Shown: in pieces, positions 1 through 64,000 of the stretch | Layout of the letters: every line of letters begins with the position of its first letter | Position numbering within the stretch: the first letter of the stretch is position 1 | Origin: Pseudoxanthomonas suwonensis 11-1 | GTDB lineage: Bacteria; Pseudomonadota; Gammaproteobacteria; Xanthomonadales; Xanthomonadaceae | Direction of reading: 5' to 3' | Assembly (NCBI RefSeq): GCF_000185965.1 | Contig: NC_014924.1 | Location: 1-64,000 of the forward strand | DNA length: 64,000 bases | Notes under the pieces: model-generated | Told to the model about the DNA's origin: nothing | What the model saw: the letters and a program-made list of their open reading frames with translations, nothing else | The model's database searches: none | Made by a program: the position numbers and the translations under genes

Positions 1-60
1 AGGCCCGGCCCCGAGGTCAAGCCGGCATGAAGACCGCGGCGGGAGCGGTCATCACAGGCC

Positions 61-80
61 TGTGGATGCCCTGTTGATAA
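61..80. promoter_or_regulatory. DnaA-box-like pair upstream of dnaA
   Basis: TGTGGATGC (61-69) and TGTTGATAA (72-80) each resemble the DnaA box TGTGGATAA, the second with one mismatch. They lie about 115 bases before the dnaA start and could serve DnaA autoregulation or be an outlying part of the origin. The rest of the first 193 bases holds no recognisable gene. Confidence 0.4.
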
Positions 81-193
81 CAGTGGGAAAAGACGGGGCC
101 GGATGGTAGGCTGGCGCGTCCCGAACCCGACCCATGCGGTGGCCCGGCGACGCTTGCGCGGCGCGGTCACCGCCCGACGAGCTTTGCCTTTCG

Positions 194-1531
194 ATGGATG
201 CCTGGCCCCGCTGTCTGGAACGTCTTGAAGCCGAATTCCCGGCCGAGGACGTCCATACCTGGCTCAAACCCCTCCAAGCCGAGGAACGCCCCGACGGCGT
301 CGTCCTCTATGCCCCCAATGCCTTCATCGTCGAACAGGTGCGCGAGCGCTACCTGGCCCGCATCCGCGAGCTGGCGCAGCACTTCGCCGGCCACCTGAAC
401 GTGCAGCTGGAGATCGGCTCGCGCCCGAAGGCGCCCGAGCCGGTATCCGCGGCCCCGGCGGTGCATGCCGGCGGAACGGCCACCCGGCCGGTTTCCAGCG
501 AGCCGTTCAACGGCAACCTGGACCCGCACTACGTCTTCGACAACTTCGTCGAAGGCCGCTCCAACCAGCTCGGCCGCGCCGCGGCCTGGCAGGCGGCGCA
601 GAAGCCGGGCGACCGCGCGCACAACCCCTTGCTGCTGTACGGGGGCACCGGCCTGGGCAAGACCCACCTGATGTTCGCCGCCGGCAACGAGATGCGCCGC
701 CTGAACCCGGGCGCGCGCGTGCTGTACCTGCGTTCGGAGCAGTTCTACAGCGCCTTCTTCCGTGCCCTGCAGGAGAAGACCGCCGACCAGTTCAAGCGCC
801 AGTTCCAGCAGATCGACGCGCTGCTGATCGACGACATCCAGTTCTTCGCCGGCAAGGACCGCACCCAGGAAGAGTTCTTCCACACCTTCAACTCGCTGTT
901 CGACAGCCGGCAGCAGATCATCATGACCTGCGACCGCTACCCGCGGGAGGTGGACGGCCTGGAACCGCGGCTGAAGTCGCGCCTGGCCTGGGGCCTGTCG
1001 GTGGCGATCGACCCGCCGGACTTCGAGACCCGCGCGGCGATCGTGTTGGCCAAGGCGCGCGAGCGCGGCACCGTGGTGCCGGACGAGGTCGCCTTCCTGC
1101 TGGCCAAGAAGATGCGCTCCAACGTGCGCGACCTGGAAGGCGCGCTCAACACGCTGGCCGCCCGCGCCAACTTCACCGGCCGCGCGATCAGCGTCGAGTT
1201 CGCCCAGGAAACCCTGCGCGACCTTCTGCGCGCGCAGCAGCAGGCCATCGGCATCCCCAACATCCAGAAGACCGTGGCCGACTACTACGGCCTCCAGGTC
1301 AAGGACCTGCTGTCCAAGCGCCGCACCCGTTCGCTGGCGCGCCCGCGCCAGGTGGCCATGGCCCTGACCAAGGAGCTGACCGAGCACTCGCTGCCGGAGA
1401 TCGGCGACGCCTTCGCCGGCCGCGACCACACCACGGTGCTGCACGCCTGCCGCCAGATCCGGACCCTCATGGAGACCGACGGCAAGCTGCGCGAGGACTG
1501 GGACAAGCTGATCCGCAAGCTCAGCGAATGA
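194..1531 (+). CDS. dnaA: Chromosomal replication initiator protein DnaA
   Basis: DnaA binds 9-bp boxes at oriC, melts the origin and recruits DnaB. The 445-residue product has the N-terminal interaction domain, an AAA+ core with Walker A GGTGLGKT (about residue 149) and Walker B LLIDDIQF (about 210), and a C-terminal DNA-binding domain ending in the signature [15 protein letters not shown]. Start: the frame is open from 134, but the Xanthomonadaceae family begins [12 protein letters not shown], so the ATG at 194 is taken; no clear Shine-Dalgarno precedes either ATG. It is followed by the origin-like gap and dnaN. Confidence 0.97.
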
Positions 1532-1808
1532 TCCGGGCACGACCACCGGCTGCGGTGGACCGAGCTGGGGTAAATTGGGCGCAACGCGGGGGCAGGCTGG
1601 GGATAACCCGGGGACAGAATCCAGGTCCCAAATCCATCCACAGCTTGTCCCGGATCGCCCGGGGACTTTCCCGCAAGGTTTGTCCTCAGCAAAAATCCAT
1701 CAAAAACAACGGGTTGCTATAGTTTTCCACAGGCTTCGGCGCCCTCCAGCACCACCGCTTTCAGATTTATTCCACATCTTCTTTAAAAGCGTAGAGGCAC
1801 GGAATCCC
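1532..1808. other. Probable oriC (dnaA-dnaN intergenic region)
   Basis: This 277-bp gap carries several near-consensus DnaA boxes: TGGGGATAA (1598-1606, one mismatch), CCATCCACA (1634-1642, two), TTTTCCACA (1723-1731, one) and TATTCCACA (1768-1776, two). Between and after them are the most AT-rich stretches of the neighbourhood (about 1690-1727 and 1760-1790), suited to unwinding. The position between dnaA and dnaN and the nearby parS cluster support an origin; function is inferred. The dnaN promoter must also lie here. Confidence 0.75.
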
Positions 1809-2909
1809 ATGCGTTTCACTCTCCAGCGCGAAGCCCTGCTCAAGCCTTTGGCCCAGGTCGTAAACGTGGTCGAACGGCGGCAGACCCTGCCGGTACTCGC
1901 CAATTTCCTGGTCCAGGTGCAGGACGGGCAGCTTTCGCTGACCGGTACCGACCTGGAGGTCGAGATGATTGCCCGTGCCGCCGTGGAAGATGCGGTCGAC
2001 GGCGAAATCACCATTCCCGCGCGCAAGCTGTTCGAGATCGTGCGTGCGTTGCCGGACGGCAGCCGCGTCACCATCAGCCTGGCCGGCGACAAGGTGACCG
2101 TGCAGGCCGGGCGCAGCCGCTTCTCGCTGGCAACCCTGCCGGCCAATGACTTCCCCTCGGTCGACGAGGTCGAAGCCACCGAGCGCATTACCGTTCCGGA
2201 GGCCGCGCTCAAGGAGCTGATCGAACGCACCGCGTTCGCCATGGCCCAGCAGGACGTGCGCTACTACCTCAATGGCCTGCTGTTCGACCTGCGCGACCAG
2301 AGCCTGCGTTGCGTGGCCACCGACGGCCATCGCCTGGCGCTGTGCGAGGCCCCGCTGGAGCAGCCGGTCGGCACCAAGCGCCAGATCATCGTGCCGCGCA
2401 AGGGCGTGACCGAGCTGCAGCGGCTGCTGGAAGGCGGCGACCGGTCGCTGGAGCTGGAAGTCGGCCGCAGCCACATCCGGGTCAAGCGCGACGATGTCAG
2501 CTTCACTTCCAAGCTGATCGATGGCCGTTTCCCGGACTACGAGGCCGTGATCCCGATCGGCGCGGAGAAGGAAGTACGCGTGGACCGCGAGGTCATCCGC
2601 GCCGCCCTGCAGCGCGCCGCGATCCTGTCCAACGAGAAGTACCGCGGCGTGCGCGTGGAGATCTCGCCCGGGCAGCTGAAGATCAATGCCCACAATCCCG
2701 AGCAGGAAGAGGCCCAGGAAGAGATCGAGGCCGAGACCAAGGTCGACGGCCTGGCAATTGGCTTCAACGTGAACTACCTGCTGGACGCGCTGGGCGCGCT
2801 GCGTGACGAGCACATCGTCATCGCGCTGCGTGACGCCAACTCCTCGGCCCTGGTGCGCGAGGCGGGCAGTGACAAGTGCCGCCACGTCGTGATGCCGCTG
2901 CGTCTCTGA
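1809..2909 (+). CDS. dnaN: DNA polymerase III subunit beta (sliding clamp)
   Basis: The clamp encircles DNA as a dimer and tethers Pol III and other partners. The 366-residue product begins MRFTLQREALLKPL and has the three-fold repeated clamp domains; the C-terminus ends in HVVMPLRL, matching the family's conserved V-M-P-x-R-x end. Length equals the usual 366-367 residues. The frame is open further upstream to 1575, but that part is origin sequence without homology. A parS site and a strong hairpin lie between it and recF. Confidence 0.97.
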   Translation: MRFTLQREALLKPLAQVVNVVERRQTLPVLANFLVQVQDGQLSLTGTDLEVEMIARAAVEDAVDGEITIPARKLFEIVRALPDGSRVTISLAGDKVTVQAGRSRFSLATLPANDFPSVDEVEATERITVPEAALKELIERTAFAMAQQDVRYYLNGLLFDLRDQSLRCVATDGHRLALCEAPLEQPVGTKRQIIVPRKGVTELQRLLEGGDRSLELEVGRSHIRVKRDDVSFTSKLIDGRFPDYEAVIPIGAEKEVRVDREVIRAALQRAAILSNEKYRGVRVEISPGQLKINAHNPEQEEAQEEIEAETKVDGLAIGFNVNYLLDALGALRDEHIVIALRDANSSALVREAGSDKCRHVVMPLRL

Positions 2910-2924
2910 CCGTGGGTTTTGGCG

Positions 2925-2940
2925 TGTTCCACGTGGAACC
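2925..2940. other. parS: parS site 1 (ParB-binding centromere)
   Basis: TGTTCCACGTGGAACC is the 16-bp parS sequence known from Pseudomonas. It lies in the dnaN-recF gap, 15 bases after the dnaN stop. It is the first of three parS copies within 1.15 kb. ParB spreading from such clusters organises origin segregation and SMC loading. Confidence 0.93.
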
Positions 2941-2945
2941 TGTAC

Positions 2946-2969
2946 GACGCCCGGCTATTGCCGGGCGTC
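2946..2969. terminator. Hairpin after dnaN
   Basis: A perfect 10-bp stem GACGCCCGGC / GCCGGGCGTC with a TATT loop lies immediately after parS1 and 19 bases before the recF start. It lacks a proper T-tract, so it may attenuate or stabilise the dnaN mRNA end rather than fully terminate. Confidence 0.55.
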
Positions 2970-2988
2970 TTGCGTTGGGGAATCCGCC

Positions 2989-4119
2989 GTGCGGGTGACC
3001 CGGCTGCAGCTGCGCGATTTCCGCCGTTTCCACGAGACGGGGCTTGAACCCGGTCCAGGCGTGAACCTGATCCTCGGCGCCAACGGGGCGGGCAAGACCA
3101 GTGTGCTGGAGGCCCTGCACCTGATGGCCTATGGCCGGAGCTTCCGGGGCAGGGTGCGGGATGGCCTTGTCCGGGAGTCGGCTGCGGCGCTGGAAGTCTT
3201 CGTGGAATGGGAACAGGCCGATGCGGTTGGTGTCCCCCAGCTGCGCAGGGCAGGGTTGCGTCATGCCGGCGATACCTGGACAGGGCGCCTGGACGGCCGT
3301 GACGTGGCCCAGCTGGGTGAACTTTGCGCCGCGCTGGCGGTGGTCACGTTCGATCCGGGCAGCCATGCACTCATTTCAGGCGCCGCCGACAACCGGCGCC
3401 GTTTCATGGATTGGGGCTTGTTCCACGTGGAACAGGACTTCCTGCCGCCGTGGCGGCGCTACGCCCGGGCCCTGCGCCAGAGGAACGCTCTGCTCAAGGC
3501 TGGCGGCAGCAACGCGCAGCTGGATGCCTGGGACCACGAACTGGCCGAGTCCGGCGAGGCCCTGACTTCGCACCGCGAGGCCTACCTGGCCGAACTCGAG
3601 CCCCAGGTCCTGGATACAGCGGCCCGGCTGTCCGGCTCCCTGCACCTGCAAGGGCTGGAATTCCAGCCCGGCTGGCGCCGCCACGAGGTTCCGCTGGCCG
3701 ACGCCCTGCTGCTGGGCCGCGACCGCGACCGGGCCATGGGCTATACCGGGGTAGGGCCACACAGGGCCGACTGGAAGCTGGGCTACGTTGGTCTGCCGGG
3801 CAGGGAGGCGTTGTCCCGCGGCCAGACCAAGCTGGCCGCGCTGGCCATGCTGCTCGCCCAGGCCCGGGATTTCGCCCGCCGTCGCGGCCATTGGCCGGTC
3901 ATGGCCCTCGACGACCTGCCTTCGGAACTGGATCGTGAGCACCAGCAACGGGTGCTGCGGTTCCTGGCCGACCAGCCGGGCGTGCAGCTCCTGGTCACGG
4001 CGACCGAGACGCCGCCTGCACTGGAGGCCCTGGAAGGGCTACCGATGTTCGTGTTCCACGTGGAACACGGCGCAATCGGCCCGTCACCGGGCGTTCCGGG
4101 GCCGGGCGGCCCGGCCTGA
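2989..4119 (+). CDS. recF: DNA replication and repair protein RecF
   Basis: RecF is an ABC-type ATPase that with RecO and RecR loads RecA at single-strand gaps. The 376-residue product shows Walker A GANGAGKT (about residue 30), the ABC-like signature LSRGQTKLAALAMLL and Walker B VMALDDLPSELD. Start is GTG at 2989 (MRVTRLQLRDFRRF), fitting the family N-terminus. Odd feature: two perfect parS palindromes lie inside the frame (3419-3434 and 4052-4067) and encode FHVE-containing peptides. The stop codon abuts the TATAAT of the next promoter. Confidence 0.95.
   Translation: MRVTRLQLRDFRRFHETGLEPGPGVNLILGANGAGKTSVLEALHLMAYGRSFRGRVRDGLVRESAAALEVFVEWEQADAVGVPQLRRAGLRHAGDTWTGRLDGRDVAQLGELCAALAVVTFDPGSHALISGAADNRRRFMDWGLFHVEQDFLPPWRRYARALRQRNALLKAGGSNAQLDAWDHELAESGEALTSHREAYLAELEPQVLDTAARLSGSLHLQGLEFQPGWRRHEVPLADALLLGRDRDRAMGYTGVGPHRADWKLGYVGLPGREALSRGQTKLAALAMLLAQARDFARRRGHWPVMALDDLPSELDREHQQRVLRFLADQPGVQLLVTATETPPALEALEGLPMFVFHVEHGAIGPSPGVPGPGGPA
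3419..3434. other. parS: parS site 2, inside recF
   Basis: TGTTCCACGTGGAACA is a perfect 16-bp palindrome located within the recF reading frame, encoding part of a LFHVEQ stretch. Together with the copies at 2925 and 4052 it forms a cluster close to the presumed oriC. Confidence 0.93.
4052..4067. other. parS: parS site 3, inside recF 3' end
   Basis: TGTTCCACGTGGAACA, identical to site 2, lies in the last 70 bases of recF and encodes part of VFHVEHG. It is 51 bases from the recF stop. Confidence 0.93.
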
Positions 4120-7432
<3,313 letters not shown>

Positions 7433-7495
7433 GCTTGACGAAAAGTTAAGCAGCCCGCGGACACACTTCCCGTGGAACCAGACAGGGCGGGATCT

Positions 7496-8299
7496 ATGAA
7501 ACATTTGGTGCTTGCCGCTGCAATGGCGGCGGTGGTGGCGGCCTGCGCGACGACGACTTCACCGACCGGCCGCAAGCAGTACGTGGCCTACTCGGACGCC
7601 GAGCTGAACCAGGTCGGCGCGCAGGCCTTCAACGAGATGAAGGCCAAGCAGCAGACGCTAAGCGGCGGCCAGCAGTCGTCCTACGTGCAGTGCGTGGTCA
7701 AGGCGCTGGTGGCGCAGCTGCCGGCGGACTGGCAGTCGCTGCCGTGGGAGACCGCGGTATTCGTCGACGACAGTCCCAACGCGTTCGCCCTGCCCGGTGG
7801 CAAGGTCGGCGTGCACACCGGCATGTTCAAGGTCGCCAAGAACCAGGACCAGCTGGCGGCGGTGATCGGCCACGAGATCGGCCACGTCTACGCCCGCCAC
7901 ACCAACGAGCGCGTGTCCCGCCAGGCCGCGACCTCCGGCGTGCTCGGCCTGCTCGGCGCGGCGGCCGGTGCCCGCTACGGCGATGGCATCGCCCAGGCGG
8001 TCACCCAGGGCGGCGGCACCCTCGCCAACCTCGGCCTGCTGCTGCCGTTCTCCCGCACCCAGGAAACCGAATCCGACGAGATCGGCCAGCGCCTGATGGC
8101 GCAGGCCGGCTTCGACCCGGCCCAGGCGGTGAATCTGTGGGAGAACATGATCGAGGCCTCGGGCGGCCGCCAGCCCGAATGGCTGTCCACCCACCCGGAT
8201 CCGCAGAACCGCATCAGCAGCCTGCGCCAGCGTGCTCCGACCCTGCAGGGCACCTTCCAGGCGGCCCGCAATGCGGGTCGAACTCCGCGCTGCGGCTGA
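7496..8299 (+). CDS. M48 family metallopeptidase, lipoprotein
   Basis: Zinc endopeptidase of the LoiP/YggG type, probably anchored to the outer membrane facing the periplasm. The 267-residue product has a lipoprotein signal (MKHLVLAAAMAAVVAAC, Cys about residue 17), the zinc motif HEIGHVYARH (about residue 127) and the third ligand in ETESDEIGQRLM. Start at the ATG at 7496 preserves the signal peptide; an upstream in-frame start at 7472 would spoil it. Likely role is quality control of envelope proteins. It stands alone between gyrB-CPBP and the TPR-TonB group. Confidence 0.9.
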   Translation: MKHLVLAAAMAAVVAACATTTSPTGRKQYVAYSDAELNQVGAQAFNEMKAKQQTLSGGQQSSYVQCVVKALVAQLPADWQSLPWETAVFVDDSPNAFALPGGKVGVHTGMFKVAKNQDQLAAVIGHEIGHVYARHTNERVSRQAATSGVLGLLGAAAGARYGDGIAQAVTQGGGTLANLGLLLPFSRTQETESDEIGQRLMAQAGFDPAQAVNLWENMIEASGGRQPEWLSTHPDPQNRISSLRQRAPTLQGTFQAARNAGRTPRCG

Positions 8300-8408
8300 T
8301 AACGTCTTCCTAACATCCGGAACAAGTCCTTTCCGTATTGAGGTTGGTTCTGTTAGGTTTGCCGACCCGATCCGCCATCGACCACCGGTGGCACGAAAGA
8401 GGTGATCC

Positions 8409-9578
8409 ATGAAATTCCGCAGCAAGCACGCCGTCCTGTCGCTCGTCATCGCCGCTGCATTCGCTGGCGTCGTGGCGTCGGAAGACGTGTCCGCGCAGTC
8501 GCGCGGCGGCAAGAAGGCCCAGAAGGCCGAGCAGATGTTCCCGAACGCGACCCGCCAGGAGCCGAACGGCAAGGCGTCGAGCAAGGTCGGCAAGAAGCTG
8601 CAGAAGATGATCGACGCGTACAACGCCGACGATCTGGCCCAGACCCGGGTCCTGGCCGACGAGATCCTGGCTGCCGATGGCGCCAACGAGTACGACCGCT
8701 CCCTGGCCGCGCAGCTCGCTGCCCAGGCTGCTTACAACCTCGATGACAACGCTGCCAGCAAGGCCTACCTGAAGCAGGTCCTGGAGCTGGGCGGCCTGGA
8801 CAACAACGGCCACTACCAGTCGATGCTGATGCTGGCCCAGCTGCACCTGGCCGACGACGAGCTCGAGCCTGGCCTCGCCGTGCTGGACCAGTACCTGTCC
8901 GAGACCGGCTCGACCAAGCCGGAGGACCTGGTGATCAAGGGCCAGGCCCTGTACCAGGCCGAGCGCTTCCAGGAAGCGATCCCGGTGCTGAAGCAGGCCG
9001 TCGAGTCCTCGCCCGAGCCGAAGGACAGCTGGGTCCAGCTGCTGATGGCCTGCTACGCCGAAGCCAACCAGCACGGCGAGGCGATCGCCCTGGCCGAGCG
9101 CCTAGCGGCGAAGAACCCGAACGACAAGAAGGCCCAGACCAACCTGGCCTCGGTATACGCCCAGGGCGACCAGGTCGAGAAGGCCGCCGAGGTGCTGGAG
9201 AAGCTGCGCGCTTCCGGCCAGCTGACCGAGGAGCGCGAGTACCGCCAGCTGTACGTCACCTACGCGAACATGGACGGCCGCGAGAAGGACGTGGTGGCGG
9301 TGATCAACGAAGGCTTGGAGAAGGGCATCCTGAAGCCGGACTACCAGACCTACCTGGCGCTGGCCCAGTCGCACTACTTCATGGAGCAGATCCCGCAGGC
9401 CATCGAGAACTGGCAGAAGGCGGCCCCGCTGTCCAAAGACGGCGAGACCTACCTCAACCTGGCCCGCGTGCTGTACCAGGAAGGCCGGGTTCCGGAGGCC
9501 AAGCAGGCGGCCCAGCAGGCGCTGGCCAAGGGCGTGCGCAAGCCCGAGGACGCCCGCAAGATCATCAACCTCAAATAA
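8409..9578 (+). CDS. Tetratricopeptide-repeat protein, secreted
   Basis: A 389-residue protein with a cleavable signal peptide (about residues 1-31, ending VSAQS) followed by several TPR units through residue 380, for example the pair around EDLVIKGQALYQAERFQEAI. TPR proteins are scaffolds; being exported and encoded directly upstream of tonB-exbBD, it may act with the TonB machinery in the periplasm, much as TtpC does in Vibrio, though it is not obviously homologous. An AGAGG-type ribosome-binding site (aaagaggtgatcc) precedes the ATG. Confidence 0.8.
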   Translation: MKFRSKHAVLSLVIAAAFAGVVASEDVSAQSRGGKKAQKAEQMFPNATRQEPNGKASSKVGKKLQKMIDAYNADDLAQTRVLADEILAADGANEYDRSLAAQLAAQAAYNLDDNAASKAYLKQVLELGGLDNNGHYQSMLMLAQLHLADDELEPGLAVLDQYLSETGSTKPEDLVIKGQALYQAERFQEAIPVLKQAVESSPEPKDSWVQLLMACYAEANQHGEAIALAERLAAKNPNDKKAQTNLASVYAQGDQVEKAAEVLEKLRASGQLTEEREYRQLYVTYANMDGREKDVVAVINEGLEKGILKPDYQTYLALAQSHYFMEQIPQAIENWQKAAPLSKDGETYLNLARVLYQEGRVPEAKQAAQQALAKGVRKPEDARKIINLK

Positions 9579-9705
9579 CCCGCCGGTAAGCACCGCGGCC
9601 TAGGCACAGGGCCGCGGTATTGGTATATGCTTGGCGGTTCATGCGGTTTTCACCGTGTCTCACGGAACCGGCAGGTTCCCGCCTCACAATCGAGCCATTG
9701 GCGCA

Positions 9706-10377
9706 ATGACTGAACAACTGGTCGTCCACAGGAACTACGAAGAAACCGAGGACAGCGGGCTAAGCTGGCCCCGCATCATCGGCATCGCGTTCGTCATCGC
9801 GCTTCATCTGGCGGCGCTGATGCTGCTGCTGATCCCCGCGGTCGCGCCGAAGGCCGACGTGGAGAAGGAGCGGGCCATCCTGGTCACCCTGGTCGATGCC
9901 CCGCCGCCGCCCCCGCCGCCGCCGCCGCCGCCGCCGAAGCAGGACAAGCCGCCGCCGCCGATCAAGGAGCTGTCGCCGCCGAAGCCGACCCAGGTGCCGC
10001 CGCCGCCGGAAGCCCCGCCGGTCGACGTCCCGGAGCCGCGCGACACCGACATCGTCGTCCCGCCGTCGCCGCCGGCCCCGCCGGCGCCGGTCGCCGACAT
10101 CGCGGCCAGCGTGGACATCTCGTCCAAGAACATGAATCCGCCGCGTTACCCGCCCGCCGCCGCGCGTTCGGGCATCGAGGGCGAGGTCATCCTGGTCATC
10201 GACGTCGACGCCAATGGCAACGTCACCAACGTCACCGTCGAGAAGTCGAGCCGTAACCGCGACCTCGACCGCGCCGCGATGGAAGCGGCTCGCAGGTGGC
10301 GCTTCAATCCCGCAACCGTGGGCGGCCAGAAGGCGGCCGGTCGCGTCCGGGTCCCGGTGAACTTCACCCTGGGTTGA
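9706..10377 (+). CDS. tonB: Energy transducer TonB
   Basis: TonB transmits proton-motive force from ExbB-ExbD to outer-membrane receptors. The 223-residue product begins MTEQLVVHRNYEE, has one N-terminal membrane helix (IIGIAFVIALHLAALMLL, with the His typical of TonB), a long Pro-rich periplasm-spanning arm that includes 12 consecutive prolines, and a C-terminal TonB domain (PPRYPPAAARSGIEGEV to VPVNFTLG). The ATG at 9706 is preferred to an upstream TTG at 9631. It probably serves the three TonB-dependent receptors in this window as well as others. Confidence 0.95.
   Translation: MTEQLVVHRNYEETEDSGLSWPRIIGIAFVIALHLAALMLLLIPAVAPKADVEKERAILVTLVDAPPPPPPPPPPPPKQDKPPPPIKELSPPKPTQVPPPPEAPPVDVPEPRDTDIVVPPSPPAPPAPVADIAASVDISSKNMNPPRYPPAAARSGIEGEVILVIDVDANGNVTNVTVEKSSRNRDLDRAAMEAARRWRFNPATVGGQKAAGRVRVPVNFTLG
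9901..9936 (+). repeat. CCG/CCC proline-codon tract in tonB
   Basis: Twelve proline codons in a row, mostly CCG, form a trinucleotide microsatellite in the spacer region of tonB. In-frame expansion or contraction would change the reach of the TonB arm without a frameshift. Confidence 0.8.
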
Positions 10378-10472
10378 TGTCCGAACCCCGTGGCGGTCCG
10401 CCGCCACGGTAGCCGGGCCTACGTTTCCGCCTTCCTTCTAAATCACCACCAAACCAAACAAAGGTAAGCGTC

Positions 10473-11237
10473 ATGCTGCAGGAACTCTTCATTGCCGCCG
10501 CCGCCGGGGGTAACGCCGCCGGTCTGAACCAGATGGGCTTCGACCATCTGCTCCACGAAATGACCACCAAGCCGGGCGAGTTTGCCGTCTCCTGGATCGT
10601 GCTCCTGACCCTGGTCCTGATGTCGGCTGCGTCCTGGTACTGGACCATCTTCAACACCATCAAGAACATGCGCCTGAAGTCGGCGGCCGACCGCGTGGTC
10701 AACGCCTTCTGGGAAGCCCCGAACGCGCAGGAAGCCATCCGCATCATGGAAGAGCAGCCGCGTAGCGAGCCGTTCTCCAAGATCGCCCTGGACGCCGCCC
10801 AGGCTGCCGCCCACCACCAGCGTGCGGAAGCTGCCGCGACCTCCGGTACCGGCCTGGGCGAGACCCTGAGCCGCTCCGAGTTCGTCGACCGCGCCCTGCG
10901 CCAGGCCGTCACCCGCGAGAGCTCCAGGCTGCAGTCGGGCATGGTGCTGCTGGCCACCGTCGGCGCGACCGCTCCGTTCGTCGGCCTGCTGGGTACCGTG
11001 TGGGGCATCTACGGCGCGCTGATCAAGATCGGTGCGACTGGTTCGGCCTCGATCGACGCCGTTGCCGGCCCGGTGGGTGAGGCGCTGATCATGACCGCGA
11101 TCGGTCTGTTCGTCGCGATCCCGGCCGTGTTCGCCTTCAACTTCTTCAGCAAGATCAACAGCGCGACGATCGCCCGTTTCGACTCGTTCGCCCACGATCT
11201 GCACGACTTCTTCGCCACCGGCTCGCGCGTTCGCTGA
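10473..11237 (+). CDS. exbB: ExbB, MotA/TolQ/ExbB proton channel family
   Basis: Inner-membrane proton channel subunit energising TonB. The 254 residues show three membrane helices: one at about residues 37-58 and two in the conserved C-terminal half, with the family core ATVGATAPFVGLLGTVWGIY (about 163-184) and ALIMTAIGLFVAIPAVFAFN. It lies 95 bases after tonB and 43 bases before the first exbD, with a good ribosome-binding site (aaaggtaag) before the ATG. Confidence 0.95.
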   Translation: MLQELFIAAAAGGNAAGLNQMGFDHLLHEMTTKPGEFAVSWIVLLTLVLMSAASWYWTIFNTIKNMRLKSAADRVVNAFWEAPNAQEAIRIMEEQPRSEPFSKIALDAAQAAAHHQRAEAAATSGTGLGETLSRSEFVDRALRQAVTRESSRLQSGMVLLATVGATAPFVGLLGTVWGIYGALIKIGATGSASIDAVAGPVGEALIMTAIGLFVAIPAVFAFNFFSKINSATIARFDSFAHDLHDFFATGSRVR

Positions 11238-11280
11238 GCCGGTTCCCGAAGCGTCGTTCCTGCACTAGACGGAGAGCCAC

Positions 11281-11706
11281 ATGGCCTTCAGTTCCGACAA
11301 CAGCAGCGGTCCGATGAATGACATCAACGTCACGCCCCTCGTGGACGTGATGCTGGTGCTGCTCATCATCTTCATCATCACCGCGCCGCTCATGGCGCAT
11401 AAGGTGAAGGTGGAACTGCCTGAGGCCAACCTGGTCCGTTCGGGCGAGGAAGAGAATGAACGCATGATGCCGATCACCATCGCGGTGACGGAGGATGGTT
11501 CGCTCTACTGGAACGACGAGCCGATCACCCGCGAGGTGATGGAGTCGCGGCTGTCCAGCGTTGCCCAGCAGACCCCCCAGCCGCCGCTGAACCTGCGCGC
11601 GGACCGCACCACCCGTACCGGCACCATCCAGGATGTCGTCAAGGTGGCGCAGGGCCAGGGCATGCTGGACATCGGCTTCGTAGCCACCAAAGAGAAGGGG
11701 CAGTAA
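11281..11706 (+). CDS. exbD1: Biopolymer transport protein ExbD (first copy)
   Basis: Single-pass inner-membrane protein of 141 residues; with ExbB forms the channel driving TonB. The motif [20 protein letters not shown] contains the essential membrane Asp. The periplasmic domain follows. It is separated by only 3 bases from a second exbD, and the gene order exbB-exbD-exbD is the Xanthomonas arrangement in which one copy has been reported as dispensable for iron uptake in some settings (recalled, not shown here). Confidence 0.94.
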   Translation: MAFSSDNSSGPMNDINVTPLVDVMLVLLIIFIITAPLMAHKVKVELPEANLVRSGEEENERMMPITIAVTEDGSLYWNDEPITREVMESRLSSVAQQTPQPPLNLRADRTTRTGTIQDVVKVAQGQGMLDIGFVATKEKGQ

Positions 11707-11709
11707 CCC

Positions 11710-12120
11710 ATGGCTTTCAGTACGGGTGGCAACAAGGGCCCAATGGCGGAGATCAACGTCACGCCGCTGATCGACGTGATGCTGGTCCTGCTGATCATCT
11801 TCATCGTGACCGCTCCGATCATGACCTATCCGATCGAAGTGGCCCTGCCGCAGCGGGTCATCAACCCGCCGCCGGTCACGCGTGAGCCGCCGCCGCCGAT
11901 CGACCTGCGCATCGACGCCTCCAACCAGGTTTACTGGAACAATGGCCCGGTTGCCCTGGCCAACCTCCAGCAGCTGATGGAGACCGAGGTGCAGCGCGAT
12001 CCGACGAACCAGCCGGAGCTGCGCATCGATGCCAGCGCCGATTCGCAGTACGAGACGCTGACGCGCGTCCTCGCCGCTGCGAAGAACGCGGACATGAAGA
12101 AGATCAACTTCGTGCAGTAA
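11710..12120 (+). CDS. exbD2: Biopolymer transport protein ExbD (second copy)
   Basis: A 136-residue ExbD paralogue with the same N-terminal core ([20 protein letters not shown] including the functional Asp) but a diverged periplasmic part rich in PPP near residue 55. Start ATG at 11710 lies four bases after the exbD1 stop. The tonB-exbB-exbD-exbD unit ends here, at a strong hairpin terminator. The divergence of the periplasmic half suggests it is specialised for particular substrates or receptors (inference). Confidence 0.93.
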
Positions 12121-12174
12121 CAGTGTCCTGGCGGCCCGCTTCCTGCAGCGGTGGCGCCGTCGGAACAGCACTGG

Positions 12175-12205
12175 AAGAACGCCGCCTCCGGGCGGCGTTC
12201 TTCGT
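12175..12205 (+). terminator. Terminator of the tonB-exbBD operon
   Basis: A 12-bp stem, AAGAACGCCGCC and its complement around a TCCG loop (12175-12202), is followed by TCG-TTCT on the + strand. It stands 54 bases after the exbD2 stop. Confidence 0.8.
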
Positions 12206-12466
12206 TCTGGCCGTCCCTCTCCCATCGGGAGAGGAGAGGAGTGCCGGGTACAGGCGAAGCTGGCGCGGCCGCCGACGTTTGCCGAGTGCGCAGGCCCCTG
12301 GCCTGCCGGGCCGCGCAACGGGAGCCTACGGACGCCGGTTAGCCCGCCCACGCTTGCGGGCGGACTCCCGCAACCGCGCACGGGTAGGCCGCGCCACGAA
12401 TCGCGCTGCAACCGGTTGCTTCGAAGATGGCGGGCGGTCCCGGCTGGAAGCCCGGCGCCGCGAGAG
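12206..12466. other. Intergenic stretch with a small inverted repeat
   Basis: Convergent gap between exbD2 and pdxJ. It holds an 8-bp inverted repeat CCTCTCCC-ATC-GGGAGAGG (12216-12234), a kind of short hairpin that is frequent between genes of this family. No gene or other signal was recognised. Confidence 0.4.
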
Positions 12467-13222
12467 TCAGCGCGCCTTTTCCAGGATCGCCAGGTACGCC
12501 CGCACGGTCGCATCCAGTCCGGCGTAGAGCGCCTCGCCAATCAGTGCGTGGCCAATGGACACCTCCTCCACGCCGGGCACGCCGGCCAGGAAGTCGCCGA
12601 GATTGGCCTGGGACAGGTCATGGCCGGCATTGACCCCGAGGCCCGCGGCCTGGGCGCGCCGCGCCGTTTCCGCGCACAGCGCCAGTGCTTCCCCGGCGCG
12701 TCCGGTTGCATGGGCCTCGGCGTAGGGGCCGGTGTAGATCTCGATGCGGTGGGCACCGACTTCCGCCACGCGTTCCACGTGGGGATTTCCGGCGTCCACG
12801 AACAGGCTGACCCGGCAGCCCAGCGCGGCGAAGCCAGCGACCTGGTCCGCCAGTCCGGCGAGGTCGCCCTCCAGGGCGAAGCCATGGTCCGAGGTCAGCT
12901 GGCCGTCGCTGTCCGGGACCAGGGTGACCTGGGCCGGACGCACCTGTTCGCACAGGGCCAGCAGGCCGGGATAACCCTCGCGCGGCGGGGCGAAGGGATT
13001 GCCCTCGATGTTGAACTCCACCCCGTACCTTGCCGTGGCATCCGCCAGCGGCGCCAGGTCCTCGGCCACGACGTGGCGCCGGTCCGGGCGCGGGTGCACG
13101 GTGATGCCATGGGCGCCCGCGGCAAGGCAGGCCCTGGCCGCGGCCAGCACGTCCGGTTCGCCGCCGCCGCGCGAGTTGCGCAGGACGGCGATCTTGTTGA
13201 CGTTGACCGAGAGCCGGGTCAT
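12467..13222 (-). CDS. pdxJ: Pyridoxine 5'-phosphate synthase PdxJ
   Basis: Condenses 1-deoxy-D-xylulose 5-phosphate with 3-amino-2-oxopropyl phosphate to pyridoxine 5'-phosphate in vitamin B6 synthesis. The 251-residue TIM-barrel protein has [17 protein letters not shown] at the N-terminus, [13 protein letters not shown] (catalytic His and phosphate loop), EFNIEGNP, and the C-terminal [12 protein letters not shown] and [14 protein letters not shown] motifs. Length matches the family. Its ATG overlaps the end of the upstream small membrane protein by 4 bases (ATGA), so the two form an operon. Confidence 0.96.
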
Positions 13223-13494
13223 GGGGCCGGCGGCACCTGGCCGCCAGCCTGCGCGGCCTGGGCCTCGCGACGCTTCGCCTCGGCCAGCTGGCGCAGGCGC
13301 ATCAGTTCGGCCGGGTCGATCATCGCTACCTCTTCCCGTGCGCCTTCGCCGACACGGGCGCGGTACCAGCCGATTGCCCAGGCCAGCAGGAAGCCGACCA
13401 TGGCCAGCAGCGACAGGGCGAGCAGTCCGACACTGGTGGTGGACATGGCCACGATCAGCGCCCCGATTCCCAGCAGCAGGTAGAGCAGGTGCAT
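13219..13494 (-). CDS. Small membrane protein, conserved in Xanthomonadaceae
   Basis: A 91-residue protein not assigned to a function. Two hydrophobic helices occupy about residues 2-20 and 22-44 ([17 protein letters not shown] then [20 protein letters not shown]), followed by a charged Ala/Arg-rich cytoplasmic tail ending QVPPAP. The frame is open further upstream to 13677, but that part is Arg-rich shadow sequence; the ATG at 13494 begins with the helix. It overlaps pdxJ by 4 bases, suggesting co-transcription. Confidence 0.7.
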
Positions 13495-13622
13495 TGTGGT
13501 CTCCGTGGAACGGCGCCTTCCGTGCGCCCGGCACCGGCCATGATGCCGCCTGCGGGGCGGCGGGGCCATGCCGCGCATCCGCCGCCGGGGCCGCCCGTCG
13601 CCTGTGGACGCCTGGCGGGCGC

Positions 13623-15068
13623 CTACAGCACCGGCGAAAGCAGGCGGGCGAACGCTTCGGGCAGGCGGTGCCGCCACAGGCCCATCGGCCGGTCCAGGCG
13701 GACCCGCGTCGACTGCTCCATCTCACCTTCCAGCACGCTCGCCAGCTGGGCGCAGGTGTCGCGGTCGCGCAGCATCATCGAGGCCTCGAAGTTGAGGCGG
13801 AAGCTGCGGTGGTCGAAATTGGCACTGCCGACCACGCAGAACTCGTCGTCGGTCACCAGGGCCTTGGTATGCAGCATGCGCGGGCCGTACTCGTAGACCT
13901 TGACCCCCGCCTTGAGCAGCTCGTCGAAGTAGGAGCGGGCGGCGAGCGTGACCATGCGCGAGTCGCTGCGCCGCGGCACCACCAGGCGCACGTCCAGTCC
14001 GCCCAGCGCGGCCGAGGTCAGCGCCATGCGTGCCGCCTCGCCGGGGACGAAGTACGGCGTGGTCATCCACACCCGCCGCCGCGCCTCGTGGATCGCGGCC
14101 ACCTGCAGGCGATGGATCGCCTCCCAAGACGAATCCGGGCCGGACACCAGCAGCTGCGCGCCGATCGTGCCGCGCCGTGCCTCCGGCCAGTAGGCCTGGT
14201 CGCCGAACCTGGTGGGCTCGCAGCAGTCCGCGTAGATCCAGTCCTCGACGAACGCCAGCTGCATGCTGCGCACGACCTCGCCCTCCACCCGCATGTGCAG
14301 GTCGCGGAACGGGCGTTCGTGGATGGTCTCGTCATGGTCGTCGGCGATGTTGATCCCGCCGATGAAACCCACCGCGCCGTCGATCACCACGATCTTGCGG
14401 TGGTTGCGCATGTTCAGCCACGGCCGGGTGAAGGGCCGGAACTTCGTCGGATGGAACCAGCAGAACTGGCCACCGGCATCGACCAGCGGCTTGAGATGGC
14501 GCTGGCGCAGCGGACCGGAGCCGACCGCGTCGAGCAGCAGGCGGACCTCGACCCCGGCGCGGGCGCGCTCGACCAGCGCCTCGAGCAGGCGCCCTCCGGT
14601 CTGGTCCGGCCGGCAGATGTAGTACTCGAGGTGGATGTGGTGGCGCGCCTTCGAGATCGCATCCAGCAGCGCGCCATAGGTCGCATGGCCGTCGACCAGC
14701 CAGTCCACCCGGGTGGCGCTGGAAGGCGGCAGGCCGGTGGTGGCCTGGCCGATGCGCGCCAGTTCCACCGCGCTGTCGTCGGCCGGGCAGATCGTCGAGT
14801 ACTGGCCCATGCCCGAGCGCGTGCGCCCGCGCCGCAGGCGCTGGCGGCTGATGCGCTGCGGACCGAGCAGGAAATAGACCAGGAAGCCGACGTAGGGCAA
14901 CAGGGCCAGCGAAAGCACCCAGCTGAGGGTGGCGACAGGCTCGCGCTTCTGCAGCACCACCCAGGCCACCAGCCAGGGGATGTAAAGCAGCCATGCCGCG
15001 ACCAGGTACAGGCCGATGTGGGGGATGGAGCTGAGCGCCTGCCAGGCGCCATCGAGGAGGTCGGACAT
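13623..15068 (-). CDS. cls: Cardiolipin synthase (phospholipase D family)
   Basis: Makes cardiolipin from two phosphatidylglycerol molecules at the inner membrane. The 481 residues start with two membrane helices (about 16-38 and 46-68), then two phospholipase D active sites: [18 protein letters not shown] and [20 protein letters not shown], each an H-x-K-x4-D motif. Both sites are intact. Length is normal for bacterial ClsA. It is divergent from the radical SAM gene with 84 bases between the starts. Confidence 0.94.
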
Positions 15069-15152
15069 GCGCGGATTCTAGGCGGGCCCGGTGCGAGGCG
15101 GGATGAGGATGCCGTCGCAGGGACTGAGACGCCACCGTGGCAGGCTGGCGCC

Positions 15153-16241
15153 ATGCACGGACCTGCGATCAAGGGACGCGGCGCGCGCGGCTACCTGCCG
15201 GGCCGGTTCGAGACCACCACCACCGAGGCGGTGGACGACGGCTGGGCGCCACCGGAGGCCGACACCGAGTCCGGCCCGGATCCGCTGCGCCCGCGCACCC
15301 AGGTCCACGAGGAGACCGCGCGCAGCATCATCACCCGCAACAACTCGCCGGACATCGGCTTCTCGCAGTCGGTCAACCCCTACCGGGGCTGCGAGCATGG
15401 GTGCTCGTACTGCTTCGCCCGGCCATCGCACGCCTACCTCAACCTGTCGCCGGGCCTGGACTTCGAGACGAAGATCTTCGCCAAGACCAATGCCCCGGAC
15501 CTTCTGCGCAGGGAGCTGGCGCGGCCCGGCTACCGGCCCAGTCCGATCGCGCTGGGCATCAACACCGACTCCTACCAGCCGCTGGAGCGCAAGCTGCAGC
15601 TGACCCGGCGGCTGATGGAAGTGCTTGTCGAGTGCCGGCATCCCTTCACCCTGATCACCAAGAACGCGCTCATCGAGCGCGACCTCGACCTGCTGCAGGT
15701 CGCCGCGAAGCAGGACCTGGTGCACGTGCACTTCTCGGTGACCACGCTTGATCCGCACCTCGGCGCCAGGCTGGAGCCACGTGCCGCGGCCCCGCATGCG
15801 CGCCTGCGGGCGATGCGGAACCTGCACGAGGCCGGCGTACCGGTCGGGGTGATGTTCGCGCCGGCGATTCCCTGGGTGAACGACCACGAGCTGGAACGGG
15901 TACTGGAAGCGGCCCGCAAGGCCGGCGCCTCCAGTGCCGGCTACGTGCTGCTGCGGCTGCCGCACGAGGTCGCGCCGCTGTTCCGCGACTGGCTGCAGGC
16001 ACACGTGCCGGACCGGGCCGAACACGTCATGGGCACGGTGCAGCAGATGCGTGGCGGTCGCGACTACGACTCCGGCTTCGGCACGCGCATGCGTGGCCAG
16101 GGCCGCTACGCCGACCTGCTGGAGCAACGCTTCGCACTGGCCTGGCGTCGCTTCGGTTATGCAGACGCGACCACCCGTCCGGTGGACTGCAGCCGTTTCC
16201 AGCCGCCACGGCCGCCTTCGCCGCAGGGGGAGCTGTTCTGA
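15153..16241 (+). CDS. PA0069 family radical SAM protein
   Basis: A 362-residue radical SAM protein with the iron-sulfur motif CEHGCSYCFARPSH (C-x3-C-x2-C variant, about residue 87-94) preceded by SQSVNPYRGC, typical of the PA0069/SplB-related family. The substrate is unknown. The reading frame is open far upstream (to 12999) because of antisense coding to cls, but homology starts at MHGPAIKGRGARGYLPGRFE, hence ATG 15153. The 3' end is 16 bases from the convergent esterase-cupin gene. It precedes, and is probably unrelated to, the pectin locus. Confidence 0.88.
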   Translation: MHGPAIKGRGARGYLPGRFETTTTEAVDDGWAPPEADTESGPDPLRPRTQVHEETARSIITRNNSPDIGFSQSVNPYRGCEHGCSYCFARPSHAYLNLSPGLDFETKIFAKTNAPDLLRRELARPGYRPSPIALGINTDSYQPLERKLQLTRRLMEVLVECRHPFTLITKNALIERDLDLLQVAAKQDLVHVHFSVTTLDPHLGARLEPRAAAPHARLRAMRNLHEAGVPVGVMFAPAIPWVNDHELERVLEAARKAGASSAGYVLLRLPHEVAPLFRDWLQAHVPDRAEHVMGTVQQMRGGRDYDSGFGTRMRGQGRYADLLEQRFALAWRRFGYADATTRPVDCSRFQPPRPPSPQGELF

Positions 16242-16257
16242 AGCGGCGCGCGTGCGG

Positions 16258-17388
16258 TCATGGCCTGGTGACCGGGTAGGCCAGCAGGATCACCAGGTCG
16301 TCCTCCCCCGCCTGTTCGATCGCATGGGTGCTGCCGGGCCTGGTCAGCATGGCGTCGCCCGGACCCACGTCGTGCACCTTGCCGTCCAGCACGTAGCGGC
16401 CACGGCCGGCGAGCACGTAGTAGATCTCGTCCTTGTGGTGCTGGTGCAGGCCGATGCCGGCGCCCTTGTGCAGCACGCGCTTGCGCATCACGAAGGAGAG
16501 GCCGTCGGCATCGGCGAACAGCGGATAGGCGGTGGTGCTGCCGGCGCCGCCGTGCGGACCGGGCTGGGCGCGGGCCAGCGCCGCCTCGTTCACCACCTGC
16601 GAAGGACGCGGCTGGGCGGCTGCATCCTGCCGCGCGGTGGCCGGGGCGCCGCAGTCAGTGTCGCGCACCACGTGCCGTTCCAGCGCCGGATCCAGCGTCT
16701 TCCAGTCGCGCACCACCAGGCACGCGACCATCGTCGCGCCGGCCGCCGAAAAGTGGGTGTCGTCGGCGATGCCGCGTTCCGGCACGTGCTCGTAATAGGC
16801 GCGCGAGGCTTCCTCGCCGAGCGCGCGGACCCAGTCGCGGCTGCTGGCGTTGAGGTCGACCAGCGCCACCTGCTCGCGCCGGGCCAGCTCGCGCATGGCA
16901 TCGGTGTAGCGGGCGTGGGTGTCCAGCAGCGAGCCGAAGCTCCAGATCCGCCGGGTCACCGGGGTGATCAGTACCGGCGTGGCACCGCGCGTGCGCGCCA
17001 GCTCCACGTAGCGCATGAGCCAGCGCGGGTATTCCTCGCGCGGTTCGGTGTAGCGGCCGGGGTCTTCCTGCTTGGCGTCGTTGTGCCCGAACTGCACCAG
17101 CAGCACGTCGCCGCGGCGCAGCTCGCGGGCGATGGCATCCAGCCGGCCTTCGGCGATGAAGCTGCGCGAGCTGCGCCCGCCGATGGCGTGGTTGCGCACC
17201 TCGAACGCACCCGGGTCCAGGAAACCCTGCAGGTGCTGGCCCCAGCCGTTGCGCGGCGCGCGCTCGGGGCCGTACCCGGCGGCGGTGGAATCGGCGGCGA
17301 TGAACACCCGTCGCGGCGGGGTCGCCGCGCCCGCCAGCAGCGGCACGGCCAGCAGGAGCAGGGTGGCAATGCGGGGCAGGATGCTCAT
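16258..17388 (-). CDS. Rhamnogalacturonan acetylesterase (SGNH) fused to a cupin domain
   Basis: Secreted two-domain protein of 376 residues. After a signal peptide (about 1-22) the SGNH hydrolase domain (about 25-245) shows block I ADSTAAGYG, the GGRSSRSF block, FGHNDAK, and the catalytic D-x2-H in DDTHFSAAG, as in CE12 rhamnogalacturonan acetylesterases that remove acetyl groups from pectin. A C-terminal cupin (about 285-370) contains LHQHHKDEIYYVL and PGSTHAI, likely metal or sugar binding. Such a fusion is unusual; the cupin role is unknown. It is the last gene of the kdu-TRAP gene string on this strand. Confidence 0.83.
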   Translation of the reverse strand: MSILPRIATLLLLAVPLLAGAATPPRRVFIAADSTAAGYGPERAPRNGWGQHLQGFLDPGAFEVRNHAIGGRSSRSFIAEGRLDAIARELRRGDVLLVQFGHNDAKQEDPGRYTEPREEYPRWLMRYVELARTRGATPVLITPVTRRIWSFGSLLDTHARYTDAMRELARREQVALVDLNASSRDWVRALGEEASRAYYEHVPERGIADDTHFSAAGATMVACLVVRDWKTLDPALERHVVRDTDCGAPATARQDAAAQPRPSQVVNEAALARAQPGPHGGAGSTTAYPLFADADGLSFVMRKRVLHKGAGIGLHQHHKDEIYYVLAGRGRYVLDGKVHDVGPGDAMLTRPGSTHAIEQAGEDDLVILLAYPVTRP

Positions 17389-17557
17389 GGGGCCTCCCAG
17401 GGATGCCAGGCAGTCGGTGCCTGGCATCGGGACCTGGCCGCGGCCGCGGAGAGAGAGGGTGGACGTCGCCTCTCGCCAGGCGGCGCCCACACGACCGCGG
17501 CCAGGTCCCTTCCAAAGCCAGGGCGAAGGCGGACGGCGGCGGCCGTCCGCACCGGCT

Positions 17558-18316
17558 TCAGCGCGCCAGCCAGCCGCCGTCGACCGGGATCACCGCGCCG
17601 TTGACGTAGTCCGAGGCGCGGCTGGCCAGGAACACCGCCGTGCCGCCCAGGTCCGCCGGCACGCCCCAGCGGCCGGCCGGGATGCGGTCGAGGATCGCCT
17701 TGCTGCGCTCCTCGTCGGCGCGCAGCTGCGCGGTGTTGTCGGTGGCCATGTAGCCCGGGGCGATGGCGTTGATGTTGATGCCCTTGCCCGCCCACTCGTT
17801 GGCCAGCAGCCGGGTGATGCCGGCGATGCCGCTCTTGGAAGCGGTGTACGAGGCCACGCGGATGCCGCCCTGGAACGACAGCATCGAGGCGATGTTGATG
17901 ATCTTGCCGCTGCCCTGGGCGATGAAGCGTCGGCCTGCGGCCTGCGACATGAAGAACGCGGACTTGATGTTGACGTTCATGACGTCGTCCCAGTCTTTCT
18001 CGCTGAAGTCCACCGCGTCGGCGCGGCGGATCAGGCCGGCGTTGTTGACCAGGATGTCCAGGCCGCCGAGGCCGGCGACGGTTTCCTCGACCAGGCGCGC
18101 GACCGGCTCGATCGAGATCAGGTTGGCTTCCAGGTTGAGGAAGCGGCGGCCCAGCGCACGCACCTTCTCGCCGGTTTCCTCGGCCGCGACGATGCCGGCG
18201 GCGGCGATGTCGGCGCCGGCTTCGGCCAGCGCCAGCGCGATGCCCTGGCCCAGGCCGGTGTTGGCGCCGGTGACCAGCGCGACCTTGCCTTCCAGACTGA
18301 ACGGGTTGTTTGCCAT
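17558..18316 (-). CDS. kduD: 2-dehydro-3-deoxy-D-gluconate 5-dehydrogenase KduD
   Basis: Reduces 3-deoxy-D-glycero-2,5-hexodiulosonate to 2-keto-3-deoxygluconate (KDG) with NAD(P)H in the unsaturated-uronate branch of pectin breakdown. The 252-residue short-chain dehydrogenase has the cofactor loop TGANTGLGQG, NNAG, catalytic Ser in NIASMLS and Tyr-Lys in YTASKSG. Start ATG 18316 (MANNPFSLEGK) is well supported. It follows kduI, which makes its substrate, with a 134-base gap. Confidence 0.94.
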   Translation of the reverse strand: MANNPFSLEGKVALVTGANTGLGQGIALALAEAGADIAAAGIVAAEETGEKVRALGRRFLNLEANLISIEPVARLVEETVAGLGGLDILVNNAGLIRRADAVDFSEKDWDDVMNVNIKSAFFMSQAAGRRFIAQGSGKIINIASMLSFQGGIRVASYTASKSGIAGITRLLANEWAGKGININAIAPGYMATDNTAQLRADEERSKAILDRIPAGRWGVPADLGGTAVFLASRASDYVNGAVIPVDGGWLAR

Positions 18317-18450
18317 GAGCGGTCCTCGGTTTTGGCCGGCGGCGTCATGGCCGCCGGATGCATGGGAAGCCGGGGGGTGTCCCGGCGCATCGGGAGCTGC
18401 GCCGGCGGTCCACCGGCGAGGGGCGCCGCCGGCGGGCGGCGGCGCGGGCA

Positions 18451-19299
18451 TTACTTGAGCTGGCAGATGTCCAGCACGTGCATGTCGGTGTAGTCCAGGT
18501 TCTCGCCGCCCATCGCCCAGATGAAGGCGTAGTTGGAGGTTCCCGATCCCATGTGGATCGACCACGGCGGCGAGACCACGGCCTCGTCGTTGCGCATGAC
18601 GATGTGCCGCTGCTGGTCCGGCTGGCCCATGAAGTGGTAGACGCGGTCGTCCGCGCCCAGGTCGAAGTAGAAATAGACCTCGCTGCGGCGGTCGTGCAGG
18701 TGCGGCGGCATGGTGTTCCACACGCTGCCCGGCTTGAGCACGGTCAGGCCCAGCAGCAGCTGCGAGGACTGGCAGGTGGACGGCACGATGAACTGGTAGA
18801 TGGTGCGCTCGTTGCTGGTCTCCAGCGCGCCGCGGTCCAGGGCCACGGCGTCCTTGATCGACAGCTTCTTCGTCTCGAAGCGGGCGTGCGCCGGGGTCGA
18901 GGCGAGGTAGAACTTGGCCGGGCTGGATGCGTCGGCCGAGGAGAAGCTGACCTCCTCGCTGCCCATGGCCACGTACAGGCCGTCCTTCGGGCCAAGCACG
19001 TACTCGGTGCCGTCGACGGTCACCGTGCCGGTGCCGGCGCCGACGTTGATCACGCCCAGCTCGCGGCGCTCCAGGAACGGCTTGCCCGCGGCCGAGGCCG
19101 GCTCGACCTGGCGCGGCAGCGACACGGTCTTGCCAACCGGGGCGGCACCGCCGATCACGAAGCGCTCGTAATGGGTGTAGTTCAGGCGGACCTCGTCGGC
19201 GGCGAACAGCTCGCCGATCAGGTACAGGTCGCGCAGCTCGTCGTTGCTGGCGCCCTGCATCACGCCGGGATGAGTCGCGTAATAGGTCTTCTGGTACAT
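18451..19299 (-). CDS. kduI: 5-dehydro-4-deoxy-D-glucuronate isomerase KduI
   Basis: Isomerises 5-keto-4-deoxyuronate, released by pectate and oligogalacturonide lyases, to 3-deoxy-D-glycero-2,5-hexodiulosonate. The 282-residue cupin-fold enzyme has the zinc ligands in [16 protein letters not shown] (His, His, Glu) and a later His in [12 protein letters not shown]; family length is about 278. Start ATG 19299 ([12 protein letters not shown]) is preferred to one six codons upstream. A LacI-type operator overlaps the -35 of its promoter (19368-19384). Confidence 0.95.
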
Positions 19300-19354
19300 C
19301 GGTACGGCTCCTGGCAAGCGGGGGACCGGGGGCGGTCCCTATCCATCGCGGACG

Positions 19355-19383
19355 ATTCTAGGCCTTCTGGTAACCGGTGTCAT
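19355..19383 (-). promoter_or_regulatory. kduI promoter overlapped by operator
   Basis: On the - strand a -35 ATGACA (19383-19378) and a -10 TAGAAT (19360-19355) are separated by exactly 17 bases. The -35 is the left half of the operator listed at 19368-19384, so a repressor bound there would block RNA polymerase directly. Confidence 0.6.
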
Positions 19384-19384
19384 T
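19368..19384. promoter_or_regulatory. LacI-type operator, kduI promoter
   Basis: TGGTAACCGGTGTCATT; on the - strand it reads AATGACACCGGTTACCA. Member of the recurrent TGACACCG family found in promoters throughout the pectin locus. Centre ACCGGT is the CG-centred pseudo-palindrome expected for LacI-family operators. Confidence 0.65.
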
Positions 19385-19435
19385 CTGCGCTGCGCCATTC
19401 CGCGCGGGGCGCGGGAAGGCAGGGGGAAAGCCGCC

Positions 19436-20488
19436 TCAGGGCGGCGGCTGGCAGGAGTCGCGGACGATCAGGTGCGGGCGCACGCTGGCAACCGCCAGCG
19501 GGGCGGTATCGGTGCGGATCAGGGTTCCGGCGGCGATCCGGCCGGTGTCGCGGGTATGCCGGCGGACCGAGGTCAGCGACGGCCACAGGCGCGAGGCCAG
19601 CGGGCTGTCGTCGTAGCCGACCACCGACAGGTCGCGCGGGATGCTGATGCCCGCGCGCAGTGCGACCTTGTACACGCCGGCCGCCATCTCGTCGTTGCCG
19701 CAGAAGATCGCGGTCGGGCGCTGCCTGGCCGCTAACAGCTTCTCGGCCGCGGCCACGCCGGACTCGAAGGTGTAGCTGGCCTCGATGATGCGCGCCTTCG
19801 GCACCTCCACGCCGCGCTGGGCCAGGGTGTCGAGGAAGCCGTTGGTGCGTTCGATGGCCGAGCGGTAGGTCAGCGGGCCGGTGATCAGGGCGATGTCGCG
19901 GTGGCCGAGGGTCAGCAGGTAGTCGGCCGCCTCGACCGCACCCTCGCGGTCGTGGGTGACGATCATGCGGCCGTCGTTGTCCTCGAAGCCCACCGGCACG
20001 ATGCGGCTGTAGCGGCAGCCCAGTTCGGCCAGCATGTCCGCGAGCTTCTGGTCCTCCGAGGCGCGCGGCACCAGCATCACCCCGTGCAGCTTCTGCTGCT
20101 GGACGAAGCGGCGCACCCCGTCGATGTAATTCGGCGTGCGGCTGTCGCAGGGGTGCACCACCAGCTCGAAGCCCGAATCGCGCAGCGCGTCCAGCGCGCC
20201 GTACTGCATGTCGACGATGTACTGCGCGGTCGGGTTGTCGTAGACCATGCCGATCAGGAACGAGCGCCGGAACGCCAGCCCGCGGGCCAGCGGGTCGGGC
20301 GTGTAGCCGACTTCCCGCATCAGCGCCTCGACCTTCTCGCGGGTGTCCTTGCGGACCAGGGGCGAGTTGTTGATGATCCGCGAAACGGTCTTCTTCGACA
20401 CCCCCGCCAGGCGGGCGATGTCGTTGATGGTGGCTGCCTTGCCGGAGGGAATCCGGGAGGCCGTATCTGGGCTCTTGCGCGCGGGCAT
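19436..20488 (-). CDS. LacI family transcriptional regulator of the pectin locus
   Basis: A 350-residue LacI/GalR repressor: N-terminal HTH INDIARLAGVSKKTVSRI followed by the hinge VGYTPDPLARGLAF, then a periplasmic-binding-protein-like sensor domain to the C-terminus. Start is ATG 20488 (MPARKSP) or a GTG four codons upstream at 20500; neither has a strong ribosome-binding site. It lies between the TRAP genes and kduI, on the same strand. By position it is the likely reader of the TGACACCG operators, repressing until a uronate catabolite such as KDG binds (inference, analogous to but not homologous with the IclR-type KdgR of enterobacteria). Confidence 0.9.
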   Translation of the reverse strand: MPARKSPDTASRIPSGKAATINDIARLAGVSKKTVSRIINNSPLVRKDTREKVEALMREVGYTPDPLARGLAFRRSFLIGMVYDNPTAQYIVDMQYGALDALRDSGFELVVHPCDSRTPNYIDGVRRFVQQQKLHGVMLVPRASEDQKLADMLAELGCRYSRIVPVGFEDNDGRMIVTHDREGAVEAADYLLTLGHRDIALITGPLTYRSAIERTNGFLDTLAQRGVEVPKARIIEASYTFESGVAAAEKLLAARQRPTAIFCGNDEMAAGVYKVALRAGISIPRDLSVVGYDDSPLASRLWPSLTSVRRHTRDTGRIAAGTLIRTDTAPLAVASVRPHLIVRDSCQPPP

Positions 20489-20603
20489 GTTCGGCTTCAC
20501 GGGAATATCGGTTGGATTCTAGCCGGAGCCGCGGCCCGGCGAGGGGCGGGGCACGCCAGGCGGCCCGCGGCGGCCGGGCTTGCCGCCGTCCCGGGCGCCC
20601 GGA

Positions 20604-21887
20604 TCAGCCCCGCAGCAGGGCCGGCAGCCACAGCGACAGCTGCGGGAAGAACGCCACCACCAGCAGCACGCCCAGCCCGGCCAGCCAGAACGGCCAGATC
20701 GAGCGCATGGCCTGGCCGACGCTGATCTTGCCGATGGCCGTGCCGATGAACAGGACCGAGCCCACCGGCGGGGTGACCAGGCCCAGGCCGCCGGTCAGCA
20801 CCAGGACCAGGCCGAAGTGGATCGGGTCGATCCCGTAGGCGCGCGCCACCGGCAGGAAGATCGGGGTGCAGATCAGGATCATCGGCGCCAGGTCCATGAA
20901 GGTGCCCAGCAGCAGCAGCATGACCACGATCATCAGCAGCACCGCGTACTTGCTGTGCGCGATCGACTGCAGGAACTCCACCGCCGCCGCCGGTACCTGC
21001 AGGTAGGCCAGCAGCCAGCCGAACACGGCCGCGGTGGCGATCACGAACAGGATCACGCCGGTGCTGCGCGCCGCGTGCACCACGGTCTCGAGGAACTCCT
21101 TCAGCCGCAGCTGGCGGTACAGGACGATGGTCACCAGCAGGGCGTAGACCACGGCGATGGCCGCCGACTCGACCGCGGTGAAGATGCCGGCGCGGATGCC
21201 GACGAAGATCAGGGTCACCAGGCCCAGGCCCGGCAGCGCCGCGACCAGCCGCAGCAACACCGCGCGCCAGCCCGGGAACAGCTCCACGCCGTAGCCGCGG
21301 CGGCGCGCGACCAGGTAGCCGGTGGTCATCAGCGTGGCGGTCATCATCAGCGCCGGGACGATGCCCGCGGCGAACAGGTCGGCGATCGACAGGCCGCCGG
21401 CGGCCGCGGCCGAGAACAGGATCAGGTTGTGCGAGGGCGGCACCAGCAGCGCGACCAGCGCCGCGGTGATGCTGACGTTGACCGCGAAGTCCCGGTCGTA
21501 GCCGCGCTTGACCATCTGCGGGATCATCGTGCCGCCGACCGCGGACACGTCGGCGATGGCCGAGCCGGACACGCCGCCGAAGAACAGCGAGGACAGGATC
21601 GAGACCTGGCCCAGGCCACCACGCATGCGTCCCACCAGGGAGGCGGCCAGCGCGATCAGGCGTTCGGAAATGCCGCCGCGCATCATGATCTCGCCGGCGA
21701 AGATGAACAGCGGGATCGCGATCAGCGAGGCCGAGCCGGTGCCGGCCGACACCTGCTGGACCAGCACCACCGAGGGCAGGTCCAGGTACAGCAGGGTCGC
21801 CAGCGCCGCCGCGGCCAGCGCGAACGCCACCGGCACGCCGATCACCAGCAGCACGGCGAACACCAGGAACAGCAGGGCGATGGCCAT
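20604..21887 (-). CDS. TRAP transporter large permease DctM
   Basis: The 427-residue membrane protein with about 12 hydrophobic segments is the ion-coupled translocation subunit of a tripartite transporter. The family core FIFAGEIMMRGGIS, LVPPSHNLILFSAA and VTPPVGSVLFIGTAIG are visible. Together with the small permease and binding protein upstream it should import an acidic sugar; in this context galacturonate or unsaturated uronate (inference). Its ATG shares one base with the DctQ stop (TGATG). Confidence 0.92.
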   Translation of the reverse strand: MAIALLFLVFAVLLVIGVPVAFALAAAALATLLYLDLPSVVLVQQVSAGTGSASLIAIPLFIFAGEIMMRGGISERLIALAASLVGRMRGGLGQVSILSSLFFGGVSGSAIADVSAVGGTMIPQMVKRGYDRDFAVNVSITAALVALLVPPSHNLILFSAAAAGGLSIADLFAAGIVPALMMTATLMTTGYLVARRRGYGVELFPGWRAVLLRLVAALPGLGLVTLIFVGIRAGIFTAVESAAIAVVYALLVTIVLYRQLRLKEFLETVVHAARSTGVILFVIATAAVFGWLLAYLQVPAAAVEFLQSIAHSKYAVLLMIVVMLLLLGTFMDLAPMILICTPIFLPVARAYGIDPIHFGLVLVLTGGLGLVTPPVGSVLFIGTAIGKISVGQAMRSIWPFWLAGLGVLLVVAFFPQLSLWLPALLRG

Positions 21888-22411
21888 CAGCGGTCTCCTT
21901 CCATGGCGGCGGCCTGGTGCGGCAGCAATGCCAGCGCCAGCCGGTTGAGCGCGAACAGCACCATCAGCGCGCCGCCGGCGGCCAGCGGGAGGTAGTTGAT
22001 GCTTTGCGGCAGGGCCGCGCCGGCAGCCTTGATGTGCAGGCCGTCCAGCAGCAGCACCGAGGCCCACCACGCCAGCACCGCGCCGATCGTGGCCACCACC
22101 AGCTGCACCACCACGTCGATCGCGGTCCGCATGCCCGGGCGCACGTGGTCGTGCAGCAGGAAGAAGCCGAAGTGGCGGTTGGTGTGCACGCCGGTGGCCG
22201 CGCCCAGGCTCATGGCGGTGGCCAGCAGCAGCAGGGTCACCGGCTCGGTCCAGCTCGGCGAGTCGTTGAGCACGTAGCGGGCGAACACCTGCCAGCCCTG
22301 CACCACCACCAGCCCGAGCAGGGCGGCGGCGGCGATGCCGATGGCGACGGTGGCGATCAGGTCCAGGACGCGCTGGGCGCCGGTGGGCGGGACGGTCACG
22401 GGTTCGGACAT
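21887..22411 (-). CDS. TRAP transporter small permease DctQ
   Basis: A 174-residue membrane protein with four hydrophobic helices (about 21-43, 60-75, 100-120, 138-160) and the family-typical FARYVLNDSPSWTEPV segment. It forms the membrane complex with DctM. It overlaps dctM by a single base and follows dctP by 20 bases, so the three are one transcription and assembly unit. Confidence 0.9.
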   Translation of the reverse strand: MSEPVTVPPTGAQRVLDLIATVAIGIAAAALLGLVVVQGWQVFARYVLNDSPSWTEPVTLLLLATAMSLGAATGVHTNRHFGFFLLHDHVRPGMRTAIDVVVQLVVATIGAVLAWWASVLLLDGLHIKAAGAALPQSINYLPLAAGGALMVLFALNRLALALLPHQAAAMEGDR

Positions 22412-22431
22412 CGCGGGTTCCAGGAAGGGGT

Positions 22432-23448
22432 TCAGGCGAGCGCGCGGATGCGCTGGTGCAGGCCGGCGATGGCCGGGTCGCGCAGGTACTGCTCGCGCAG
22501 CGGGCGCGCGGCGGCGCGGAACGCATCCATGTCGACCTCGTTTGCCTGCACGCCGGCGGCCAGCACGGCCTGGCGCGCGCGCTCCTCGGAGGCGTCCCAG
22601 TGCCGGCGCATGACGTCGACCGAGGCGCGCGCGGTTTCCAGCAGCAGGCGGCGGTCCGGCGGCGACAGCGCCTCGAAGGTCCTGCGCGACACCAGCAGGA
22701 TGTCAGGCGCGTGCGAGTGCCCGGTCTCCGACCAGAAGCGCGCGGCTTCGAAGTGGCGGCTGGAGTGGAAGCTGCGCATGTTGTTCTCGGCGCCGTCGAT
22801 CATGTGCGTCTCCATGCCGGAGAACGTGTCGCCGAGCGACATCGGCGTCGGGTTGGCGCCGAGCAGGCGCACCAGCTGGATGAAGATGTCCGAGGAGGCC
22901 ACGCGCAGCTTGAGGCCGTGCAGGTCCCGTGGCACCACGATCGGGTGCTTGGTGTTGTAGAAGCAGCGGGCGCCGCTGTCGTAGACCGCCAGGCCGACCA
23001 GGTCGCGGCTCTCGAACCCGCGCAGCACTTCGTCGGCCACGCCGTTGTCCAGCGCGTGGCGCATGTGCTGCACCGAGTCGAACACGTACGGCAGGCACAG
23101 GGCGCGGGTCAGCGGGAACGCGTTGTTGAGCGCGCCGGAATACACGCGGGTGATGTCGATGGCGCCGAAGCGCGCCATGTCGATCGCCTCGCTCTCGCGG
23201 CCCAGCTGGCCGGAGTGGTACAGGCGGATGTCGAGGCGGCCACCGGTCCGTTCGCGCAGGGCCTGGCCGAACCAGCGCACCGCTTCCACGGTCGGGTAGT
23301 CGGACACATGCACGTCGGTGGCGGTCAGCACCCGCGCGCCCTCGCCGGCGCCGCTGGCGGCGGCCAGCAGCCGGCCCGGCGCGGCCAGCGGCAGGGCACA
23401 GGCCCAAGCCCCGGCCAGCAGCAGGCGGCGCCGGGTCAGCCCCTTCAT
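22432..23448 (-). CDS. TRAP transporter substrate-binding protein DctP
   Basis: Periplasmic binding protein of 338 residues. The N-terminus MKGLTRRRLLLAG has a twin-arginine-like signal. The body shows the TRAP pattern, including the conserved Arg region LHGLKLRVASS that contacts the substrate carboxylate, and the helix DGAENNMRSFHSSRHFE. The acidic substrate fits a uronate. Its ATG overlaps the stop of the upstream FAH-family gene by 4 bases (ATGA), tying transport to that enzyme. Confidence 0.9.
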   Translation of the reverse strand: MKGLTRRRLLLAGAWACALPLAAPGRLLAAASGAGEGARVLTATDVHVSDYPTVEAVRWFGQALRERTGGRLDIRLYHSGQLGRESEAIDMARFGAIDITRVYSGALNNAFPLTRALCLPYVFDSVQHMRHALDNGVADEVLRGFESRDLVGLAVYDSGARCFYNTKHPIVVPRDLHGLKLRVASSDIFIQLVRLLGANPTPMSLGDTFSGMETHMIDGAENNMRSFHSSRHFEAARFWSETGHSHAPDILLVSRRTFEALSPPDRRLLLETARASVDVMRRHWDASEERARQAVLAAGVQANEVDMDAFRAAARPLREQYLRDPAIAGLHQRIRALA

Positions 23449-24284
23449 GCCGGATCCTCGCCCGCCGAGGCCACGGCGACGCAGCGCAGCGTGGCATGGC
23501 CGTCGAACACCACCGTGCCGGTCTGGCCGACGCCGATGTCGTGGATGCCGGTTGCGTTGCCGGTGGCGATCAGCTCGCCGCGCCGCAGCGGCCGGCCGCG
23601 CCGCGCGGAGCGGGCCAGGGCGAAGGCGAAGGCCGCGCGCAGGCCACCCGGCAGGCGGCTGGCGCCGCCGCTGCCGACGGCCTGCCCGTCAATCGAGGTG
23701 TCGGCCAGCAGGCTGGCTTCGTCCAGCGTCGTCCAGTCCGGGATTTCCGGACCCAGCAGCAGCCCGTTGTTGTTGCCGAAGTCGCACACGACCACGCGCG
23801 GGCCGAGCTCGTTGATCGTGGCCAGCGGGCTGCTGGCGATCTCGATGCCGGCGAACAGGGTAGACGGCAGCGCCGCGGCCTCGTCCGGGGTCCATTCCAG
23901 CTTGTCGGCGGGCGCGTCGGCGTCCAGGCGCAGCACGTACTCGGCCTCGATCGCCGCGAACCCGCCGGCGAACACCGGGACCTGCTCCGTACCACCGGTA
24001 GCAATCCAGAGGTGGCGGGCGAAGATCGGGCCCAGCAGGCGCTCGTCGCCGGAGCCGTCGCGGCGTTCGGGCGCGATGTAGCCGACCTTCCAGCCGACCA
24101 CCCGGTCGGGCCAGCGGGCGATGGCCGCGTCCTGGACCCGGTAGGCGGTCACCAGGTCAGCGGGGATGTCCCCGGGGAATGCCGGCAGCGAGGCGCCGCG
24201 GCTGCGGGCGGTGGTGAAGCGTTCGGCGATCGCCGCCAGTTCCGGTGGCAGTCCGCCGGTTCCATTGCCGTGCTCGGTGCTCAA
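23445..24284 (-). CDS. Fumarylacetoacetate hydrolase / 2-keto-4-pentenoate hydratase family protein
   Basis: Cytoplasmic enzyme of 279 residues in the MhpD/FAH superfamily: metal-binding E-x-E in FAAIEAEYVLRLD (about residue 115), FAGIEIASSPL, and the C-terminal ATGNATGIHDIGVGQTG. Family members hydrate or cleave 2-keto acids; its substrate here is unknown but it opens the TRAP operon of a uronate locus, so a 2-keto-3-deoxy sugar acid is plausible. Start: TTG at 24284, because a clear GGAGG lies 4 bases upstream (24289-24293); an ATG at 24368 would put the operator inside the gene. Confidence 0.78.
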   Translation of the reverse strand: MSTEHGNGTGGLPPELAAIAERFTTARSRGASLPAFPGDIPADLVTAYRVQDAAIARWPDRVVGWKVGYIAPERRDGSGDERLLGPIFARHLWIATGGTEQVPVFAGGFAAIEAEYVLRLDADAPADKLEWTPDEAAALPSTLFAGIEIASSPLATINELGPRVVVCDFGNNNGLLLGPEIPDWTTLDEASLLADTSIDGQAVGSGGASRLPGGLRAAFAFALARSARRGRPLRRGELIATGNATGIHDIGVGQTGTVVFDGHATLRCVAVASAGEDPA

Positions 24285-24351
24285 GGCGCCTCCGATGTCC
24301 AATGCGAATGCATGCTGCGCCGCCAGACGACGGCGCTCGAGAAGCGGTATA

Positions 24352-24369
24352 TGGTAAACCGGTGTCATG
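24352..24369. promoter_or_regulatory. LacI-type operator, FAH/TRAP and esterase divergent promoters
   Basis: TGGTAAACCGGTGTCATG, on the - strand CATGACACCGGTTTACCA. It differs from the kduI operator by one inserted A, and lies 67 bases before its - strand gene (24284), the same distance as in kduI (68). It is also 71 bases before the + strand esterase start, so one site may control both. Confidence 0.65.
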
Positions 24370-24440
24370 TAGCAATGTGCAGTGCGGCAAAACCGCCGGA
24401 CTGTACGCGCAGGCACCTGTTGCGGGCATCGGAGGAGAGC

Positions 24441-25412
24441 ATGGTTCCACCCTTCCTGGCGCGATTGCTGCTGCCGCTGGCGATCGCCGGCGCGGCCGCT
24501 CCCGCGGCGGCGGCCGGGGCGCCGCCGCACATTCCCCTGTGGCCGGGCACGCCGCCCGGCTCCGAAGGCCTGGCCCTGGAGCAACGCGTGGTGGAGCGCA
24601 GCAGCGATCCGCGGCTGCCGGACCGCTACGTCGACAACATCGGCCAGCCGTTCCTCAGCGTGTACCGGCCTGCCCGCCCCGACGGCCGCGGCCTGCTGGT
24701 GGTGCCGGGCGGCGGCTACCAGCGGGTGGTGGTCGACAAGGAGGGCACGGCCCTGGTCCCGCACTTCGCCGGCGAGGACGGGCTGACCCTGTTCGTCCTG
24801 CACTACCGGCTGCCGGGGGAGGGCCACCGGGAGCCACGCGACGTGCCGCTGGCCGATGCCCAGCGCGCCATCCGCCTGGTGCGCCAGCGCGCCGCCGAGT
24901 GGGGCATCGACCCGGACAGCGTCGGCGTGATGGGCTTTTCCGCCGGGGGCCACGTCGCCGCCAGCCTGGCCACCCGCCATGCAGAGCGCGTGTACCCGGC
25001 GGTGGACGAGGCCGACCGCCAGCCGGCGCGGCCGGCCTACGCGGTCCTGGTGTATCCGGTGATCGACATGGGTGCCCACGCGCACCCGGGGTCGCGCGAG
25101 CGCCTGCTGGGCCTTTCGCCGGACGCGGCGGCGGTGCGTGCGTACTCGCTGCAGAACCGGGTCGACGCTACGACCCCGCCGGTGTTCCTGCTGCACGCGC
25201 AGGATGACGGAACGGTGCCCGTGGAGAACACGCTGCTGCTGGACGCGGCGTTGCGTACCGCCGGCATCGACCACGAAACCCACCTCTACGCGCACGGCGG
25301 CCACGGCTTCGGCGTGCGCCAGGCGCACGGCAGCCTGGCCTTGTGGCCGGCGATGGTGCGCGCCTGGATCGATGTCCAGGCGCCGCCGCGCGATGCCGGC
25401 GCCGGCAGGTGA
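24441..25412 (+). CDS. Alpha/beta hydrolase, probable secreted acetylesterase
   Basis: A 323-residue secreted serine hydrolase. After a signal peptide (about 1-25) the oxyanion region VVPGGGYQRVV, the nucleophile elbow GFSAGGH (about residue 175), the Asp in AQDDGTVP and the His in HGGHGFG are all present. It resembles the acetyl-xylan esterase / BD-FAE type of prolyl-oligopeptidase-like hydrolases. In this locus it probably removes acetyl or other esters from pectic chains (inference). A perfect-looking GGAGGAGA precedes the ATG. The next esterase gene follows after 26 bases. Confidence 0.83.
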   Translation: MVPPFLARLLLPLAIAGAAAPAAAAGAPPHIPLWPGTPPGSEGLALEQRVVERSSDPRLPDRYVDNIGQPFLSVYRPARPDGRGLLVVPGGGYQRVVVDKEGTALVPHFAGEDGLTLFVLHYRLPGEGHREPRDVPLADAQRAIRLVRQRAAEWGIDPDSVGVMGFSAGGHVAASLATRHAERVYPAVDEADRQPARPAYAVLVYPVIDMGAHAHPGSRERLLGLSPDAAAVRAYSLQNRVDATTPPVFLLHAQDDGTVPVENTLLLDAALRTAGIDHETHLYAHGGHGFGVRQAHGSLALWPAMVRAWIDVQAPPRDAGAGR

Positions 25413-25438
25413 ACCCCGATCCCGACAGTGGAGGCCGC

Positions 25439-27085
25439 ATGACCCAGCAACCGCCATCCCGCCCGACCGAGCCACAGGTCGATGCCGGTCGCCGACGCCT
25501 GCTCCGGGCCGGCGCCGCCGCGTCGACGCTGGCGCTTGCAGCCGGCACCTCCCTGCCGGCGTTCGCGGCGCCGCCCGCGCCGGTCGTGGCCACCGTCCAT
25601 GGCCGCGTGCGTGGCCTGCGCGAGCACGGAGTGCAGGTTTTCCGCGGCATCCGCTACGGCGCCGATACCGCGCCGGTGCGGTTCCGCGCACCGTTGCCGC
25701 CCGCGCCCTGGCGCGGCGTACAGGACGCCACCGCGTATGGCGCCCAGGCGCCACAGCGCTCGCGCGAGGGCATGGGCAGCGAGGACTGCCTGTTCCTCAA
25801 TGTCTGGACGCCCGACACCGACCCGCGGGCCAGGCGGCCGGTGCTGTTCTACATCCACGGTGGCGGCTATGACGCCGGCAACGGCAGCGACCCGCTGTAC
25901 GACGGCACGCGCCTGTGCACGCGCGGCGACGTGGTGGTGGTGACCGTGAACCATCGCCTCAACGCTTTCGGCTACCTCTACCTCGGCCTGCTCGCCGCGG
26001 GCTACGGCAGCTCCGGCAACGCCGGGCAGCTGGACCTGGTGCTGGCGCTGCAGTGGGTGCGCGACAACATCGCCCGCTTCGGCGGCGACCCGGGAAACGT
26101 CACCGTGTTCGGCCAGTCCGGTGGCGGCGCCAAGATCGCGACCCTGATGGCCATGCCCGCCGCGCGCGGCCTGTTCCACAAGGCCTGGACCATGAGCGGG
26201 CAGCAGGTCACCGCCGCCGGACCGCGCGCGGCGACCCAGCGTGCGCAACTGTTCCTGCGCACCGTGGGCATCGATCCGGACGCCGGCGACGCCCTGGCCC
26301 GCCTGCAGGCGTTGCCGGCGCAACGCATCGTGGAGGGCACGACCGCGCGCGACTTCTCCCGGGTCGAGGACACGCGCCTCTACTTCGGCCCGGTGATGGA
26401 CGGGGAGGTTCTGCCGCGGCATCCGTTCTGGCCCGACGCGCCGGCGCAGTCGGCCGCGATCCCGATGGTGGTCGGCAATACCCGCGACGAGACCCGCGCC
26501 TTCCTCGGCGGCGATCCGGCGAACTTCGAGCTGGGCTGGGAAGAACTGCCGGCGCGGCTGGAGAAGCAGCAGTACGTGGACATCCGCGCCGACCTGGTGG
26601 TCGCGCATTACCGCGCGCTGTACCCGCACTACACGCCGTCGGAGGTGTTCTTCGCCGCCACCACCGCCGGGCGGTCCTGGCGCGGCGCGGTGGAGGAGCT
26701 GGAAGCGCGCGCGCGCCAGGCGCGTGGCGCGGCGCCGACCTGGGCCTACCAGCTGGACTGGGGTTCTCCGCTGGACGGCGGGAAATTCCGCGCCTTCCAC
26801 ACCCTGGACATCCCGCTGGTGTTCGACAACATCCGCCAGCCCGGCTCGCGCACCGGTGAGGGCGCGGCCGCGCAGCAGGTGGCCGAGGCCATGTCCGGCG
26901 CGCTGCTGGCGCTGGCCCGGCATGGCGATCCCAACCATCCCGGCCTCCCGCACTGGGAGCCCTATACCTTGCCGCGGCGGCAGACCCTGCTGTTCGACGT
27001 GCCGCCATCGCTGGCCGACGATCCCCGCGGCGGCGAACGCGCGTTCTGGCAGCAGGCGCCGTTCGTGCAGCGCGGGACGATGTAG
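25439..27085 (+). CDS. Carboxylesterase type B family protein, Tat-exported
   Basis: A 548-residue carboxylesterase/lipase family member. The N-terminus has a twin-arginine signal (RRRLLRAGAAAS), so it folds before export. The hydrolase shows EDCLFLNVW, the oxyanion HGGGY, nucleophile GQSGGG (about residue 228), the acid in NTRDETRAF, and the His in FHTLDIPLVFDN. The likely substrate is an ester in plant cell wall, such as feruloyl or acetyl pectin. Operon partner of the preceding esterase; it ends 17 bases before the convergent sialidase-fold gene. Confidence 0.85.
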   Translation: MTQQPPSRPTEPQVDAGRRRLLRAGAAASTLALAAGTSLPAFAAPPAPVVATVHGRVRGLREHGVQVFRGIRYGADTAPVRFRAPLPPAPWRGVQDATAYGAQAPQRSREGMGSEDCLFLNVWTPDTDPRARRPVLFYIHGGGYDAGNGSDPLYDGTRLCTRGDVVVVTVNHRLNAFGYLYLGLLAAGYGSSGNAGQLDLVLALQWVRDNIARFGGDPGNVTVFGQSGGGAKIATLMAMPAARGLFHKAWTMSGQQVTAAGPRAATQRAQLFLRTVGIDPDAGDALARLQALPAQRIVEGTTARDFSRVEDTRLYFGPVMDGEVLPRHPFWPDAPAQSAAIPMVVGNTRDETRAFLGGDPANFELGWEELPARLEKQQYVDIRADLVVAHYRALYPHYTPSEVFFAATTAGRSWRGAVEELEARARQARGAAPTWAYQLDWGSPLDGGKFRAFHTLDIPLVFDNIRQPGSRTGEGAAAQQVAEAMSGALLALARHGDPNHPGLPHWEPYTLPRRQTLLFDVPPSLADDPRGGERAFWQQAPFVQRGTM

Positions 27086-27102
27086 CCCGGCCGGCGCCGT
27101 GC

Positions 27103-28329
27103 TCAGGACGGTGCCGGGCAGCGATCCGGACCGGCAGCGCCGGCAGCCAGCGATCGCAGCGGCACCCAGGTCACGGCCACGTCCTCCTTGTTCACCGCGT
27201 AGGCCACGACCAGGCGATCGTCCCACAGCACGCTCTTGGGATAGTGGTAGCCGGGGCGCTTGTAGCGGCCCCCGGCGCGCAACGGCGGCAGCGCGTCGCG
27301 GCCGCGCAGCAGGAAGGAACGGTCGAAGCAGCGGCCGTCGGCCGACAGCGTCACGGCCAGCGGCATGCGCTCGCGCTGCCCGCTGGGTGCGTTGACCAGG
27401 AAGGCGCTGCCGTCGGGCAGGTTGCCGGCGCTCTGCTTGGCGCGCGAATCCGGCATCGGGGTGAGCGCCGGCACGGTCCAGGTGCCGCCGCGATCGCAGC
27501 TCTCGCTGGCCAGCTGGCGGTAGCTGTCGCCCTGGTCGCGGAACACCATCACCGCGCACTCCCCGCCGTCTTTGGCGCGGCGCAGGAACAGGCTCGGTTC
27601 CAGCTCGCGGCTGGCGGGGCCTGCATGCGGCAGGTTGCGCATCGCGCCGCGCTGCCAGCCGGCCAGGCCCAGCGGATCGTCGCTGAAGAACGGCGCGGCG
27701 AGGATCCCCGGCCGGAGGTGGAAGGCGGCGAGAATGCGGCCGTCGGAAAGCGCGTGGGGGTCCTGTTCGATCACGCCCGGCACGGGGGCGCCACCGGTCC
27801 CAAGCACGGGCCGCAGCGGCGTCCACTGCACGCCGTCGGTGCTGAGCCGGTAGCCGGTCCAGCCACCTGCGCCGGACTGGAAGCCGGACGGCCAGACGTT
27901 GATGTACGCGACCAGGGTCCGGCCATCGCTCCACCAGCCGCCACCGGAATGCATGGCGCCGCCACTGCCTGCCTCCATCAGCACCTCGGGCCGGCTCCAG
28001 TGCACGCCGTCGTCGCTGCGGCTGTAGAGCACGCGGGTGTCGGGCGAGTCCTCGTCGCGCGCGGAGTTCTGCCACTGCACGTAGAGCCGGCCCCCGAACA
28101 CCACCGGCACCGCGCCGTTGTTGAACATGCCGCTCGCCGGATCCGCCCGGAACACGGTGGCGCTGGTGGTGCCGGCCGCCGGGCGCAGCCCCAGGTCAGG
28201 GGCCTGCGCATCGAACAGGCCGGTGGCCAACGCGTAGGGAGGCGATGCCGGCGTCGCCGGATCGGTGGCCGCGGCGCTGGCGCTGGCCGTGGCCAGCACC
28301 AGCGCCAGGCATGCACGCGTGCGTCGCAT
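27103..28329 (-). CDS. Sialidase-fold (BNR/Asp-box) secreted protein
   Basis: A 408-residue secreted beta-propeller protein. After a signal peptide (about 1-21) it carries Asp-box-like repeats such as SRSDDGVHWSRP and STDGVQWTP, and the segment ESCDRGGTWTVP. Exo-sialidase annotation is possible by fold, but sialic acid is not expected in pectin, so the true activity is unknown; an exo-acting enzyme on a pectic side chain is a fair guess. The gene begins 14 bases after GH43, with which it is co-transcribed. Confidence 0.72.
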   Translation of the reverse strand: MRRTRACLALVLATASASAAATDPATPASPPYALATGLFDAQAPDLGLRPAAGTTSATVFRADPASGMFNNGAVPVVFGGRLYVQWQNSARDEDSPDTRVLYSRSDDGVHWSRPEVLMEAGSGGAMHSGGGWWSDGRTLVAYINVWPSGFQSGAGGWTGYRLSTDGVQWTPLRPVLGTGGAPVPGVIEQDPHALSDGRILAAFHLRPGILAAPFFSDDPLGLAGWQRGAMRNLPHAGPASRELEPSLFLRRAKDGGECAVMVFRDQGDSYRQLASESCDRGGTWTVPALTPMPDSRAKQSAGNLPDGSAFLVNAPSGQRERMPLAVTLSADGRCFDRSFLLRGRDALPPLRAGGRYKRPGYHYPKSVLWDDRLVVAYAVNKEDVAVTWVPLRSLAAGAAGPDRCPAPS

Positions 28330-28343
28330 TCCGCCGGCCGCGC

Positions 28344-29948
28344 TCAGTAATCGAGCGCGCGGTAGCGGAAGTCGCGGAAGTGCACCTTGCCGCTACCCGC
28401 GGCATAGATCGCCGGCTTCAGCGCCAGGAACTGCCCGGCCACGTTGTGGTGGTAGCCGGACACCTCCATCTGCACGGGGTACTTTTCCCAGCGCTTGCCG
28501 TCGCGGCTGGTGTGGAAGGTGACGATGTGCTGGTTGTTGGTCACCCGCAGCCACAGCTTGCCGCCCTTGCCCGGCGGCAGGCCTTCCACCGGACGCTCCT
28601 GGCCGTAGCGGTGCATGATGAAGCGCTCGCCGTTGCTGCCCACGCCGACGTAGAGGCGGTCGCTGTAGAACAGCAGCGCGCCGCCGACCGCGCCCGGCTC
28701 GATCTCCAGTTCCACTTCGAACTGGTAGGCCTTGTCGCCGGCGATCACGGTCAGCGGCGAGCTGTCGGCCGGGGTGCGGCCCTTGCCCTGCACGCCCATC
28801 GCGCCGTTGCCGAAGGACAGGCGGTCGTACTCGTCCCGGCCAGGGTCGTAAAACGACCACTGGTGCCCGAGGGACGTGCCGTCGAAGGTGTCGGACAGCG
28901 CCATGCCATGCGCACCGATGGCCTCGCCGCTGGGCTTGCGCAGCGGCTTGCCGAGGTCGCCGCCGCGGGCCAGGAACCAGCCGTCGTCGGTCCACTCGAT
29001 CGGCTCCAGCAGCGCCTGCCGGCCAAGGGTCCAGTATCCGTTCTCGTAGCCGTGGTAGATCATCCACCAGCGGCCGTCGGTACCTTCGACCACGGTGGCG
29101 TGGCCGCGCGACCACCACGGTTCGTCGCGGCTCCGGGTGCGGGTGATCGGATTGTGCGGCGAGTTCTCCCACGGCCCGTGGATCGACTTGGAGCGCGCGG
29201 TGATCACCATGTGTCCGGTCGGCGGGCCGGCGGTGCCGCCCACCGCGGTGGTCATGTAGTACCACTGCCCGCGCTTGTGGATCTTCGGGCCTTCCTGGGC
29301 GTAGCCCTCGACGTCCCAGCTCTCGGGGTACTTCCAGCCGTCGTAGACGTGCTTCGGTTCGCCGACCACGCGCAGCCCGTCGTCGGACAGCTGCACGTAG
29401 TCGCCCCCGCTGAGGAACAGGTAGCGCTTCCCGTCCTCGCCGACCGCGTGGCCCGGGTCGATGTACTTGCCCAGGCCCAGCTCCACCGGCTCGCTCCACG
29501 GGCCGCGGATGTCGTCGGCCCACACCACCCAGTTGCTGCGCACGCTGCCCTCGGTGCCGCCGGTGCGTGCCGGGAAGTAGATGTAGTAGCGGCCCTCGTG
29601 CCTGACGATGTCCGGCGCCCAGATCGAACCGACGTTCCTGGTGATCGCATGGCCCAGCGGCACCCAGTTGACCAGGTCGCGCGAATGCCAGATCGGCAGG
29701 CCGGGATAGGCGTCGAACGAGGACAGGGTCAGGTAGTAGTCGTCGCCGTCCTTGAGCACGGAGGGGTCGGGGCGGTCACCCGGGAAGACCGGGTTGAGGA
29801 AGGTGCCATCGCCCAGGTCCGCCTGGCGCTGGTTCTCGATGCCGCGCTTCCACGGGCTGGCCGGTCCGGCCGCGGCAGCCGTGGAGACGGCGCCGGCCAG
29901 CAGCAGGGCGGCGAGCACGGGGAATCTCGGGAGGAAGGACGTCGGCAT
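28344..29948 (-). CDS. Glycoside hydrolase family 43 protein
   Basis: Secreted 534-residue inverting glycosidase, likely an arabinofuranosidase, xylosidase or galactosidase trimming pectin side chains. After a signal peptide (1-27) the five-bladed GH43 domain (about 40-320) shows the base Asp in GDRPDPSVLK, the pKa-tuning Asp in IWAPDIVRHEGRYYIYF and the acid Glu in YAQEGPKIHKRGQWYYM. The C-terminal part (about 345-534) looks like the beta-sandwich of beta-xylosidases. Start ATG 29948 begins the signal peptide. The operator at 29987 lies 38 bases upstream. Confidence 0.88.
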   Translation of the reverse strand: MPTSFLPRFPVLAALLLAGAVSTAAAAGPASPWKRGIENQRQADLGDGTFLNPVFPGDRPDPSVLKDGDDYYLTLSSFDAYPGLPIWHSRDLVNWVPLGHAITRNVGSIWAPDIVRHEGRYYIYFPARTGGTEGSVRSNWVVWADDIRGPWSEPVELGLGKYIDPGHAVGEDGKRYLFLSGGDYVQLSDDGLRVVGEPKHVYDGWKYPESWDVEGYAQEGPKIHKRGQWYYMTTAVGGTAGPPTGHMVITARSKSIHGPWENSPHNPITRTRSRDEPWWSRGHATVVEGTDGRWWMIYHGYENGYWTLGRQALLEPIEWTDDGWFLARGGDLGKPLRKPSGEAIGAHGMALSDTFDGTSLGHQWSFYDPGRDEYDRLSFGNGAMGVQGKGRTPADSSPLTVIAGDKAYQFEVELEIEPGAVGGALLFYSDRLYVGVGSNGERFIMHRYGQERPVEGLPPGKGGKLWLRVTNNQHIVTFHTSRDGKRWEKYPVQMEVSGYHHNVAGQFLALKPAIYAAGSGKVHFRDFRYRALDY

Positions 29949-29986
29949 GGTGCTCCTTTCGGGAAACAGGGTGGACCGCAATTCGG

Positions 29987-30002
29987 ATGACACCGATGGT
30001 CA
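29987..30002. promoter_or_regulatory. LacI-type operator, GH43 promoter
   Basis: ATGACACCGATGGTCA; the inverted repeat TGAC-N7-GTCA is perfect. It forms a pair with the site at 30114, 127 bases away, in the divergent GH43/esterase region. Confidence 0.65.
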
Positions 30003-30030
30003 AACGGACCGTACCAGAGCATTCGCCGGT

Positions 30031-30051
30031 GGGGCATCCTGCGTTGCAGCA
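30031..30051 (-). promoter_or_regulatory. Conserved upstream element, GH43 promoter
   Basis: The motif GCATCNTGCGNNGCA (here GCATCCTGCGTTGCA, at 30034-30048) also occurs beside both receptor promoters at a fixed distance from the operator. Read on the - strand its end TGCCCC is 17 bases from the hexamer TACGGT, so it may be a -35-like core or an activator site. Confidence 0.45.
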
Positions 30052-30113
30052 AGGTTTGCGCGGCATCCGCGGCTACATTGGACGCCTCCGGAGGCGGTCC
30101 GGGACGTCACAGA

Positions 30114-30129
30114 ATGACACCGATAGTCA
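30114..30129. promoter_or_regulatory. LacI-type operator, esterase (30176) promoter
   Basis: ATGACACCGATAGTCA; 46 bases before the ATG of the + strand acetylesterase. It overlaps the -10-like CAGAAT (30110-30115). Confidence 0.65.
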
Positions 30130-30175
30130 GCCGCGCGACGCCGCTTCCGGCCCACCCTCGACCTACAGGTGACTG

Positions 30176-31063
30176 ATGCGCAAGGGAAAGTTTTCCAGGT
30201 CCGGAACCCTGCTGCTTCTGCTGGGCCTGTCGCTGCCGGCCCTGGCGGCGCCGGATCCTTCGATCAGCAAGCGTCCGCCCGTCAGCCCGATACGCGCGAG
30301 CAAGATCGTGCTGGTCGGCGATTCCACCACCGCGGTGCAGGGTGGCTGGGGCCCGGCGTTCTGCGCGCGCCACGTCAGCTCCTTCCTGGCCTGCGTGAAC
30401 CTCGCCCGCGGCGGACGCAGCACCTACAACTACCGCGCCGAGGGCTCCTGGGACATCGCCCTGCACGAGATGCGGCCGGGGCCCTACCAGGACGTGTACG
30501 TGCTGGTGCAGTTCGGCCACAACGACCAGCCGGGCAAGCCCGGGCGTTCCACCGACCTGCAACGCGAGTTCCCCGGCAACCTGCGTGCCTACGTGCGCGA
30601 GATCCGTGCCGCGGGCGCCAGGCCGGTGTTGCTGACGCCGCTGACCCGCCGCCAGTTCAGCGACGGCCGCCTGGTCGACGACCTGGCGCCCTGGGCCGAG
30701 GCCACCCGCCGGGTTGCCGCCGAGCTGCAGGTGCCGCTGGTGGACCTGCACGCGCGCAGCACCGCGGCGGTGCAGGGGATGGGCCCGGTGCAGGCGATGC
30801 GGTTCGCCCAGGCGCGACCGGCGCCGCAGCAGGTGGTCGCGGCCCAGGCCGGAAGCACCATCGGCATGGCGCCGGTGACGCCAGCGGCCACGCCAGCGGC
30901 CGCCACCGTGCAGGCCAACGCCGCGGCCGAACCCATGGGCACGCCCAAGGAAGCCTTCGACTACACCCATCTCGGCACGGAGGGTGCCGGGTTCTTCGCC
31001 GCGATCGTGGCCGACGAGCTGGCCCGCGCCGTGCCGGAACTGCGCCGCAACCTGATTCCCTGA
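30176..31063 (+). CDS. Rhamnogalacturonan acetylesterase (SGNH/CE12)
   Basis: Secreted 295-residue SGNH hydrolase. Signal peptide about 1-25, then block I VLVGDSTTAV, GGRSTYNYR, FGHNDQPGKPG, and catalytic DYTHLGTEG. It removes acetyl groups from rhamnogalacturonan backbone, so lyases can act. An Ala/Pro-rich low-complexity insert (about 218-258, with repeats like TPAATPAAAT) precedes the last motif and could be a flexible linker or loop. Unlike the 16258 paralogue it has no cupin. It is separated by an operator from the divergent GH43 operon. Confidence 0.87.
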   Translation: MRKGKFSRSGTLLLLLGLSLPALAAPDPSISKRPPVSPIRASKIVLVGDSTTAVQGGWGPAFCARHVSSFLACVNLARGGRSTYNYRAEGSWDIALHEMRPGPYQDVYVLVQFGHNDQPGKPGRSTDLQREFPGNLRAYVREIRAAGARPVLLTPLTRRQFSDGRLVDDLAPWAEATRRVAAELQVPLVDLHARSTAAVQGMGPVQAMRFAQARPAPQQVVAAQAGSTIGMAPVTPAATPAAATVQANAAAEPMGTPKEAFDYTHLGTEGAGFFAAIVADELARAVPELRRNLIP

Positions 31064-31219
31064 GGCAACAGGCCCGGTCCCCGACGAGGTCGGGCCACTG
31101 CGCAGAGGCCGCTCCCTGGTCTGCACGGGCCAGCTACACCTCCCGTGCGACCAGGGGAACCGCCTGCATGCGCGGGCGCCATGGCGGCGCGTTGGCGTCG
31201 CGTCCCCGGCGACATGCAG

Positions 31220-31250
31220 GCCGGCCGCCGCCCCGTGCGGGGCGGCCGGC
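31220..31250. terminator. Hairpin between convergent genes 30176 and 31257
   Basis: Inverted repeat GCCGGCCGCC / GGCGGCCGGC (31220-31229 and 31241-31250) with a short extended inner stem. No long T-tract, so it is a likely but not certain bidirectional stop. The rest of the gap 31064-31219 shows nothing. Confidence 0.5.
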
Positions 31251-31256
31251 TGCTGC

Positions 31257-34200
31257 TCAGTGCAGCGGCCTCAGGTTGTTGAGCAGGGTCACTTCCGCGG
31301 CTTCGCCATCAAGGGCCACCCGCACCCTCAGGCCGTGCGGATCGCGGCCTCCCAGCGGCAGCCGTACCTGCGCCGTCTTCGGTTCCAGATCCAGCGGCGC
31401 AGCCAGGGCCGGTAGCGCGACGCGTGCCAGCTCGCGTCCGCGCGCGTCTTCCAGCACCGCGTAACCGGCCGGCGTGGCGACATGGCCCAGGCTGTGCACG
31501 GTCAGTTCGACCAGGTCGCCCTGCACGCGCGCGTCGCCGCGGCCGATGCCCAGGTCCGGACGGGTCTCAACCGGGGTGCCGGCCTCCACCAGCTCGAACT
31601 CGAACACCTGGTGCCGGCCCGGGGTGAACACCAGTCCGGTGGAGCGGCTCTTCTCCAGCCTTACCTGGCGCTCGCTCCGCCTGCCGTCGATCTTGCCGTC
31701 GCCGTCGCGGTCCACGCCGCTGCGCACCCGCCACAGGCCGGGCGCCACGTTCCAGGTGGTCATTTCCGCGGACGCCGGACGCTTGCCGGTGTTGAACGCG
31801 GTGACGGTGAAGCGCTCGCGCGAGGGCGCGTCGACCAGCAGCGCGACTTCCTCCGCCGCCTCGTCGCGCTCGAAGCGCCAGCTGACGGTATGCCCCGGCC
31901 AGCTCTGGTTGCGCTTGAGCGCGATGCCGCCCAGGCGCGCGCGCTGCAGGAATTCCGAGGGCGCCTCGACCCGGTCGGACCACCAGTGGCCCTCGGTGTT
32001 CATGTACTCGCGCTGGGCCTTGGCGCGGATCCCTTCGGCGTGCAGTTCCTCGAGGTAACGGCGGTCGCCGGTCAACTGCCAGGCGGTGACCCCGGGAAAG
32101 CCGGTGCTGCCGCGGTCGGCGGCCTCGACCAGGGCCTTGCCCCAGTCCTGCTCGCGGCCCAGCACCTGGACGAAGTTCTCGCCCAGGTTGGACAGCGCGG
32201 CCGGGCCGCCGCGGGCGACCCGGTAGTCCAGCGCCCGCAGGTAGCGCTCGTCGCCGGTCCAGCGCCACGCCGCCCAGAACAGGTGCATCACGTCGCCGGC
32301 GCCGGAGCCCTTGTTGAGCTCGCCGCCACGCGTCCGGCCGGTGGCCCAGTGGATCTCGTTGGGCAGCACCCATTGCCCGTCCGCGGCGGAATAGGCGTGT
32401 GCGAGGTAGCCGTCCGCCAAGCCGGTGATCAGCTTGCGGCTGGTCGGATCGGCGTTCCACTGGCCCACCAGGAAGGCCGGGTGCAGCGCCGGGAAGGAAT
32501 ACGGCTTCTGCCACTGCCAGTTGGGGTCGCGGTAGACCTTGTTGCCGCCGAACCAGTTGCTGGAGAACAGCAGGTGGCCCTGCGGGTTGGGCAGGATGAT
32601 GCGCTCGTCGAAGGCCTTTACCGTCTCCATCAGCCGTTCGACGGTCAGCGGATCGCCCCAGTTGAGGTAGAGCATCGCGCTGTTGGAGTTGATGCCCTCC
32701 TCGTAGGCGTGCAGCTCGTCGGTCTCGATGGTGCTCAGGCCATCGGTGAACATGCCGTTGCGGTACACCGCCTCGGCCAGCGCGGTCAGCGAGGCGTTGA
32801 TCCGGTCCGGCATCACGCCCATCAGTGCCAGGCCCGGCCACTGCTGCACCAGGTCGCTGTCGTCGGAGATGCCGCCGCCGAAGTCGCCGTACTCGACCTG
32901 GCGCTGCTCGATCCACCACTGCACGAAGCGGCGCACGTACTTCAGGTCCTCCAGCTGGCGGAAGGCCCACAGCGGCACGCCCTTGGGCGGCTCGGGCTGC
33001 TTGAACGGGGGCCGGCCCTGGCTGGCGTAGCTGATGTAGGTCCAGTACAGGCGGCCCAGCTCGTGGTCCGGGTCCACCCGCAGCAGGTCGGAGATGTCGG
33101 CGTACACCCGCGCGTACAGGCGCTGGCGCTTGGAGGTGGTGTGCTCCTCGACCAGGAAGCCCCAGTTGTCGCGCACCTGGTTGAAGCGGTCGGCCAGGTG
33201 CTCCCGCTTCGCCTCCTCGCGCGCCTTGAACACCAGGCGCACCTCGGCGCCGTCCAGCGAGGCGGCGTTGAAGCCGGGCGCGGCGCTGGCCACGCTGATC
33301 CACAGGCTGTCGGCGGTGAGGATGCGGTCGCGCAGGTCCAGGTACACCGTGCGGGCCTGGCCCGGGCGCACCGACACCGACACGTCGATCATGTCGCGCG
33401 CCGGCCAGATCGGGTCCTTGACCCGGATGTTGAGCGGGATCAGCCCGTCGTGGGTGGCCGGCAGGTCCAGCGCGGGGATGTCCAGGGCGATGCCGTCCAG
33501 GCCGTCGTGCATGTTCTCCCAGCTGTAGGCCCAGCTGCGGATCAGCGGCTGCGCCGGCGGCGCGTCGCCCACGCCGGACGGGACTAGGATGTGCACGATG
33601 GGGTCCGGATCGGCCGGCAGGCTGGCCGGGTCGCGCCGGCGCGACCCGGCGCCGCGCGGCAGGGCCATCACCGTGCTGCGCTCGCCTTCCGGGTAGCGGC
33701 CGCGGATGTAGTCCAGCAGCCCCTGCACGTTGCCGTAGTCCGGCAGCACCCGGCTGTCCACCAGGTAGCGCTGCTTGACCGTGCCCTCCGGCTCGGGCGC
33801 GTCGCTGACGTGGTAGGCCCAGATCTCCTGGATCGGCGTCTCCTGCTCGGCGTTGGAGAAGCGCAGGTGGCCGCCGTGGCGCTCGCCGAAGGTGTGCACG
33901 CTGCGCACCACGCCCTGCGGCCGGGTGAACAGCGGCTCCAGCGCCCCGGCCGAGGGGCCGGCGCTGGCCTGGCCCCAGGCGGCGCCGCGGATCTCGACGC
34001 GGTTCCAGGGCTCGTCGGGCAGGGCCAGGTCCAGGTTCCAGCCGCCCTCGGCATAGGTGTTCCAGTCCGGCAGCTGGAAGTAGTCGTTGCGCCCCGGCAG
34101 GCGCGAGCGGTTGTACACGCCCGGCCAGGTGGTCTCGGGGATGCCGTCGGTGCCCTTCCACATCCACTGCTTCTTGTCGCGCACGTCGGCGAACTCGAGC

Positions 34201-35078
34201 TTGCGGATGGTGGTCACCGGCGCCTCCAGCGCCGGCGGGGCGGCGTGGTCCCAGCCGTGGCGGTGCAGCCAGGCGGCGCGGCGGCGCGCCGCCGGCAGGT
34301 CCTCGCCGCCGTCGCGCGGCGGTTCCTGGCCGCGCGCCAGCGCCGCCACCGCGGCCGGGCGCAGCATGCGGTCGTACACGCGGATCTCGTCGAAGTCGCT
34401 GCCGCGCAGGAAGTTGTAGCGGCTCTGCACCTGGTAGGGCGCCAGCACCCGGCCGGCCAGGCCCAACTGGTCCAGTGCGGCGTCGTAGTCGGCCGTGGCG
34501 TCCTGGCGAGCCACTTCACGGCCGTCGACGAACAGGCGCACGCCGGCGGTCTCGTCCCAGGCGAAGGCCAGGTGCGTCCACGAGGCCGCGTCCGGCAACG
34601 CGTCCAGGCGGAACGACACCCGCGTGCGCGCCAGGTTGGCATCGGTGACGAAGGCATCGAAGCCGTGGCCGTTCCAGTCGATGCGCAGCCAGGCCATGTC
34701 CCAGCTGCTGTGGTCGGCGTAGCCGACGCGGAAGATCACGAACGGCGCCTCGCCCACCGCGTAGCGCGGGCGCCAGAAGAACGACAGGGTGCCGCGCTGG
34801 GCCTGGATGTTGCCCGGCGCATTCCATGACAGCACGCCGTCGTCGGCCCATTCGATCGCGCCGCCGTGCACGCCGTCGGGCACGATTTCCACCCGGTCCT
34901 GGAAGTTGGGCACCGGGTCGCCGGCGGCCTGGTCGGCGACGAAGCCTTCGTCGGCGGCGACCCGGAACAGCAGTCGTGCTTCCTGTGCATGGGCGAGGGC
35001 CGGCGGCAGGGCGAGGGCCAGGGCGAGGGCCAGGGCGACGGCGGTGGCGAGCAGGAGCGGACGGCTGGGTTTGTTCAT
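31257..35078 (-). CDS. Large secreted LamG-domain protein of unknown activity
   Basis: A 1273-residue protein not assigned to a known CAZy family by me. Signal peptide about 1-32; N-terminal concanavalin/LamG-like jellyroll about 33-240; then a long central region (about 300-1050) rich in Trp and acidic motifs (for example FGGGISDDSDLVQQWPGL and SSNWFGGNKVYRD) that resembles an all-alpha toroid catalytic domain; a Ca-binding-loop-like DRDGDGKIDG at 1123-1132; and a C-terminal beta domain. It follows the PL10 lyase gene after 62 bases in the same operon as a TonB receptor, so a pectin-active lyase or hydrolase is likely. Start ATG 35078 begins the signal peptide. Confidence 0.75.
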   Translation of the reverse strand: MNKPSRPLLLATAVALALALALALPPALAHAQEARLLFRVAADEGFVADQAAGDPVPNFQDRVEIVPDGVHGGAIEWADDGVLSWNAPGNIQAQRGTLSFFWRPRYAVGEAPFVIFRVGYADHSSWDMAWLRIDWNGHGFDAFVTDANLARTRVSFRLDALPDAASWTHLAFAWDETAGVRLFVDGREVARQDATADYDAALDQLGLAGRVLAPYQVQSRYNFLRGSDFDEIRVYDRMLRPAAVAALARGQEPPRDGGEDLPAARRRAAWLHRHGWDHAAPPALEAPVTTIRKLEFADVRDKKQWMWKGTDGIPETTWPGVYNRSRLPGRNDYFQLPDWNTYAEGGWNLDLALPDEPWNRVEIRGAAWGQASAGPSAGALEPLFTRPQGVVRSVHTFGERHGGHLRFSNAEQETPIQEIWAYHVSDAPEPEGTVKQRYLVDSRVLPDYGNVQGLLDYIRGRYPEGERSTVMALPRGAGSRRRDPASLPADPDPIVHILVPSGVGDAPPAQPLIRSWAYSWENMHDGLDGIALDIPALDLPATHDGLIPLNIRVKDPIWPARDMIDVSVSVRPGQARTVYLDLRDRILTADSLWISVASAAPGFNAASLDGAEVRLVFKAREEAKREHLADRFNQVRDNWGFLVEEHTTSKRQRLYARVYADISDLLRVDPDHELGRLYWTYISYASQGRPPFKQPEPPKGVPLWAFRQLEDLKYVRRFVQWWIEQRQVEYGDFGGGISDDSDLVQQWPGLALMGVMPDRINASLTALAEAVYRNGMFTDGLSTIETDELHAYEEGINSNSAMLYLNWGDPLTVERLMETVKAFDERIILPNPQGHLLFSSNWFGGNKVYRDPNWQWQKPYSFPALHPAFLVGQWNADPTSRKLITGLADGYLAHAYSAADGQWVLPNEIHWATGRTRGGELNKGSGAGDVMHLFWAAWRWTGDERYLRALDYRVARGGPAALSNLGENFVQVLGREQDWGKALVEAADRGSTGFPGVTAWQLTGDRRYLEELHAEGIRAKAQREYMNTEGHWWSDRVEAPSEFLQRARLGGIALKRNQSWPGHTVSWRFERDEAAEEVALLVDAPSRERFTVTAFNTGKRPASAEMTTWNVAPGLWRVRSGVDRDGDGKIDGRRSERQVRLEKSRSTGLVFTPGRHQVFEFELVEAGTPVETRPDLGIGRGDARVQGDLVELTVHSLGHVATPAGYAVLEDARGRELARVALPALAAPLDLEPKTAQVRLPLGGRDPHGLRVRVALDGEAAEVTLLNNLRPLH

Positions 35079-35140
35079 GCGTTGTGCGTTTCCACGATGG
35101 ATCGAAGTATCCCCGTTGCCGGGCCCGGAGGCCGCACGGG

Positions 35141-36190
35141 TCAACGGCCGGGCGCGGGCAGCCCGTGGCGACGACGCCACTGCGGCAGCTCGGATTCCAG
35201 CAGGCGCTGCGGCCATGTGCCATACCAGGCATAACCGGCGCGGCGTTCACGGGACAGCTGCTCGAACGGCACGATGCTGCCGTCGCGTTCCACCACCAGC
35301 GGCTGCTGCCGCTGCAGGTCGTAGAACCGCGCCCACAGGCCGGCCCCCGGCCGTGGCACCAGGCGCGCGTCGCGTCCGTCCGGACCGTCGAAGCGCTCCA
35401 GCGCCAGGCCGTCGATGCGGTGCGCCTGCAGCCAGGCCGCGCCGGCCTCGACCGCGGCGACGATGCGCGCATCCGGCCGTGGCTGGCGCATCAGCAGGCG
35501 CAGCACGCCGACCGACTCGGCCGAGGCCAGCGACGGCAGCTCGTAGCTGCGCGCACGCGCCGGCTGCAGGGTGTCGCGGTCGTACTGCGCGGCCCATATC
35601 GTCGGGCGGCCATCCAGCACGACCTGCAGCCGCAACAGGCAGTCCAGGCCGCGGGTGGCGGCCTGCGCCGCGCGGCGGGCATGGTCCGGGCCCAGCGCAT
35701 CAAGCCCATCGCGGCCTTCGGCCACGTCCTGCAGCAGGCCGACCACGTGCACCATGGCGTCGTCGTTGAGCGTGACCTGGCTGCGGTAGCCGCTGTGGTC
35801 CGGATGGAACTGCGGCCAGCCGCCACCCGGGTACTGCGCGGCGAGCAGGTAATCGACGCCGCGCCGCGCCGCCTCCAGGTAGGCCGGGTTGCCGGTGTCG
35901 CGGTACGCCCGGGCCAGGTAGGCGATCTCGCTGGTGGTGGCGTTGTTGTCGATGGTGGCGTCGTCCACCCGCGCCGGATCGCGCAGCTGGCGCAGCGCCG
36001 CTTCGTCGAGCGGCTGGCGGTAGTCGACCGCGCGCCCGCGGTAATGCTTGGACCAGCCTCCGGAGGCGGTCTGCAGCCGCAGCATGTTCTCCGCGACCGG
36101 ATCGCTGCGCACGGTGGCCGTGGCCGCTCCGGCCGGCAGCGCGGTCGCCAGCCCCAGGGCGAGCGCCGCCACGCGCAGGCAGCGGGCCAT
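35141..36190 (-). CDS. pelA: Pectate lyase, PL10 family
   Basis: Cleaves alpha-1,4-galacturonan by beta-elimination with calcium, giving unsaturated oligomers that feed KduI. The mature part (349 residues from ATG 36190) has an N-terminal signal peptide (MARCLRVAALALGLATALPAGA) and PL10 features: ENMLRLQTASGGWSKHY, the GGWPQFHPDHSGYRSQVTLNDDAMV segment and DGLALERF. An in-frame ATG at 36235 would add 15 residues; I prefer the later start because it gives a normal signal peptide. It lies between the receptor (36311) and the LamG protein. Confidence 0.88.
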   Translation of the reverse strand: MARCLRVAALALGLATALPAGAATATVRSDPVAENMLRLQTASGGWSKHYRGRAVDYRQPLDEAALRQLRDPARVDDATIDNNATTSEIAYLARAYRDTGNPAYLEAARRGVDYLLAAQYPGGGWPQFHPDHSGYRSQVTLNDDAMVHVVGLLQDVAEGRDGLDALGPDHARRAAQAATRGLDCLLRLQVVLDGRPTIWAAQYDRDTLQPARARSYELPSLASAESVGVLRLLMRQPRPDARIVAAVEAGAAWLQAHRIDGLALERFDGPDGRDARLVPRPGAGLWARFYDLQRQQPLVVERDGSIVPFEQLSRERRAGYAWYGTWPQRLLESELPQWRRRHGLPAPGR

Positions 36191-36310
36191 CCGTCGCCGA
36201 AAGCCGGCCGGCGCCCGGTCGCCATGCGGAACCATGGCGGCCGGGCGCGGCCGGAAGTTCCGGTCGCACGCGTTCAGTCGGGAGGGGCAGGGCGACCGGA
36301 GTGGCACGGC

Positions 36311-39300
36311 TCAAAACCTGTAGCGCAGGCCGACGTAGTACTGGCGGCCGTTGACGGTGTAGCGGTCCGGCAGCTCGAGCGAGGAGTCGACGTAGCGGCT
36401 GTCGGGGGTATCGAGCAGGTTGATCGCCTCGAAGGTCGCGGTCAGGCGCGGGTTGATGCGGTAGGACATGTTGAAGTCCACGTTCTCCACCGAGTGCTTG
36501 CCGGTGACGTCGGCGGTGGCCAGCTGGTTGCCGTCCAGGTCCCACACGTTCTCGCGGCTGAGGATCTCGCTGATGTAGCCGTCGCGGTAGCTGGTTGAAA
36601 CGCGCGCGCTGAAGCGGCCGTCGTCGTAGTACAGGGTGGCGTTGTACGAATTCGGCGACAGGTTGAGCAGGTCGTTCTCGGTGACCGTGGTGACCACGGT
36701 GGCGTTGCCGTTGGACGAGGTGCTGAACCAGTACTTGATGCTGGACTCCACGTGGGTGTAGTTCAGCTGCACGCCGAACTTGCTCCAGATGCCGGGCAGG
36801 AAGGTGAAGGGCTGCTGGTAGGTCAGCTCGTAGCCCTTCAGCGGCCCGCCCGGGGTGTTGTAGTAGCTCTGCACGTTGAACAGCGTGTCCGGGCCGAAAC
36901 CGGCCGGCAGCAGGTCCAGCGAGTAGCCCATGCCGCCCCAGGTGGAGATCAGGCGGGTGCGCTGGATGTAGCTGTCGATGTCCTTGTAGAACAGCGCGCC
37001 GGACAGCAGCGCGCCCTCGGCGAAGTACCACTCCAGGCCGAGGTCGTAGTTGGTGGAGCGGTACGGGTCCAGCTTCGGGTTGCCGAGGTTGATCGAGAAC
37101 ACCCGGCCGTCATCGAAGTACTGGGTCGGGCCGCCGCTGACGCTGGGCGATAGGTAGGTCAGCGTCGGGCGGGCCATGGTCTTGGCCGCGCCGAAGCGCA
37201 GGACCAGCTCGTCGGTGAGGTCCCAGGCGACGTTCAGCGAGGGCAGCACGTCCTGGTAGCTGTGGTTCACGACGCTGCGCACCAGGTAGCGCTCGCCCGG
37301 CGCCGAGGTGGCGTTGGCCACGCCGAAGAAGGCCTCGCAGTTGGACGCGTTGAGCGCCGGGTCCGACGCCGCGCACGGCGCCCAGCCGGAGGCGGTGATC
37401 TTCGTTTCCACCAGGCGCGCGCCGATGTTGCCGCGCAGCGGGCGGTCCAGCAGGTCGGTATTGAAATCCAGCTGCAGGTAGCCGGCCATGCTGCGCTCGT
37501 TGACCTCGAAGTTGTTGTTCGAGGAGCCGAAGTGGCCGACCCCCGCCAGGCGGTAATCGCCGCCCTGCAGGCCGTTGTCGCAGTTGCAGTAGATGTCCAG
37601 CAGCTCGGCGACCTTGCCGAAGTCCGGCGTCAGCCAGCTCGAAGGCGCGCCGGACAGGTTGCGGCCGAAGCCGTCCAGGGTGGTGCTGAGGTCGCCGACG
37701 CCCACCCCGTCAGGCAGGGCCTGGGCCAGGCGGCCGTAGCTGATGTGCCGGTATTCCTCCGAGCGCATGTCGTAGTCCTTGTACGCCAGGCCGGCGCGCA
37801 GGGAGAACGTCGGGTTGAGGATGAACTGCAGGTCGACCTTGGCGGTGTCGAACGTGTTCTCGACTGACTGCGGGTTGAGGCGGACCTCGCTGATGTTGGC
37901 CCCGCGCGCGGTCCCGTTGCTGTTGACCGGTACCACACCGTAGCCGCGCCAGGACCAGGCCGCCGGATCGTTGAGCGCGAACGGGAAGCCCATGCGCGGC
38001 ATGTCCGGGTTGCCGCGCAGGTCCAGGACGAAGCCGTCGAGGTTGGAATTGTCGAAGCTGACCAGCGAGAACACCGGACGCTCGTAGTCGGAGCTGGAGT
38101 GGCCCAGCTGCGCGTCCAGCCGCACCGCATCGTTGAAGTGGTGCTCCAGCGACAGGCTGTACTGCTGGAACCTGGTCGTCTCCTCGATGCTGGTGGCCTC
38201 GGTGCGGAAGTCGACGTTGTCGAACACGCCATAGGTCAGGCGGTTGCGGTCGTCGACCTCGGCCTCGCGCACCACGATCTGGGTCTTGCCGCCGAGGTTG
38301 GCGGCGCGGTGCAGGTTGGCGCCGAGCGAGTCCTCGCGCTGGTCCTTGGACAGTTCCGAGTACATGGCGTCGAAGCTGACGATGGTGTCGTCGCTGGCGC
38401 GCCACTGCAGGGCGCCGGTCAGGCCCAGCCGCTCGATCTCGCTGGCGGTGCGGATATAGCGCGGGTAACGCGGGATCCAGGCGTTGGTCGCGGTCTCGTA
38501 GGCGGCGATGTTCTCCGGGGTGGCCGCCGGGCGCGGCAGCCCGGTGCCGCAGTTCTCCGCGTCGATGCCGTAGCTGCCCCAGCCGTTGTTGCGGTCCTGG
38601 TTGGCCTGCGAGCCGGTGCCGGCCGGGGTCTCGTTGGGCAGCGGGTTGCGCGGGGTCTGCGGGTCGTAGCCGACCGGCGAGCAGAAGCCGTAGGTACCGT
38701 TGTTGTTGGCGTTGGACTGGTTGGAGTTGCGGTGGTTGCCGTGTTCCCAGCGCACCGGGTTGTAGCCTTCCTCGTACACGTTGCGGCGGCTGTAGGAGGC
38801 CGACAGCAGGGCGCCGAAGCGGCCGTCGTTCCAGGTGTTGGACACCAGGCCGGAGACGCGCGGGTCGACCTCGCGCGCCAGCTCGCCGTAACCGGCCTGG
38901 GCGCTGGCCGAGGCGCGGAAGCCGTCGAAGTCGAACGGGCGCGAACCGCGCAGGTCCACGGTCGAGCCCAGCGAACCCTCGTCCATCTGCGCCGACTGGG
39001 TCTTGTTGACCTTGACCTGGCTGAAGAGCTCGGAGGCGAAGGTGTTGAAGTCGAAGCCGCGGCTGCGGTTCACGCCGCCGGTGCCGGTGCCGGCGGTGGC
39101 CAGCGCCTCCAGGCCGTTGAGGCGGACCCGGGTGAAGTCCGAACCCAGGCCGCGGATGGAGATGCGCTGGCCCTCGCCGCCTTCGCGGTCGATCGACACG
39201 CCGGCGATGCGCTGCATCGATTCGGCCAGGTTCTGGTCGGGGAACTTGCCGATGTCCTCGGCGTAGATCGCGTCGACCTGCTCGGTCGAGTAGCGCTTCT

Positions 39301-39469
39301 CGTCCAGCGACTTCTGCAGGCTCTGGCGATAGCCGGTGACGGTGACCGCGTCGAGCTCGGTCGGATCGGGCGAAGCCTGCTGTGCGGCGAGCGGCGCGGA
39401 CAGGGCAAGGCCGATGGCCGCGGCAAGCATGGTAACCGGTGTCTTTCCGAAACGGACGTACGGCGACAT
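36311..39469 (-). CDS. TonB-dependent receptor, probable pectic oligosaccharide importer
   Basis: A 1052-residue outer-membrane beta-barrel receptor. Signal peptide about 1-29, TonB box region TELDAVTVTGYRQSLQKSL, a plug domain with RISIRGLGSDFTRVRLNGL, and the barrel ending in the C-terminal aromatic motif YYVGLRYRF. It should import oligogalacturonides using TonB-ExbBD energy; the substrate is inferred from the operon (PL10, LamG protein). The first 13 codons hold a copy of the operator (39431-39444). A GGGAGGG site precedes the ATG at 39469; the frame would extend further only through unrelated sequence. Confidence 0.88.
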   Translation of the reverse strand: MSPYVRFGKTPVTMLAAAIGLALSAPLAAQQASPDPTELDAVTVTGYRQSLQKSLDEKRYSTEQVDAIYAEDIGKFPDQNLAESMQRIAGVSIDREGGEGQRISIRGLGSDFTRVRLNGLEALATAGTGTGGVNRSRGFDFNTFASELFSQVKVNKTQSAQMDEGSLGSTVDLRGSRPFDFDGFRASASAQAGYGELAREVDPRVSGLVSNTWNDGRFGALLSASYSRRNVYEEGYNPVRWEHGNHRNSNQSNANNNGTYGFCSPVGYDPQTPRNPLPNETPAGTGSQANQDRNNGWGSYGIDAENCGTGLPRPAATPENIAAYETATNAWIPRYPRYIRTASEIERLGLTGALQWRASDDTIVSFDAMYSELSKDQREDSLGANLHRAANLGGKTQIVVREAEVDDRNRLTYGVFDNVDFRTEATSIEETTRFQQYSLSLEHHFNDAVRLDAQLGHSSSDYERPVFSLVSFDNSNLDGFVLDLRGNPDMPRMGFPFALNDPAAWSWRGYGVVPVNSNGTARGANISEVRLNPQSVENTFDTAKVDLQFILNPTFSLRAGLAYKDYDMRSEEYRHISYGRLAQALPDGVGVGDLSTTLDGFGRNLSGAPSSWLTPDFGKVAELLDIYCNCDNGLQGGDYRLAGVGHFGSSNNNFEVNERSMAGYLQLDFNTDLLDRPLRGNIGARLVETKITASGWAPCAASDPALNASNCEAFFGVANATSAPGERYLVRSVVNHSYQDVLPSLNVAWDLTDELVLRFGAAKTMARPTLTYLSPSVSGGPTQYFDDGRVFSINLGNPKLDPYRSTNYDLGLEWYFAEGALLSGALFYKDIDSYIQRTRLISTWGGMGYSLDLLPAGFGPDTLFNVQSYYNTPGGPLKGYELTYQQPFTFLPGIWSKFGVQLNYTHVESSIKYWFSTSSNGNATVVTTVTENDLLNLSPNSYNATLYYDDGRFSARVSTSYRDGYISEILSRENVWDLDGNQLATADVTGKHSVENVDFNMSYRINPRLTATFEAINLLDTPDSRYVDSSLELPDRYTVNGRQYYVGLRYRF
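39431..39444. promoter_or_regulatory. Intragenic operator-like site in TonB receptor 1
   Basis: GGTAACCGGTGTCT, matching the kduI operator core GACACCGGTTACC on the - strand. It encodes KTPVT, with the unusual codons ACA and GTT, in the signal peptide. It sits 26-39 bases inside the gene. Confidence 0.45.
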
Positions 39470-39544
39470 GGGTCCCTCCCAGGACATATGCAGTGGTGGC
39501 TTGGAACCGTCGGCGCCGTCGACGGGAACCGCATGGCGATGCGG

Positions 39545-39560
39545 ATGACACCGATAGTCA
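39545..39560. promoter_or_regulatory. LacI-type operator, TonB receptor 1 promoter
   Basis: ATGACACCGATAGTCA, identical to the site at 30114; 75 bases before the receptor start. The -10-like TACCTT and the GCATCNTGCG element lie next to it on the - strand. Confidence 0.65.
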
Positions 39561-39590
39561 AACCGAAGGTAGCAGCCCCTGCACGGCCCC

Positions 39591-39605
39591 GCATCGTGCG
39601 CCGCA
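39591..39605 (-). promoter_or_regulatory. Conserved upstream element, TonB receptor 1
   Basis: GCATCGTGCGCCGCA, the third copy of the motif seen at 30034 and 42624, 30-32 bases beyond the operator. Confidence 0.45.
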
Positions 39606-39709
39606 ACAGCGCATGCAGGCAGGCGGGGCCTGGATGCACGCGGTGCCTGGGTCTCCCGTGGACGCCGTCGAGCGCACCGGCGGAGGCGTGCCGCGGAAGC
39701 GTCGGCCGC

Positions 39710-39747
39710 ACGCAAAAGAAAACCGGGGCGGCAGGGCCGCCCCGGTT
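39710..39747 (-). terminator. Terminator of TonB receptor 2
   Basis: A perfect 12-bp stem AACCGGGGCGGC / GCCGCCCCGGTT (39721-39732 and 39736-39747) with, on the - strand, a following TTTCTTTTG run (39720-39710). It ends the receptor 2 transcript before the receptor 1 promoter region. Confidence 0.85.
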
Positions 39748-39768
39748 CCAGGGTCCAGGCGTGGATGC

Positions 39769-42513
39769 TCAGAACTTGTAGCGGATGCCCATCAGGTACT
39801 GGCGTCCGGTCAGGCTGTAATCCAGCGGCAGCTGCGAGGCGGCGCCGACCCAGGACTGCAGCGACGGCTCGTTGGTGAGGTTGATGCCTTCCAGGCTCAG
39901 CTCGATCTGCTCGCTGACCTTGTAGCGCAGCGAGGCGTCGACGTAGGTGATGCCGTTCTGGCCATGCACGTCGCTGGTGAAGCCCTGCTCGGTGCCCGGG
40001 ACCTGGATCAGGTAGTTGTCGCGGTTGGTCGCCGAGACGCGGCCGGAGAAGGTCTGGCCTTCGTAGAACAGGGTGGCGTTCCACGAGTGCCGCGACAGGC
40101 CGGTCAGGTCGGTGCGCAGCGAAGCGGCGCCGGAGCTGGTCAGGTACTGGATCTTCGAATCGACGAAGGTGTAGTTCAGCTGCACGCCCAGGTTGGCCCA
40201 GTTGCCCGGCAGGAAGGTGAACGGCTGGATGAAGTTCGCCTCCACGCCCTTGAGCGGGCCGCCCGGGGTGTTGACCGGCACCGAGAACACGAAGTCGTCG
40301 TTCGCGCTGACGCCGAAGCCCTCGGCGACGCTGGCCGGCAGGCCGCTGGTGTAGAACGGCCGCACCTCGCGGGTGGTCTGCACGAAGCTCTCGATGTCCT
40401 TGTAGAACAGCCCCAGGCTCAGCATCGCGCTGTCCTGGAAGTACCACTCGGCCGACAGGTCGTAGGTCTCGGCGCGGATCGGGTCGAGGCCCGGGTTGCC
40501 GCCGGTGACGTTGCGCGAGCCGCCGCTGACGCTGACGGTCACGCCCGGGGTCAGGCTGCCCAGTCCCGGGCGGCTCATGACCTTGGCCGCGCCGAAGCGG
40601 ACCAGCAGGTCGGGCGCGACCTCGGCGACCAGGTTCAGCGACGGCAGGGTGTCGCTGTACTCGCGCGAGACGGTCAACGGGGTGGGCGTGCCGGCGATGG
40701 TGGCGATGCCGGTCGAGGCCTGCTTGGTCTTGACGTAGCGCACGCCGAAGTTGCCCGAGAACGGGATGTTGCCCAGGTCGGTGGAGAACTCGCCCATCAG
40801 GTAGGCGCCGCGGTCCTTCTCCTCGACGCTGCGGTTGCTGGCCGCGTACGGCGACAGGGCGAAGGTGCCGTCGCCGCTGAAGATGTCGAAGTGGTCGGCG
40901 ATGGCGTCGAAGTCCGGCACCACCCACTGGCCCGGCGAACCGGACATGCCGCTCAGGCGCGCCATCTGCACCATGTCCACCGGCACGATCCGGGTGCCGT
41001 CCGAGAACGCCGGCACGATGGTCTCGGTGGCGGTGCGGCGCCACTCCATCGACTCGAAGCCGTAGTCCTTGGCCAGCACGCCGCCCTTGAGGCGGAAGCC
41101 GGGGCTGATGCTCCAGTTGAAGTCGAGCTGGCCGACGTCGAAGTCGTTCTCGACCTTGTTGGCGCGCATGCGGATGGTGGACAGGGTCCAGCCTTCCGGA
41201 TCGGTCGGGTCGATGCCGTAGTCGATTACCGGCGCCCACTTGTCGCCGCGGTAGTCGTAGCTGTAGCCGTCGACGTTGAGCTTGTCCATCATGATCGTCG
41301 CCTGCACGGGATTGTCGTGCCGGGACGAGGAGGTGCCGAGCTTGCCGGTCAGCTTGAAGCTGTCGCTGAACTCGTGCTCGCCGGACAGGCTGACCTGCTT
41401 GAAGACCGTATCCCACTCGTCGTAGCGGTGCTCGGCGCGCACGTCGACGTCGTCGAAGCGGCCGTACAGCAGCGCACCCGTGGCCGGGTCGATGTAGCCG
41501 TCGCGGACGATGGTCTCGGGCTTGCCGCCCTGCGAGGCCGAGCGGCTGAAGGAGATCGCCTCGATGTAGTGCTCGCGGCGGGTCGCGTCGATCTTCGAGT
41601 ACAGGCCGTCCAGCGAGAACTGGGTGTTGTCGCCGGGCTTGAACTGCAGCGAGGCGGTCACGCCGGTGCGGTCCTGGTCGTGCTCCATCCAGGTGTAGCG
41701 CGGGAAGCGCGGGTGGAACACGTCGGCGGACATGGCATCGGTGAAGGTCGAGGCCGGATTGAAGCCGCCGTTGCTGGTGCCGTTGGCCCAGCGGCCGGTG
41801 CCGGTGCCCTGCTCCAGCGCCTTGCGCTTGGTGTGGGCCACCGACAGCAGGGCGCCGAACCTGCCGTCGGCCCAGGTGTTGGCGATCAGGCCGGCCACGC
41901 GCGGGGTGGCGTCGCCGGACATGTCGTTGTAGGAGGCCTGCGCGCTGGCGGCGACGGTGAAGCCGCTGTAGTCGAACGGACGCGCGGTGACCAGGTCGAC
42001 CGTGGCGCCCAGCGAGCCCTCCTCGACGTCGGCCTGCGCGGTCTTGCGCACGATCATCTGCGAGAACAGGTCCGAGGCGAAGACGTTGAAGTCGAAGCCG
42101 CGGGTGCGGTTGGTGCCGCCGTTCTGGTCGGTGGAGCCGACCGTGGTCAGCGCCTCCATGCCGTTGATGCGCACGCGGGTGAAGTCCGGGCCCAGGCCGC
42201 GGACGGAGATGTTGCGGCCCTCGCCGGCGTCACGGGTGATGACCACGCCGGGAATGCGCTGCAGCGATTCGGCCAGGTTGAGGTCGGGGAACTTGCCCAC
42301 GTCCTCGGCGACGATGGCGTCGACCACGCCGGCCTCGCCACGCTTGATGTCGATGGCGCGCTCGAGGCTGGCGCGATAGCCGGTCACCACGATGGTGTCC
42401 AGTTCCACCGCCTGCCCGGTCTCTTGCGCGAACACAGGTGCATGCAGCGCGAGGCCGATGGATGCGGCCAGCAAGGTAACCGGTGTCTTACGGCGGTTGC
42501 TACGAGTGTGCAT
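39769..42513 (-). CDS. TonB-dependent receptor 2 of the pectin locus
   Basis: A 914-residue outer-membrane receptor, paralogous to the 1052-residue one: the N-termini share KTPVT-LAA-IGLAL, and both have the long TonB-box region (VELDTIVVTGYRASLERAI), the plug motif NISVRGLGPDFTRVRINGM and the C-terminal RQYLMGIRYKF. Signal peptide cleaves near AQETG. It is a single-gene transcript with its own operator (42576) and terminator (39710). Import of pectin-derived oligosaccharides is inferred from regulation and neighbours, probably a different size or linkage than receptor 1. Confidence 0.88.
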   Translation of the reverse strand: MHTRSNRRKTPVTLLAASIGLALHAPVFAQETGQAVELDTIVVTGYRASLERAIDIKRGEAGVVDAIVAEDVGKFPDLNLAESLQRIPGVVITRDAGEGRNISVRGLGPDFTRVRINGMEALTTVGSTDQNGGTNRTRGFDFNVFASDLFSQMIVRKTAQADVEEGSLGATVDLVTARPFDYSGFTVAASAQASYNDMSGDATPRVAGLIANTWADGRFGALLSVAHTKRKALEQGTGTGRWANGTSNGGFNPASTFTDAMSADVFHPRFPRYTWMEHDQDRTGVTASLQFKPGDNTQFSLDGLYSKIDATRREHYIEAISFSRSASQGGKPETIVRDGYIDPATGALLYGRFDDVDVRAEHRYDEWDTVFKQVSLSGEHEFSDSFKLTGKLGTSSSRHDNPVQATIMMDKLNVDGYSYDYRGDKWAPVIDYGIDPTDPEGWTLSTIRMRANKVENDFDVGQLDFNWSISPGFRLKGGVLAKDYGFESMEWRRTATETIVPAFSDGTRIVPVDMVQMARLSGMSGSPGQWVVPDFDAIADHFDIFSGDGTFALSPYAASNRSVEEKDRGAYLMGEFSTDLGNIPFSGNFGVRYVKTKQASTGIATIAGTPTPLTVSREYSDTLPSLNLVAEVAPDLLVRFGAAKVMSRPGLGSLTPGVTVSVSGGSRNVTGGNPGLDPIRAETYDLSAEWYFQDSAMLSLGLFYKDIESFVQTTREVRPFYTSGLPASVAEGFGVSANDDFVFSVPVNTPGGPLKGVEANFIQPFTFLPGNWANLGVQLNYTFVDSKIQYLTSSGAASLRTDLTGLSRHSWNATLFYEGQTFSGRVSATNRDNYLIQVPGTEQGFTSDVHGQNGITYVDASLRYKVSEQIELSLEGINLTNEPSLQSWVGAASQLPLDYSLTGRQYLMGIRYKF
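42475..42488. promoter_or_regulatory. Intragenic operator-like site in TonB receptor 2
   Basis: GGTAACCGGTGTCT, identical to the site at 39431, again encoding KTPVT with codons ACA and GTT. Confidence 0.45.
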
Positions 42514-42575
42514 ATCCCCTCCCAGGGCTGACTATCTCGGAATGCGTTGTGCGTTGGACTAAGGGGCCAAGCGGC

Positions 42576-42591
42576 ATGACACCGCTGGTCA
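42576..42591. promoter_or_regulatory. LacI-type operator, TonB receptor 2 promoter
   Basis: ATGACACCGCTGGTCA; TGAC-N7-GTCA is a perfect inverted repeat. Paired with the site at 42701 (125 bases away). Confidence 0.65.
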
Positions 42592-42620
42592 AACGGGACG
42601 CTAACACCGCGTCCGGGCAT

Positions 42621-42641
42621 GGGGCATCTTGCGCCGCAGCA
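42621..42641 (-). promoter_or_regulatory. Conserved upstream element, TonB receptor 2
   Basis: Contains GCATCTTGCGCCGCA at 42624-42638, matching the elements at 30034 and 39591. On the - strand the adjoining TGCCCC is 16 bases from the -10-like TTAGCG. Confidence 0.45.
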
Positions 42642-42696
42642 CGATCAACCTTGGTAGCGGTCACATCCGCGGATACGCCGAAACCCGCGCCAGCAT

Positions 42697-42716
42697 TACA
42701 ATGACACCGATAGCCA
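42697..42716 (+). promoter_or_regulatory. kdgK promoter -10 with overlapping operator
   Basis: The -10-like TACAAT (42697-42702) is overlapped by the operator ATGACACCGATAGCCA (42701-42716). It stands about 110 bases before the kdgK ATG. The second half of this operator is one base off the TGAC-N7-GTCA consensus. Confidence 0.55.
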
Positions 42717-42815
42717 CGATTTCCGGCCAATGGCCGCGCCAACTGCGCCGCCGCCCATGCCACCATCCATCCCCCCGCCTCCGGGCGGTCCCCCAGCCAG
42801 AGCCAAGGAGTCGCG

Positions 42816-43835
42816 ATGTCCGCGCGTGTCGTGTGTTTCGGTGAACTGTTGCTGCGCCTGAGCGCGCCTGGCCGCGAGAAGCTGCTGCAGAGCCCGCAGC
42901 TGGAAGTCCGGGTGGGGGGCGCGGAGGCCAACGTCGGGGTGTCGCTGGCCCGGTTCGGCCACCGCGTCGACATGGTCAGCACCGTGGCCGACAACGCCCT
43001 GGGCGAGGCCGTCGTCGGCGAGCTGCGGCGCCATGGGGTCGGCACCTCCGCCGTGCGCCACGTGCCCGGGCGCATGGGCCTGTACTTCCTAGCCCCCGGC
43101 GCCATCCACCGGCCGGCCGAGGTCCTGTACGACCGCGCCGGCTCGGCCTTCGCCCTGGCCGCGGAAGAGGCCTACGACTGGCCGGCGTTGCTGGCCGGGG
43201 CCGACTGGCTGCACCTGTCCGGCATCACCCCGGCGCTGGGCGCCAACACCGCCGCCGCCGCCCTGGCCGCGGCCCGCGCCGCGCGCGCCGCCGGGGTGAA
43301 GGTGTCGTTCGATGGCAACTTCCGGCCGAAGCTGTGGGAGGCATGGGAGGGCGATGCCCGGGCCATCCTGCGCGGGCTGATGGCCGAGGCCGACGTGCTG
43401 TTCGCCGACCACCGCGACATGGGCGTGGTGCTCGGCGGCCAGTACGCGCAGGCCGAGCCCCTGCAGCGGGTTGAAGCCGCGGCCGCCGATGCCTTCGCTG
43501 CCTTCCCGCACCTGCAGTGGCTGGCCTGCACCCTGCGCAGCCCGCGCAACGTCGACCACCACGCCCTGGCCGGCGTCCTGGTCGGCCGCTCGTCGGGCAC
43601 CGCGCTGGCACCGCAGGAGGAGGTCGGCCCGATCGTGGACCGCATCGGCGGCGGCGACGCCTTCGCCGCCGGCGTGCTGCACGGCCTCGCACGCGGCTGG
43701 GAACCGGAGCGCACGATCCGCTTCGGCCTGGCCGCCGGCTGCCTCAAGCATTCGGTCCCGGGCGACTTCAACCTGGTATCGGAGGCCGACGTCGAGGCGC
43801 TGGTCGGCGAGGGCCGCTACGACGTGAAGCGCTAG
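42816..43835 (+). CDS. kdgK: 2-keto-3-deoxygluconokinase KdgK
   Basis: Phosphorylates KDG, the product of KduD, to KDPG with ATP. The 339-residue PfkB/ribokinase family enzyme shows VCFGELLLRLS and the substrate loop GGAEANVGVSLARFG at the N-terminus, and the C-terminal PfkB signature DRIGGGDAFAAGVLHGLA with the catalytic Asp. Length matches the family. It is divergent from TonB receptor 2 and under the shared operator set. The KDPG aldolase that completes the pathway is not adjacent and not in the window. Confidence 0.93.
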   Translation: MSARVVCFGELLLRLSAPGREKLLQSPQLEVRVGGAEANVGVSLARFGHRVDMVSTVADNALGEAVVGELRRHGVGTSAVRHVPGRMGLYFLAPGAIHRPAEVLYDRAGSAFALAAEEAYDWPALLAGADWLHLSGITPALGANTAAAALAAARAARAAGVKVSFDGNFRPKLWEAWEGDARAILRGLMAEADVLFADHRDMGVVLGGQYAQAEPLQRVEAAAADAFAAFPHLQWLACTLRSPRNVDHHALAGVLVGRSSGTALAPQEEVGPIVDRIGGGDAFAAGVLHGLARGWEPERTIRFGLAAGCLKHSVPGDFNLVSEADVEALVGEGRYDVKR

Positions 43836-43854
43836 CCGGAGCCGCGGTGCTGCC

Positions 43855-43882
43855 GGAGGGAGGCCGGCTACGGCCGCCCTCC
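43855..43882 (+). terminator. Hairpin after kdgK
   Basis: Imperfect stem GGAGGG-A-GGCCG / CGGCC-G-CCCTCC with a GCTA loop, 19 bases after the kdgK stop. No T-run follows, so it is a possible terminator. Confidence 0.4.
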
Positions 43883-44001
43883 CCGCATGCGCCTGGCCTG
43901 GAGTGCCTGGCCTGCCTGCGACCGAAACCCAAACGCTGCACATCGCCCCTGGCCGATCCTGTCGGTCGCGGCCCTGCGGGGCGCACGCCAGCGGAGCGCG
44001 C

Positions 44002-44657
44002 ATGCTGCCGACCATCACCGCCTTCAGGAACTCGCCCGACCGTGGCCGGGGCCTGGCCCGCGACCTGCGCGTGCGCTGGGCGCTGGAGGAGGTCGGGCAG
44101 CCGTACCGGGTGCAGCTGCTGGACTTCGCCGAGCTCAAGGCGCCGACCCACCGCGCGATCCAGCCATTCGGCCAGATCCCGACCTACGAGGACGGCGAAC
44201 TGGCGCTGTTCGAATCCGGTGCCATCGTCCTGCACCTGGCCGAGCGCCATGGCGTTCTGCTGCCGCAGGACCCGGGCGCGCGCATCCGGGCGATCGGCTG
44301 GATGTTCGCCGCGCTGAACACGGTGGAGCCATCGGTGTCGAACTTTCGCTGGCCTCCATCCTGGACCGCGGCAAGCCATGGCTCGCCGACCGCATGGCCG
44401 CGCTGGAGGCGCAGGCACGGCGCCGGCTGGGCGACCTCGCGTGGCGCCTGGGAGACGCACCCTGGCTGGACGGCGGATTCAGCGCCGGCGACCTGCTGAT
44501 GGTGACCGTGCTGGCGCGCGCGGAGGCCCATGGCCTGCTCGAAGGCTTCCCCAACCTGGTCGCCTACCTCCAGCGTGGCCGCGCGCGGCCGGCATGGCAG
44601 CGCGCGTACCAGGCCCAGCACGAGGCCTTCCTGCGCACCCGGGTGGAGCCGTCCTGA
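44002..44657 (+). pseudogene. Glutathione S-transferase, frameshifted
   Basis: The first 110 codons read MLPTITAFRNSPDRGRG... with the thioredoxin-fold motif GQIPTYEDGELALFESGAI, then the frame breaks near 44330. The rest of the protein (about 105 residues, including a C-terminal all-alpha domain ending HEAFLRTRVEPS) continues in the -1 frame. A single missing base in gagcc-atcgg would restore a normal GST of about 218 residues. Either a recent inactivation or a sequencing error. Its neighbours are kdgK and the response regulator (convergent, 20 bases away). Confidence 0.8.
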
Positions 44658-44677
44658 ACGCGGCGTACCGCGGATGA

Positions 44678-45322
44678 TCAGATGATCCGCAGGGTGATGG
44701 CCTTGAGCACGGCGCGGGTGCGGTCGCGGGTGCCGAGCTTGTCGAGGATCGCCGAGACGTAATTCTTCACCGTGCCCTCGGCCAGGAACAAACTCCGCGC
44801 GATCTCCTTGTTGGAATAGCCGCCGGCCAGCAGGCGCAGGATCGCCACCTCGCGCGGGTTGAAGCCTTCCCCGGGCGCGCGGTCGTCGTGGAAGCGGTAG
44901 CGCGCCCGCACCGGATCCGTGCTCACCGGCGCCAGCAGGGTCTCGCCGGCGGCCACGCGCAGGATTGCCTGGTGCAGTTGCCCAGGCGCGGCGTCCTTGA
45001 GCAGGAAGCCCTGGGCGCCGGCCTCGCGCGCGTCCAGCAGCAGGTCGGCCTCGTCGAAGGTGGTCAGCAGCAGCACCGGCGTCGCATCGCCACGGGCACG
45101 CAGCCCGCGCAGCATGGCGATGCCATCCATGCCCGGCATGCGCACGTCGCTGAGCACCACGTCCACCGGCTGCGCCTGCAGCGCATCCAGCAGTGCCTGG
45201 CCGTCCTCGGCTTCCAGCGCGACCGTCACCTCCAGGCGCTCGAGCAGGGCGCGCAGGCCCGCGCGGACCAGGGCCTGGTCGTCGGCCAGCGCGACCCGCA
45301 GGCGCGGCGTCGTGGCGTTCAT
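44678..45322 (-). CDS. NarL/FixJ-type response regulator
   Basis: A 214-residue two-component regulator: receiver domain (about 8-125) with the phospho-acceptor Asp in VVLSDVRMPGMDG and the conserved Lys in FLLKDA, and a C-terminal LuxR-type HTH (FNPREVAILRLLAGGYSNKEIA, then LAEGTVKNYVSAIL). Its ATG overlaps the stop of the histidine kinase gene by 4 bases, so they are co-translated. The regulon is unknown. Confidence 0.93.
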   Translation of the reverse strand: MNATTPRLRVALADDQALVRAGLRALLERLEVTVALEAEDGQALLDALQAQPVDVVLSDVRMPGMDGIAMLRGLRARGDATPVLLLTTFDEADLLLDAREAGAQGFLLKDAAPGQLHQAILRVAAGETLLAPVSTDPVRARYRFHDDRAPGEGFNPREVAILRLLAGGYSNKEIARSLFLAEGTVKNYVSAILDKLGTRDRTRAVLKAITLRII

Positions 45323-46425
45323 GCCGGCAGCCTCGCCTGCAGGTGCAGGCCGCCGCCCTGGGCCAGGCCCACGTCAAGCCGGCCGCCAAGTGCCGCCAGC
45401 CGCTCGCGCATGCCGGACAGGCCGTTGCCCTCGCGCACCGGTCCGCGGCAGTGGCCGTCGTCCTCGATATCGATGGAAAGTCCCTCGCGGTCGCGGCCAA
45501 TGCGCACCTTCACCCGCTCCGCCGCCGAATGCCGGGCGGCGTTGGTCAGCGCCTCCTGGACCACGCGCAGCATCGCCTCGGCCACCGCCGGGTCGGTGAC
45601 CCGCACGTCTTCGTCGATCTCCAGTTCCAGCCGTGGCCGCGGGAACGGCGCCGCCAGCGCCCGCAGCGCGGTGGCCAGGTCCAGGCCGCGGTCGTCGCGC
45701 AGCGACTGCACCACCTGGCGGATGTCGGCCATCAGTTCGCCCGACAGCTGCTCGGCCACCACCAGCTCGTGGCGGCCTGCCAGCTGCGGCTCGCCCAGCA
45801 GCAGGCGCAGGTTGAGCCGCATCGCCGTGAGCTTGTGCCCGGCCACGTCGTGCAGCTCGCGGGCCATGCGCACGCGCTCGGCATCGCGCGCGCTGTCGGC
45901 GAGCAGGGCGCGGGTGGCGAGCAGGTCGGCGTTGACCCGGGCCAGCGCGTCGCGCGAGCGCTCGGCCGACGTGGCGTAGTGCACGCAGATCGCGGCCAGG
46001 CCCTGGAAGCCCATGTTGATCAGCACCAGCGGCAGCGCATCCCTGTAGCCGGCGTGGCCCAGCGCGAAATAGAACCCGGCGTTGGCCAGCACCGTCGCGA
46101 TGATGGAAGTCCGCGGCGTCCAGGTGGCGAAGACGCAGGCCACCCAGATCACCAGCAGCACCTGCGAGGCGTTGACCCGGTAGCTGACCAGGCTCAGCAG
46201 CAGTACCACCGGGACCATCGCCACCAGCACCAGGTCATGCAGGCGCCGGCGGCTCTCAGGGATCACCTGCTGCGCAAGGAACAGCAGCAGGAACACGCCC
46301 AGCAGCAGCAGCGCCAGGGGCCGCTGCGCATCAGGAGTGAAGCGCAGGGCGTAACCGACGGTGAGGATGGTCAGCAACCCGGCGATGGGCAGCGGGCGGA
46401 GCAGGGATTCGAGCATCTTTCGCAT
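45319..46425 (-). CDS. Sensor histidine kinase (HisKA_3, LiaS/DesK type)
   Basis: Membrane kinase of 368 residues, partner of the downstream regulator. The N-terminal half has about five or six hydrophobic helices (residues 10-155), a short coiled region, the phospho-acceptor RELHDVAGHKLTAMR (about residue 187) and a HATPase_c domain with EALTNAARHS (N box) and GNGLSGMRERLAALGG. The intramembrane sensor suggests it detects membrane or envelope stress. The ATG at 46425 is followed by another three codons later (46416), either could be used. Confidence 0.9.
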   Translation of the reverse strand: MRKMLESLLRPLPIAGLLTILTVGYALRFTPDAQRPLALLLLGVFLLLFLAQQVIPESRRRLHDLVLVAMVPVVLLLSLVSYRVNASQVLLVIWVACVFATWTPRTSIIATVLANAGFYFALGHAGYRDALPLVLINMGFQGLAAICVHYATSAERSRDALARVNADLLATRALLADSARDAERVRMARELHDVAGHKLTAMRLNLRLLLGEPQLAGRHELVVAEQLSGELMADIRQVVQSLRDDRGLDLATALRALAAPFPRPRLELEIDEDVRVTDPAVAEAMLRVVQEALTNAARHSAAERVKVRIGRDREGLSIDIEDDGHCRGPVREGNGLSGMRERLAALGGRLDVGLAQGGGLHLQARLPA

Positions 46426-46510
46426 GCGCGCATGCTCGGCCCTGCCCGGCTCCGCGGCAATGGCCCGGCCGCAGGTCGTGACTTCCGGCAGGTGGGCGCG
46501 GTGCTTCCCG

Positions 46511-47425
46511 TCAGCCGGCCTTGCGCTTCGCGGGAGCCTTCTTCGCCGCCTTCTTGGCCGGGGCCTTGCGCGCGGCCTTCTTGGCCGGGGCCTTCTTGGC
46601 GGGAGCGGCCTTCTTGGCCGGCGTGCGCTTCTTGGCCTTCAGGCTCTGCTCCAGCAGCGACATGAAGTCGACCACGTTGGTGGTGGTCTCCTCCGGAGCG
46701 TCCGGCTCGTCGTCCACCTGGGTGGTGCCGCCGGCGCTCTTGATCCGCTTGCGGATGATCGCCTGCAGCCGCTCGCGGAACTCGTCGCGGTAGTCGTCCG
46801 GGGTCCACTTGCCGGTCATCGACTCGATCAGCTGCTCGGCCATCTGCAGTTCCTTGGCGCTGATCCGGTAGTCGGAGGCCGAGCCCTCCGGCAGCTTGTG
46901 CTCGGCCGGGTCCACCAGTTCCTGGGGATAGCGCAGCAGCATCAGGATCAGCGCATCGCCATGCGGCAGTACGGCGGCCAGGTACTCGCGGGTGCGGATC
47001 ACCACCCGCGCGATCCCGGCACGGCCGCTGTTGCGCAGGGTTTCGCGCAACAGCACGTAGCCCTTCTCCGCCTTCTTGGCCGGCACCAGGATGTAGGGCT
47101 TCTCGTAGTAGCGCGGGTCGATCTCGGCGGCATCGATGAAGGTCTCCACCTCCACCGTCTCGTGGCTCTCCGGCGAGGCCGCCTTGATGTCCGACTCCTC
47201 GAGCACGACGTAGCTGCCCTTGTCGTACTCGAACGCCTTGACGATCTCCTTCCACGGCACTTCCTCGCCGGTTTCGGCGTTGACCCGTTCGTAGCGCACC
47301 GGCTTCTGGTCGCGCGAGTCGAGCATGCGGAAGTGCAGGTCGGTGCGGCGCTCGCCGGACATCAGCGAGACCGGCACGTTGAGCAGGCCGAAGGAAAGGG
47401 TGCCGGTCCAGATCGGGCGGGCCAT
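46511..47425 (-). CDS. ku: Non-homologous end-joining protein Ku
   Basis: Binds double-strand DNA ends and recruits LigD for NHEJ. The 304-residue homodimer-type protein begins MARPIWTGTLSFGLLNVPV, the family hallmark, and ends in a Lys/Ala-rich tail (about 263-304, with repeats of the AKKAPAKKA kind) that probably binds DNA. The ATP-dependent ligase LigD is not adjacent and not in the window. The tail length is long among Xanthomonadaceae Ku proteins as far as I can recall. Confidence 0.93.
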   Translation of the reverse strand: MARPIWTGTLSFGLLNVPVSLMSGERRTDLHFRMLDSRDQKPVRYERVNAETGEEVPWKEIVKAFEYDKGSYVVLEESDIKAASPESHETVEVETFIDAAEIDPRYYEKPYILVPAKKAEKGYVLLRETLRNSGRAGIARVVIRTREYLAAVLPHGDALILMLLRYPQELVDPAEHKLPEGSASDYRISAKELQMAEQLIESMTGKWTPDDYRDEFRERLQAIIRKRIKSAGGTTQVDDEPDAPEETTTNVVDFMSLLEQSLKAKKRTPAKKAAPAKKAPAKKAARKAPAKKAAKKAPAKRKAG

Positions 47426-47460
47426 GGCGGAGTCTCGGGCAACGGGGAGAGGAGGGTTAG

Positions 47461-47763
<303 letters not shown>

Positions 47764-47801
47764 GCCCGATTACCTCGTACCTCGCTACACCCCGGAAAGC
47801 A

Positions 47802-47826
47802 GAAGGCCCCGCAGTGCGGGGCCTTC
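47802..47826. terminator. Bidirectional terminator
   Basis: Perfect 11-bp stem GAAGGCCCCGC / GCGGGGCCTTC with an AGT loop between the convergent small ORF and tyrB genes. Confidence 0.75.
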
Positions 47827-47850
47827 GTGCATCCGGTGCCAGCGGTCGGA

Positions 47851-49050
47851 TCAGGCGCTGACCGCGGCCACCGCCCTGGCCACGTATTCCAGGTTGCCCT
47901 GGTTGAGCGCGGCCACGCAGATGCGGCCGGTGCCCACGGCGTAGATGCCGTACTCGTCGCGCAGGCGGTCGACCTGGGCCTTGCTCAGGCCGGAGTACGA
48001 GAACATGCCGGCCTGCTGCGAGATGAAGGCGAACTCGGGGCGGCCCTGTTCGGCCAGCTTGGCCACCAGGCCCGCGCGCAGGGCGTGGATGCGCTCGCGC
48101 ATCTGGCGCAGCTCGTCCTCCCACAGGCCACGCAGCTCCGGGCTGGTGAGCACGCCGGCCACCAGCGAGGCGCCGTGGGCCGAGGGGCTGGAGTAGATGG
48201 TGCGGATGATGCGCTTGACCTGCGACTGCACCGCCTTGGCCTGCTCGGCGGTGGCGGCGACCACGCTCAGCGCGCCCACGCGCTCGCCATACAGCGAGAA
48301 CGACTTGGAGTAGGAGCTGGCGACGATGAAGCTGTCGATGCCGGCCTCGACCAGGATGCCGATCGCGGCGGCGTCCTCGGCGATGCCCTTGTCGAAGCCC
48401 TGGTAGGCCATGTCCACGAACGGGAACAGCTGGCGCTCCTTGAGCACCTGCGCCACCTGCTTCCACTGCTCGACGGTGAGGTCGGCGCCGGTCGGGTTGT
48501 GGCAGCAGGCGTGCAGCAGCACGGTGGTGCCCGGCTGCAGCTTCTGCAGGTCGGCCAGCATGCCGGCGAAGTCCACGCCGTGGGTGGCGGCGTCGAAGTA
48601 GGTGTAGTCCACGACCTCGAAACCGGCGGCCGAGAACACCGCGCGGTGGTTCTCCCAGCTCGGGTTGCTCAGGGCCAGGGTGGCGTGCGGCAGCACCTTG
48701 CGCAGCAGCTCGGCGCCGACGCGCAGTGCGCCGGAACCGCCCACGGTCTGGGTGGTGGCGACCCGGCCGGCCGCCAGCAGCGGCGAATCCTTGCCGAACA
48801 GCAGTTCACGGGTGGCCTGGGTGTAGGCCGGCAGGCCGTCGATCGGCAGGTAGCCACGCGGGCGCGCGGCGGCGGCCAGCGACTGCTCCACCTGCTGCAC
48901 GGCTTTGAGGAGCGGGATCCGACCCTGTTCGTCGTAGTAGATGCCGACGCCCAGGTTCACCTTGGTGGCGCGGGTATCGGCGTTGTAAGCCTCGGTCAGG
49001 CCCAGGATCGGGTCGCCGGGGACCAGTTCGACGTTCGAGAAGAAGGACAC
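47851..49050 (-). CDS. tyrB: Aromatic amino acid aminotransferase
   Basis: PLP enzyme interconverting aromatic amino acids (and aspartate) with 2-oxo acids. The 399-residue product has the aspartate aminotransferase class I fold with GGSGALRVGAELL, the HACCHNPTGADL segment, the PLP Lys in SSYSKSFSLYGERVG, and R in the C-terminal part. A GTG at 49050 gives the family start (M)SFFSNVELVPGDPILGL and the usual length (about 397); an ATG at 49095 would add 15 residues. It neighbours a TonB receptor but has no operon partner on its strand. Confidence 0.92.
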   Translation of the reverse strand: MSFFSNVELVPGDPILGLTEAYNADTRATKVNLGVGIYYDEQGRIPLLKAVQQVEQSLAAAARPRGYLPIDGLPAYTQATRELLFGKDSPLLAAGRVATTQTVGGSGALRVGAELLRKVLPHATLALSNPSWENHRAVFSAAGFEVVDYTYFDAATHGVDFAGMLADLQKLQPGTTVLLHACCHNPTGADLTVEQWKQVAQVLKERQLFPFVDMAYQGFDKGIAEDAAAIGILVEAGIDSFIVASSYSKSFSLYGERVGALSVVAATAEQAKAVQSQVKRIIRTIYSSPSAHGASLVAGVLTSPELRGLWEDELRQMRERIHALRAGLVAKLAEQGRPEFAFISQQAGMFSYSGLSKAQVDRLRDEYGIYAVGTGRICVAALNQGNLEYVARAVAAVSA

Positions 49051-49171
49051 GGCTTGGCTCTGCGATGGAGGGAGACGGTTCGCGGGCGCGTGCATCGCGG
49101 CCGCAAAAACCGCCCAATCGTAGCAGGGCCCCGGCGGGGGCTCGACCGTTTCCGCGGAGACGGTCCCGGCG

Positions 49172-51256
49172 CTAGCGCCGCAGCTCCAGGCCCAGCAGCA
49201 GGCCGCGCCCGGGGCCGGGCTCGTAGTAGCGGCCGTTGGACTCGTTGACGATCACCGAGCCGGCGTACTGGCGATCCAGCAGGTTGTCGATCCGGGCGAA
49301 GGCGCGCACCCGGCCGTCGCTGCCGGCATTCCAGCTGCGTGCGGCCTCCAGGTGCAGCAGGCCGTGGCCGGGGGCGGACTCGGTCCCGGCGTCGTTGACC
49401 GGCACCGCGCCCAGGGCGAGGCCCTCCAGCGCCGCCTCCCAGGCCTGGCCTTGCCACTTCAGCCGCGCCCAACCCTGGCGTCGGGCCACGCCCGGGATCG
49501 CCGAGCCGGCCGCCACCGTGCCGAAGGCGTCGTTGAAGCGCGCATCCAGCCAGGTCGCGGCCAGCTGCAGCGACCAGGCCGGCGACAGCGGCACCCGCGC
49601 CGACACCTCGGCGCCCTCGCGGCGCGCGCTGCCGACGTTGCGGAAGCTGGAACGACCGCCGCTGTTGCTGGCCACCGCCAGCTCGTCGTCGGTATCGACC
49701 CGGAACAGCGCAGCCTCGACCGAAGCACCGCCATCGGCGCGCCACTTCATGCCCAGCTCGAGGTTGTCGCTGCGCGCCGGCTGCAGGTCGAAGGCCAGGC
49801 CGGCGCCGCCATCGGCGCGGTAGGACAGCTCGTTGAAGGTCGGGGTCTCGAAACCGCGCCCGGCCGACAGGTACAGGCGCAGGTCGGTGGACGGGCTGAA
49901 CACCACGCCGGCCACCGGGGTGAAGGCCGAATAGCGCACCGAGCCGCTGTCGTCGGGATTGGCGGCGGTGGTGTAGCGGTCGTCGGCCTCGAAGCGCAGC
50001 TGGCTGTGGCGCGCGCCGGCCTGCAGCGCCCAGCGCGGCGCCAGCCTCCACCAGGCCTGCAGGTACTGGTCGAAGCTGCGCACGGTGTTGAGCTCGTCGC
50101 GGCGCAGCGCCCCGCGCACGCCCAGGCGCTGGACGCCATCGGCGACGAGGAAGTTCTCGTGGCCGCGGCGCTCCTGCCGCTGGCGCTCGACGCTGGTGCC
50201 GGCGGTGAGCTCGAAGCGGCCGGAGCCGTCCTGCCAGGCCACGCGCGCATCGGCGCCACCGTAGCCGCCGTCCAGGTCGATCACGCCGCCGGAGTGCAGC
50301 GGGTTGGCCTGCGGTGCCGGCGGCACCGCCAGGTACTGCACCACCTCGCGCTGGCCGGCCCAGCCGCTGGCGCGCAGGTTCCAGCCGCCGTCCAGCGGCT
50401 GCCGCCAGTGCAGGCCCAGCTGGTCCTGGCGCACCGACTTGCGGGTGTCGTAGTCGTGCGCGACCGCGGTGGCCTGGCGCGGGTTCTCCAGCATCTGCGC
50501 GCGGGTCAGACCCAGCGGGTCCTGCGCGTCCGGCGCATCGAAGTGGTTGCCGACCAGTTCAATGCGCCCGCCGCCGTCCAGGTCCCGGTGCAGGCGCGCG
50601 TTGAGCCAGGTGCGCCGGGCCTCGCTGTGGTCGCGGTAGCCGTCGCTGTCGAGTACCGAGGCCGAGAGGTTGTAGCCGGTGCCGGCGGCGGTGCCGCGCA
50701 GGCGCGCGCTTCCGGCCAGGTGGCCATGGCGGCCGGCGGTCGCACGCAGGTCCAGGCTCGGCTCTGGAGTGCCGTCGGCGCTCCACAGCTGGACCACGCC
50801 ACCGGAGGAATTGCCGTAGAGCGCCGAGAACGGGCCGCGCATGACCTCGATGCGGTCGCCGGCGGCGAGGGCGAAGTGCGAGACCTGGCCCTGGCCGTCC
50901 GGTGCGGTGGCCGGGATGCCGTCGGCATACAGGCGCACGCCGCGCACGCCGAAGGTCGAGCGCGCGCCGAAGCCGCGGATCGACAGCTGGGTGTCCTGCG
51001 CGCGGTTCTGGCGGTCGCGCGCCAGCAGCCCGGGGATGCCGGAAAGCACTTCCGACACATCGGTACGCGGACGCGCCGAGTCCGCCTGCAGGTCGACCAC
51101 GTCCAGCGAGGCGGGCAGGTCGAACGCCGGTGCCGACTCGATCCGCGCGGTGACGACCACGCCCGGCAGTTCGACCGTGGAAGCCGGTTCGGCCGCGGCG
51201 GCGAGGGCGGGCACGAGCGCGCCGGCGGTGCCGGCCAGCAACAGGGCGTTCTTCAT
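49172..51256 (-). CDS. TonB-dependent receptor 3 (ferric-citrate/vitamin type)
   Basis: A 694-residue outer-membrane receptor of normal size. Signal peptide about 1-24, TonB-box-like VELPGVVVTARI, plug motif LSIRGFGARSTFGVRGV and a barrel ending in YEPGPGRGLLLGLELRR. The shape is that of a siderophore or vitamin receptor and not of the carbohydrate type in the pectin locus. The Fur-type operator expected for iron receptors was not seen. It is divergent from an FAD-binding gene (51450). Confidence 0.85.
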   Translation of the reverse strand: MKNALLLAGTAGALVPALAAAAEPASTVELPGVVVTARIESAPAFDLPASLDVVDLQADSARPRTDVSEVLSGIPGLLARDRQNRAQDTQLSIRGFGARSTFGVRGVRLYADGIPATAPDGQGQVSHFALAAGDRIEVMRGPFSALYGNSSGGVVQLWSADGTPEPSLDLRATAGRHGHLAGSARLRGTAAGTGYNLSASVLDSDGYRDHSEARRTWLNARLHRDLDGGGRIELVGNHFDAPDAQDPLGLTRAQMLENPRQATAVAHDYDTRKSVRQDQLGLHWRQPLDGGWNLRASGWAGQREVVQYLAVPPAPQANPLHSGGVIDLDGGYGGADARVAWQDGSGRFELTAGTSVERQRQERRGHENFLVADGVQRLGVRGALRRDELNTVRSFDQYLQAWWRLAPRWALQAGARHSQLRFEADDRYTTAANPDDSGSVRYSAFTPVAGVVFSPSTDLRLYLSAGRGFETPTFNELSYRADGGAGLAFDLQPARSDNLELGMKWRADGGASVEAALFRVDTDDELAVASNSGGRSSFRNVGSARREGAEVSARVPLSPAWSLQLAATWLDARFNDAFGTVAAGSAIPGVARRQGWARLKWQGQAWEAALEGLALGAVPVNDAGTESAPGHGLLHLEAARSWNAGSDGRVRAFARIDNLLDRQYAGSVIVNESNGRYYEPGPGRGLLLGLELRR

Positions 51257-51449
51257 GCAGCGGGTCACGGAGCAAGGGCTGGGGCCGCAAGTCTAGGCAT
51301 AGGCGCGTCAGGCTTGTGCGAGGCCGCCACTCATGCCGATGCGCAATGACGTTCTGCCCAACGGTTGCGTGCGGTACCGACCTGGCCACCGCATCTTTGT
51401 TCCCCGGCACTACGCCGCTGCGGTCGCACGATCCAAGGGAGGTCAGGCC

Positions 51450-52883
51450 ATGCGCATCACCATCATCGGTGCCGGTTTCACCGGCAGCGTCCTGGCCACC
51501 GAACTGGCCCGGATCGCCCCGGTCGGCGTCGACCTGTGCCTGGTCGGCAACGCCGATGGCTTCGGTCGCGGCGTGGCCTACGGCGAGGCCCGGCCCGAGC
51601 ACCTGCTCAACGTGCGCGCCCGCGAGATGGGGGCCACCCTGGACCAGCCGGCCGAGTTCGCGCGCTGGCTCAACCTGACCCGCCGCGCCGAGGAGAGTTT
51701 CCTGCCGCGGCTGGTGTACGGCGAGTACCTCTATTCGCGCATGCAGTCGGCGGCGCAGGTGTCGCTGGCGGGCTTCAACCAGGTGCAGCAGGAGGCGGTG
51801 GCGGTGGAGCGCGAGGGCGATGCCTTCCGCGTGCTGCTGGCCGACGGCAGCGACTTCCTCACCGACCGGGTGGTGCTGGCGGTGGGCACCCTGCCCCCGC
51901 AGCGGCTGCAGGGCGTGGGCCCGCGCCTGCTGGTGGACCCGGCCTATATCGCCTGGCCGTGGCAGAAGAACCTGCGCGGCGAGGATGCCCTGTCGCGGGT
52001 ACCGGACGACGCGCGGGTGCTGATCATCGGCACTGGCCTGACCATGGCCGACACCGTGGTCACCCTGCTGCGCCGCGGCCACCAGGGGCCGATCACCGCG
52101 ATCTCGCGGCACGGCCTGCTGCCGCAGCCGCACCTGGCCGAACCGGGCCCGACGATCGCGCTGCCGCCGACGGTGCTGGCGGCGCTCAACAGCGGCGACG
52201 TGCGCCAGCTGCTGCGCGCGCTGCGCAGCCTGGCTCCGATCGTTCCGGACTGGCGCAGCCTGGTGGATGCGCTGCGGCCATTCCTGCAGGGTTACTGGCA
52301 GGGGCTGCCGGACGTGCAGCGCGGCCGCTTCCTGCGCCACCTGCGCTCGTACTGGGAAGTGGTGCGGCACCGGCTGGCACCGAGCCTGCACGAGGAACTG
52401 GAGCAGCTGCGCAGCGAGGGCCGCCTCACCATCCGCGCCGGCCGCCTGCTGCGCGCCAGCCGTGGCCACCAGGCGGTGGAAGTGGTGATCCGCGAACGCG
52501 GCCACAGCCACGCCCTGGCCGAGCAGTACGACGTGCTGGTGCGTGCCACCGGCCTGGATACCGACGTCGAGCGCACCAGCCATCCGCTGGTGGGCCAGCT
52601 GCGCGATGCCGGCATCATCAGCGCCGACCGCTTCGGCCTGGGCCTGCGCACCAGCACCAGCTACGAGGCGCTGGACCGCAACGGCGCGGCGGTGCGCGGG
52701 CTGTACTGCATCGGCCCGCTGCTGCGTGGAAGGTTGTGGGAGATCACCGCGGTGCCCGAGTTGCGGGTGGCCGCGCGCGACCTGGCCCAGCAGCTGCTGC
52801 GTGCGCCTTCGGCCTCGGTGCGGGTGCAGCGCGACGCCGCCCTGCCGCGCAGCGTCCGCGTGCTGCGCCAGGCCTCGCGCTGA
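51450..52883 (+). CDS. FAD/NAD(P)-binding protein (HydN-like oxidoreductase)
   Basis: A 477-residue protein with an N-terminal FAD-binding Rossmann loop MRITIIGAGFTGSVLA and a second NAD(P)-binding loop VLIIGTGLTMADTVVTLL (about residue 191). This two-dinucleotide arrangement fits the FAD-NAD(P)-binding family PF13454. The substrate is unknown. The ATG at 51450 is supported by a strong AAGGGAGGT 7-15 bases upstream and by homology; earlier in-frame codons to 51333 have none. Ends 22 bases from the convergent phhA. Confidence 0.82.
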   Translation: MRITIIGAGFTGSVLATELARIAPVGVDLCLVGNADGFGRGVAYGEARPEHLLNVRAREMGATLDQPAEFARWLNLTRRAEESFLPRLVYGEYLYSRMQSAAQVSLAGFNQVQQEAVAVEREGDAFRVLLADGSDFLTDRVVLAVGTLPPQRLQGVGPRLLVDPAYIAWPWQKNLRGEDALSRVPDDARVLIIGTGLTMADTVVTLLRRGHQGPITAISRHGLLPQPHLAEPGPTIALPPTVLAALNSGDVRQLLRALRSLAPIVPDWRSLVDALRPFLQGYWQGLPDVQRGRFLRHLRSYWEVVRHRLAPSLHEELEQLRSEGRLTIRAGRLLRASRGHQAVEVVIRERGHSHALAEQYDVLVRATGLDTDVERTSHPLVGQLRDAGIISADRFGLGLRTSTSYEALDRNGAAVRGLYCIGPLLRGRLWEITAVPELRVAARDLAQQLLRAPSASVRVQRDAALPRSVRVLRQASR

Positions 52884-52905
52884 GGCGAAGGCTTGGCGTC
52901 GTGGT

Positions 52906-53799
52906 TCAGACGTCGCCGTCCTGGGCCCAGCCCTCGCCGCTGCCGCGATGCAGGACGCGGTCGCCGTCGCGTACCTCGCCGGCCGGCAGTGCCGGCTGCC
53001 GCATCAGGCGCGCATACACCGGGGTGAAGTCCGGGGCGGTGGCATCCATCAGCTGGCGGAAGCTGTCGATCACGAAGTAGGTCTTCTGGAAGGTGTCGAT
53101 GCGGTAGCGGGTGCGCATGATCCGCTCCAGGTCGAAGCCGATCCGGTTCGGCGCATCCGACTCCAGCGAATACTTCGACTCGCCGGCCGAGGACACGATG
53201 CCGGCACCGTAGATGCGCAGGCCGTCGGCCTGGCGGATCAGGCCGAACTCCACCGTGTACCAGTACAGCCGGGTCAGGTTCTGCAGCGCCTCCGGGCCGA
53301 TCGCGTGCGCCTTCACACCGCCGCGGCCGTAGGCCTCCATGTAGTCGGCGAACAGCGGGTTCATCAGCAGCGGCACGTGGCCGAACAGGTCGTGGAACAG
53401 GTCCGGCTCGGCGATGTAGTCGATCTGGTCAGGGCGCCGGATCCACCAGGTCACCGGGAAGCGGCGGTTGGCCAGGTGCTCGAAGAAGTCCAGCTCCGGC
53501 AGCAGGCCTTCCACACCGACCAGGGTCCAGCCGGTGGCCGCGCCCAGCACCTCGTTGAGCTGGTCGAAGCGCGGGATCGCGCGCGCGTCCATGCCCATCG
53601 CGTCCTGGGCCTGCAGGAACTCGTCGCAGGCCCGTCCCACCAGCAGCTTGCGCTGGCGCTCGTACAGCGTGCCCCAGGTGGCGTGGTCGTCGGCGCTGTA
53701 ATCGTCCCATGGCTGTTCGACGATCGCGGTGGTGTAGACCGGGACATAACCCTTGTCGGTCTGCAGGCGTTCGGATTCGACGCGGCGGGGGCTGGCCAT
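52906..53799 (-). CDS. phhA: Phenylalanine 4-monooxygenase PhhA
   Basis: Iron- and pterin-dependent enzyme converting phenylalanine to tyrosine. The 297-residue monomeric bacterial form shows the iron ligands in LFHDLFGHVPLLMNP (two His) and the Glu in YWYTVEFGLIRQ. Start ATG 53799 (MASPRRVESERLQ). It is divergent from an Lrp-type regulator, which likely senses amino acids and controls it; the intergenic region contains GTTGC/GCAAC repeats. Confidence 0.94.
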   Translation of the reverse strand: MASPRRVESERLQTDKGYVPVYTTAIVEQPWDDYSADDHATWGTLYERQRKLLVGRACDEFLQAQDAMGMDARAIPRFDQLNEVLGAATGWTLVGVEGLLPELDFFEHLANRRFPVTWWIRRPDQIDYIAEPDLFHDLFGHVPLLMNPLFADYMEAYGRGGVKAHAIGPEALQNLTRLYWYTVEFGLIRQADGLRIYGAGIVSSAGESKYSLESDAPNRIGFDLERIMRTRYRIDTFQKTYFVIDSFRQLMDATAPDFTPVYARLMRQPALPAGEVRDGDRVLHRGSGEGWAQDGDV

Positions 53800-53840
53800 G
53801 GCTTGGACTCCGGTGCGGGCGCTTGGTCCCAGCCTATGGC

Positions 53841-53871
53841 GGTTGCCGCGCAACCGGGTTGCAAAGTTGCA
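53841..53871. promoter_or_regulatory. Repeated GTTGC/GCAAC sites between phhA and the Lrp gene
   Basis: An inverted repeat GGTTGC-CGC-GCAACC (53841-53855) is followed by GGGTTGCAAAGTTGCA (53856-53871). Further TTGC/GCAA words occur at 53896 and 53924. These are candidate binding sites for the Lrp-type protein or the promoters of the two divergent genes. Confidence 0.45.
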
Positions 53872-53928
53872 GCCGCCGGCCTTCCTGGCGCAATGTTGTT
53901 GCGTCGAACAGATGATGCACTGCAACGA

Positions 53929-54408
53929 ATGGCCGATTCCGTCGAGCTCGACCGCACCGACCTGCGCCTGCTGGCCCTGCTCCAGCGGGAAGGCCGCGCC
54001 CCCAATGCCGAACTGGCCGCCCGGGTGAACCTCAGCCCCTCGGCCTGCCTGCGCCGGATCCAGCGGCTCGAGGCCAGCGGAGTGATCGCCGGCTATGGCG
54101 CGCGCCTGGATCCGCGCGCGCTGGGCCTGGGCCTGCAGGCCTTCGTCCGGGTGCAGCTGGAGAAGCACGGCGGCGCGGTGATCGACCGCTTCGTCGAGCG
54201 GGTGCAGGGCTGGGACGAGGTGGTCACCTGCCATGCCCTCACCGGCGACATGGACTACCTGCTGCACGTGCACGTGGCCGACCTGGAGCACTTCTCGCGC
54301 TTCCTGCTCGACCGCCTGCTCAACGACTCCGGCGTGGCCGACGTCAATTCCAGCTTCGTGCTGCGCACGGTCAAGGCCTACGCCGGCTTGCCGCTGCCGG
54401 CGGCGTGA
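53929..54408 (+). CDS. Lrp/AsnC family transcriptional regulator
   Basis: A 159-residue regulator: N-terminal HTH (LDRTDLRLLALLQREGRAPNAELAARVNLSPSACLRRI) and C-terminal RAM ligand domain with VTCHALTGDMDYLLHV. Lrp proteins assemble as octamers and respond to amino acids. Start ATG 53929 (MADSVELDRTDL) is chosen over an ATG at 53893 that would add 12 residues without homology. Divergent from phhA, whose phenylalanine-to-tyrosine activity it may control. Confidence 0.92.
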   Translation: MADSVELDRTDLRLLALLQREGRAPNAELAARVNLSPSACLRRIQRLEASGVIAGYGARLDPRALGLGLQAFVRVQLEKHGGAVIDRFVERVQGWDEVVTCHALTGDMDYLLHVHVADLEHFSRFLLDRLLNDSGVADVNSSFVLRTVKAYAGLPLPAA

Positions 54409-54504
54409 GCACCTGCCCCGCGCGGCACGACCGCCCGAGGACTGCTGGCGACGACCGCGGCATTGCGCGCATGCTCGCGCAACGCACATGATCAGGAGCC
54501 AATG

Positions 54505-54909
54505 ATGTCCAGGACCGTCGGTGGGGTCCCCGTGCAGCCGGTGCACATGGCCAGCTGCCACTGCGGCGCGGTGCGGCTGGAGGTCGAACTGCCGGACGGC
54601 ATCGTCGAGCCGCGCCGCTGCGACTGCTCGCTGTGCCGGCGCAAGGGCACGATCGTGGCCTCGGTGCCGCTTGAACGACTGCGCGTGGTCGCCGGCCAGG
54701 ACCAGCTGCGCCTGTACCAGTTCAACACCATGACCGCGCGCCACTGGTTCTGCGGTACCTGCGGCATCCACACCCACCACCAGCGCCGCTCCGACCCCAA
54801 CGAGTACGGGCTCAACGTTGGCTGCCTGGAAGGGATCAATCCCTTCGACCTGGGCGACATACCGACCAGTGACGGCGTGAACCACCCTTCCGACCGCGAA
54901 CCGGCCTGA
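54505..54909 (+). CDS. GFA family (glutathione-dependent formaldehyde-activating-like) protein
   Basis: A 134-residue zinc-binding protein with CHCGAV, the CDCSLCRRKG pair and FCGTCGIHTHHQ. The Mss4-like fold binds zinc; true glutathione-formaldehyde activity is shown only for some members, so the function is open. Start ATG 54505 with AGGAG 6 bases upstream; an ATG immediately before it (54502) is too close. Convergent with the AIM24 gene over a 12-bp hairpin. Confidence 0.85.
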   Translation: MSRTVGGVPVQPVHMASCHCGAVRLEVELPDGIVEPRRCDCSLCRRKGTIVASVPLERLRVVAGQDQLRLYQFNTMTARHWFCGTCGIHTHHQRRSDPNEYGLNVGCLEGINPFDLGDIPTSDGVNHPSDREPA

Positions 54910-54918
54910 GCGCGGGTG

Positions 54919-54947
54919 CGATGCAGGCGCACGCCGCGCCTGCATCG
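54919..54947. terminator. Bidirectional terminator after GFA gene
   Basis: Perfect 12-bp stem CGATGCAGGCGC / GCGCCTGCATCG with ACGCC loop, between convergent GFA and AIM24 genes. Confidence 0.7.
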
Positions 54948-54960
54948 ACCGGTCGGAAGA

Positions 54961-55986
54961 TCAGAAGCGGTTGTCGCCGTCGAGGATGCGGCCGAGTCCC
55001 CCCAGCACCGAGCCTTCGCCGCGGTTCTGCCCGCCTGCCTGGGGCGCCGCCGCTAGCATGCGTCCGGCCAGGCGCGAGAACGGCAGCGACTGCAGCCAGA
55101 CCTTGCCCGGACCGGTGAGTGTGGCCAGGAACACGCCTTCGCCGCCGAACAGCATGCTCTTGATGCCGCCGACCGGGCGCACGTCCATGCTCACGCCGGC
55201 GTGGTAGCCGACCACGCAGCCGGTATCGACGTCGATGCGTTCGCCGGCGGCCAGCTCGCGCTCGACCACGCAACCGCCGGCGTGGATGAACACCCAGCCG
55301 TCGCCCTCGAGTTTCTGCATGATGAAGCCCTCGCCGCCGAACAGGCCGGTGAGGATCTTGCGCTGGAAATGCACCCCGATCTGCACGCCGCGCGCGCCGG
55401 CCAGGAAGCTGTCCTTCTGGCAGATGATCCGGCCGCCGTGCTCGTCCAGCTTCATCGCCAGCACCGTGCCGGGGTATGGCGCGGCGAACGCCACCCTGGC
55501 CTTGCCGCTGCCGCCGTGGGTGAACATCGTGGTGAACAGGCTCTCGCCGGTGATCACGCGCTTGCCGGCCGACAGCAGCTTGTCCATGAAGCCGCCGCCC
55601 TGGCCCTGGTGCGAGCCGTCGCCGAACACGGTATCCATCTGCACCGCCGAATCCTTGAACATCAGCGCGCCGGCCTCGGCGATGGCGCTTTCGCCCGGAT
55701 CCAGCTCGATCTCGACGAACTGCATCTCCTGGCCGTGGATCCGGAACTCGATGTCGTCGGCGCGGCTGCGGCCGCCCTGGCGCGGCGGAGGCGGCGGCAC
55801 CGACGCCGGGTCGCCCGGCACGCCATCGACCAGCTCGGCGATGTTGCGCACCGGCAGCCAGTCGCCCATGCCCTCGCGCCAGGCCAGCAGGCCGGGATTG
55901 CGCGTGGCCTCGGCGCGCGCGCTGTCGGTGTCCATCGGGCCGATGCGGCGGTTGCTTGCGGGGTCGTGCAGGTACCACTGGGTCAT
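54961..55986 (-). CDS. AIM24 family protein with an N-terminal GYF_2 domain
   Basis: A 341-residue protein. The first 60 residues (WYLHDPASNRRIGPMD, then LAWREGMGDWLPVRNI) are a GYF_2-type module. A Pro-rich linker (PPPPPRQGG) leads to a TIGR00266/AIM24 beta-sandwich (about 80-310) with repeated Gly-rich motifs such as FGGEGFIMQKLEG and GGIKSMLFGGEGVF. Bacterial AIM24 proteins have no established function. Start ATG 55986. No membrane segment is seen. Confidence 0.82.
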   Translation of the reverse strand: MTQWYLHDPASNRRIGPMDTDSARAEATRNPGLLAWREGMGDWLPVRNIAELVDGVPGDPASVPPPPPRQGGRSRADDIEFRIHGQEMQFVEIELDPGESAIAEAGALMFKDSAVQMDTVFGDGSHQGQGGGFMDKLLSAGKRVITGESLFTTMFTHGGSGKARVAFAAPYPGTVLAMKLDEHGGRIICQKDSFLAGARGVQIGVHFQRKILTGLFGGEGFIMQKLEGDGWVFIHAGGCVVERELAAGERIDVDTGCVVGYHAGVSMDVRPVGGIKSMLFGGEGVFLATLTGPGKVWLQSLPFSRLAGRMLAAAPQAGGQNRGEGSVLGGLGRILDGDNRF

Positions 55987-56083
55987 GGCGGCCTCCTTGG
56001 GAAATCGGCAGGCCGAGTCTAGGGCCTCCGGCCGCCGGGGGGGTGCCGGAGGTTGGTACGGGCCGCGCCGGCGCGGCGTCGGT

Positions 56084-56938
56084 TCAGCCAGCCGCGGCGG
56101 GCATGGCCAGGGCGGCGGCCTCGGCGGCGCAATCGCGGGCGGGCACGCGTCCGGCGGCGCGGGCCGCGGCCAGTTCGCGGCGGGCGGCATCCAGGTCGGC
56201 CAGGTAGGCCGGTTCGGACTGCAGGCGGGCGAAGGTAGCCGCACCCATGAACTGGCCCTCGATCACGTCGGTAGTCCAGTGCACGTTGCACACCACCCGG
56301 CTCTCGCCGAAGGCGCGGCCGCGCGCCAGCAGGGTGTCGCCGCGTTCCGGCGCGGCCGAGGCCAGCACCAGCGACCACAGCGTGCCGATCGCGGTGTGCC
56401 CGGACGGATAGGAGCCGCTGTGCGCCAGGTCCGCCTCGTCCTCCGGGGTGCAGGTCGGCGCCTTGTTGGACAGGAACGGGCGCGGACGCTTGTACAGGTC
56501 CTTGGCGGTGCGGGTCGAGCGCGCGGCGTCGGCCAGGGTGCGGCGCAGCAGGCGCCAGGTCGCCGGGGTGTGCGCTACGTCGATCTCCACGCCGAGGGCG
56601 CAGGCGAACAGCGGGGCCGCCTGCGGGAAGTCGAGGTCGGCATCGACCGCGGCCTGGGCGAAGCGCGGGGTATCGCGCAGGGCGAGCGCGGCACGCATGC
56701 GCGCCTGGTCCAGGCCCGCGGCCTCGCCGGCAGGCGGCGGAGGCAGCAGGGCGGCGCTGTCGGGAATGGCGTCGTCGGCCAGGTAGCCGATCGCGCGGCC
56801 GGGGCGGCTTTCGGGCACGCCGTCGGCGGCCAGGCCGGGCGCGGGCGGGGTCGGGCGCGCGCTGCAACCGGCCAGTGCCGTGGCCAGCAGGACGAGGACG
56901 AGGACGGGGCGGCGGCGCGCCTGCGCGGTGCGATGCAT
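56084..56938 (-). CDS. Class A non-specific acid phosphatase / PAP2 family lipoprotein
   Basis: A 284-residue periplasmic or outer-membrane lipoprotein: signal with lipobox ATALAGC (Cys about 25). The KX6RP-PSGH-SRX5HX3D phosphatase motifs are present as KDLYKRPRPF, SYPSGHTAIGTLW and ESRVVCNVHWTTDVIEG. These residues form the vanadium-haloperoxidase-like active site that transfers phosphate from monoesters. The C-terminus is Ala-rich. The frame open upstream to 57619 is antisense to the rhomboid gene; ATG 56938 is the start. Rhomboid, 71 bases upstream, is on the same strand. Confidence 0.86.
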   Translation of the reverse strand: MHRTAQARRRPVLVLVLLATALAGCSARPTPPAPGLAADGVPESRPGRAIGYLADDAIPDSAALLPPPPAGEAAGLDQARMRAALALRDTPRFAQAAVDADLDFPQAAPLFACALGVEIDVAHTPATWRLLRRTLADAARSTRTAKDLYKRPRPFLSNKAPTCTPEDEADLAHSGSYPSGHTAIGTLWSLVLASAAPERGDTLLARGRAFGESRVVCNVHWTTDVIEGQFMGAATFARLQSEPAYLADLDAARRELAAARAAGRVPARDCAAEAAALAMPAAAG

Positions 56939-57009
56939 GAGGGGTCCTGCGGACACGGGAGCGGCCGCCATTATCCGCGCGCCATGCACCAGCAACGAGC
57001 GCCGGTTCG

Positions 57010-57786
57010 CTATTCCTCCGGCAGGCCTGGCCGCGGGCGCGGGGTGAAGCGCAGGACCACGCCGCGGCCGGGCGGCTGCTGGCGCTGCCACAGCACCGGC
57101 ACCTCGCGCGGGGCGACCGGTTCGAGCTCGTCGGCATCGCGTCCGGCCAGGGTCGCGGCTTCCTCCTCGTCCTCCCAGCTGTAGCGCGGGCGCGGCGGCA
57201 GCGGATCGGCCCGCCACCACAGCAGTCCGGCGACCACGCCGGCCAGGCCGCCGCCGAGGTGCGACTGCCAGGAAATCCCCGGCTCGTGCGGCAGCACGGT
57301 CATCAGCATGCCGCCATAGAACAGCACGCCGATCATGCCGGCGGCAATCGAGGCGCGGTCCCGGCGGCGCAGGCCGAGCACCGCGATCATGAACATCAGG
57401 CCATGGGTCAGGCCGCTGGCGCCGAGATGGCGGCTGCCGGCCTCGCCGAGCAGCCAGGCGCCCAGTCCCGAGCCCAGCCACAGCAAAGGCAGCGCACGCA
57501 GGGTGGCGCGCGGATAGACCGCGCCGGCCAGGGTGCCGAGGATCAGGATCGCGCCGGCATTGGCGCCGAGGTGTTCCGGCGAGCCATGCAGCAGCGGTGC
57601 GGCCAGCAGGCCCAGCCACTGCCCCAGGTCGCGTGGCGACACCGCCAGCGCGCCCACGTCCAGCGCGGGCTGGGAGACGAACACCACCAGCAGCAGGAAG
57701 ACGAAGGCCAGGCTGGCATTGAAGGCGCGCAGGATCCGGTGGCGGTCGCCGCCGGGCTGTGACGCGGGGTTGGATGAGGTGTCCAT
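57010..57786 (-). CDS. Rhomboid family intramembrane serine protease
   Basis: A 258-residue membrane protein with about six helices (residues 24-190). Catalytic features are GASGLTHG (Ser) and SHLGGGLAG (His), with the HLGANAGAI segment as the third motif. It cleaves membrane helices near their outer face. The C-terminal cytoplasmic tail (about 195-258) is long, acidic then Arg/Pro-rich and not conserved. Start ATG 57786. Confidence 0.88.
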   Translation of the reverse strand: MDTSSNPASQPGGDRHRILRAFNASLAFVFLLLVVFVSQPALDVGALAVSPRDLGQWLGLLAAPLLHGSPEHLGANAGAILILGTLAGAVYPRATLRALPLLWLGSGLGAWLLGEAGSRHLGASGLTHGLMFMIAVLGLRRRDRASIAAGMIGVLFYGGMLMTVLPHEPGISWQSHLGGGLAGVVAGLLWWRADPLPPRPRYSWEDEEEAATLAGRDADELEPVAPREVPVLWQRQQPPGRGVVLRFTPRPRPGLPEE

Positions 57787-57832
57787 TCCCCCTGCATGGC
57801 GCCGGCCTGCGGCCGAATCAACCGGGCCCGGG

Positions 57833-57860
57833 CAAAAAGAAGGGCGCGGAAACCGCGCCC
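57833..57860 (-). terminator. Rho-independent terminator of queF
   Basis: Perfect 8-bp stem GGGCGCGG / CCGCGCCC (57842-57849 and 57853-57860) with an AAA loop and, on the - strand, TTCTTTTT directly after it. Stands about 190 bases after the queF stop. The remaining part of the gap (57861-58047) contains no gene. Confidence 0.85.
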
Positions 57861-58047
57861 AAGCATTGCTCAGCCCTGCCGGGAGAGAGGGACAGGTGGA
57901 ACGGGACCACCAGGCCCGCGCTCGTGCCGCGGGCCGATTGGCCAGGCGGAGGGGATCTGCGCGCCGGGCCGGGGAGACTGCAGGGCCAAGTTGTCACAGC
58001 CTCCGTTAACGTTTCATCTGGAGGCCGTGAAGCGCGCATTGCCGCTG

Positions 58048-58866
58048 TTACTGGCGCAGGTCCCGCTCTGCGCCGGGTGCCGGCTGGCCCGGCGTGGCCC
58101 GCCACGGATTGATGTCCAGCCCGCCGCGCCGCGTATAGCGCGCCTCGACCGATAGCCACTGCGGCTGGCAACGCGCCAGCACGTCCAGGAAGATCTGCTC
58201 CACGCACTGCTCGTGGAAGCCGGCGTGCTCGCGGTAGCCGGCGATGTAGCGCAGCAGGCTGCCACGGTCGATGCGCGGCCCCAGGTAGCGCAGGTGCACG
58301 CTGCCCCAGTCGGGCTGGCCGGTGACCGGGCAGTTGGACTTGAGCATGCCCGAATGCAGGTACTCCTCGACCACCTCGCCCGCATCGGCGCGCAGCACTT
58401 CCGCCTGCGGCGGACCGTAGTGGTCGATGTCCACGTCGGCGTCGTCGACGCTGGTGCCTTCCTGGCCCCCGGCCATCGGCGGCAGGCCGAACCGGACCTC
58501 GACAGGAGCGCCGGCGGCACGCGAGAGATCGTCGACCACGCGCAGGCGCAGGGCCTCGGCATCGTCGAAGCGGGCCGCGTTGAGCGAGTTGAGGTAGAGC
58601 TTGAACGACTTGGACTCGACCAGGCAGGGCGAATCGGCCGGTACCACCACGGTGGCGGTGCCGGCCTGCGGGCGGCCGCGGCCATCCAGCCAGCCAAGTT
58701 CGTAGGCATGCCAGCGGTCGTGGCCGATGAAGGGAAGCGCGGTACCGGGGGCCAGCCCAAGCTCGGCGCGGGCACCGGCACGCGGGATCGGGAACAGCAG
58801 CGTCGGGTCGTAACGGGTCGGGTAGGCGACCTCGCGACCGAGGCTGGAATCCTGGGGAGTATTCAT
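58048..58866 (-). CDS. queF: NADPH-dependent 7-cyano-7-deazaguanine reductase QueF
   Basis: Reduces preQ0 to preQ1 in queuosine synthesis for tRNA. The 272-residue long form (YqcD/E. coli type) has the QueF motif [13 protein letters not shown], the catalytic Cys in [13 protein letters not shown], and [13 protein letters not shown]. Start ATG 58866 (MNTPQDSSL); a GTG two codons earlier is possible. The DMT permease gene 46 bases upstream is on the same strand, but no shared pathway is evident. Confidence 0.94.
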
Positions 58867-58912
58867 CGGCACATTCTAGGCAGCCATGCCTGCATGGCGC
58901 TTGTCCGGCGCT

Positions 58913-59773
58913 TCAGCGCGTGGAGGCCAGCGCAATCAGCGCGATGGCGAGGATGGCCAGGGCGATGGCCGCGCGGTTGAGTCCGGAGGTGCGCTCGCGG
59001 AAGGCCAGCACGCCGACCAGGGTGCCCAGCACCACCACGCCGATGTTCATGGTCGCGAACACCGTGGCCGGGCTGTCCGGCAGGGCCTGGTGCGCGCGCA
59101 CGTAGAACACGATGTTGCCGAAGTTGAGCAGGCCCAGGCCGAGGCCCGCGGCGGCGTGGCGCAGGCCCGGGCGCATGCCGTCGCGCAGCATCCGCCACAG
59201 CTGGATCGCGGACATGCCGAAGAACGCCAGCACGAAGGCCACCAGCAGCGCCGCCGAGGCAGGGGTGCCGGACATGGCCAGCTGCTTGAGCATCACGTCG
59301 ACCAGGGCGAAGCCCGCCCACACCGCCAGCAGCAGGAGCCAGCCGCGGCGGTCGGGCGCCGAGTCCGCAGGGCGCGCGAGGATGCCCAGCACCGCCAGCA
59401 GGCCCAGGCCGATGCCGGCCAGCTTCAGGGCCCCGGCGCGCTCGCCGAAGAACACGAAGGCCGCGCCCAGCGACAGCAGCAGCGACAGGCGCTGTGACAC
59501 GTCGGTGCGGACGATGCCGGCGTGGCGTACCGCAGCGGCCAGCACCAGGAACAGCGTCGGCAGCACCGCCGCCAGCACCAGCAGTGCGACCCAGGGCGCG
59601 TCCGGCTGGTGCAGGGACGCGGCCGGCGGCTTCAGCAGCCAGGCCGAGAGCAGGGCCGCGGCCAGGTAGTTCCAGGTGATCATCTGGCCCACGTCCCAGC
59701 CGCGCCGCGGCGCCAGCTTCAGCAGTACCGAGACCAGGACACTGCAGGTGACGCTGAGCAGGAGGAAGTGCAT
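58913..59773 (-). CDS. DMT (EamA-type) permease
   Basis: Membrane protein of 286 residues with ten hydrophobic helices, arranged as two homologous five-helix halves of the drug/metabolite transporter superfamily. The substrate is unknown. The C-terminal half includes FREVERTSG-like loops (FRERTSGLNRAAIA). Start ATG 59773 has GGAGGAAG 2-10 bases upstream. Same strand as queF. Confidence 0.85.
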   Translation of the reverse strand: MHFLLLSVTCSVLVSVLLKLAPRRGWDVGQMITWNYLAAALLSAWLLKPPAASLHQPDAPWVALLVLAAVLPTLFLVLAAAVRHAGIVRTDVSQRLSLLLSLGAAFVFFGERAGALKLAGIGLGLLAVLGILARPADSAPDRRGWLLLLAVWAGFALVDVMLKQLAMSGTPASAALLVAFVLAFFGMSAIQLWRMLRDGMRPGLRHAAAGLGLGLLNFGNIVFYVRAHQALPDSPATVFATMNIGVVVLGTLVGVLAFRERTSGLNRAAIALAILAIALIALASTR

Positions 59774-59874
59774 GCGGAGGGTGGGCCGGAACGGGCGGTC
59801 ATTGTCGCCGGGCCGGGCCCCCGCGGCGACCGCCTTCGCACCGGGTCCTCGCGGGCGGTCTGTATCATGTGCGC

Positions 59875-60540
59875 ATGAGCCAGAGCGCCTTTCCCGACCA
59901 GTCCACCACCCTGATGCTCGACGGCCCGGCCGGCGAGCTGGAAGTGGCGGTGGACCTGCCCGAGCCCGCCGATGCCCGTCCGCTGGTGGCGGTGGTCTGC
60001 CATCCGCTGCCCACCGAGGGCGGCACCATGCACAACAAGGTCGTGACCATGGTGGCGCGCGCGCTGCGCGAGCTTGGCGCGACCACGGTGCGCTTCAACT
60101 TCCGCGGCACCGGCGGCTCCGGCGGCGAGTTCGACCGCGGCGTCGGCGAACGCGAGGACCTGCGTGCGGTGGTCGACTGGGTGCGCGCCGCGCGGCCCGG
60201 CCAGGCCCTGTGGCTGGCCGGTTTCAGCTTCGGCTCCTACGTGGGCCTGTCCAGCGCCGCCGAGCTCGCTCCCGATGCGCTCATCTCGATCGCCCCGCCG
60301 GTATCCGGCCGTGGCTGGGACTTCTCCGGCATCGAGGTTCCCGAGGTGCCGTGGCTGGTTGTGCAGGGCGACCAGGACGAGATCGTCGACCCGCAGGCGG
60401 TGTACGACTGGATCGACACGCTGGAGCGCAAGCCGCAGCTGGTGCGCATGCCCGAGACCAGCCATTTCTTCCACCGCAGGCTGATCGACCTGCGCGGCGC
60501 GATCCAGCACGAGGTCAAGGGCTGGCTGCCGCAGGCATGA
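59875..60540 (+). CDS. Alpha/beta hydrolase
   Basis: A 221-residue cytoplasmic serine hydrolase with the nucleophile elbow GFSFGSYVGL (about 122), FNFRGTGGSGG, the Asp in VQGDQDEIVDP and His in TSHFFHR. It resembles the YjfP/dienelactone hydrolase group, substrate unknown. Start ATG 59875; GTG 59869 is possible. Its stop overlaps the next start by 4 bases (ATGA), so it is co-transcribed with zapE. Confidence 0.82.
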   Translation: MSQSAFPDQSTTLMLDGPAGELEVAVDLPEPADARPLVAVVCHPLPTEGGTMHNKVVTMVARALRELGATTVRFNFRGTGGSGGEFDRGVGEREDLRAVVDWVRAARPGQALWLAGFSFGSYVGLSSAAELAPDALISIAPPVSGRGWDFSGIEVPEVPWLVVQGDQDEIVDPQAVYDWIDTLERKPQLVRMPETSHFFHRRLIDLRGAIQHEVKGWLPQA

Positions 60541-61673
60541 CCGCAGGTCCCGTACGCACCCCGTCCCGGGTCTACGCCGAGGGCGCCGCTGCCGGGCGCT
60601 GGCGCGATGATCCGGCCCAGCATCCGGCACTGGGCGAGCTGGACCGCATCCACCAGGGCCTGCTGGCGCCGGCCGACGGCGGGCTGCTGTCGCGCCTGCT
60701 GTCGCGCCCGCCGCGGCCGGTGCAGGGCCTGTACTACTGGGGCGAGGTCGGGCGCGGCAAGACCTTCGTGGTCGACCTGTTCTACGAATCGCTGCCGCTG
60801 CCGGTGTACTCGCCGGGCATCGGCAAGCCGCAGGTCAGCAACGGCAAGTACCGCACCCACTTCCACCGCTTCATGCGCGGCGTGCACGAGCGCCTGCGCG
60901 ACTACGCCGGTGAGGCCGACCCGCTGGCGCTGGTCGCCCGGCGCTGGCGCGGCTCGCTGAAGGTGCTGGTGCTGGACGAGTTCTTCGTCACCGACATCGG
61001 CGACGCGATGCTGCTGGCGCGCCTGCTGGAGCGGATGTTCGCCGAGGGCGTGACCCTGGTGACCACCTCCAACACCGCGCCGGAGAACCTGTACCGCGAC
61101 GGCCTGCAGCGCGCCAGCTTCCTGCCGGCGATCGACCTGCTGCAACGGCACTGCGTGGTGCTGCGCTCGGATGGCCAGGAGGACTACCGCCTGCGCGCGC
61201 TGACCCGCTCGCCGGTGTACCGCTCGCCGCTGGATGCGGGCGCCGATGCCTGGCTGGCCGAGCGCTGGCGCGAGCTGAGCGGTGGCGACGCGGCCCATGC
61301 GTGCAATATCGAGATCGATGCGCGCAAGATCCCGGTGCGCGGCCGCGGCAAGAGCATCGCCTGGTTCGACTTCGCCGCGCTGTGCGAAGGCCCGCGTGGC
61401 ACCACCGACTACATCGAGATCGCGCGCGAGTTCAACACCGTGCTGCTGGGCGGGATCCCGCGCATGGACGCATTGAACGAGGACGCGGCGCGGCGCTTCG
61501 TCAACCTGGTCGACGAGCTATACGACCGCCAGGTCAACCTGGTGTGCACCGCCGACGCGCAGCCGACCGGGCTGTACGCAGGCCATCGCCTGCAGGGTGC
61601 GTTCGAGCGCACCGCCTCGCGCCTGATCGAGATGCAGAGCGCCGAGTACCTCGGCACCCGGCACCGCGCCTGA
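60537..61673 (+). CDS. zapE: Cell division protein ZapE (AFG1-like ATPase)
   Basis: A 378-residue AAA+ ATPase of the AFG1 family; in E. coli ZapE destabilises FtsZ polymers at the division septum during stress. Walker A GEVGRGKT (about residue 68-75) and Walker B VLVLDEFFVTD (about 140-150) are intact, with the sensor TTSN. Start ATG 60537 overlaps the end of the preceding hydrolase gene. Ends 3 bases from the convergent DUF998 gene. Confidence 0.9.
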   Translation: MTAGPVRTPSRVYAEGAAAGRWRDDPAQHPALGELDRIHQGLLAPADGGLLSRLLSRPPRPVQGLYYWGEVGRGKTFVVDLFYESLPLPVYSPGIGKPQVSNGKYRTHFHRFMRGVHERLRDYAGEADPLALVARRWRGSLKVLVLDEFFVTDIGDAMLLARLLERMFAEGVTLVTTSNTAPENLYRDGLQRASFLPAIDLLQRHCVVLRSDGQEDYRLRALTRSPVYRSPLDAGADAWLAERWRELSGGDAAHACNIEIDARKIPVRGRGKSIAWFDFAALCEGPRGTTDYIEIAREFNTVLLGGIPRMDALNEDAARRFVNLVDELYDRQVNLVCTADAQPTGLYAGHRLQGAFERTASRLIEMQSAEYLGTRHRA

Positions 61674-61676
61674 GCC

Positions 61677-62294
61677 TCAGCGCCGCGTGCCGGCGCGCAG
61701 CTGCCAGGCGCACAGGCCGAGCCAAGCCAGGTAGAGCGCGATCACGGCCTTCTGCGAGGCGCCACGCGGCAGCTCGCGCCACAGCGCATGCGCCCACAGC
61801 CCGGCGAAGGCCAGCATCGCCAGCGGCAGCAGGATCCGCCCCGTCGCGCGCCAGCGCGGATCGTGCCGCAGCGTGGCCGACTGCAGCAGCATGCCGCTGC
61901 CTACCAGCAGGAAGGCCGACATCGCCGAGATGCGGTGGACCAGCACGCCCAGCTCGTCCACCGGGTATCCCGGCGCCGGGCCGGGCCACATGGCGGTGAC
62001 CGCCAGTGCCGCCGCGCCGATGACCAGCAGGACCGGCACCAGCACGTGTCGCGCCGCCGGCAGCAGGCTGCGGTGGACCTGCACCGCCAGAACCGCCACG
62101 CCCAGCGCCAGTCCGTAGTACGCACAGCGCAGCCACGCGCCCCATTCGCCGCTCAGGTACAGGCTCAGCGGCGCCTGCCACGGGTCGTAACCAGGGCGCA
62201 GGAACTGCACCGCCACCGCGGCCAGCAGGAAGTGGAACACCGAGGCCAGGACCAGCAGGCTGGCAGTGGCGTCGCGGGAGGGCTGGATCGTCAT
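61677..62294 (-). CDS. DUF998 domain membrane protein
   Basis: A 205-residue membrane protein with six hydrophobic segments (about residues 12-32, 55-75, 83-102, 122-140, 150-168, 180-200). The family has no agreed function. Start ATG 62294 (MTIQPSRDATASL). It is divergent from nrdA. Confidence 0.8.
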   Translation of the reverse strand: MTIQPSRDATASLLVLASVFHFLLAAVAVQFLRPGYDPWQAPLSLYLSGEWGAWLRCAYYGLALGVAVLAVQVHRSLLPAARHVLVPVLLVIGAAALAVTAMWPGPAPGYPVDELGVLVHRISAMSAFLLVGSGMLLQSATLRHDPRWRATGRILLPLAMLAFAGLWAHALWRELPRGASQKAVIALYLAWLGLCAWQLRAGTRR

Positions 62295-62328
62295 GCGCGG
62301 GAGTTTCGCAGAACCGTTCCGGTGAGGT

Positions 62329-62342
62329 GCGCCATGGCGCAT
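62329..62342. promoter_or_regulatory. Perfect 14-bp palindrome
   Basis: TGCGCCATGGCGCA lies between the DUF998 gene start and the nrdA promoter. Possibly a regulator site or a chance result in high-GC DNA. Confidence 0.35.
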
Positions 62343-62346
62343 TTCT

Positions 62347-62392
62347 ACAAGATATGGTTGACCAGTGGCATGCGGCCACACTATGTTGTGTC
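62347..62392. promoter_or_regulatory. nrdA promoter with candidate tandem NrdR boxes
   Basis: A -35 TTGACC (62358-62363) and a -10-like TATGTT (62382-62387) are 18 bases apart. They are overlapped by two words resembling the NrdR box: ACAAGATATGGTTGAC from 62347 and ACACTATGTTGTGTCT from 62378, whose starts are 31 bases apart, the phasing typical of NrdR pairs. The second matches 12 of 16 consensus bases, the first only about half. Confidence 0.5.
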
Positions 62393-62581
62393 TGTCGGTT
62401 CCGGTGGCCCAAGGCCACCGGATTAAAAGGGAAGTCCGGTGGGCCGCAAGGCGAATCCGGCACTGCCCCGCAGCGGTAACCGGAAACGAACCCGCGTCAA
62501 TGCACTGGGCCACGGGCCTGGGAAGCAGCGGCAGTAGGCGAGGCCAGGCCTCACGTCCGGAAGTCCGAAGACCTGCCGACA
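62393..62581 (+). ncRNA. Cobalamin (AdoCbl) riboswitch
   Basis: The conserved core is present in order: an outer stem TGTCGG (62393-62398) pairing with CCGACA (62576-62581), AAAAGGGAAGTCCGGT, AATCCGGCACTGCCCCGC with AGCGGTAACC, the GTAGGCGAGG stretch and the B12 box AAGTCCGAAGACCTGCC (about 62561-62577). It precedes nrdA by 190 bases, so B12 binding should lower nrdA expression. Rodionov-type surveys predict B12 control of class I reductases in genomes that also have the B12-dependent class II enzyme. Confidence 0.93.
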
Positions 62582-62770
62582 GCCGCGCGAAGCACACCGC
62601 GCGGTGCCGGTCGTGGATCCCCGGAGGGGGGAGGGCTGGTGAAGCATGGACCGCCGCAGCCGCGCTGCGTCGCGGCCATTGCGACGCTGCCTCCGCATCC
62701 TGCGTTCCGCACCGGATCCGAGTCCTTCGAGGGAGGGACACGGCGTGCATCACGCAACGGAGGATGCGCA
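62582..62770 (+). promoter_or_regulatory. Expression platform of the cobalamin riboswitch and nrdA leader
   Basis: A CCGCGCG/CGCGCGG pair (62583-62589 with 62599-62605) and a purine-rich GGAGGGGGGAGGG tract could mask the nrdA Shine-Dalgarno GGAGG (62759-62763). The exact switching helix is not resolved by eye. Confidence 0.4.
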
Positions 62771-64000
62771 ATGACGTCCCAGGACACCTCTTCGCCGGTC
62801 GCCACGCCGGCGGATCCCGTCGTGGCCGCCGCACGCGCGGCACGGGCCATCGACCCGAACGACCACGTGCCACTGCCACCGGCCGCCAGCGGATCCGCGC
62901 ACCCGCCCGAGGCCGAGGCCACCACCTGGATCACCAAGGAGGCCGGCAACCGGCGCCTGGCGTTCGATCCGGCGCGCCTGGAGCGCAGCATCGATGTAAT
63001 CGCGGCCGGGTTCCCGCAGCTGGAGATCGGCGACTACAAGCGCGCCGTGCTCGGCTTCGTCGCGCGCAAACCGGCGCTGTCGGCCGACGACCTGGTCGAC
63101 CACCTGATCCGCGAGGCCGAAGCGCGGGTGGACCTCACCGCACCGGAATGGGAGCGGTTCGCCGCGCGCCTGTACCTGCGCCGGCTGTACAAGCGCGCCA
63201 GCCGCAACCGCTTCTACGACGCCGGGCAGAAGTACGGCTCCTACGTCGGCCTGCAGGAGAGCCTGGCCGACCGCGGCATCTATTCCAACGACATCCTGCG
63301 CGCGTACTCCAAGGAAGAGCTGGAGGAAGCCGGGCGCATGATCGAGCCCGAGCGCGACAAGCTGTTCGCCTACAACGGCCTGTACCTGCTGGCCACGCGC
63401 TACCTGGCCACCGATACCGCCCGCAACGTCTACGAGCTGCCGCAGGAACGCTGGCTGACCATCGCCTTGTACCTGATGCAGGAGGAAAAGCCACGCGAGC
63501 GGCGCATGCAGCTGGTGGGCGAGGCGTACTGGGCGCTGTCCAACCTGTACATGACCGTGGCAACGCCGACCCTGCAGAACGCGGGCAAGGTGGGCGGCCA
63601 GCTGTCCAGCTGCTTCATCGACACGGTCGACGACAGCCTGCAGGGCATCTACGACTCCAACACCGACATCGCCCGCGTGTCCAAGGGTGGCGGCGGCGTG
63701 GGTGCCTACCTGGGCTACGTGCGCGCCGCCGGCGCGCCGATCCGCGGCGTGCCCAATTCCTCCGGCGGCGTGGTGCCATGGATCAAGCAGCTCAACAACA
63801 CCGCCGTGTCGGTGGACCAGCTCGGCCAGCGCAAGGGCGCGGTGGCGGTGTACTTGGACATCTGGCACCGCGACATCGAGGCCTTCCTCGACCTGCGCCT
63901 GAACAACGGCGACCAGCGCCTGCGCGCGCACGACGTGTTCACCGCGGTGTGCATCCCGGACCTGTTCATGGAGGCGGTGGAGCGGCGCGGCGACTGGTAC
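62771..64000 (+). CDS. nrdA: Ribonucleoside-diphosphate reductase class I alpha subunit NrdA (3' end outside window)
   Basis: Large subunit of aerobic ribonucleotide reductase; the window holds the first 410 residues. There is an N-terminal ATP-cone (about 55-150; TWITKEAGNRRLAFDPARLERSI and following) and the reductase domain with QLSSCFIDTVDDSLQGIY and KGGGGVGAYLGYVRA. The sequence is class I, not B12-dependent class II. A clear GGAGG precedes the ATG at 62771. The small subunit nrdB should follow outside. It is controlled by the cobalamin riboswitch just upstream. Confidence 0.92.
   Translation, partial: MTSQDTSSPVATPADPVVAAARAARAIDPNDHVPLPPAASGSAHPPEAEATTWITKEAGNRRLAFDPARLERSIDVIAAGFPQLEIGDYKRAVLGFVARKPALSADDLVDHLIREAEARVDLTAPEWERFAARLYLRRLYKRASRNRFYDAGQKYGSYVGLQESLADRGIYSNDILRAYSKEELEEAGRMIEPERDKLFAYNGLYLLATRYLATDTARNVYELPQERWLTIALYLMQEEKPRERRMQLVGEAYWALSNLYMTVATPTLQNAGKVGGQLSSCFIDTVDDSLQGIYDSNTDIARVSKGGGGVGAYLGYVRAAGAPIRGVPNSSGGVVPWIKQLNNTAVSVDQLGQRKGAVAVYLDIWHRDIEAFLDLRLNNGDQRLRAHDVFTAVCIPDLFMEAVERRGDWY

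Follow-up and report, generated by a model that had tools for sequence, protein, structure and literature searches.

The pectin-utilization genes lying between 16.2 and 43.8 kb of the window (the 64,000-nucleotide stretch of DNA analysed here) raise the question of whether they answer to a single regulator, and how such a regulator would act. The original prediction was that seven related LacI-type operators serve every transcription unit of this block, and that the LacI-family gene in its midst encodes their common repressor. All seven sites are present where it placed them and outside annotated genes, and every transcription unit, as guessed from gene order, does have a site (Table 1). We consider it very probable, judging from the DNA, that the protein encoded at 19436-20500 is a local pectin-use repressor that acts on nine TGACACCG-based operators of two forms, with paired sites in the receptor genes, autoregulation and release by an inducer. 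One repressor appears to control the whole block here, and the core of it in relatives. The single-regulon reading is thus supported by co-occurrence and by a unique recognition helix; it was incomplete in that it overlooked two intragenic GACACCGGTTACC copies, at 39430 and 42474, which bring the total to nine, and a second promoter element.

Table 1. Coordinates of the predicted regulatory sites and of the genes in the block.
Feature	Position	Strand	Remarks
Predicted operator TGACACCGGTTACCA	19368..19382	-	before kduI; contains -35 ATGACA
Predicted operator TGACACCGGTTTACCA	24352..24367	-	before FAH-like/dctP/dctM/lacI operon, separating it from the divergent esterase genes
Predicted operator TGACACCGATGGTCA	29988..30002	+	before GH43 gene (- strand)
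Predicted operator TGACACCGATAGTCA	30115..30129	+	before GDSL esterase gene
Predicted operator TGACACCGATAGTCA	39546..39560	+	just downstream of putative -10, TonB receptor gene 1
Predicted intragenic operator AGACACCGGTTACCA	39430..39444	-	codons 9-13 (K-T-P-V-T), TonB receptor 1
Predicted operator TGACACCGCTGGTCA	42577..42591	+	just downstream of putative -10, TonB receptor gene 2
Predicted intragenic operator GACACCGGTTACCT	42474..42487	-	codons 9-13 (K-T-P-V-T), TonB receptor 2
Predicted operator TGACACCGATAGCCA	42702..42716	+	before KDG-kinase-like gene
Second conserved promoter element TGCGGCGCAAGATGC	42624..42638	-	receptor 2
Second conserved promoter element	39591..39605	-	receptor 1
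Second conserved promoter element	30034..30048	-	GH43 gene
GDSL esterase with cupin domain	16258..17490	-	likely in kduI-kduD operon
kduD	17558..18310	-	start approximate; TIGR01832 over cut-off
kduI	18451..19299	-	NCBIfam PRK00924 over cut-off
LacI-family repressor, 354 aa	19436..20500	-	last gene of transporter operon; Pfam LacI, Peripla_BP_3; HTH SKKTVSR
TRAP transporter DctM, large permease	20604..22526	-	NCBIfam dctM over cut-off
TRAP solute-binding protein DctP	22432..23448	-	
FAH/2-keto-4-pentenoate-hydratase-like protein	23445..24284	-	first gene of transporter operon; start inferred; no Pfam match, NCBIfam match weak
BD-FAE-type esterase	24441..25412	+	divergent from transporter operon
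Carboxylesterase	25343..27085	+	
BNR_2 protein	27103..28329	-	downstream of GH43
GH43 glycosidase	28344..29948	-	
GDSL esterase	30176..31063	+	PaeY similarity weak, below cut-off
Large protein with LamG domain	31257..35216	-	downstream of pectate lyase
Pectate lyase	35141..36307	-	TIGR02474 over cut-off
TonB-dependent receptor 1	36311..39469	-	
TonB-dependent receptor 2	39769..42513	-	
PfkB kinase, KDG-kinase-like	42816..43835	+	NCBIfam matches below cut-off

The specificity of the sites is clearest at the scale of the whole genome. The pattern TGACACCGNTN{3,4}CA has seven exact matches in 3,419,049 bases, which are precisely the seven sites of the window, and its reversed control has one; on this comparison a chance origin was rejected. 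A random genome-wide frequency, named beforehand as the outcome that would count against the regulon, was therefore not seen, and the exact sites are confined to functionally related genes, as in a local regulon. TGACACCGNTNGYCA likewise has five exact matches, all within the pectin block; at one mismatch there are five matches, one of them the 19368 site, against six for the control at the same tolerance. Within the window alone, the 8-mer TGACACCG is mildly enriched (7 found versus 2.59 expected, 4 of 100 shuffles reaching 7), and the consensus originally proposed, TGACACCGNTNGTCA, shows no enrichment at up to three mismatches (17 versus 13.65, with 20 of 100 shuffles reaching 17). In the form ATGACACCGNTNGTCA that consensus is exact at four of the seven sites and one mismatch away at a fifth (42702); it does not describe the sites at 19368 and 24352, which end in GGTTACCA and GGTTTACCA, respectively. 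The half-sites are spaced 7+8 and 7+9 in the window and 7+7 in a distant relative. Such differing spacing is unusual for one rigid operator and counts against the favoured reading.

Conservation was followed in 80 related loci, where TGACACCG occurs 206 times versus 14 times for the reversed word. The operator precedes kduI in all 72 testable loci and the transporter-repressor operon in all 70 testable loci; the internal controls, lacI itself and dctP, had it upstream in 0 of 80 and 0 of 72 loci, respectively. It was absent before the GDSL-cupin (0/67), dctM (0/37), carboxylesterase (0/57) and BNR_2 (0/7) genes, and was found at GH43-like genes in 8 of 57 loci and at GDSL-like genes in 1 of 46, orthologues and paralogues being pooled; given these low counts, wide sharing is established for the kduI and transporter sites alone. 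These counts exclude gene starts less than 400 bases from a locus end and leave out the kduD and BD-FAE rows, and the LamG, pectate lyase, receptor and kdgK rows comprise 0 or 1 testable loci each. The equal distance of 67-68 bases from the 19368 and 24352 sites to their genes is about right here (68-69), but in relatives it varies from 44 to 75 for kduI and from 54 to 89 for the transporter operon (starts extrapolated from the query), so that a fixed distance was rejected as meaningful.

In the case of kduI and the transporter operon, the operator would lie within the promoter itself, and at kduI it would include the -35 hexamer; for the receptor and GH43 genes its place would be the presumed start of transcription, a few bases past a putative -10. 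The overlap claimed for the kduI site, with a 17-base spacer and TAGAAT, is real and conserved: ATGACA followed after 17 or 18 bases by a TAGAAT-like -10 was found in 74 of 77 kduI-type promoters. This regularity is also what would be expected if TGACACC were conserved mainly as a promoter element (a -35 ATGACA behind a TGCRNYGCA element) and not as an operator, and elsewhere in the genome TTGCACCGCAAAATGACACCGG does precede a TetR-family gene. We regard this explanation as highly improbable, since the site in receptor promoters comes after the putative -10 and is oppositely oriented, 66 of the 80 loci carry an exact copy of the transporter-operon 21-mer ATGACACCGGTTTACCATATA, and copies of the site exist within coding DNA; the bases past the hexamer are conserved as well, the conservation of the core being partly by construction, as the sites were picked by pattern.

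The operator travels with the repressor gene. The order was represented by 299 genomes, of which 44 have the 16-base operator and 74 an orthologue of the repressor, the 74 including all 44 with the operator; none of the 225 genomes without the orthologue has the 16-mer (Fisher 4e-33, kinship ignored). Of the 30 repressor-bearing genomes without the 16-mer, 21 have ATGACACCGGTTTCC or the ..TTACC form, a pattern picked after viewing the sites of 13 of them, and it was found in 12 of the 17 previously unviewed. Among 30 control genomes without the repressor, four match ATGACACCGGTNNCC, in no case as TTTCC or TTACC. Nine of the 30 repressor-bearing genomes have neither the 16-mer nor the 15-mer, although one of these (G016) has the perfect 14-base palindrome TGACACCGGTGTCA; this palindrome lies about 1 kb before the gene of a 52%-identical orthologue. 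Two repressor-bearing loci without kdu genes do not have the exact operator, and one of them, L124, has TGACACCGTTCGTCG, which is one mismatch off. Repressor and operators are also present in the Xanthomonas loci examined.

The protein belongs to the LacI/GalR family and not to the IclR-type KdgR proteins: it has an N-terminal helix-turn-helix (PF00356, 4.6e-20) and a periplasmic-binding-like sensor domain (PF13377, 6.4e-37), its matches among solved structures are only LacI-family relatives (E 1e-44 or weaker, cut at 1e-30), and CG-centred (pseudo)palindromic operators lie near its gene and its targets, as is typical of the family. The sites could instead be bound by another regulator, a LacI paralogue or a GntR-type protein, the neighbouring LacI being a bystander. 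TGAC-N7-GTCA could suit other regulator families too, and the genome has eight LacI-family matches at E of 1e-10 or below. We find this very unlikely, given the co-occurrence described above and the palindrome near the distant orthologue, which is CG-centred; moreover, every one of the 28 orthologues examined, the most distant at 51% identity, has the recognition helix SKKTVSR, which is missing from all seven paralogues of the genome.

The internal sites fall within the signal-peptide codons of both TonB receptor genes. At the DNA level, each receptor has a second predicted operator in the first structural gene, its centre lying 115 bp from that of the start-site operator in receptor 1 and 102 bp in receptor 2. 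In relatives, the start-site and signal-peptide operators are conserved as a pair at a distance of 86-136 bp; 40 loci, the window among them, yield 34 distinct pairs, from 15 genera by label. The internal sites might not be operators at all, if K-T-P-V-T were a signal-peptide motif whose DNA is kept only through the protein; the amino acids are indeed conserved, and the receptor-2 loci L219 and L220 have upstream variants of the operator without the internal site. This was judged improbable: 33 of the 34 pairs share one internal 15-mer, and all 34 retain the rare codons ACA and GTT, which make up 2.4% of Thr and 3.2% of Val codons, respectively. In the sole exception to the 15-mer, L121, the protein is altered from T to S but the site becomes GGTTTCC, a form also seen before kduI; four receptor-1 loci without the start-site operator also have no internal one. 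In addition, the 14-mer RACACCGGTTWCCW occurs exactly three times in the genome, all in the block; its 10 one-mismatch matches all lie elsewhere, and the control has five with at most one mismatch allowed. Selection on the protein could act in part on K-T-P-V-T.

With a second operator at these distances, two dimers probably repress each receptor gene together, either through a short DNA loop of the kind that GalR makes between gal OE and OI, or by acting as a road-block. A road-block to elongating polymerase is a possibility of some weight, though we give it less than an even chance. It would suit the wide span of pair distances and the absence of the lac tetramerisation tail, which is concluded from the alignment with LacI chains: this ends at query residue 330 (chain 307), leaving 24 residues versus about 53 in LacI. 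However, GalR loops as dimers with HU (PMC4693257), and the distances cluster near 94-97 and 123-126 with a period close to 10.3 (R=0.52; uncorrected p about 1e-4, kinship ignored), a result that two clusters about 30 bp apart could mimic, as these alone would peak near 10. Loop phasing between the GH43 and GDSL promoter-region sites was rejected, their spacing drifting from about 121 to 128 across loci with both.

A second conserved element, TGCRNYGCANNATG, lies at about -42 and may have a binding factor of its own. The fuller proposal, that in at least 15 genera the receptor signal-peptide DNA doubles as an operator, looping in gal fashion to a start-site operator at a distance of about 94-126 bp, and that a separate activator acts on TGCRNYGCANNATG, is evenly balanced in our view.

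In the mechanism that we favour, the LacI-family protein would bind as a dimer at the nine places and repress the block, including its own gene, since this sits inside one of the repressed operons. Once pectin fragments enter the cell, an intermediate of their degradation would release it, perhaps 2-keto-3-deoxygluconate or an unsaturated uronate that precedes it in the pathway. The protein is a candidate intracellular pectin sensor in Xanthomonadaceae, and the signal-peptide operator offers a clear case of one DNA stretch seemingly under both protein and regulatory selection.

Local regulons of the LacI type are familiar, and what is unusual in this one is the predicted operator within signal-peptide codons. 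Pectin and KDG genes are controlled by an IclR-family KdgR in Dickeya, which belongs to another protein family than the repressor here, and by a LacI-family KdgR in Bacillus, which is like it in family. The E. coli lac operator O1 is likewise an odd-spaced pseudo-palindrome with CG near its centre; its sequence differs from the operator here, as does that of the XylR operator, and LacI is tetrameric. Literature searches for kduI with Xanthomonas and LacI, and for RegPrecise with Xanthomonadales, found none, and the matches listed for ACACCGGT with LacI were all unrelated by title; the main text of a comparative-genomics paper on LacI regulators contains no words starting with Xanthomonad- or pectin- (PMC4052901). 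XylR, the LacI-type repressor of Xanthomonas xylan CUT loci (PMC13282271), resembles the system here in family, in its TonB-receptor carbohydrate locus and in coming from a related genus, and differs in its sugar. In gene content the closest likeness is XCC0120-0122 of X. campestris, which comprises a TonB receptor, a pectin esterase and a pectate lyase; polygalacturonate induces XCC0120, and the passages on this locus give no regulator or operator for it (PMC1790865). In the mechanism proposed, the likeness is to E. coli gal, where the second of two 16-bp operators, OE and OI, lies inside the first structural gene at +53.5, 113 bp from the other centre to centre (115 bp in receptor 1), and repression is best at full turns of 103, 113, 123 and 133 bp (PMC4693257). 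Unlike gal, the system described here has its internal predicted operator in TonB-receptor signal-peptide codons and extends over many promoters; with gal it shares a LacI/GalR-type repressor and, by prediction, an intragenic second operator.

The pectin-use block lies in the first 64 kb of a genome made up of a single contig of 3,419,049 bases, and its LacI-family repressor is 99% identical to the LacI proteins of Pseudoxanthomonas suwonensis DSM 17175 and Pseudoxanthomonas sp. J31. The original prediction placed seven operators of this repressor within the block, and all of these sites were confirmed in the window. The abundance of the bare 8-mer within the window is weak evidence for these sites (7 found versus 2.59 expected); a genome-wide search bore the prediction out, given that the seven exact matches to TGACACCGNTN{3,4}CA are the same seven sites, and the reversed control gave one match. 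The narrower pattern TGACACCGNTNGYCA, with one mismatch allowed, has four matches elsewhere in the genome, which is the control level (6 in all for the control); one such match, TGACACCGCGAGTCA, lies near another TonB receptor gene and may be due to chance. Without mismatches, RACACCGGTTWCCW occurs three times in the genome, in the kduI operator and once inside each receptor gene; these two intragenic sites, absent from the predicted list, cover codons 9–13 of each receptor (K-T-P-V-T). With one mismatch this pattern has ten matches elsewhere, and its reversed control has 5.

Features of the pectin block and related sites (window positions unless marked as genome)
Feature	Position	Content or context
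Pectin block	16.2-43.8 kb	
Sugar metabolism		kduD, kduI, KDG-kinase-like protein
Regulator	19436-20500 (-)	LacI
Transport		TRAP transporter (DctM, DctP) with FAH-like protein; two TonB receptors
Enzymes and others		GDSL-cupin esterase, two esterases, GDSL esterase, GH43, pectate lyase, BNR_2 protein, LamG protein
Candidate operators	19368, 24352, 29987, 30114, 39545, 42576, 42701	
Intragenic receptor sites	39430, 42474	
One-mismatch site	genome 673651-673665	about 0.6 kb before plug-domain match of another TonB receptor (L007/L162)
Second element TGCRNYGCANNATG	30034-30048, 39591-39605, 42624-42638	also in ortholog promoters; about 25 bases before putative -10 of receptor/GH43 promoters
Second element	genome 3272960 (3.27 Mb)	before MFS transporter gene (L149/L191)
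Second element as TTGCACCGCAAAATGACACCGG	genome 1541965	before TetR-family gene (L183)
Cobalamin riboswitch	62379-62594	115 bits

Conservation was evaluated in 80 loci from named records that encode a protein closely related to this LacI; they were kept from 188 with a relative. The 8-mer appears 206 times in these loci versus 14 for the reversed word, and ATGACACCGGTTTACCATATA, the site of the transporter operon, is present exactly in 66 of the 80, with variable flanking bases. At every locus with an assignable gene start, the operator was found upstream of kduI (72/72) and of the FAH-like first gene (70/70); in the internal-gene controls it preceded neither lacI (0/80) nor dctP (0/72). Since it precedes only 8/57 GH43-like genes and 1/46 GDSL-like genes (paralogues included), the core of the predicted regulon is kduI together with the transporter-repressor operon, and the enzyme genes vary. 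One record titled Bacillus subtilis SK7B5 (L024) also contains the pectin locus, and its LacI shares 82% identity with that of the window; the record is probably mislabelled or contaminated.

The link between operator and repressor was addressed in 299 genomes of the order, using E<=1e-100 to define LacI orthologues. The 16-mer ATGACACCGGTTTACC was detected in 44 genomes, all of them among the 74 that carry an orthologue (Fisher 4e-33, ignoring relatedness). The pattern ATGACACCGGTNNCC, chosen after viewing stretches from 13 of the other 30 repressor-bearing genomes, was searched in these 30 and in 30 hand-picked repressor-free genomes; it was present in 21 of the former, always in the TTTCC or TTACC form, and in 4 of the latter, never in that form. 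Among the 17 genomes not viewed beforehand, 12 contain it. Nine repressor-bearing genomes lack both operator forms: five belong to one genus (g2) and have a LacI 68–69% identical, and four are others. In one of these four (G016, LacI 52% identical) the palindrome TTGACACCGGTGTCATT takes the place of either form before an FAH-like gene, approximately 1 kb before lacI; this perfect palindrome of even length may represent the ancestral operator, whose right half has since drifted in sequence and spacing. Down to 51% identity, all 28 orthologues examined (the protein itself, 16 distant ones and 11 from the 80 loci) carry the DNA-binding helix SKKTVSR, which is absent from all seven LacI paralogues of this genome. 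From this cross-genome comparison, the proposal that a single LacI-type repressor governs the pectin genes is well supported; binding, inducer and looping are inferred.

In the two g2 genomes with fetched flanks, the LacI gene has neither kdu or transporter genes nearby nor an exact operator; one g2 locus (L124) shows TGACACCGTTCGTCG some kilobases away from it. The LacI of L123 and L124 has a nearly unchanged DNA-binding domain with 68% identity overall, and has perhaps been re-used.

Regarding promoter anatomy, it had been claimed that the kduI operator overlaps a -35 box. This holds in 74/77 kduI-type promoters: ATGACA lies within the operator, and a spacer of 17 or 18 bases separates it from a TAGAAT-like -10, regardless of the right half of the operator. 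In 33/34 distinct receptor promoters TAnnnT is found 0–4 bases upstream of the operator, which would therefore cover the presumed start point. A second conserved element was detected in these promoters: the genome contains 9 copies of TGCRNYGCANNATGC (control 1), including one in the promoter of each receptor gene and one in that of GH43. Without its last C, the element occurs 63 times in the 80 loci versus 1 for the reversed pattern, and 44 of the 63 are near an operator. Its core TGCRNYGCA lies within 70 bases upstream of the operator in 28/34 receptor promoters (0.5% of shuffles), and in 26 of these 28 it ends 25–26 bases before TAnnnT, which would put it at about -42. This is the position at which class II activators bind. 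The core also adjoins the operator in 26/77 kduI-type promoters and, by a rough count that includes partly intragenic copies, is found in the upstream half of 10/28 TonB-receptor loci of this genome.

For the pectin loci of Xanthomonas, the available parts of two reports mention no regulator (PMC1790865, PMC3551730), and those of a 2026 review present the LacI-type XylR for xylan only (PMC13282271). Among the matches listed, titles and opening lines of abstracts revealed no LacI-type pectin repressor of this family; a RegPrecise entry is possible. The second element and the operator within signal-peptide codons are the parts that deserve specialist attention.

The intragenic operator was followed across 40 receptor loci, 10 of them from receptor 1 and 30 (taken from 44 matches) from receptor 2, window genes included. 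In 33 of them, 34 distinct pairs of a start-site and an internal operator were found, separated by 86–136 bp centre to centre and distributed in 15 genera by the labels of the tool. Neither operator is present in four receptor-1 loci (L117–L120), one of which (L120) retains the remnant TGACACCGCATC; the internal site is also missing from the receptor-2 loci L219 and L220, where two upstream variants occur, and L196 has CCGACACCGGTTACC plus an altered start-site copy. In L193, start-site and internal operators of the receptor-1 type precede a frame unlike a receptor; the receptor gene may have decayed and its operators stayed behind. Of the 34 pairs, 33 share the internal 15-mer AAGACACCGGTTACC, and the other has AAGACACCGGTTTCC. 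The 15-mer fixes the rare codons ACA and GTT, which in these receptor genes account for 2.4% of Thr codons and 3.2% of Val codons; the DNA itself is therefore very probably under selection at this site. The distances cluster near 94–97 and 123–126 bp; the best period among those tried was 10.3 bp (R=0.52, p ~1e-4, shared ancestry ignored), and a peak near 10 would also arise simply from the presence of two clusters 30 bp apart. For the gal system of E. coli, the portion consulted of PMC4693257 describes OE and OI as 113 bp apart, with OI within galE, and repression maxima at operator spacings of 103, 113, 123 and 133 bp.
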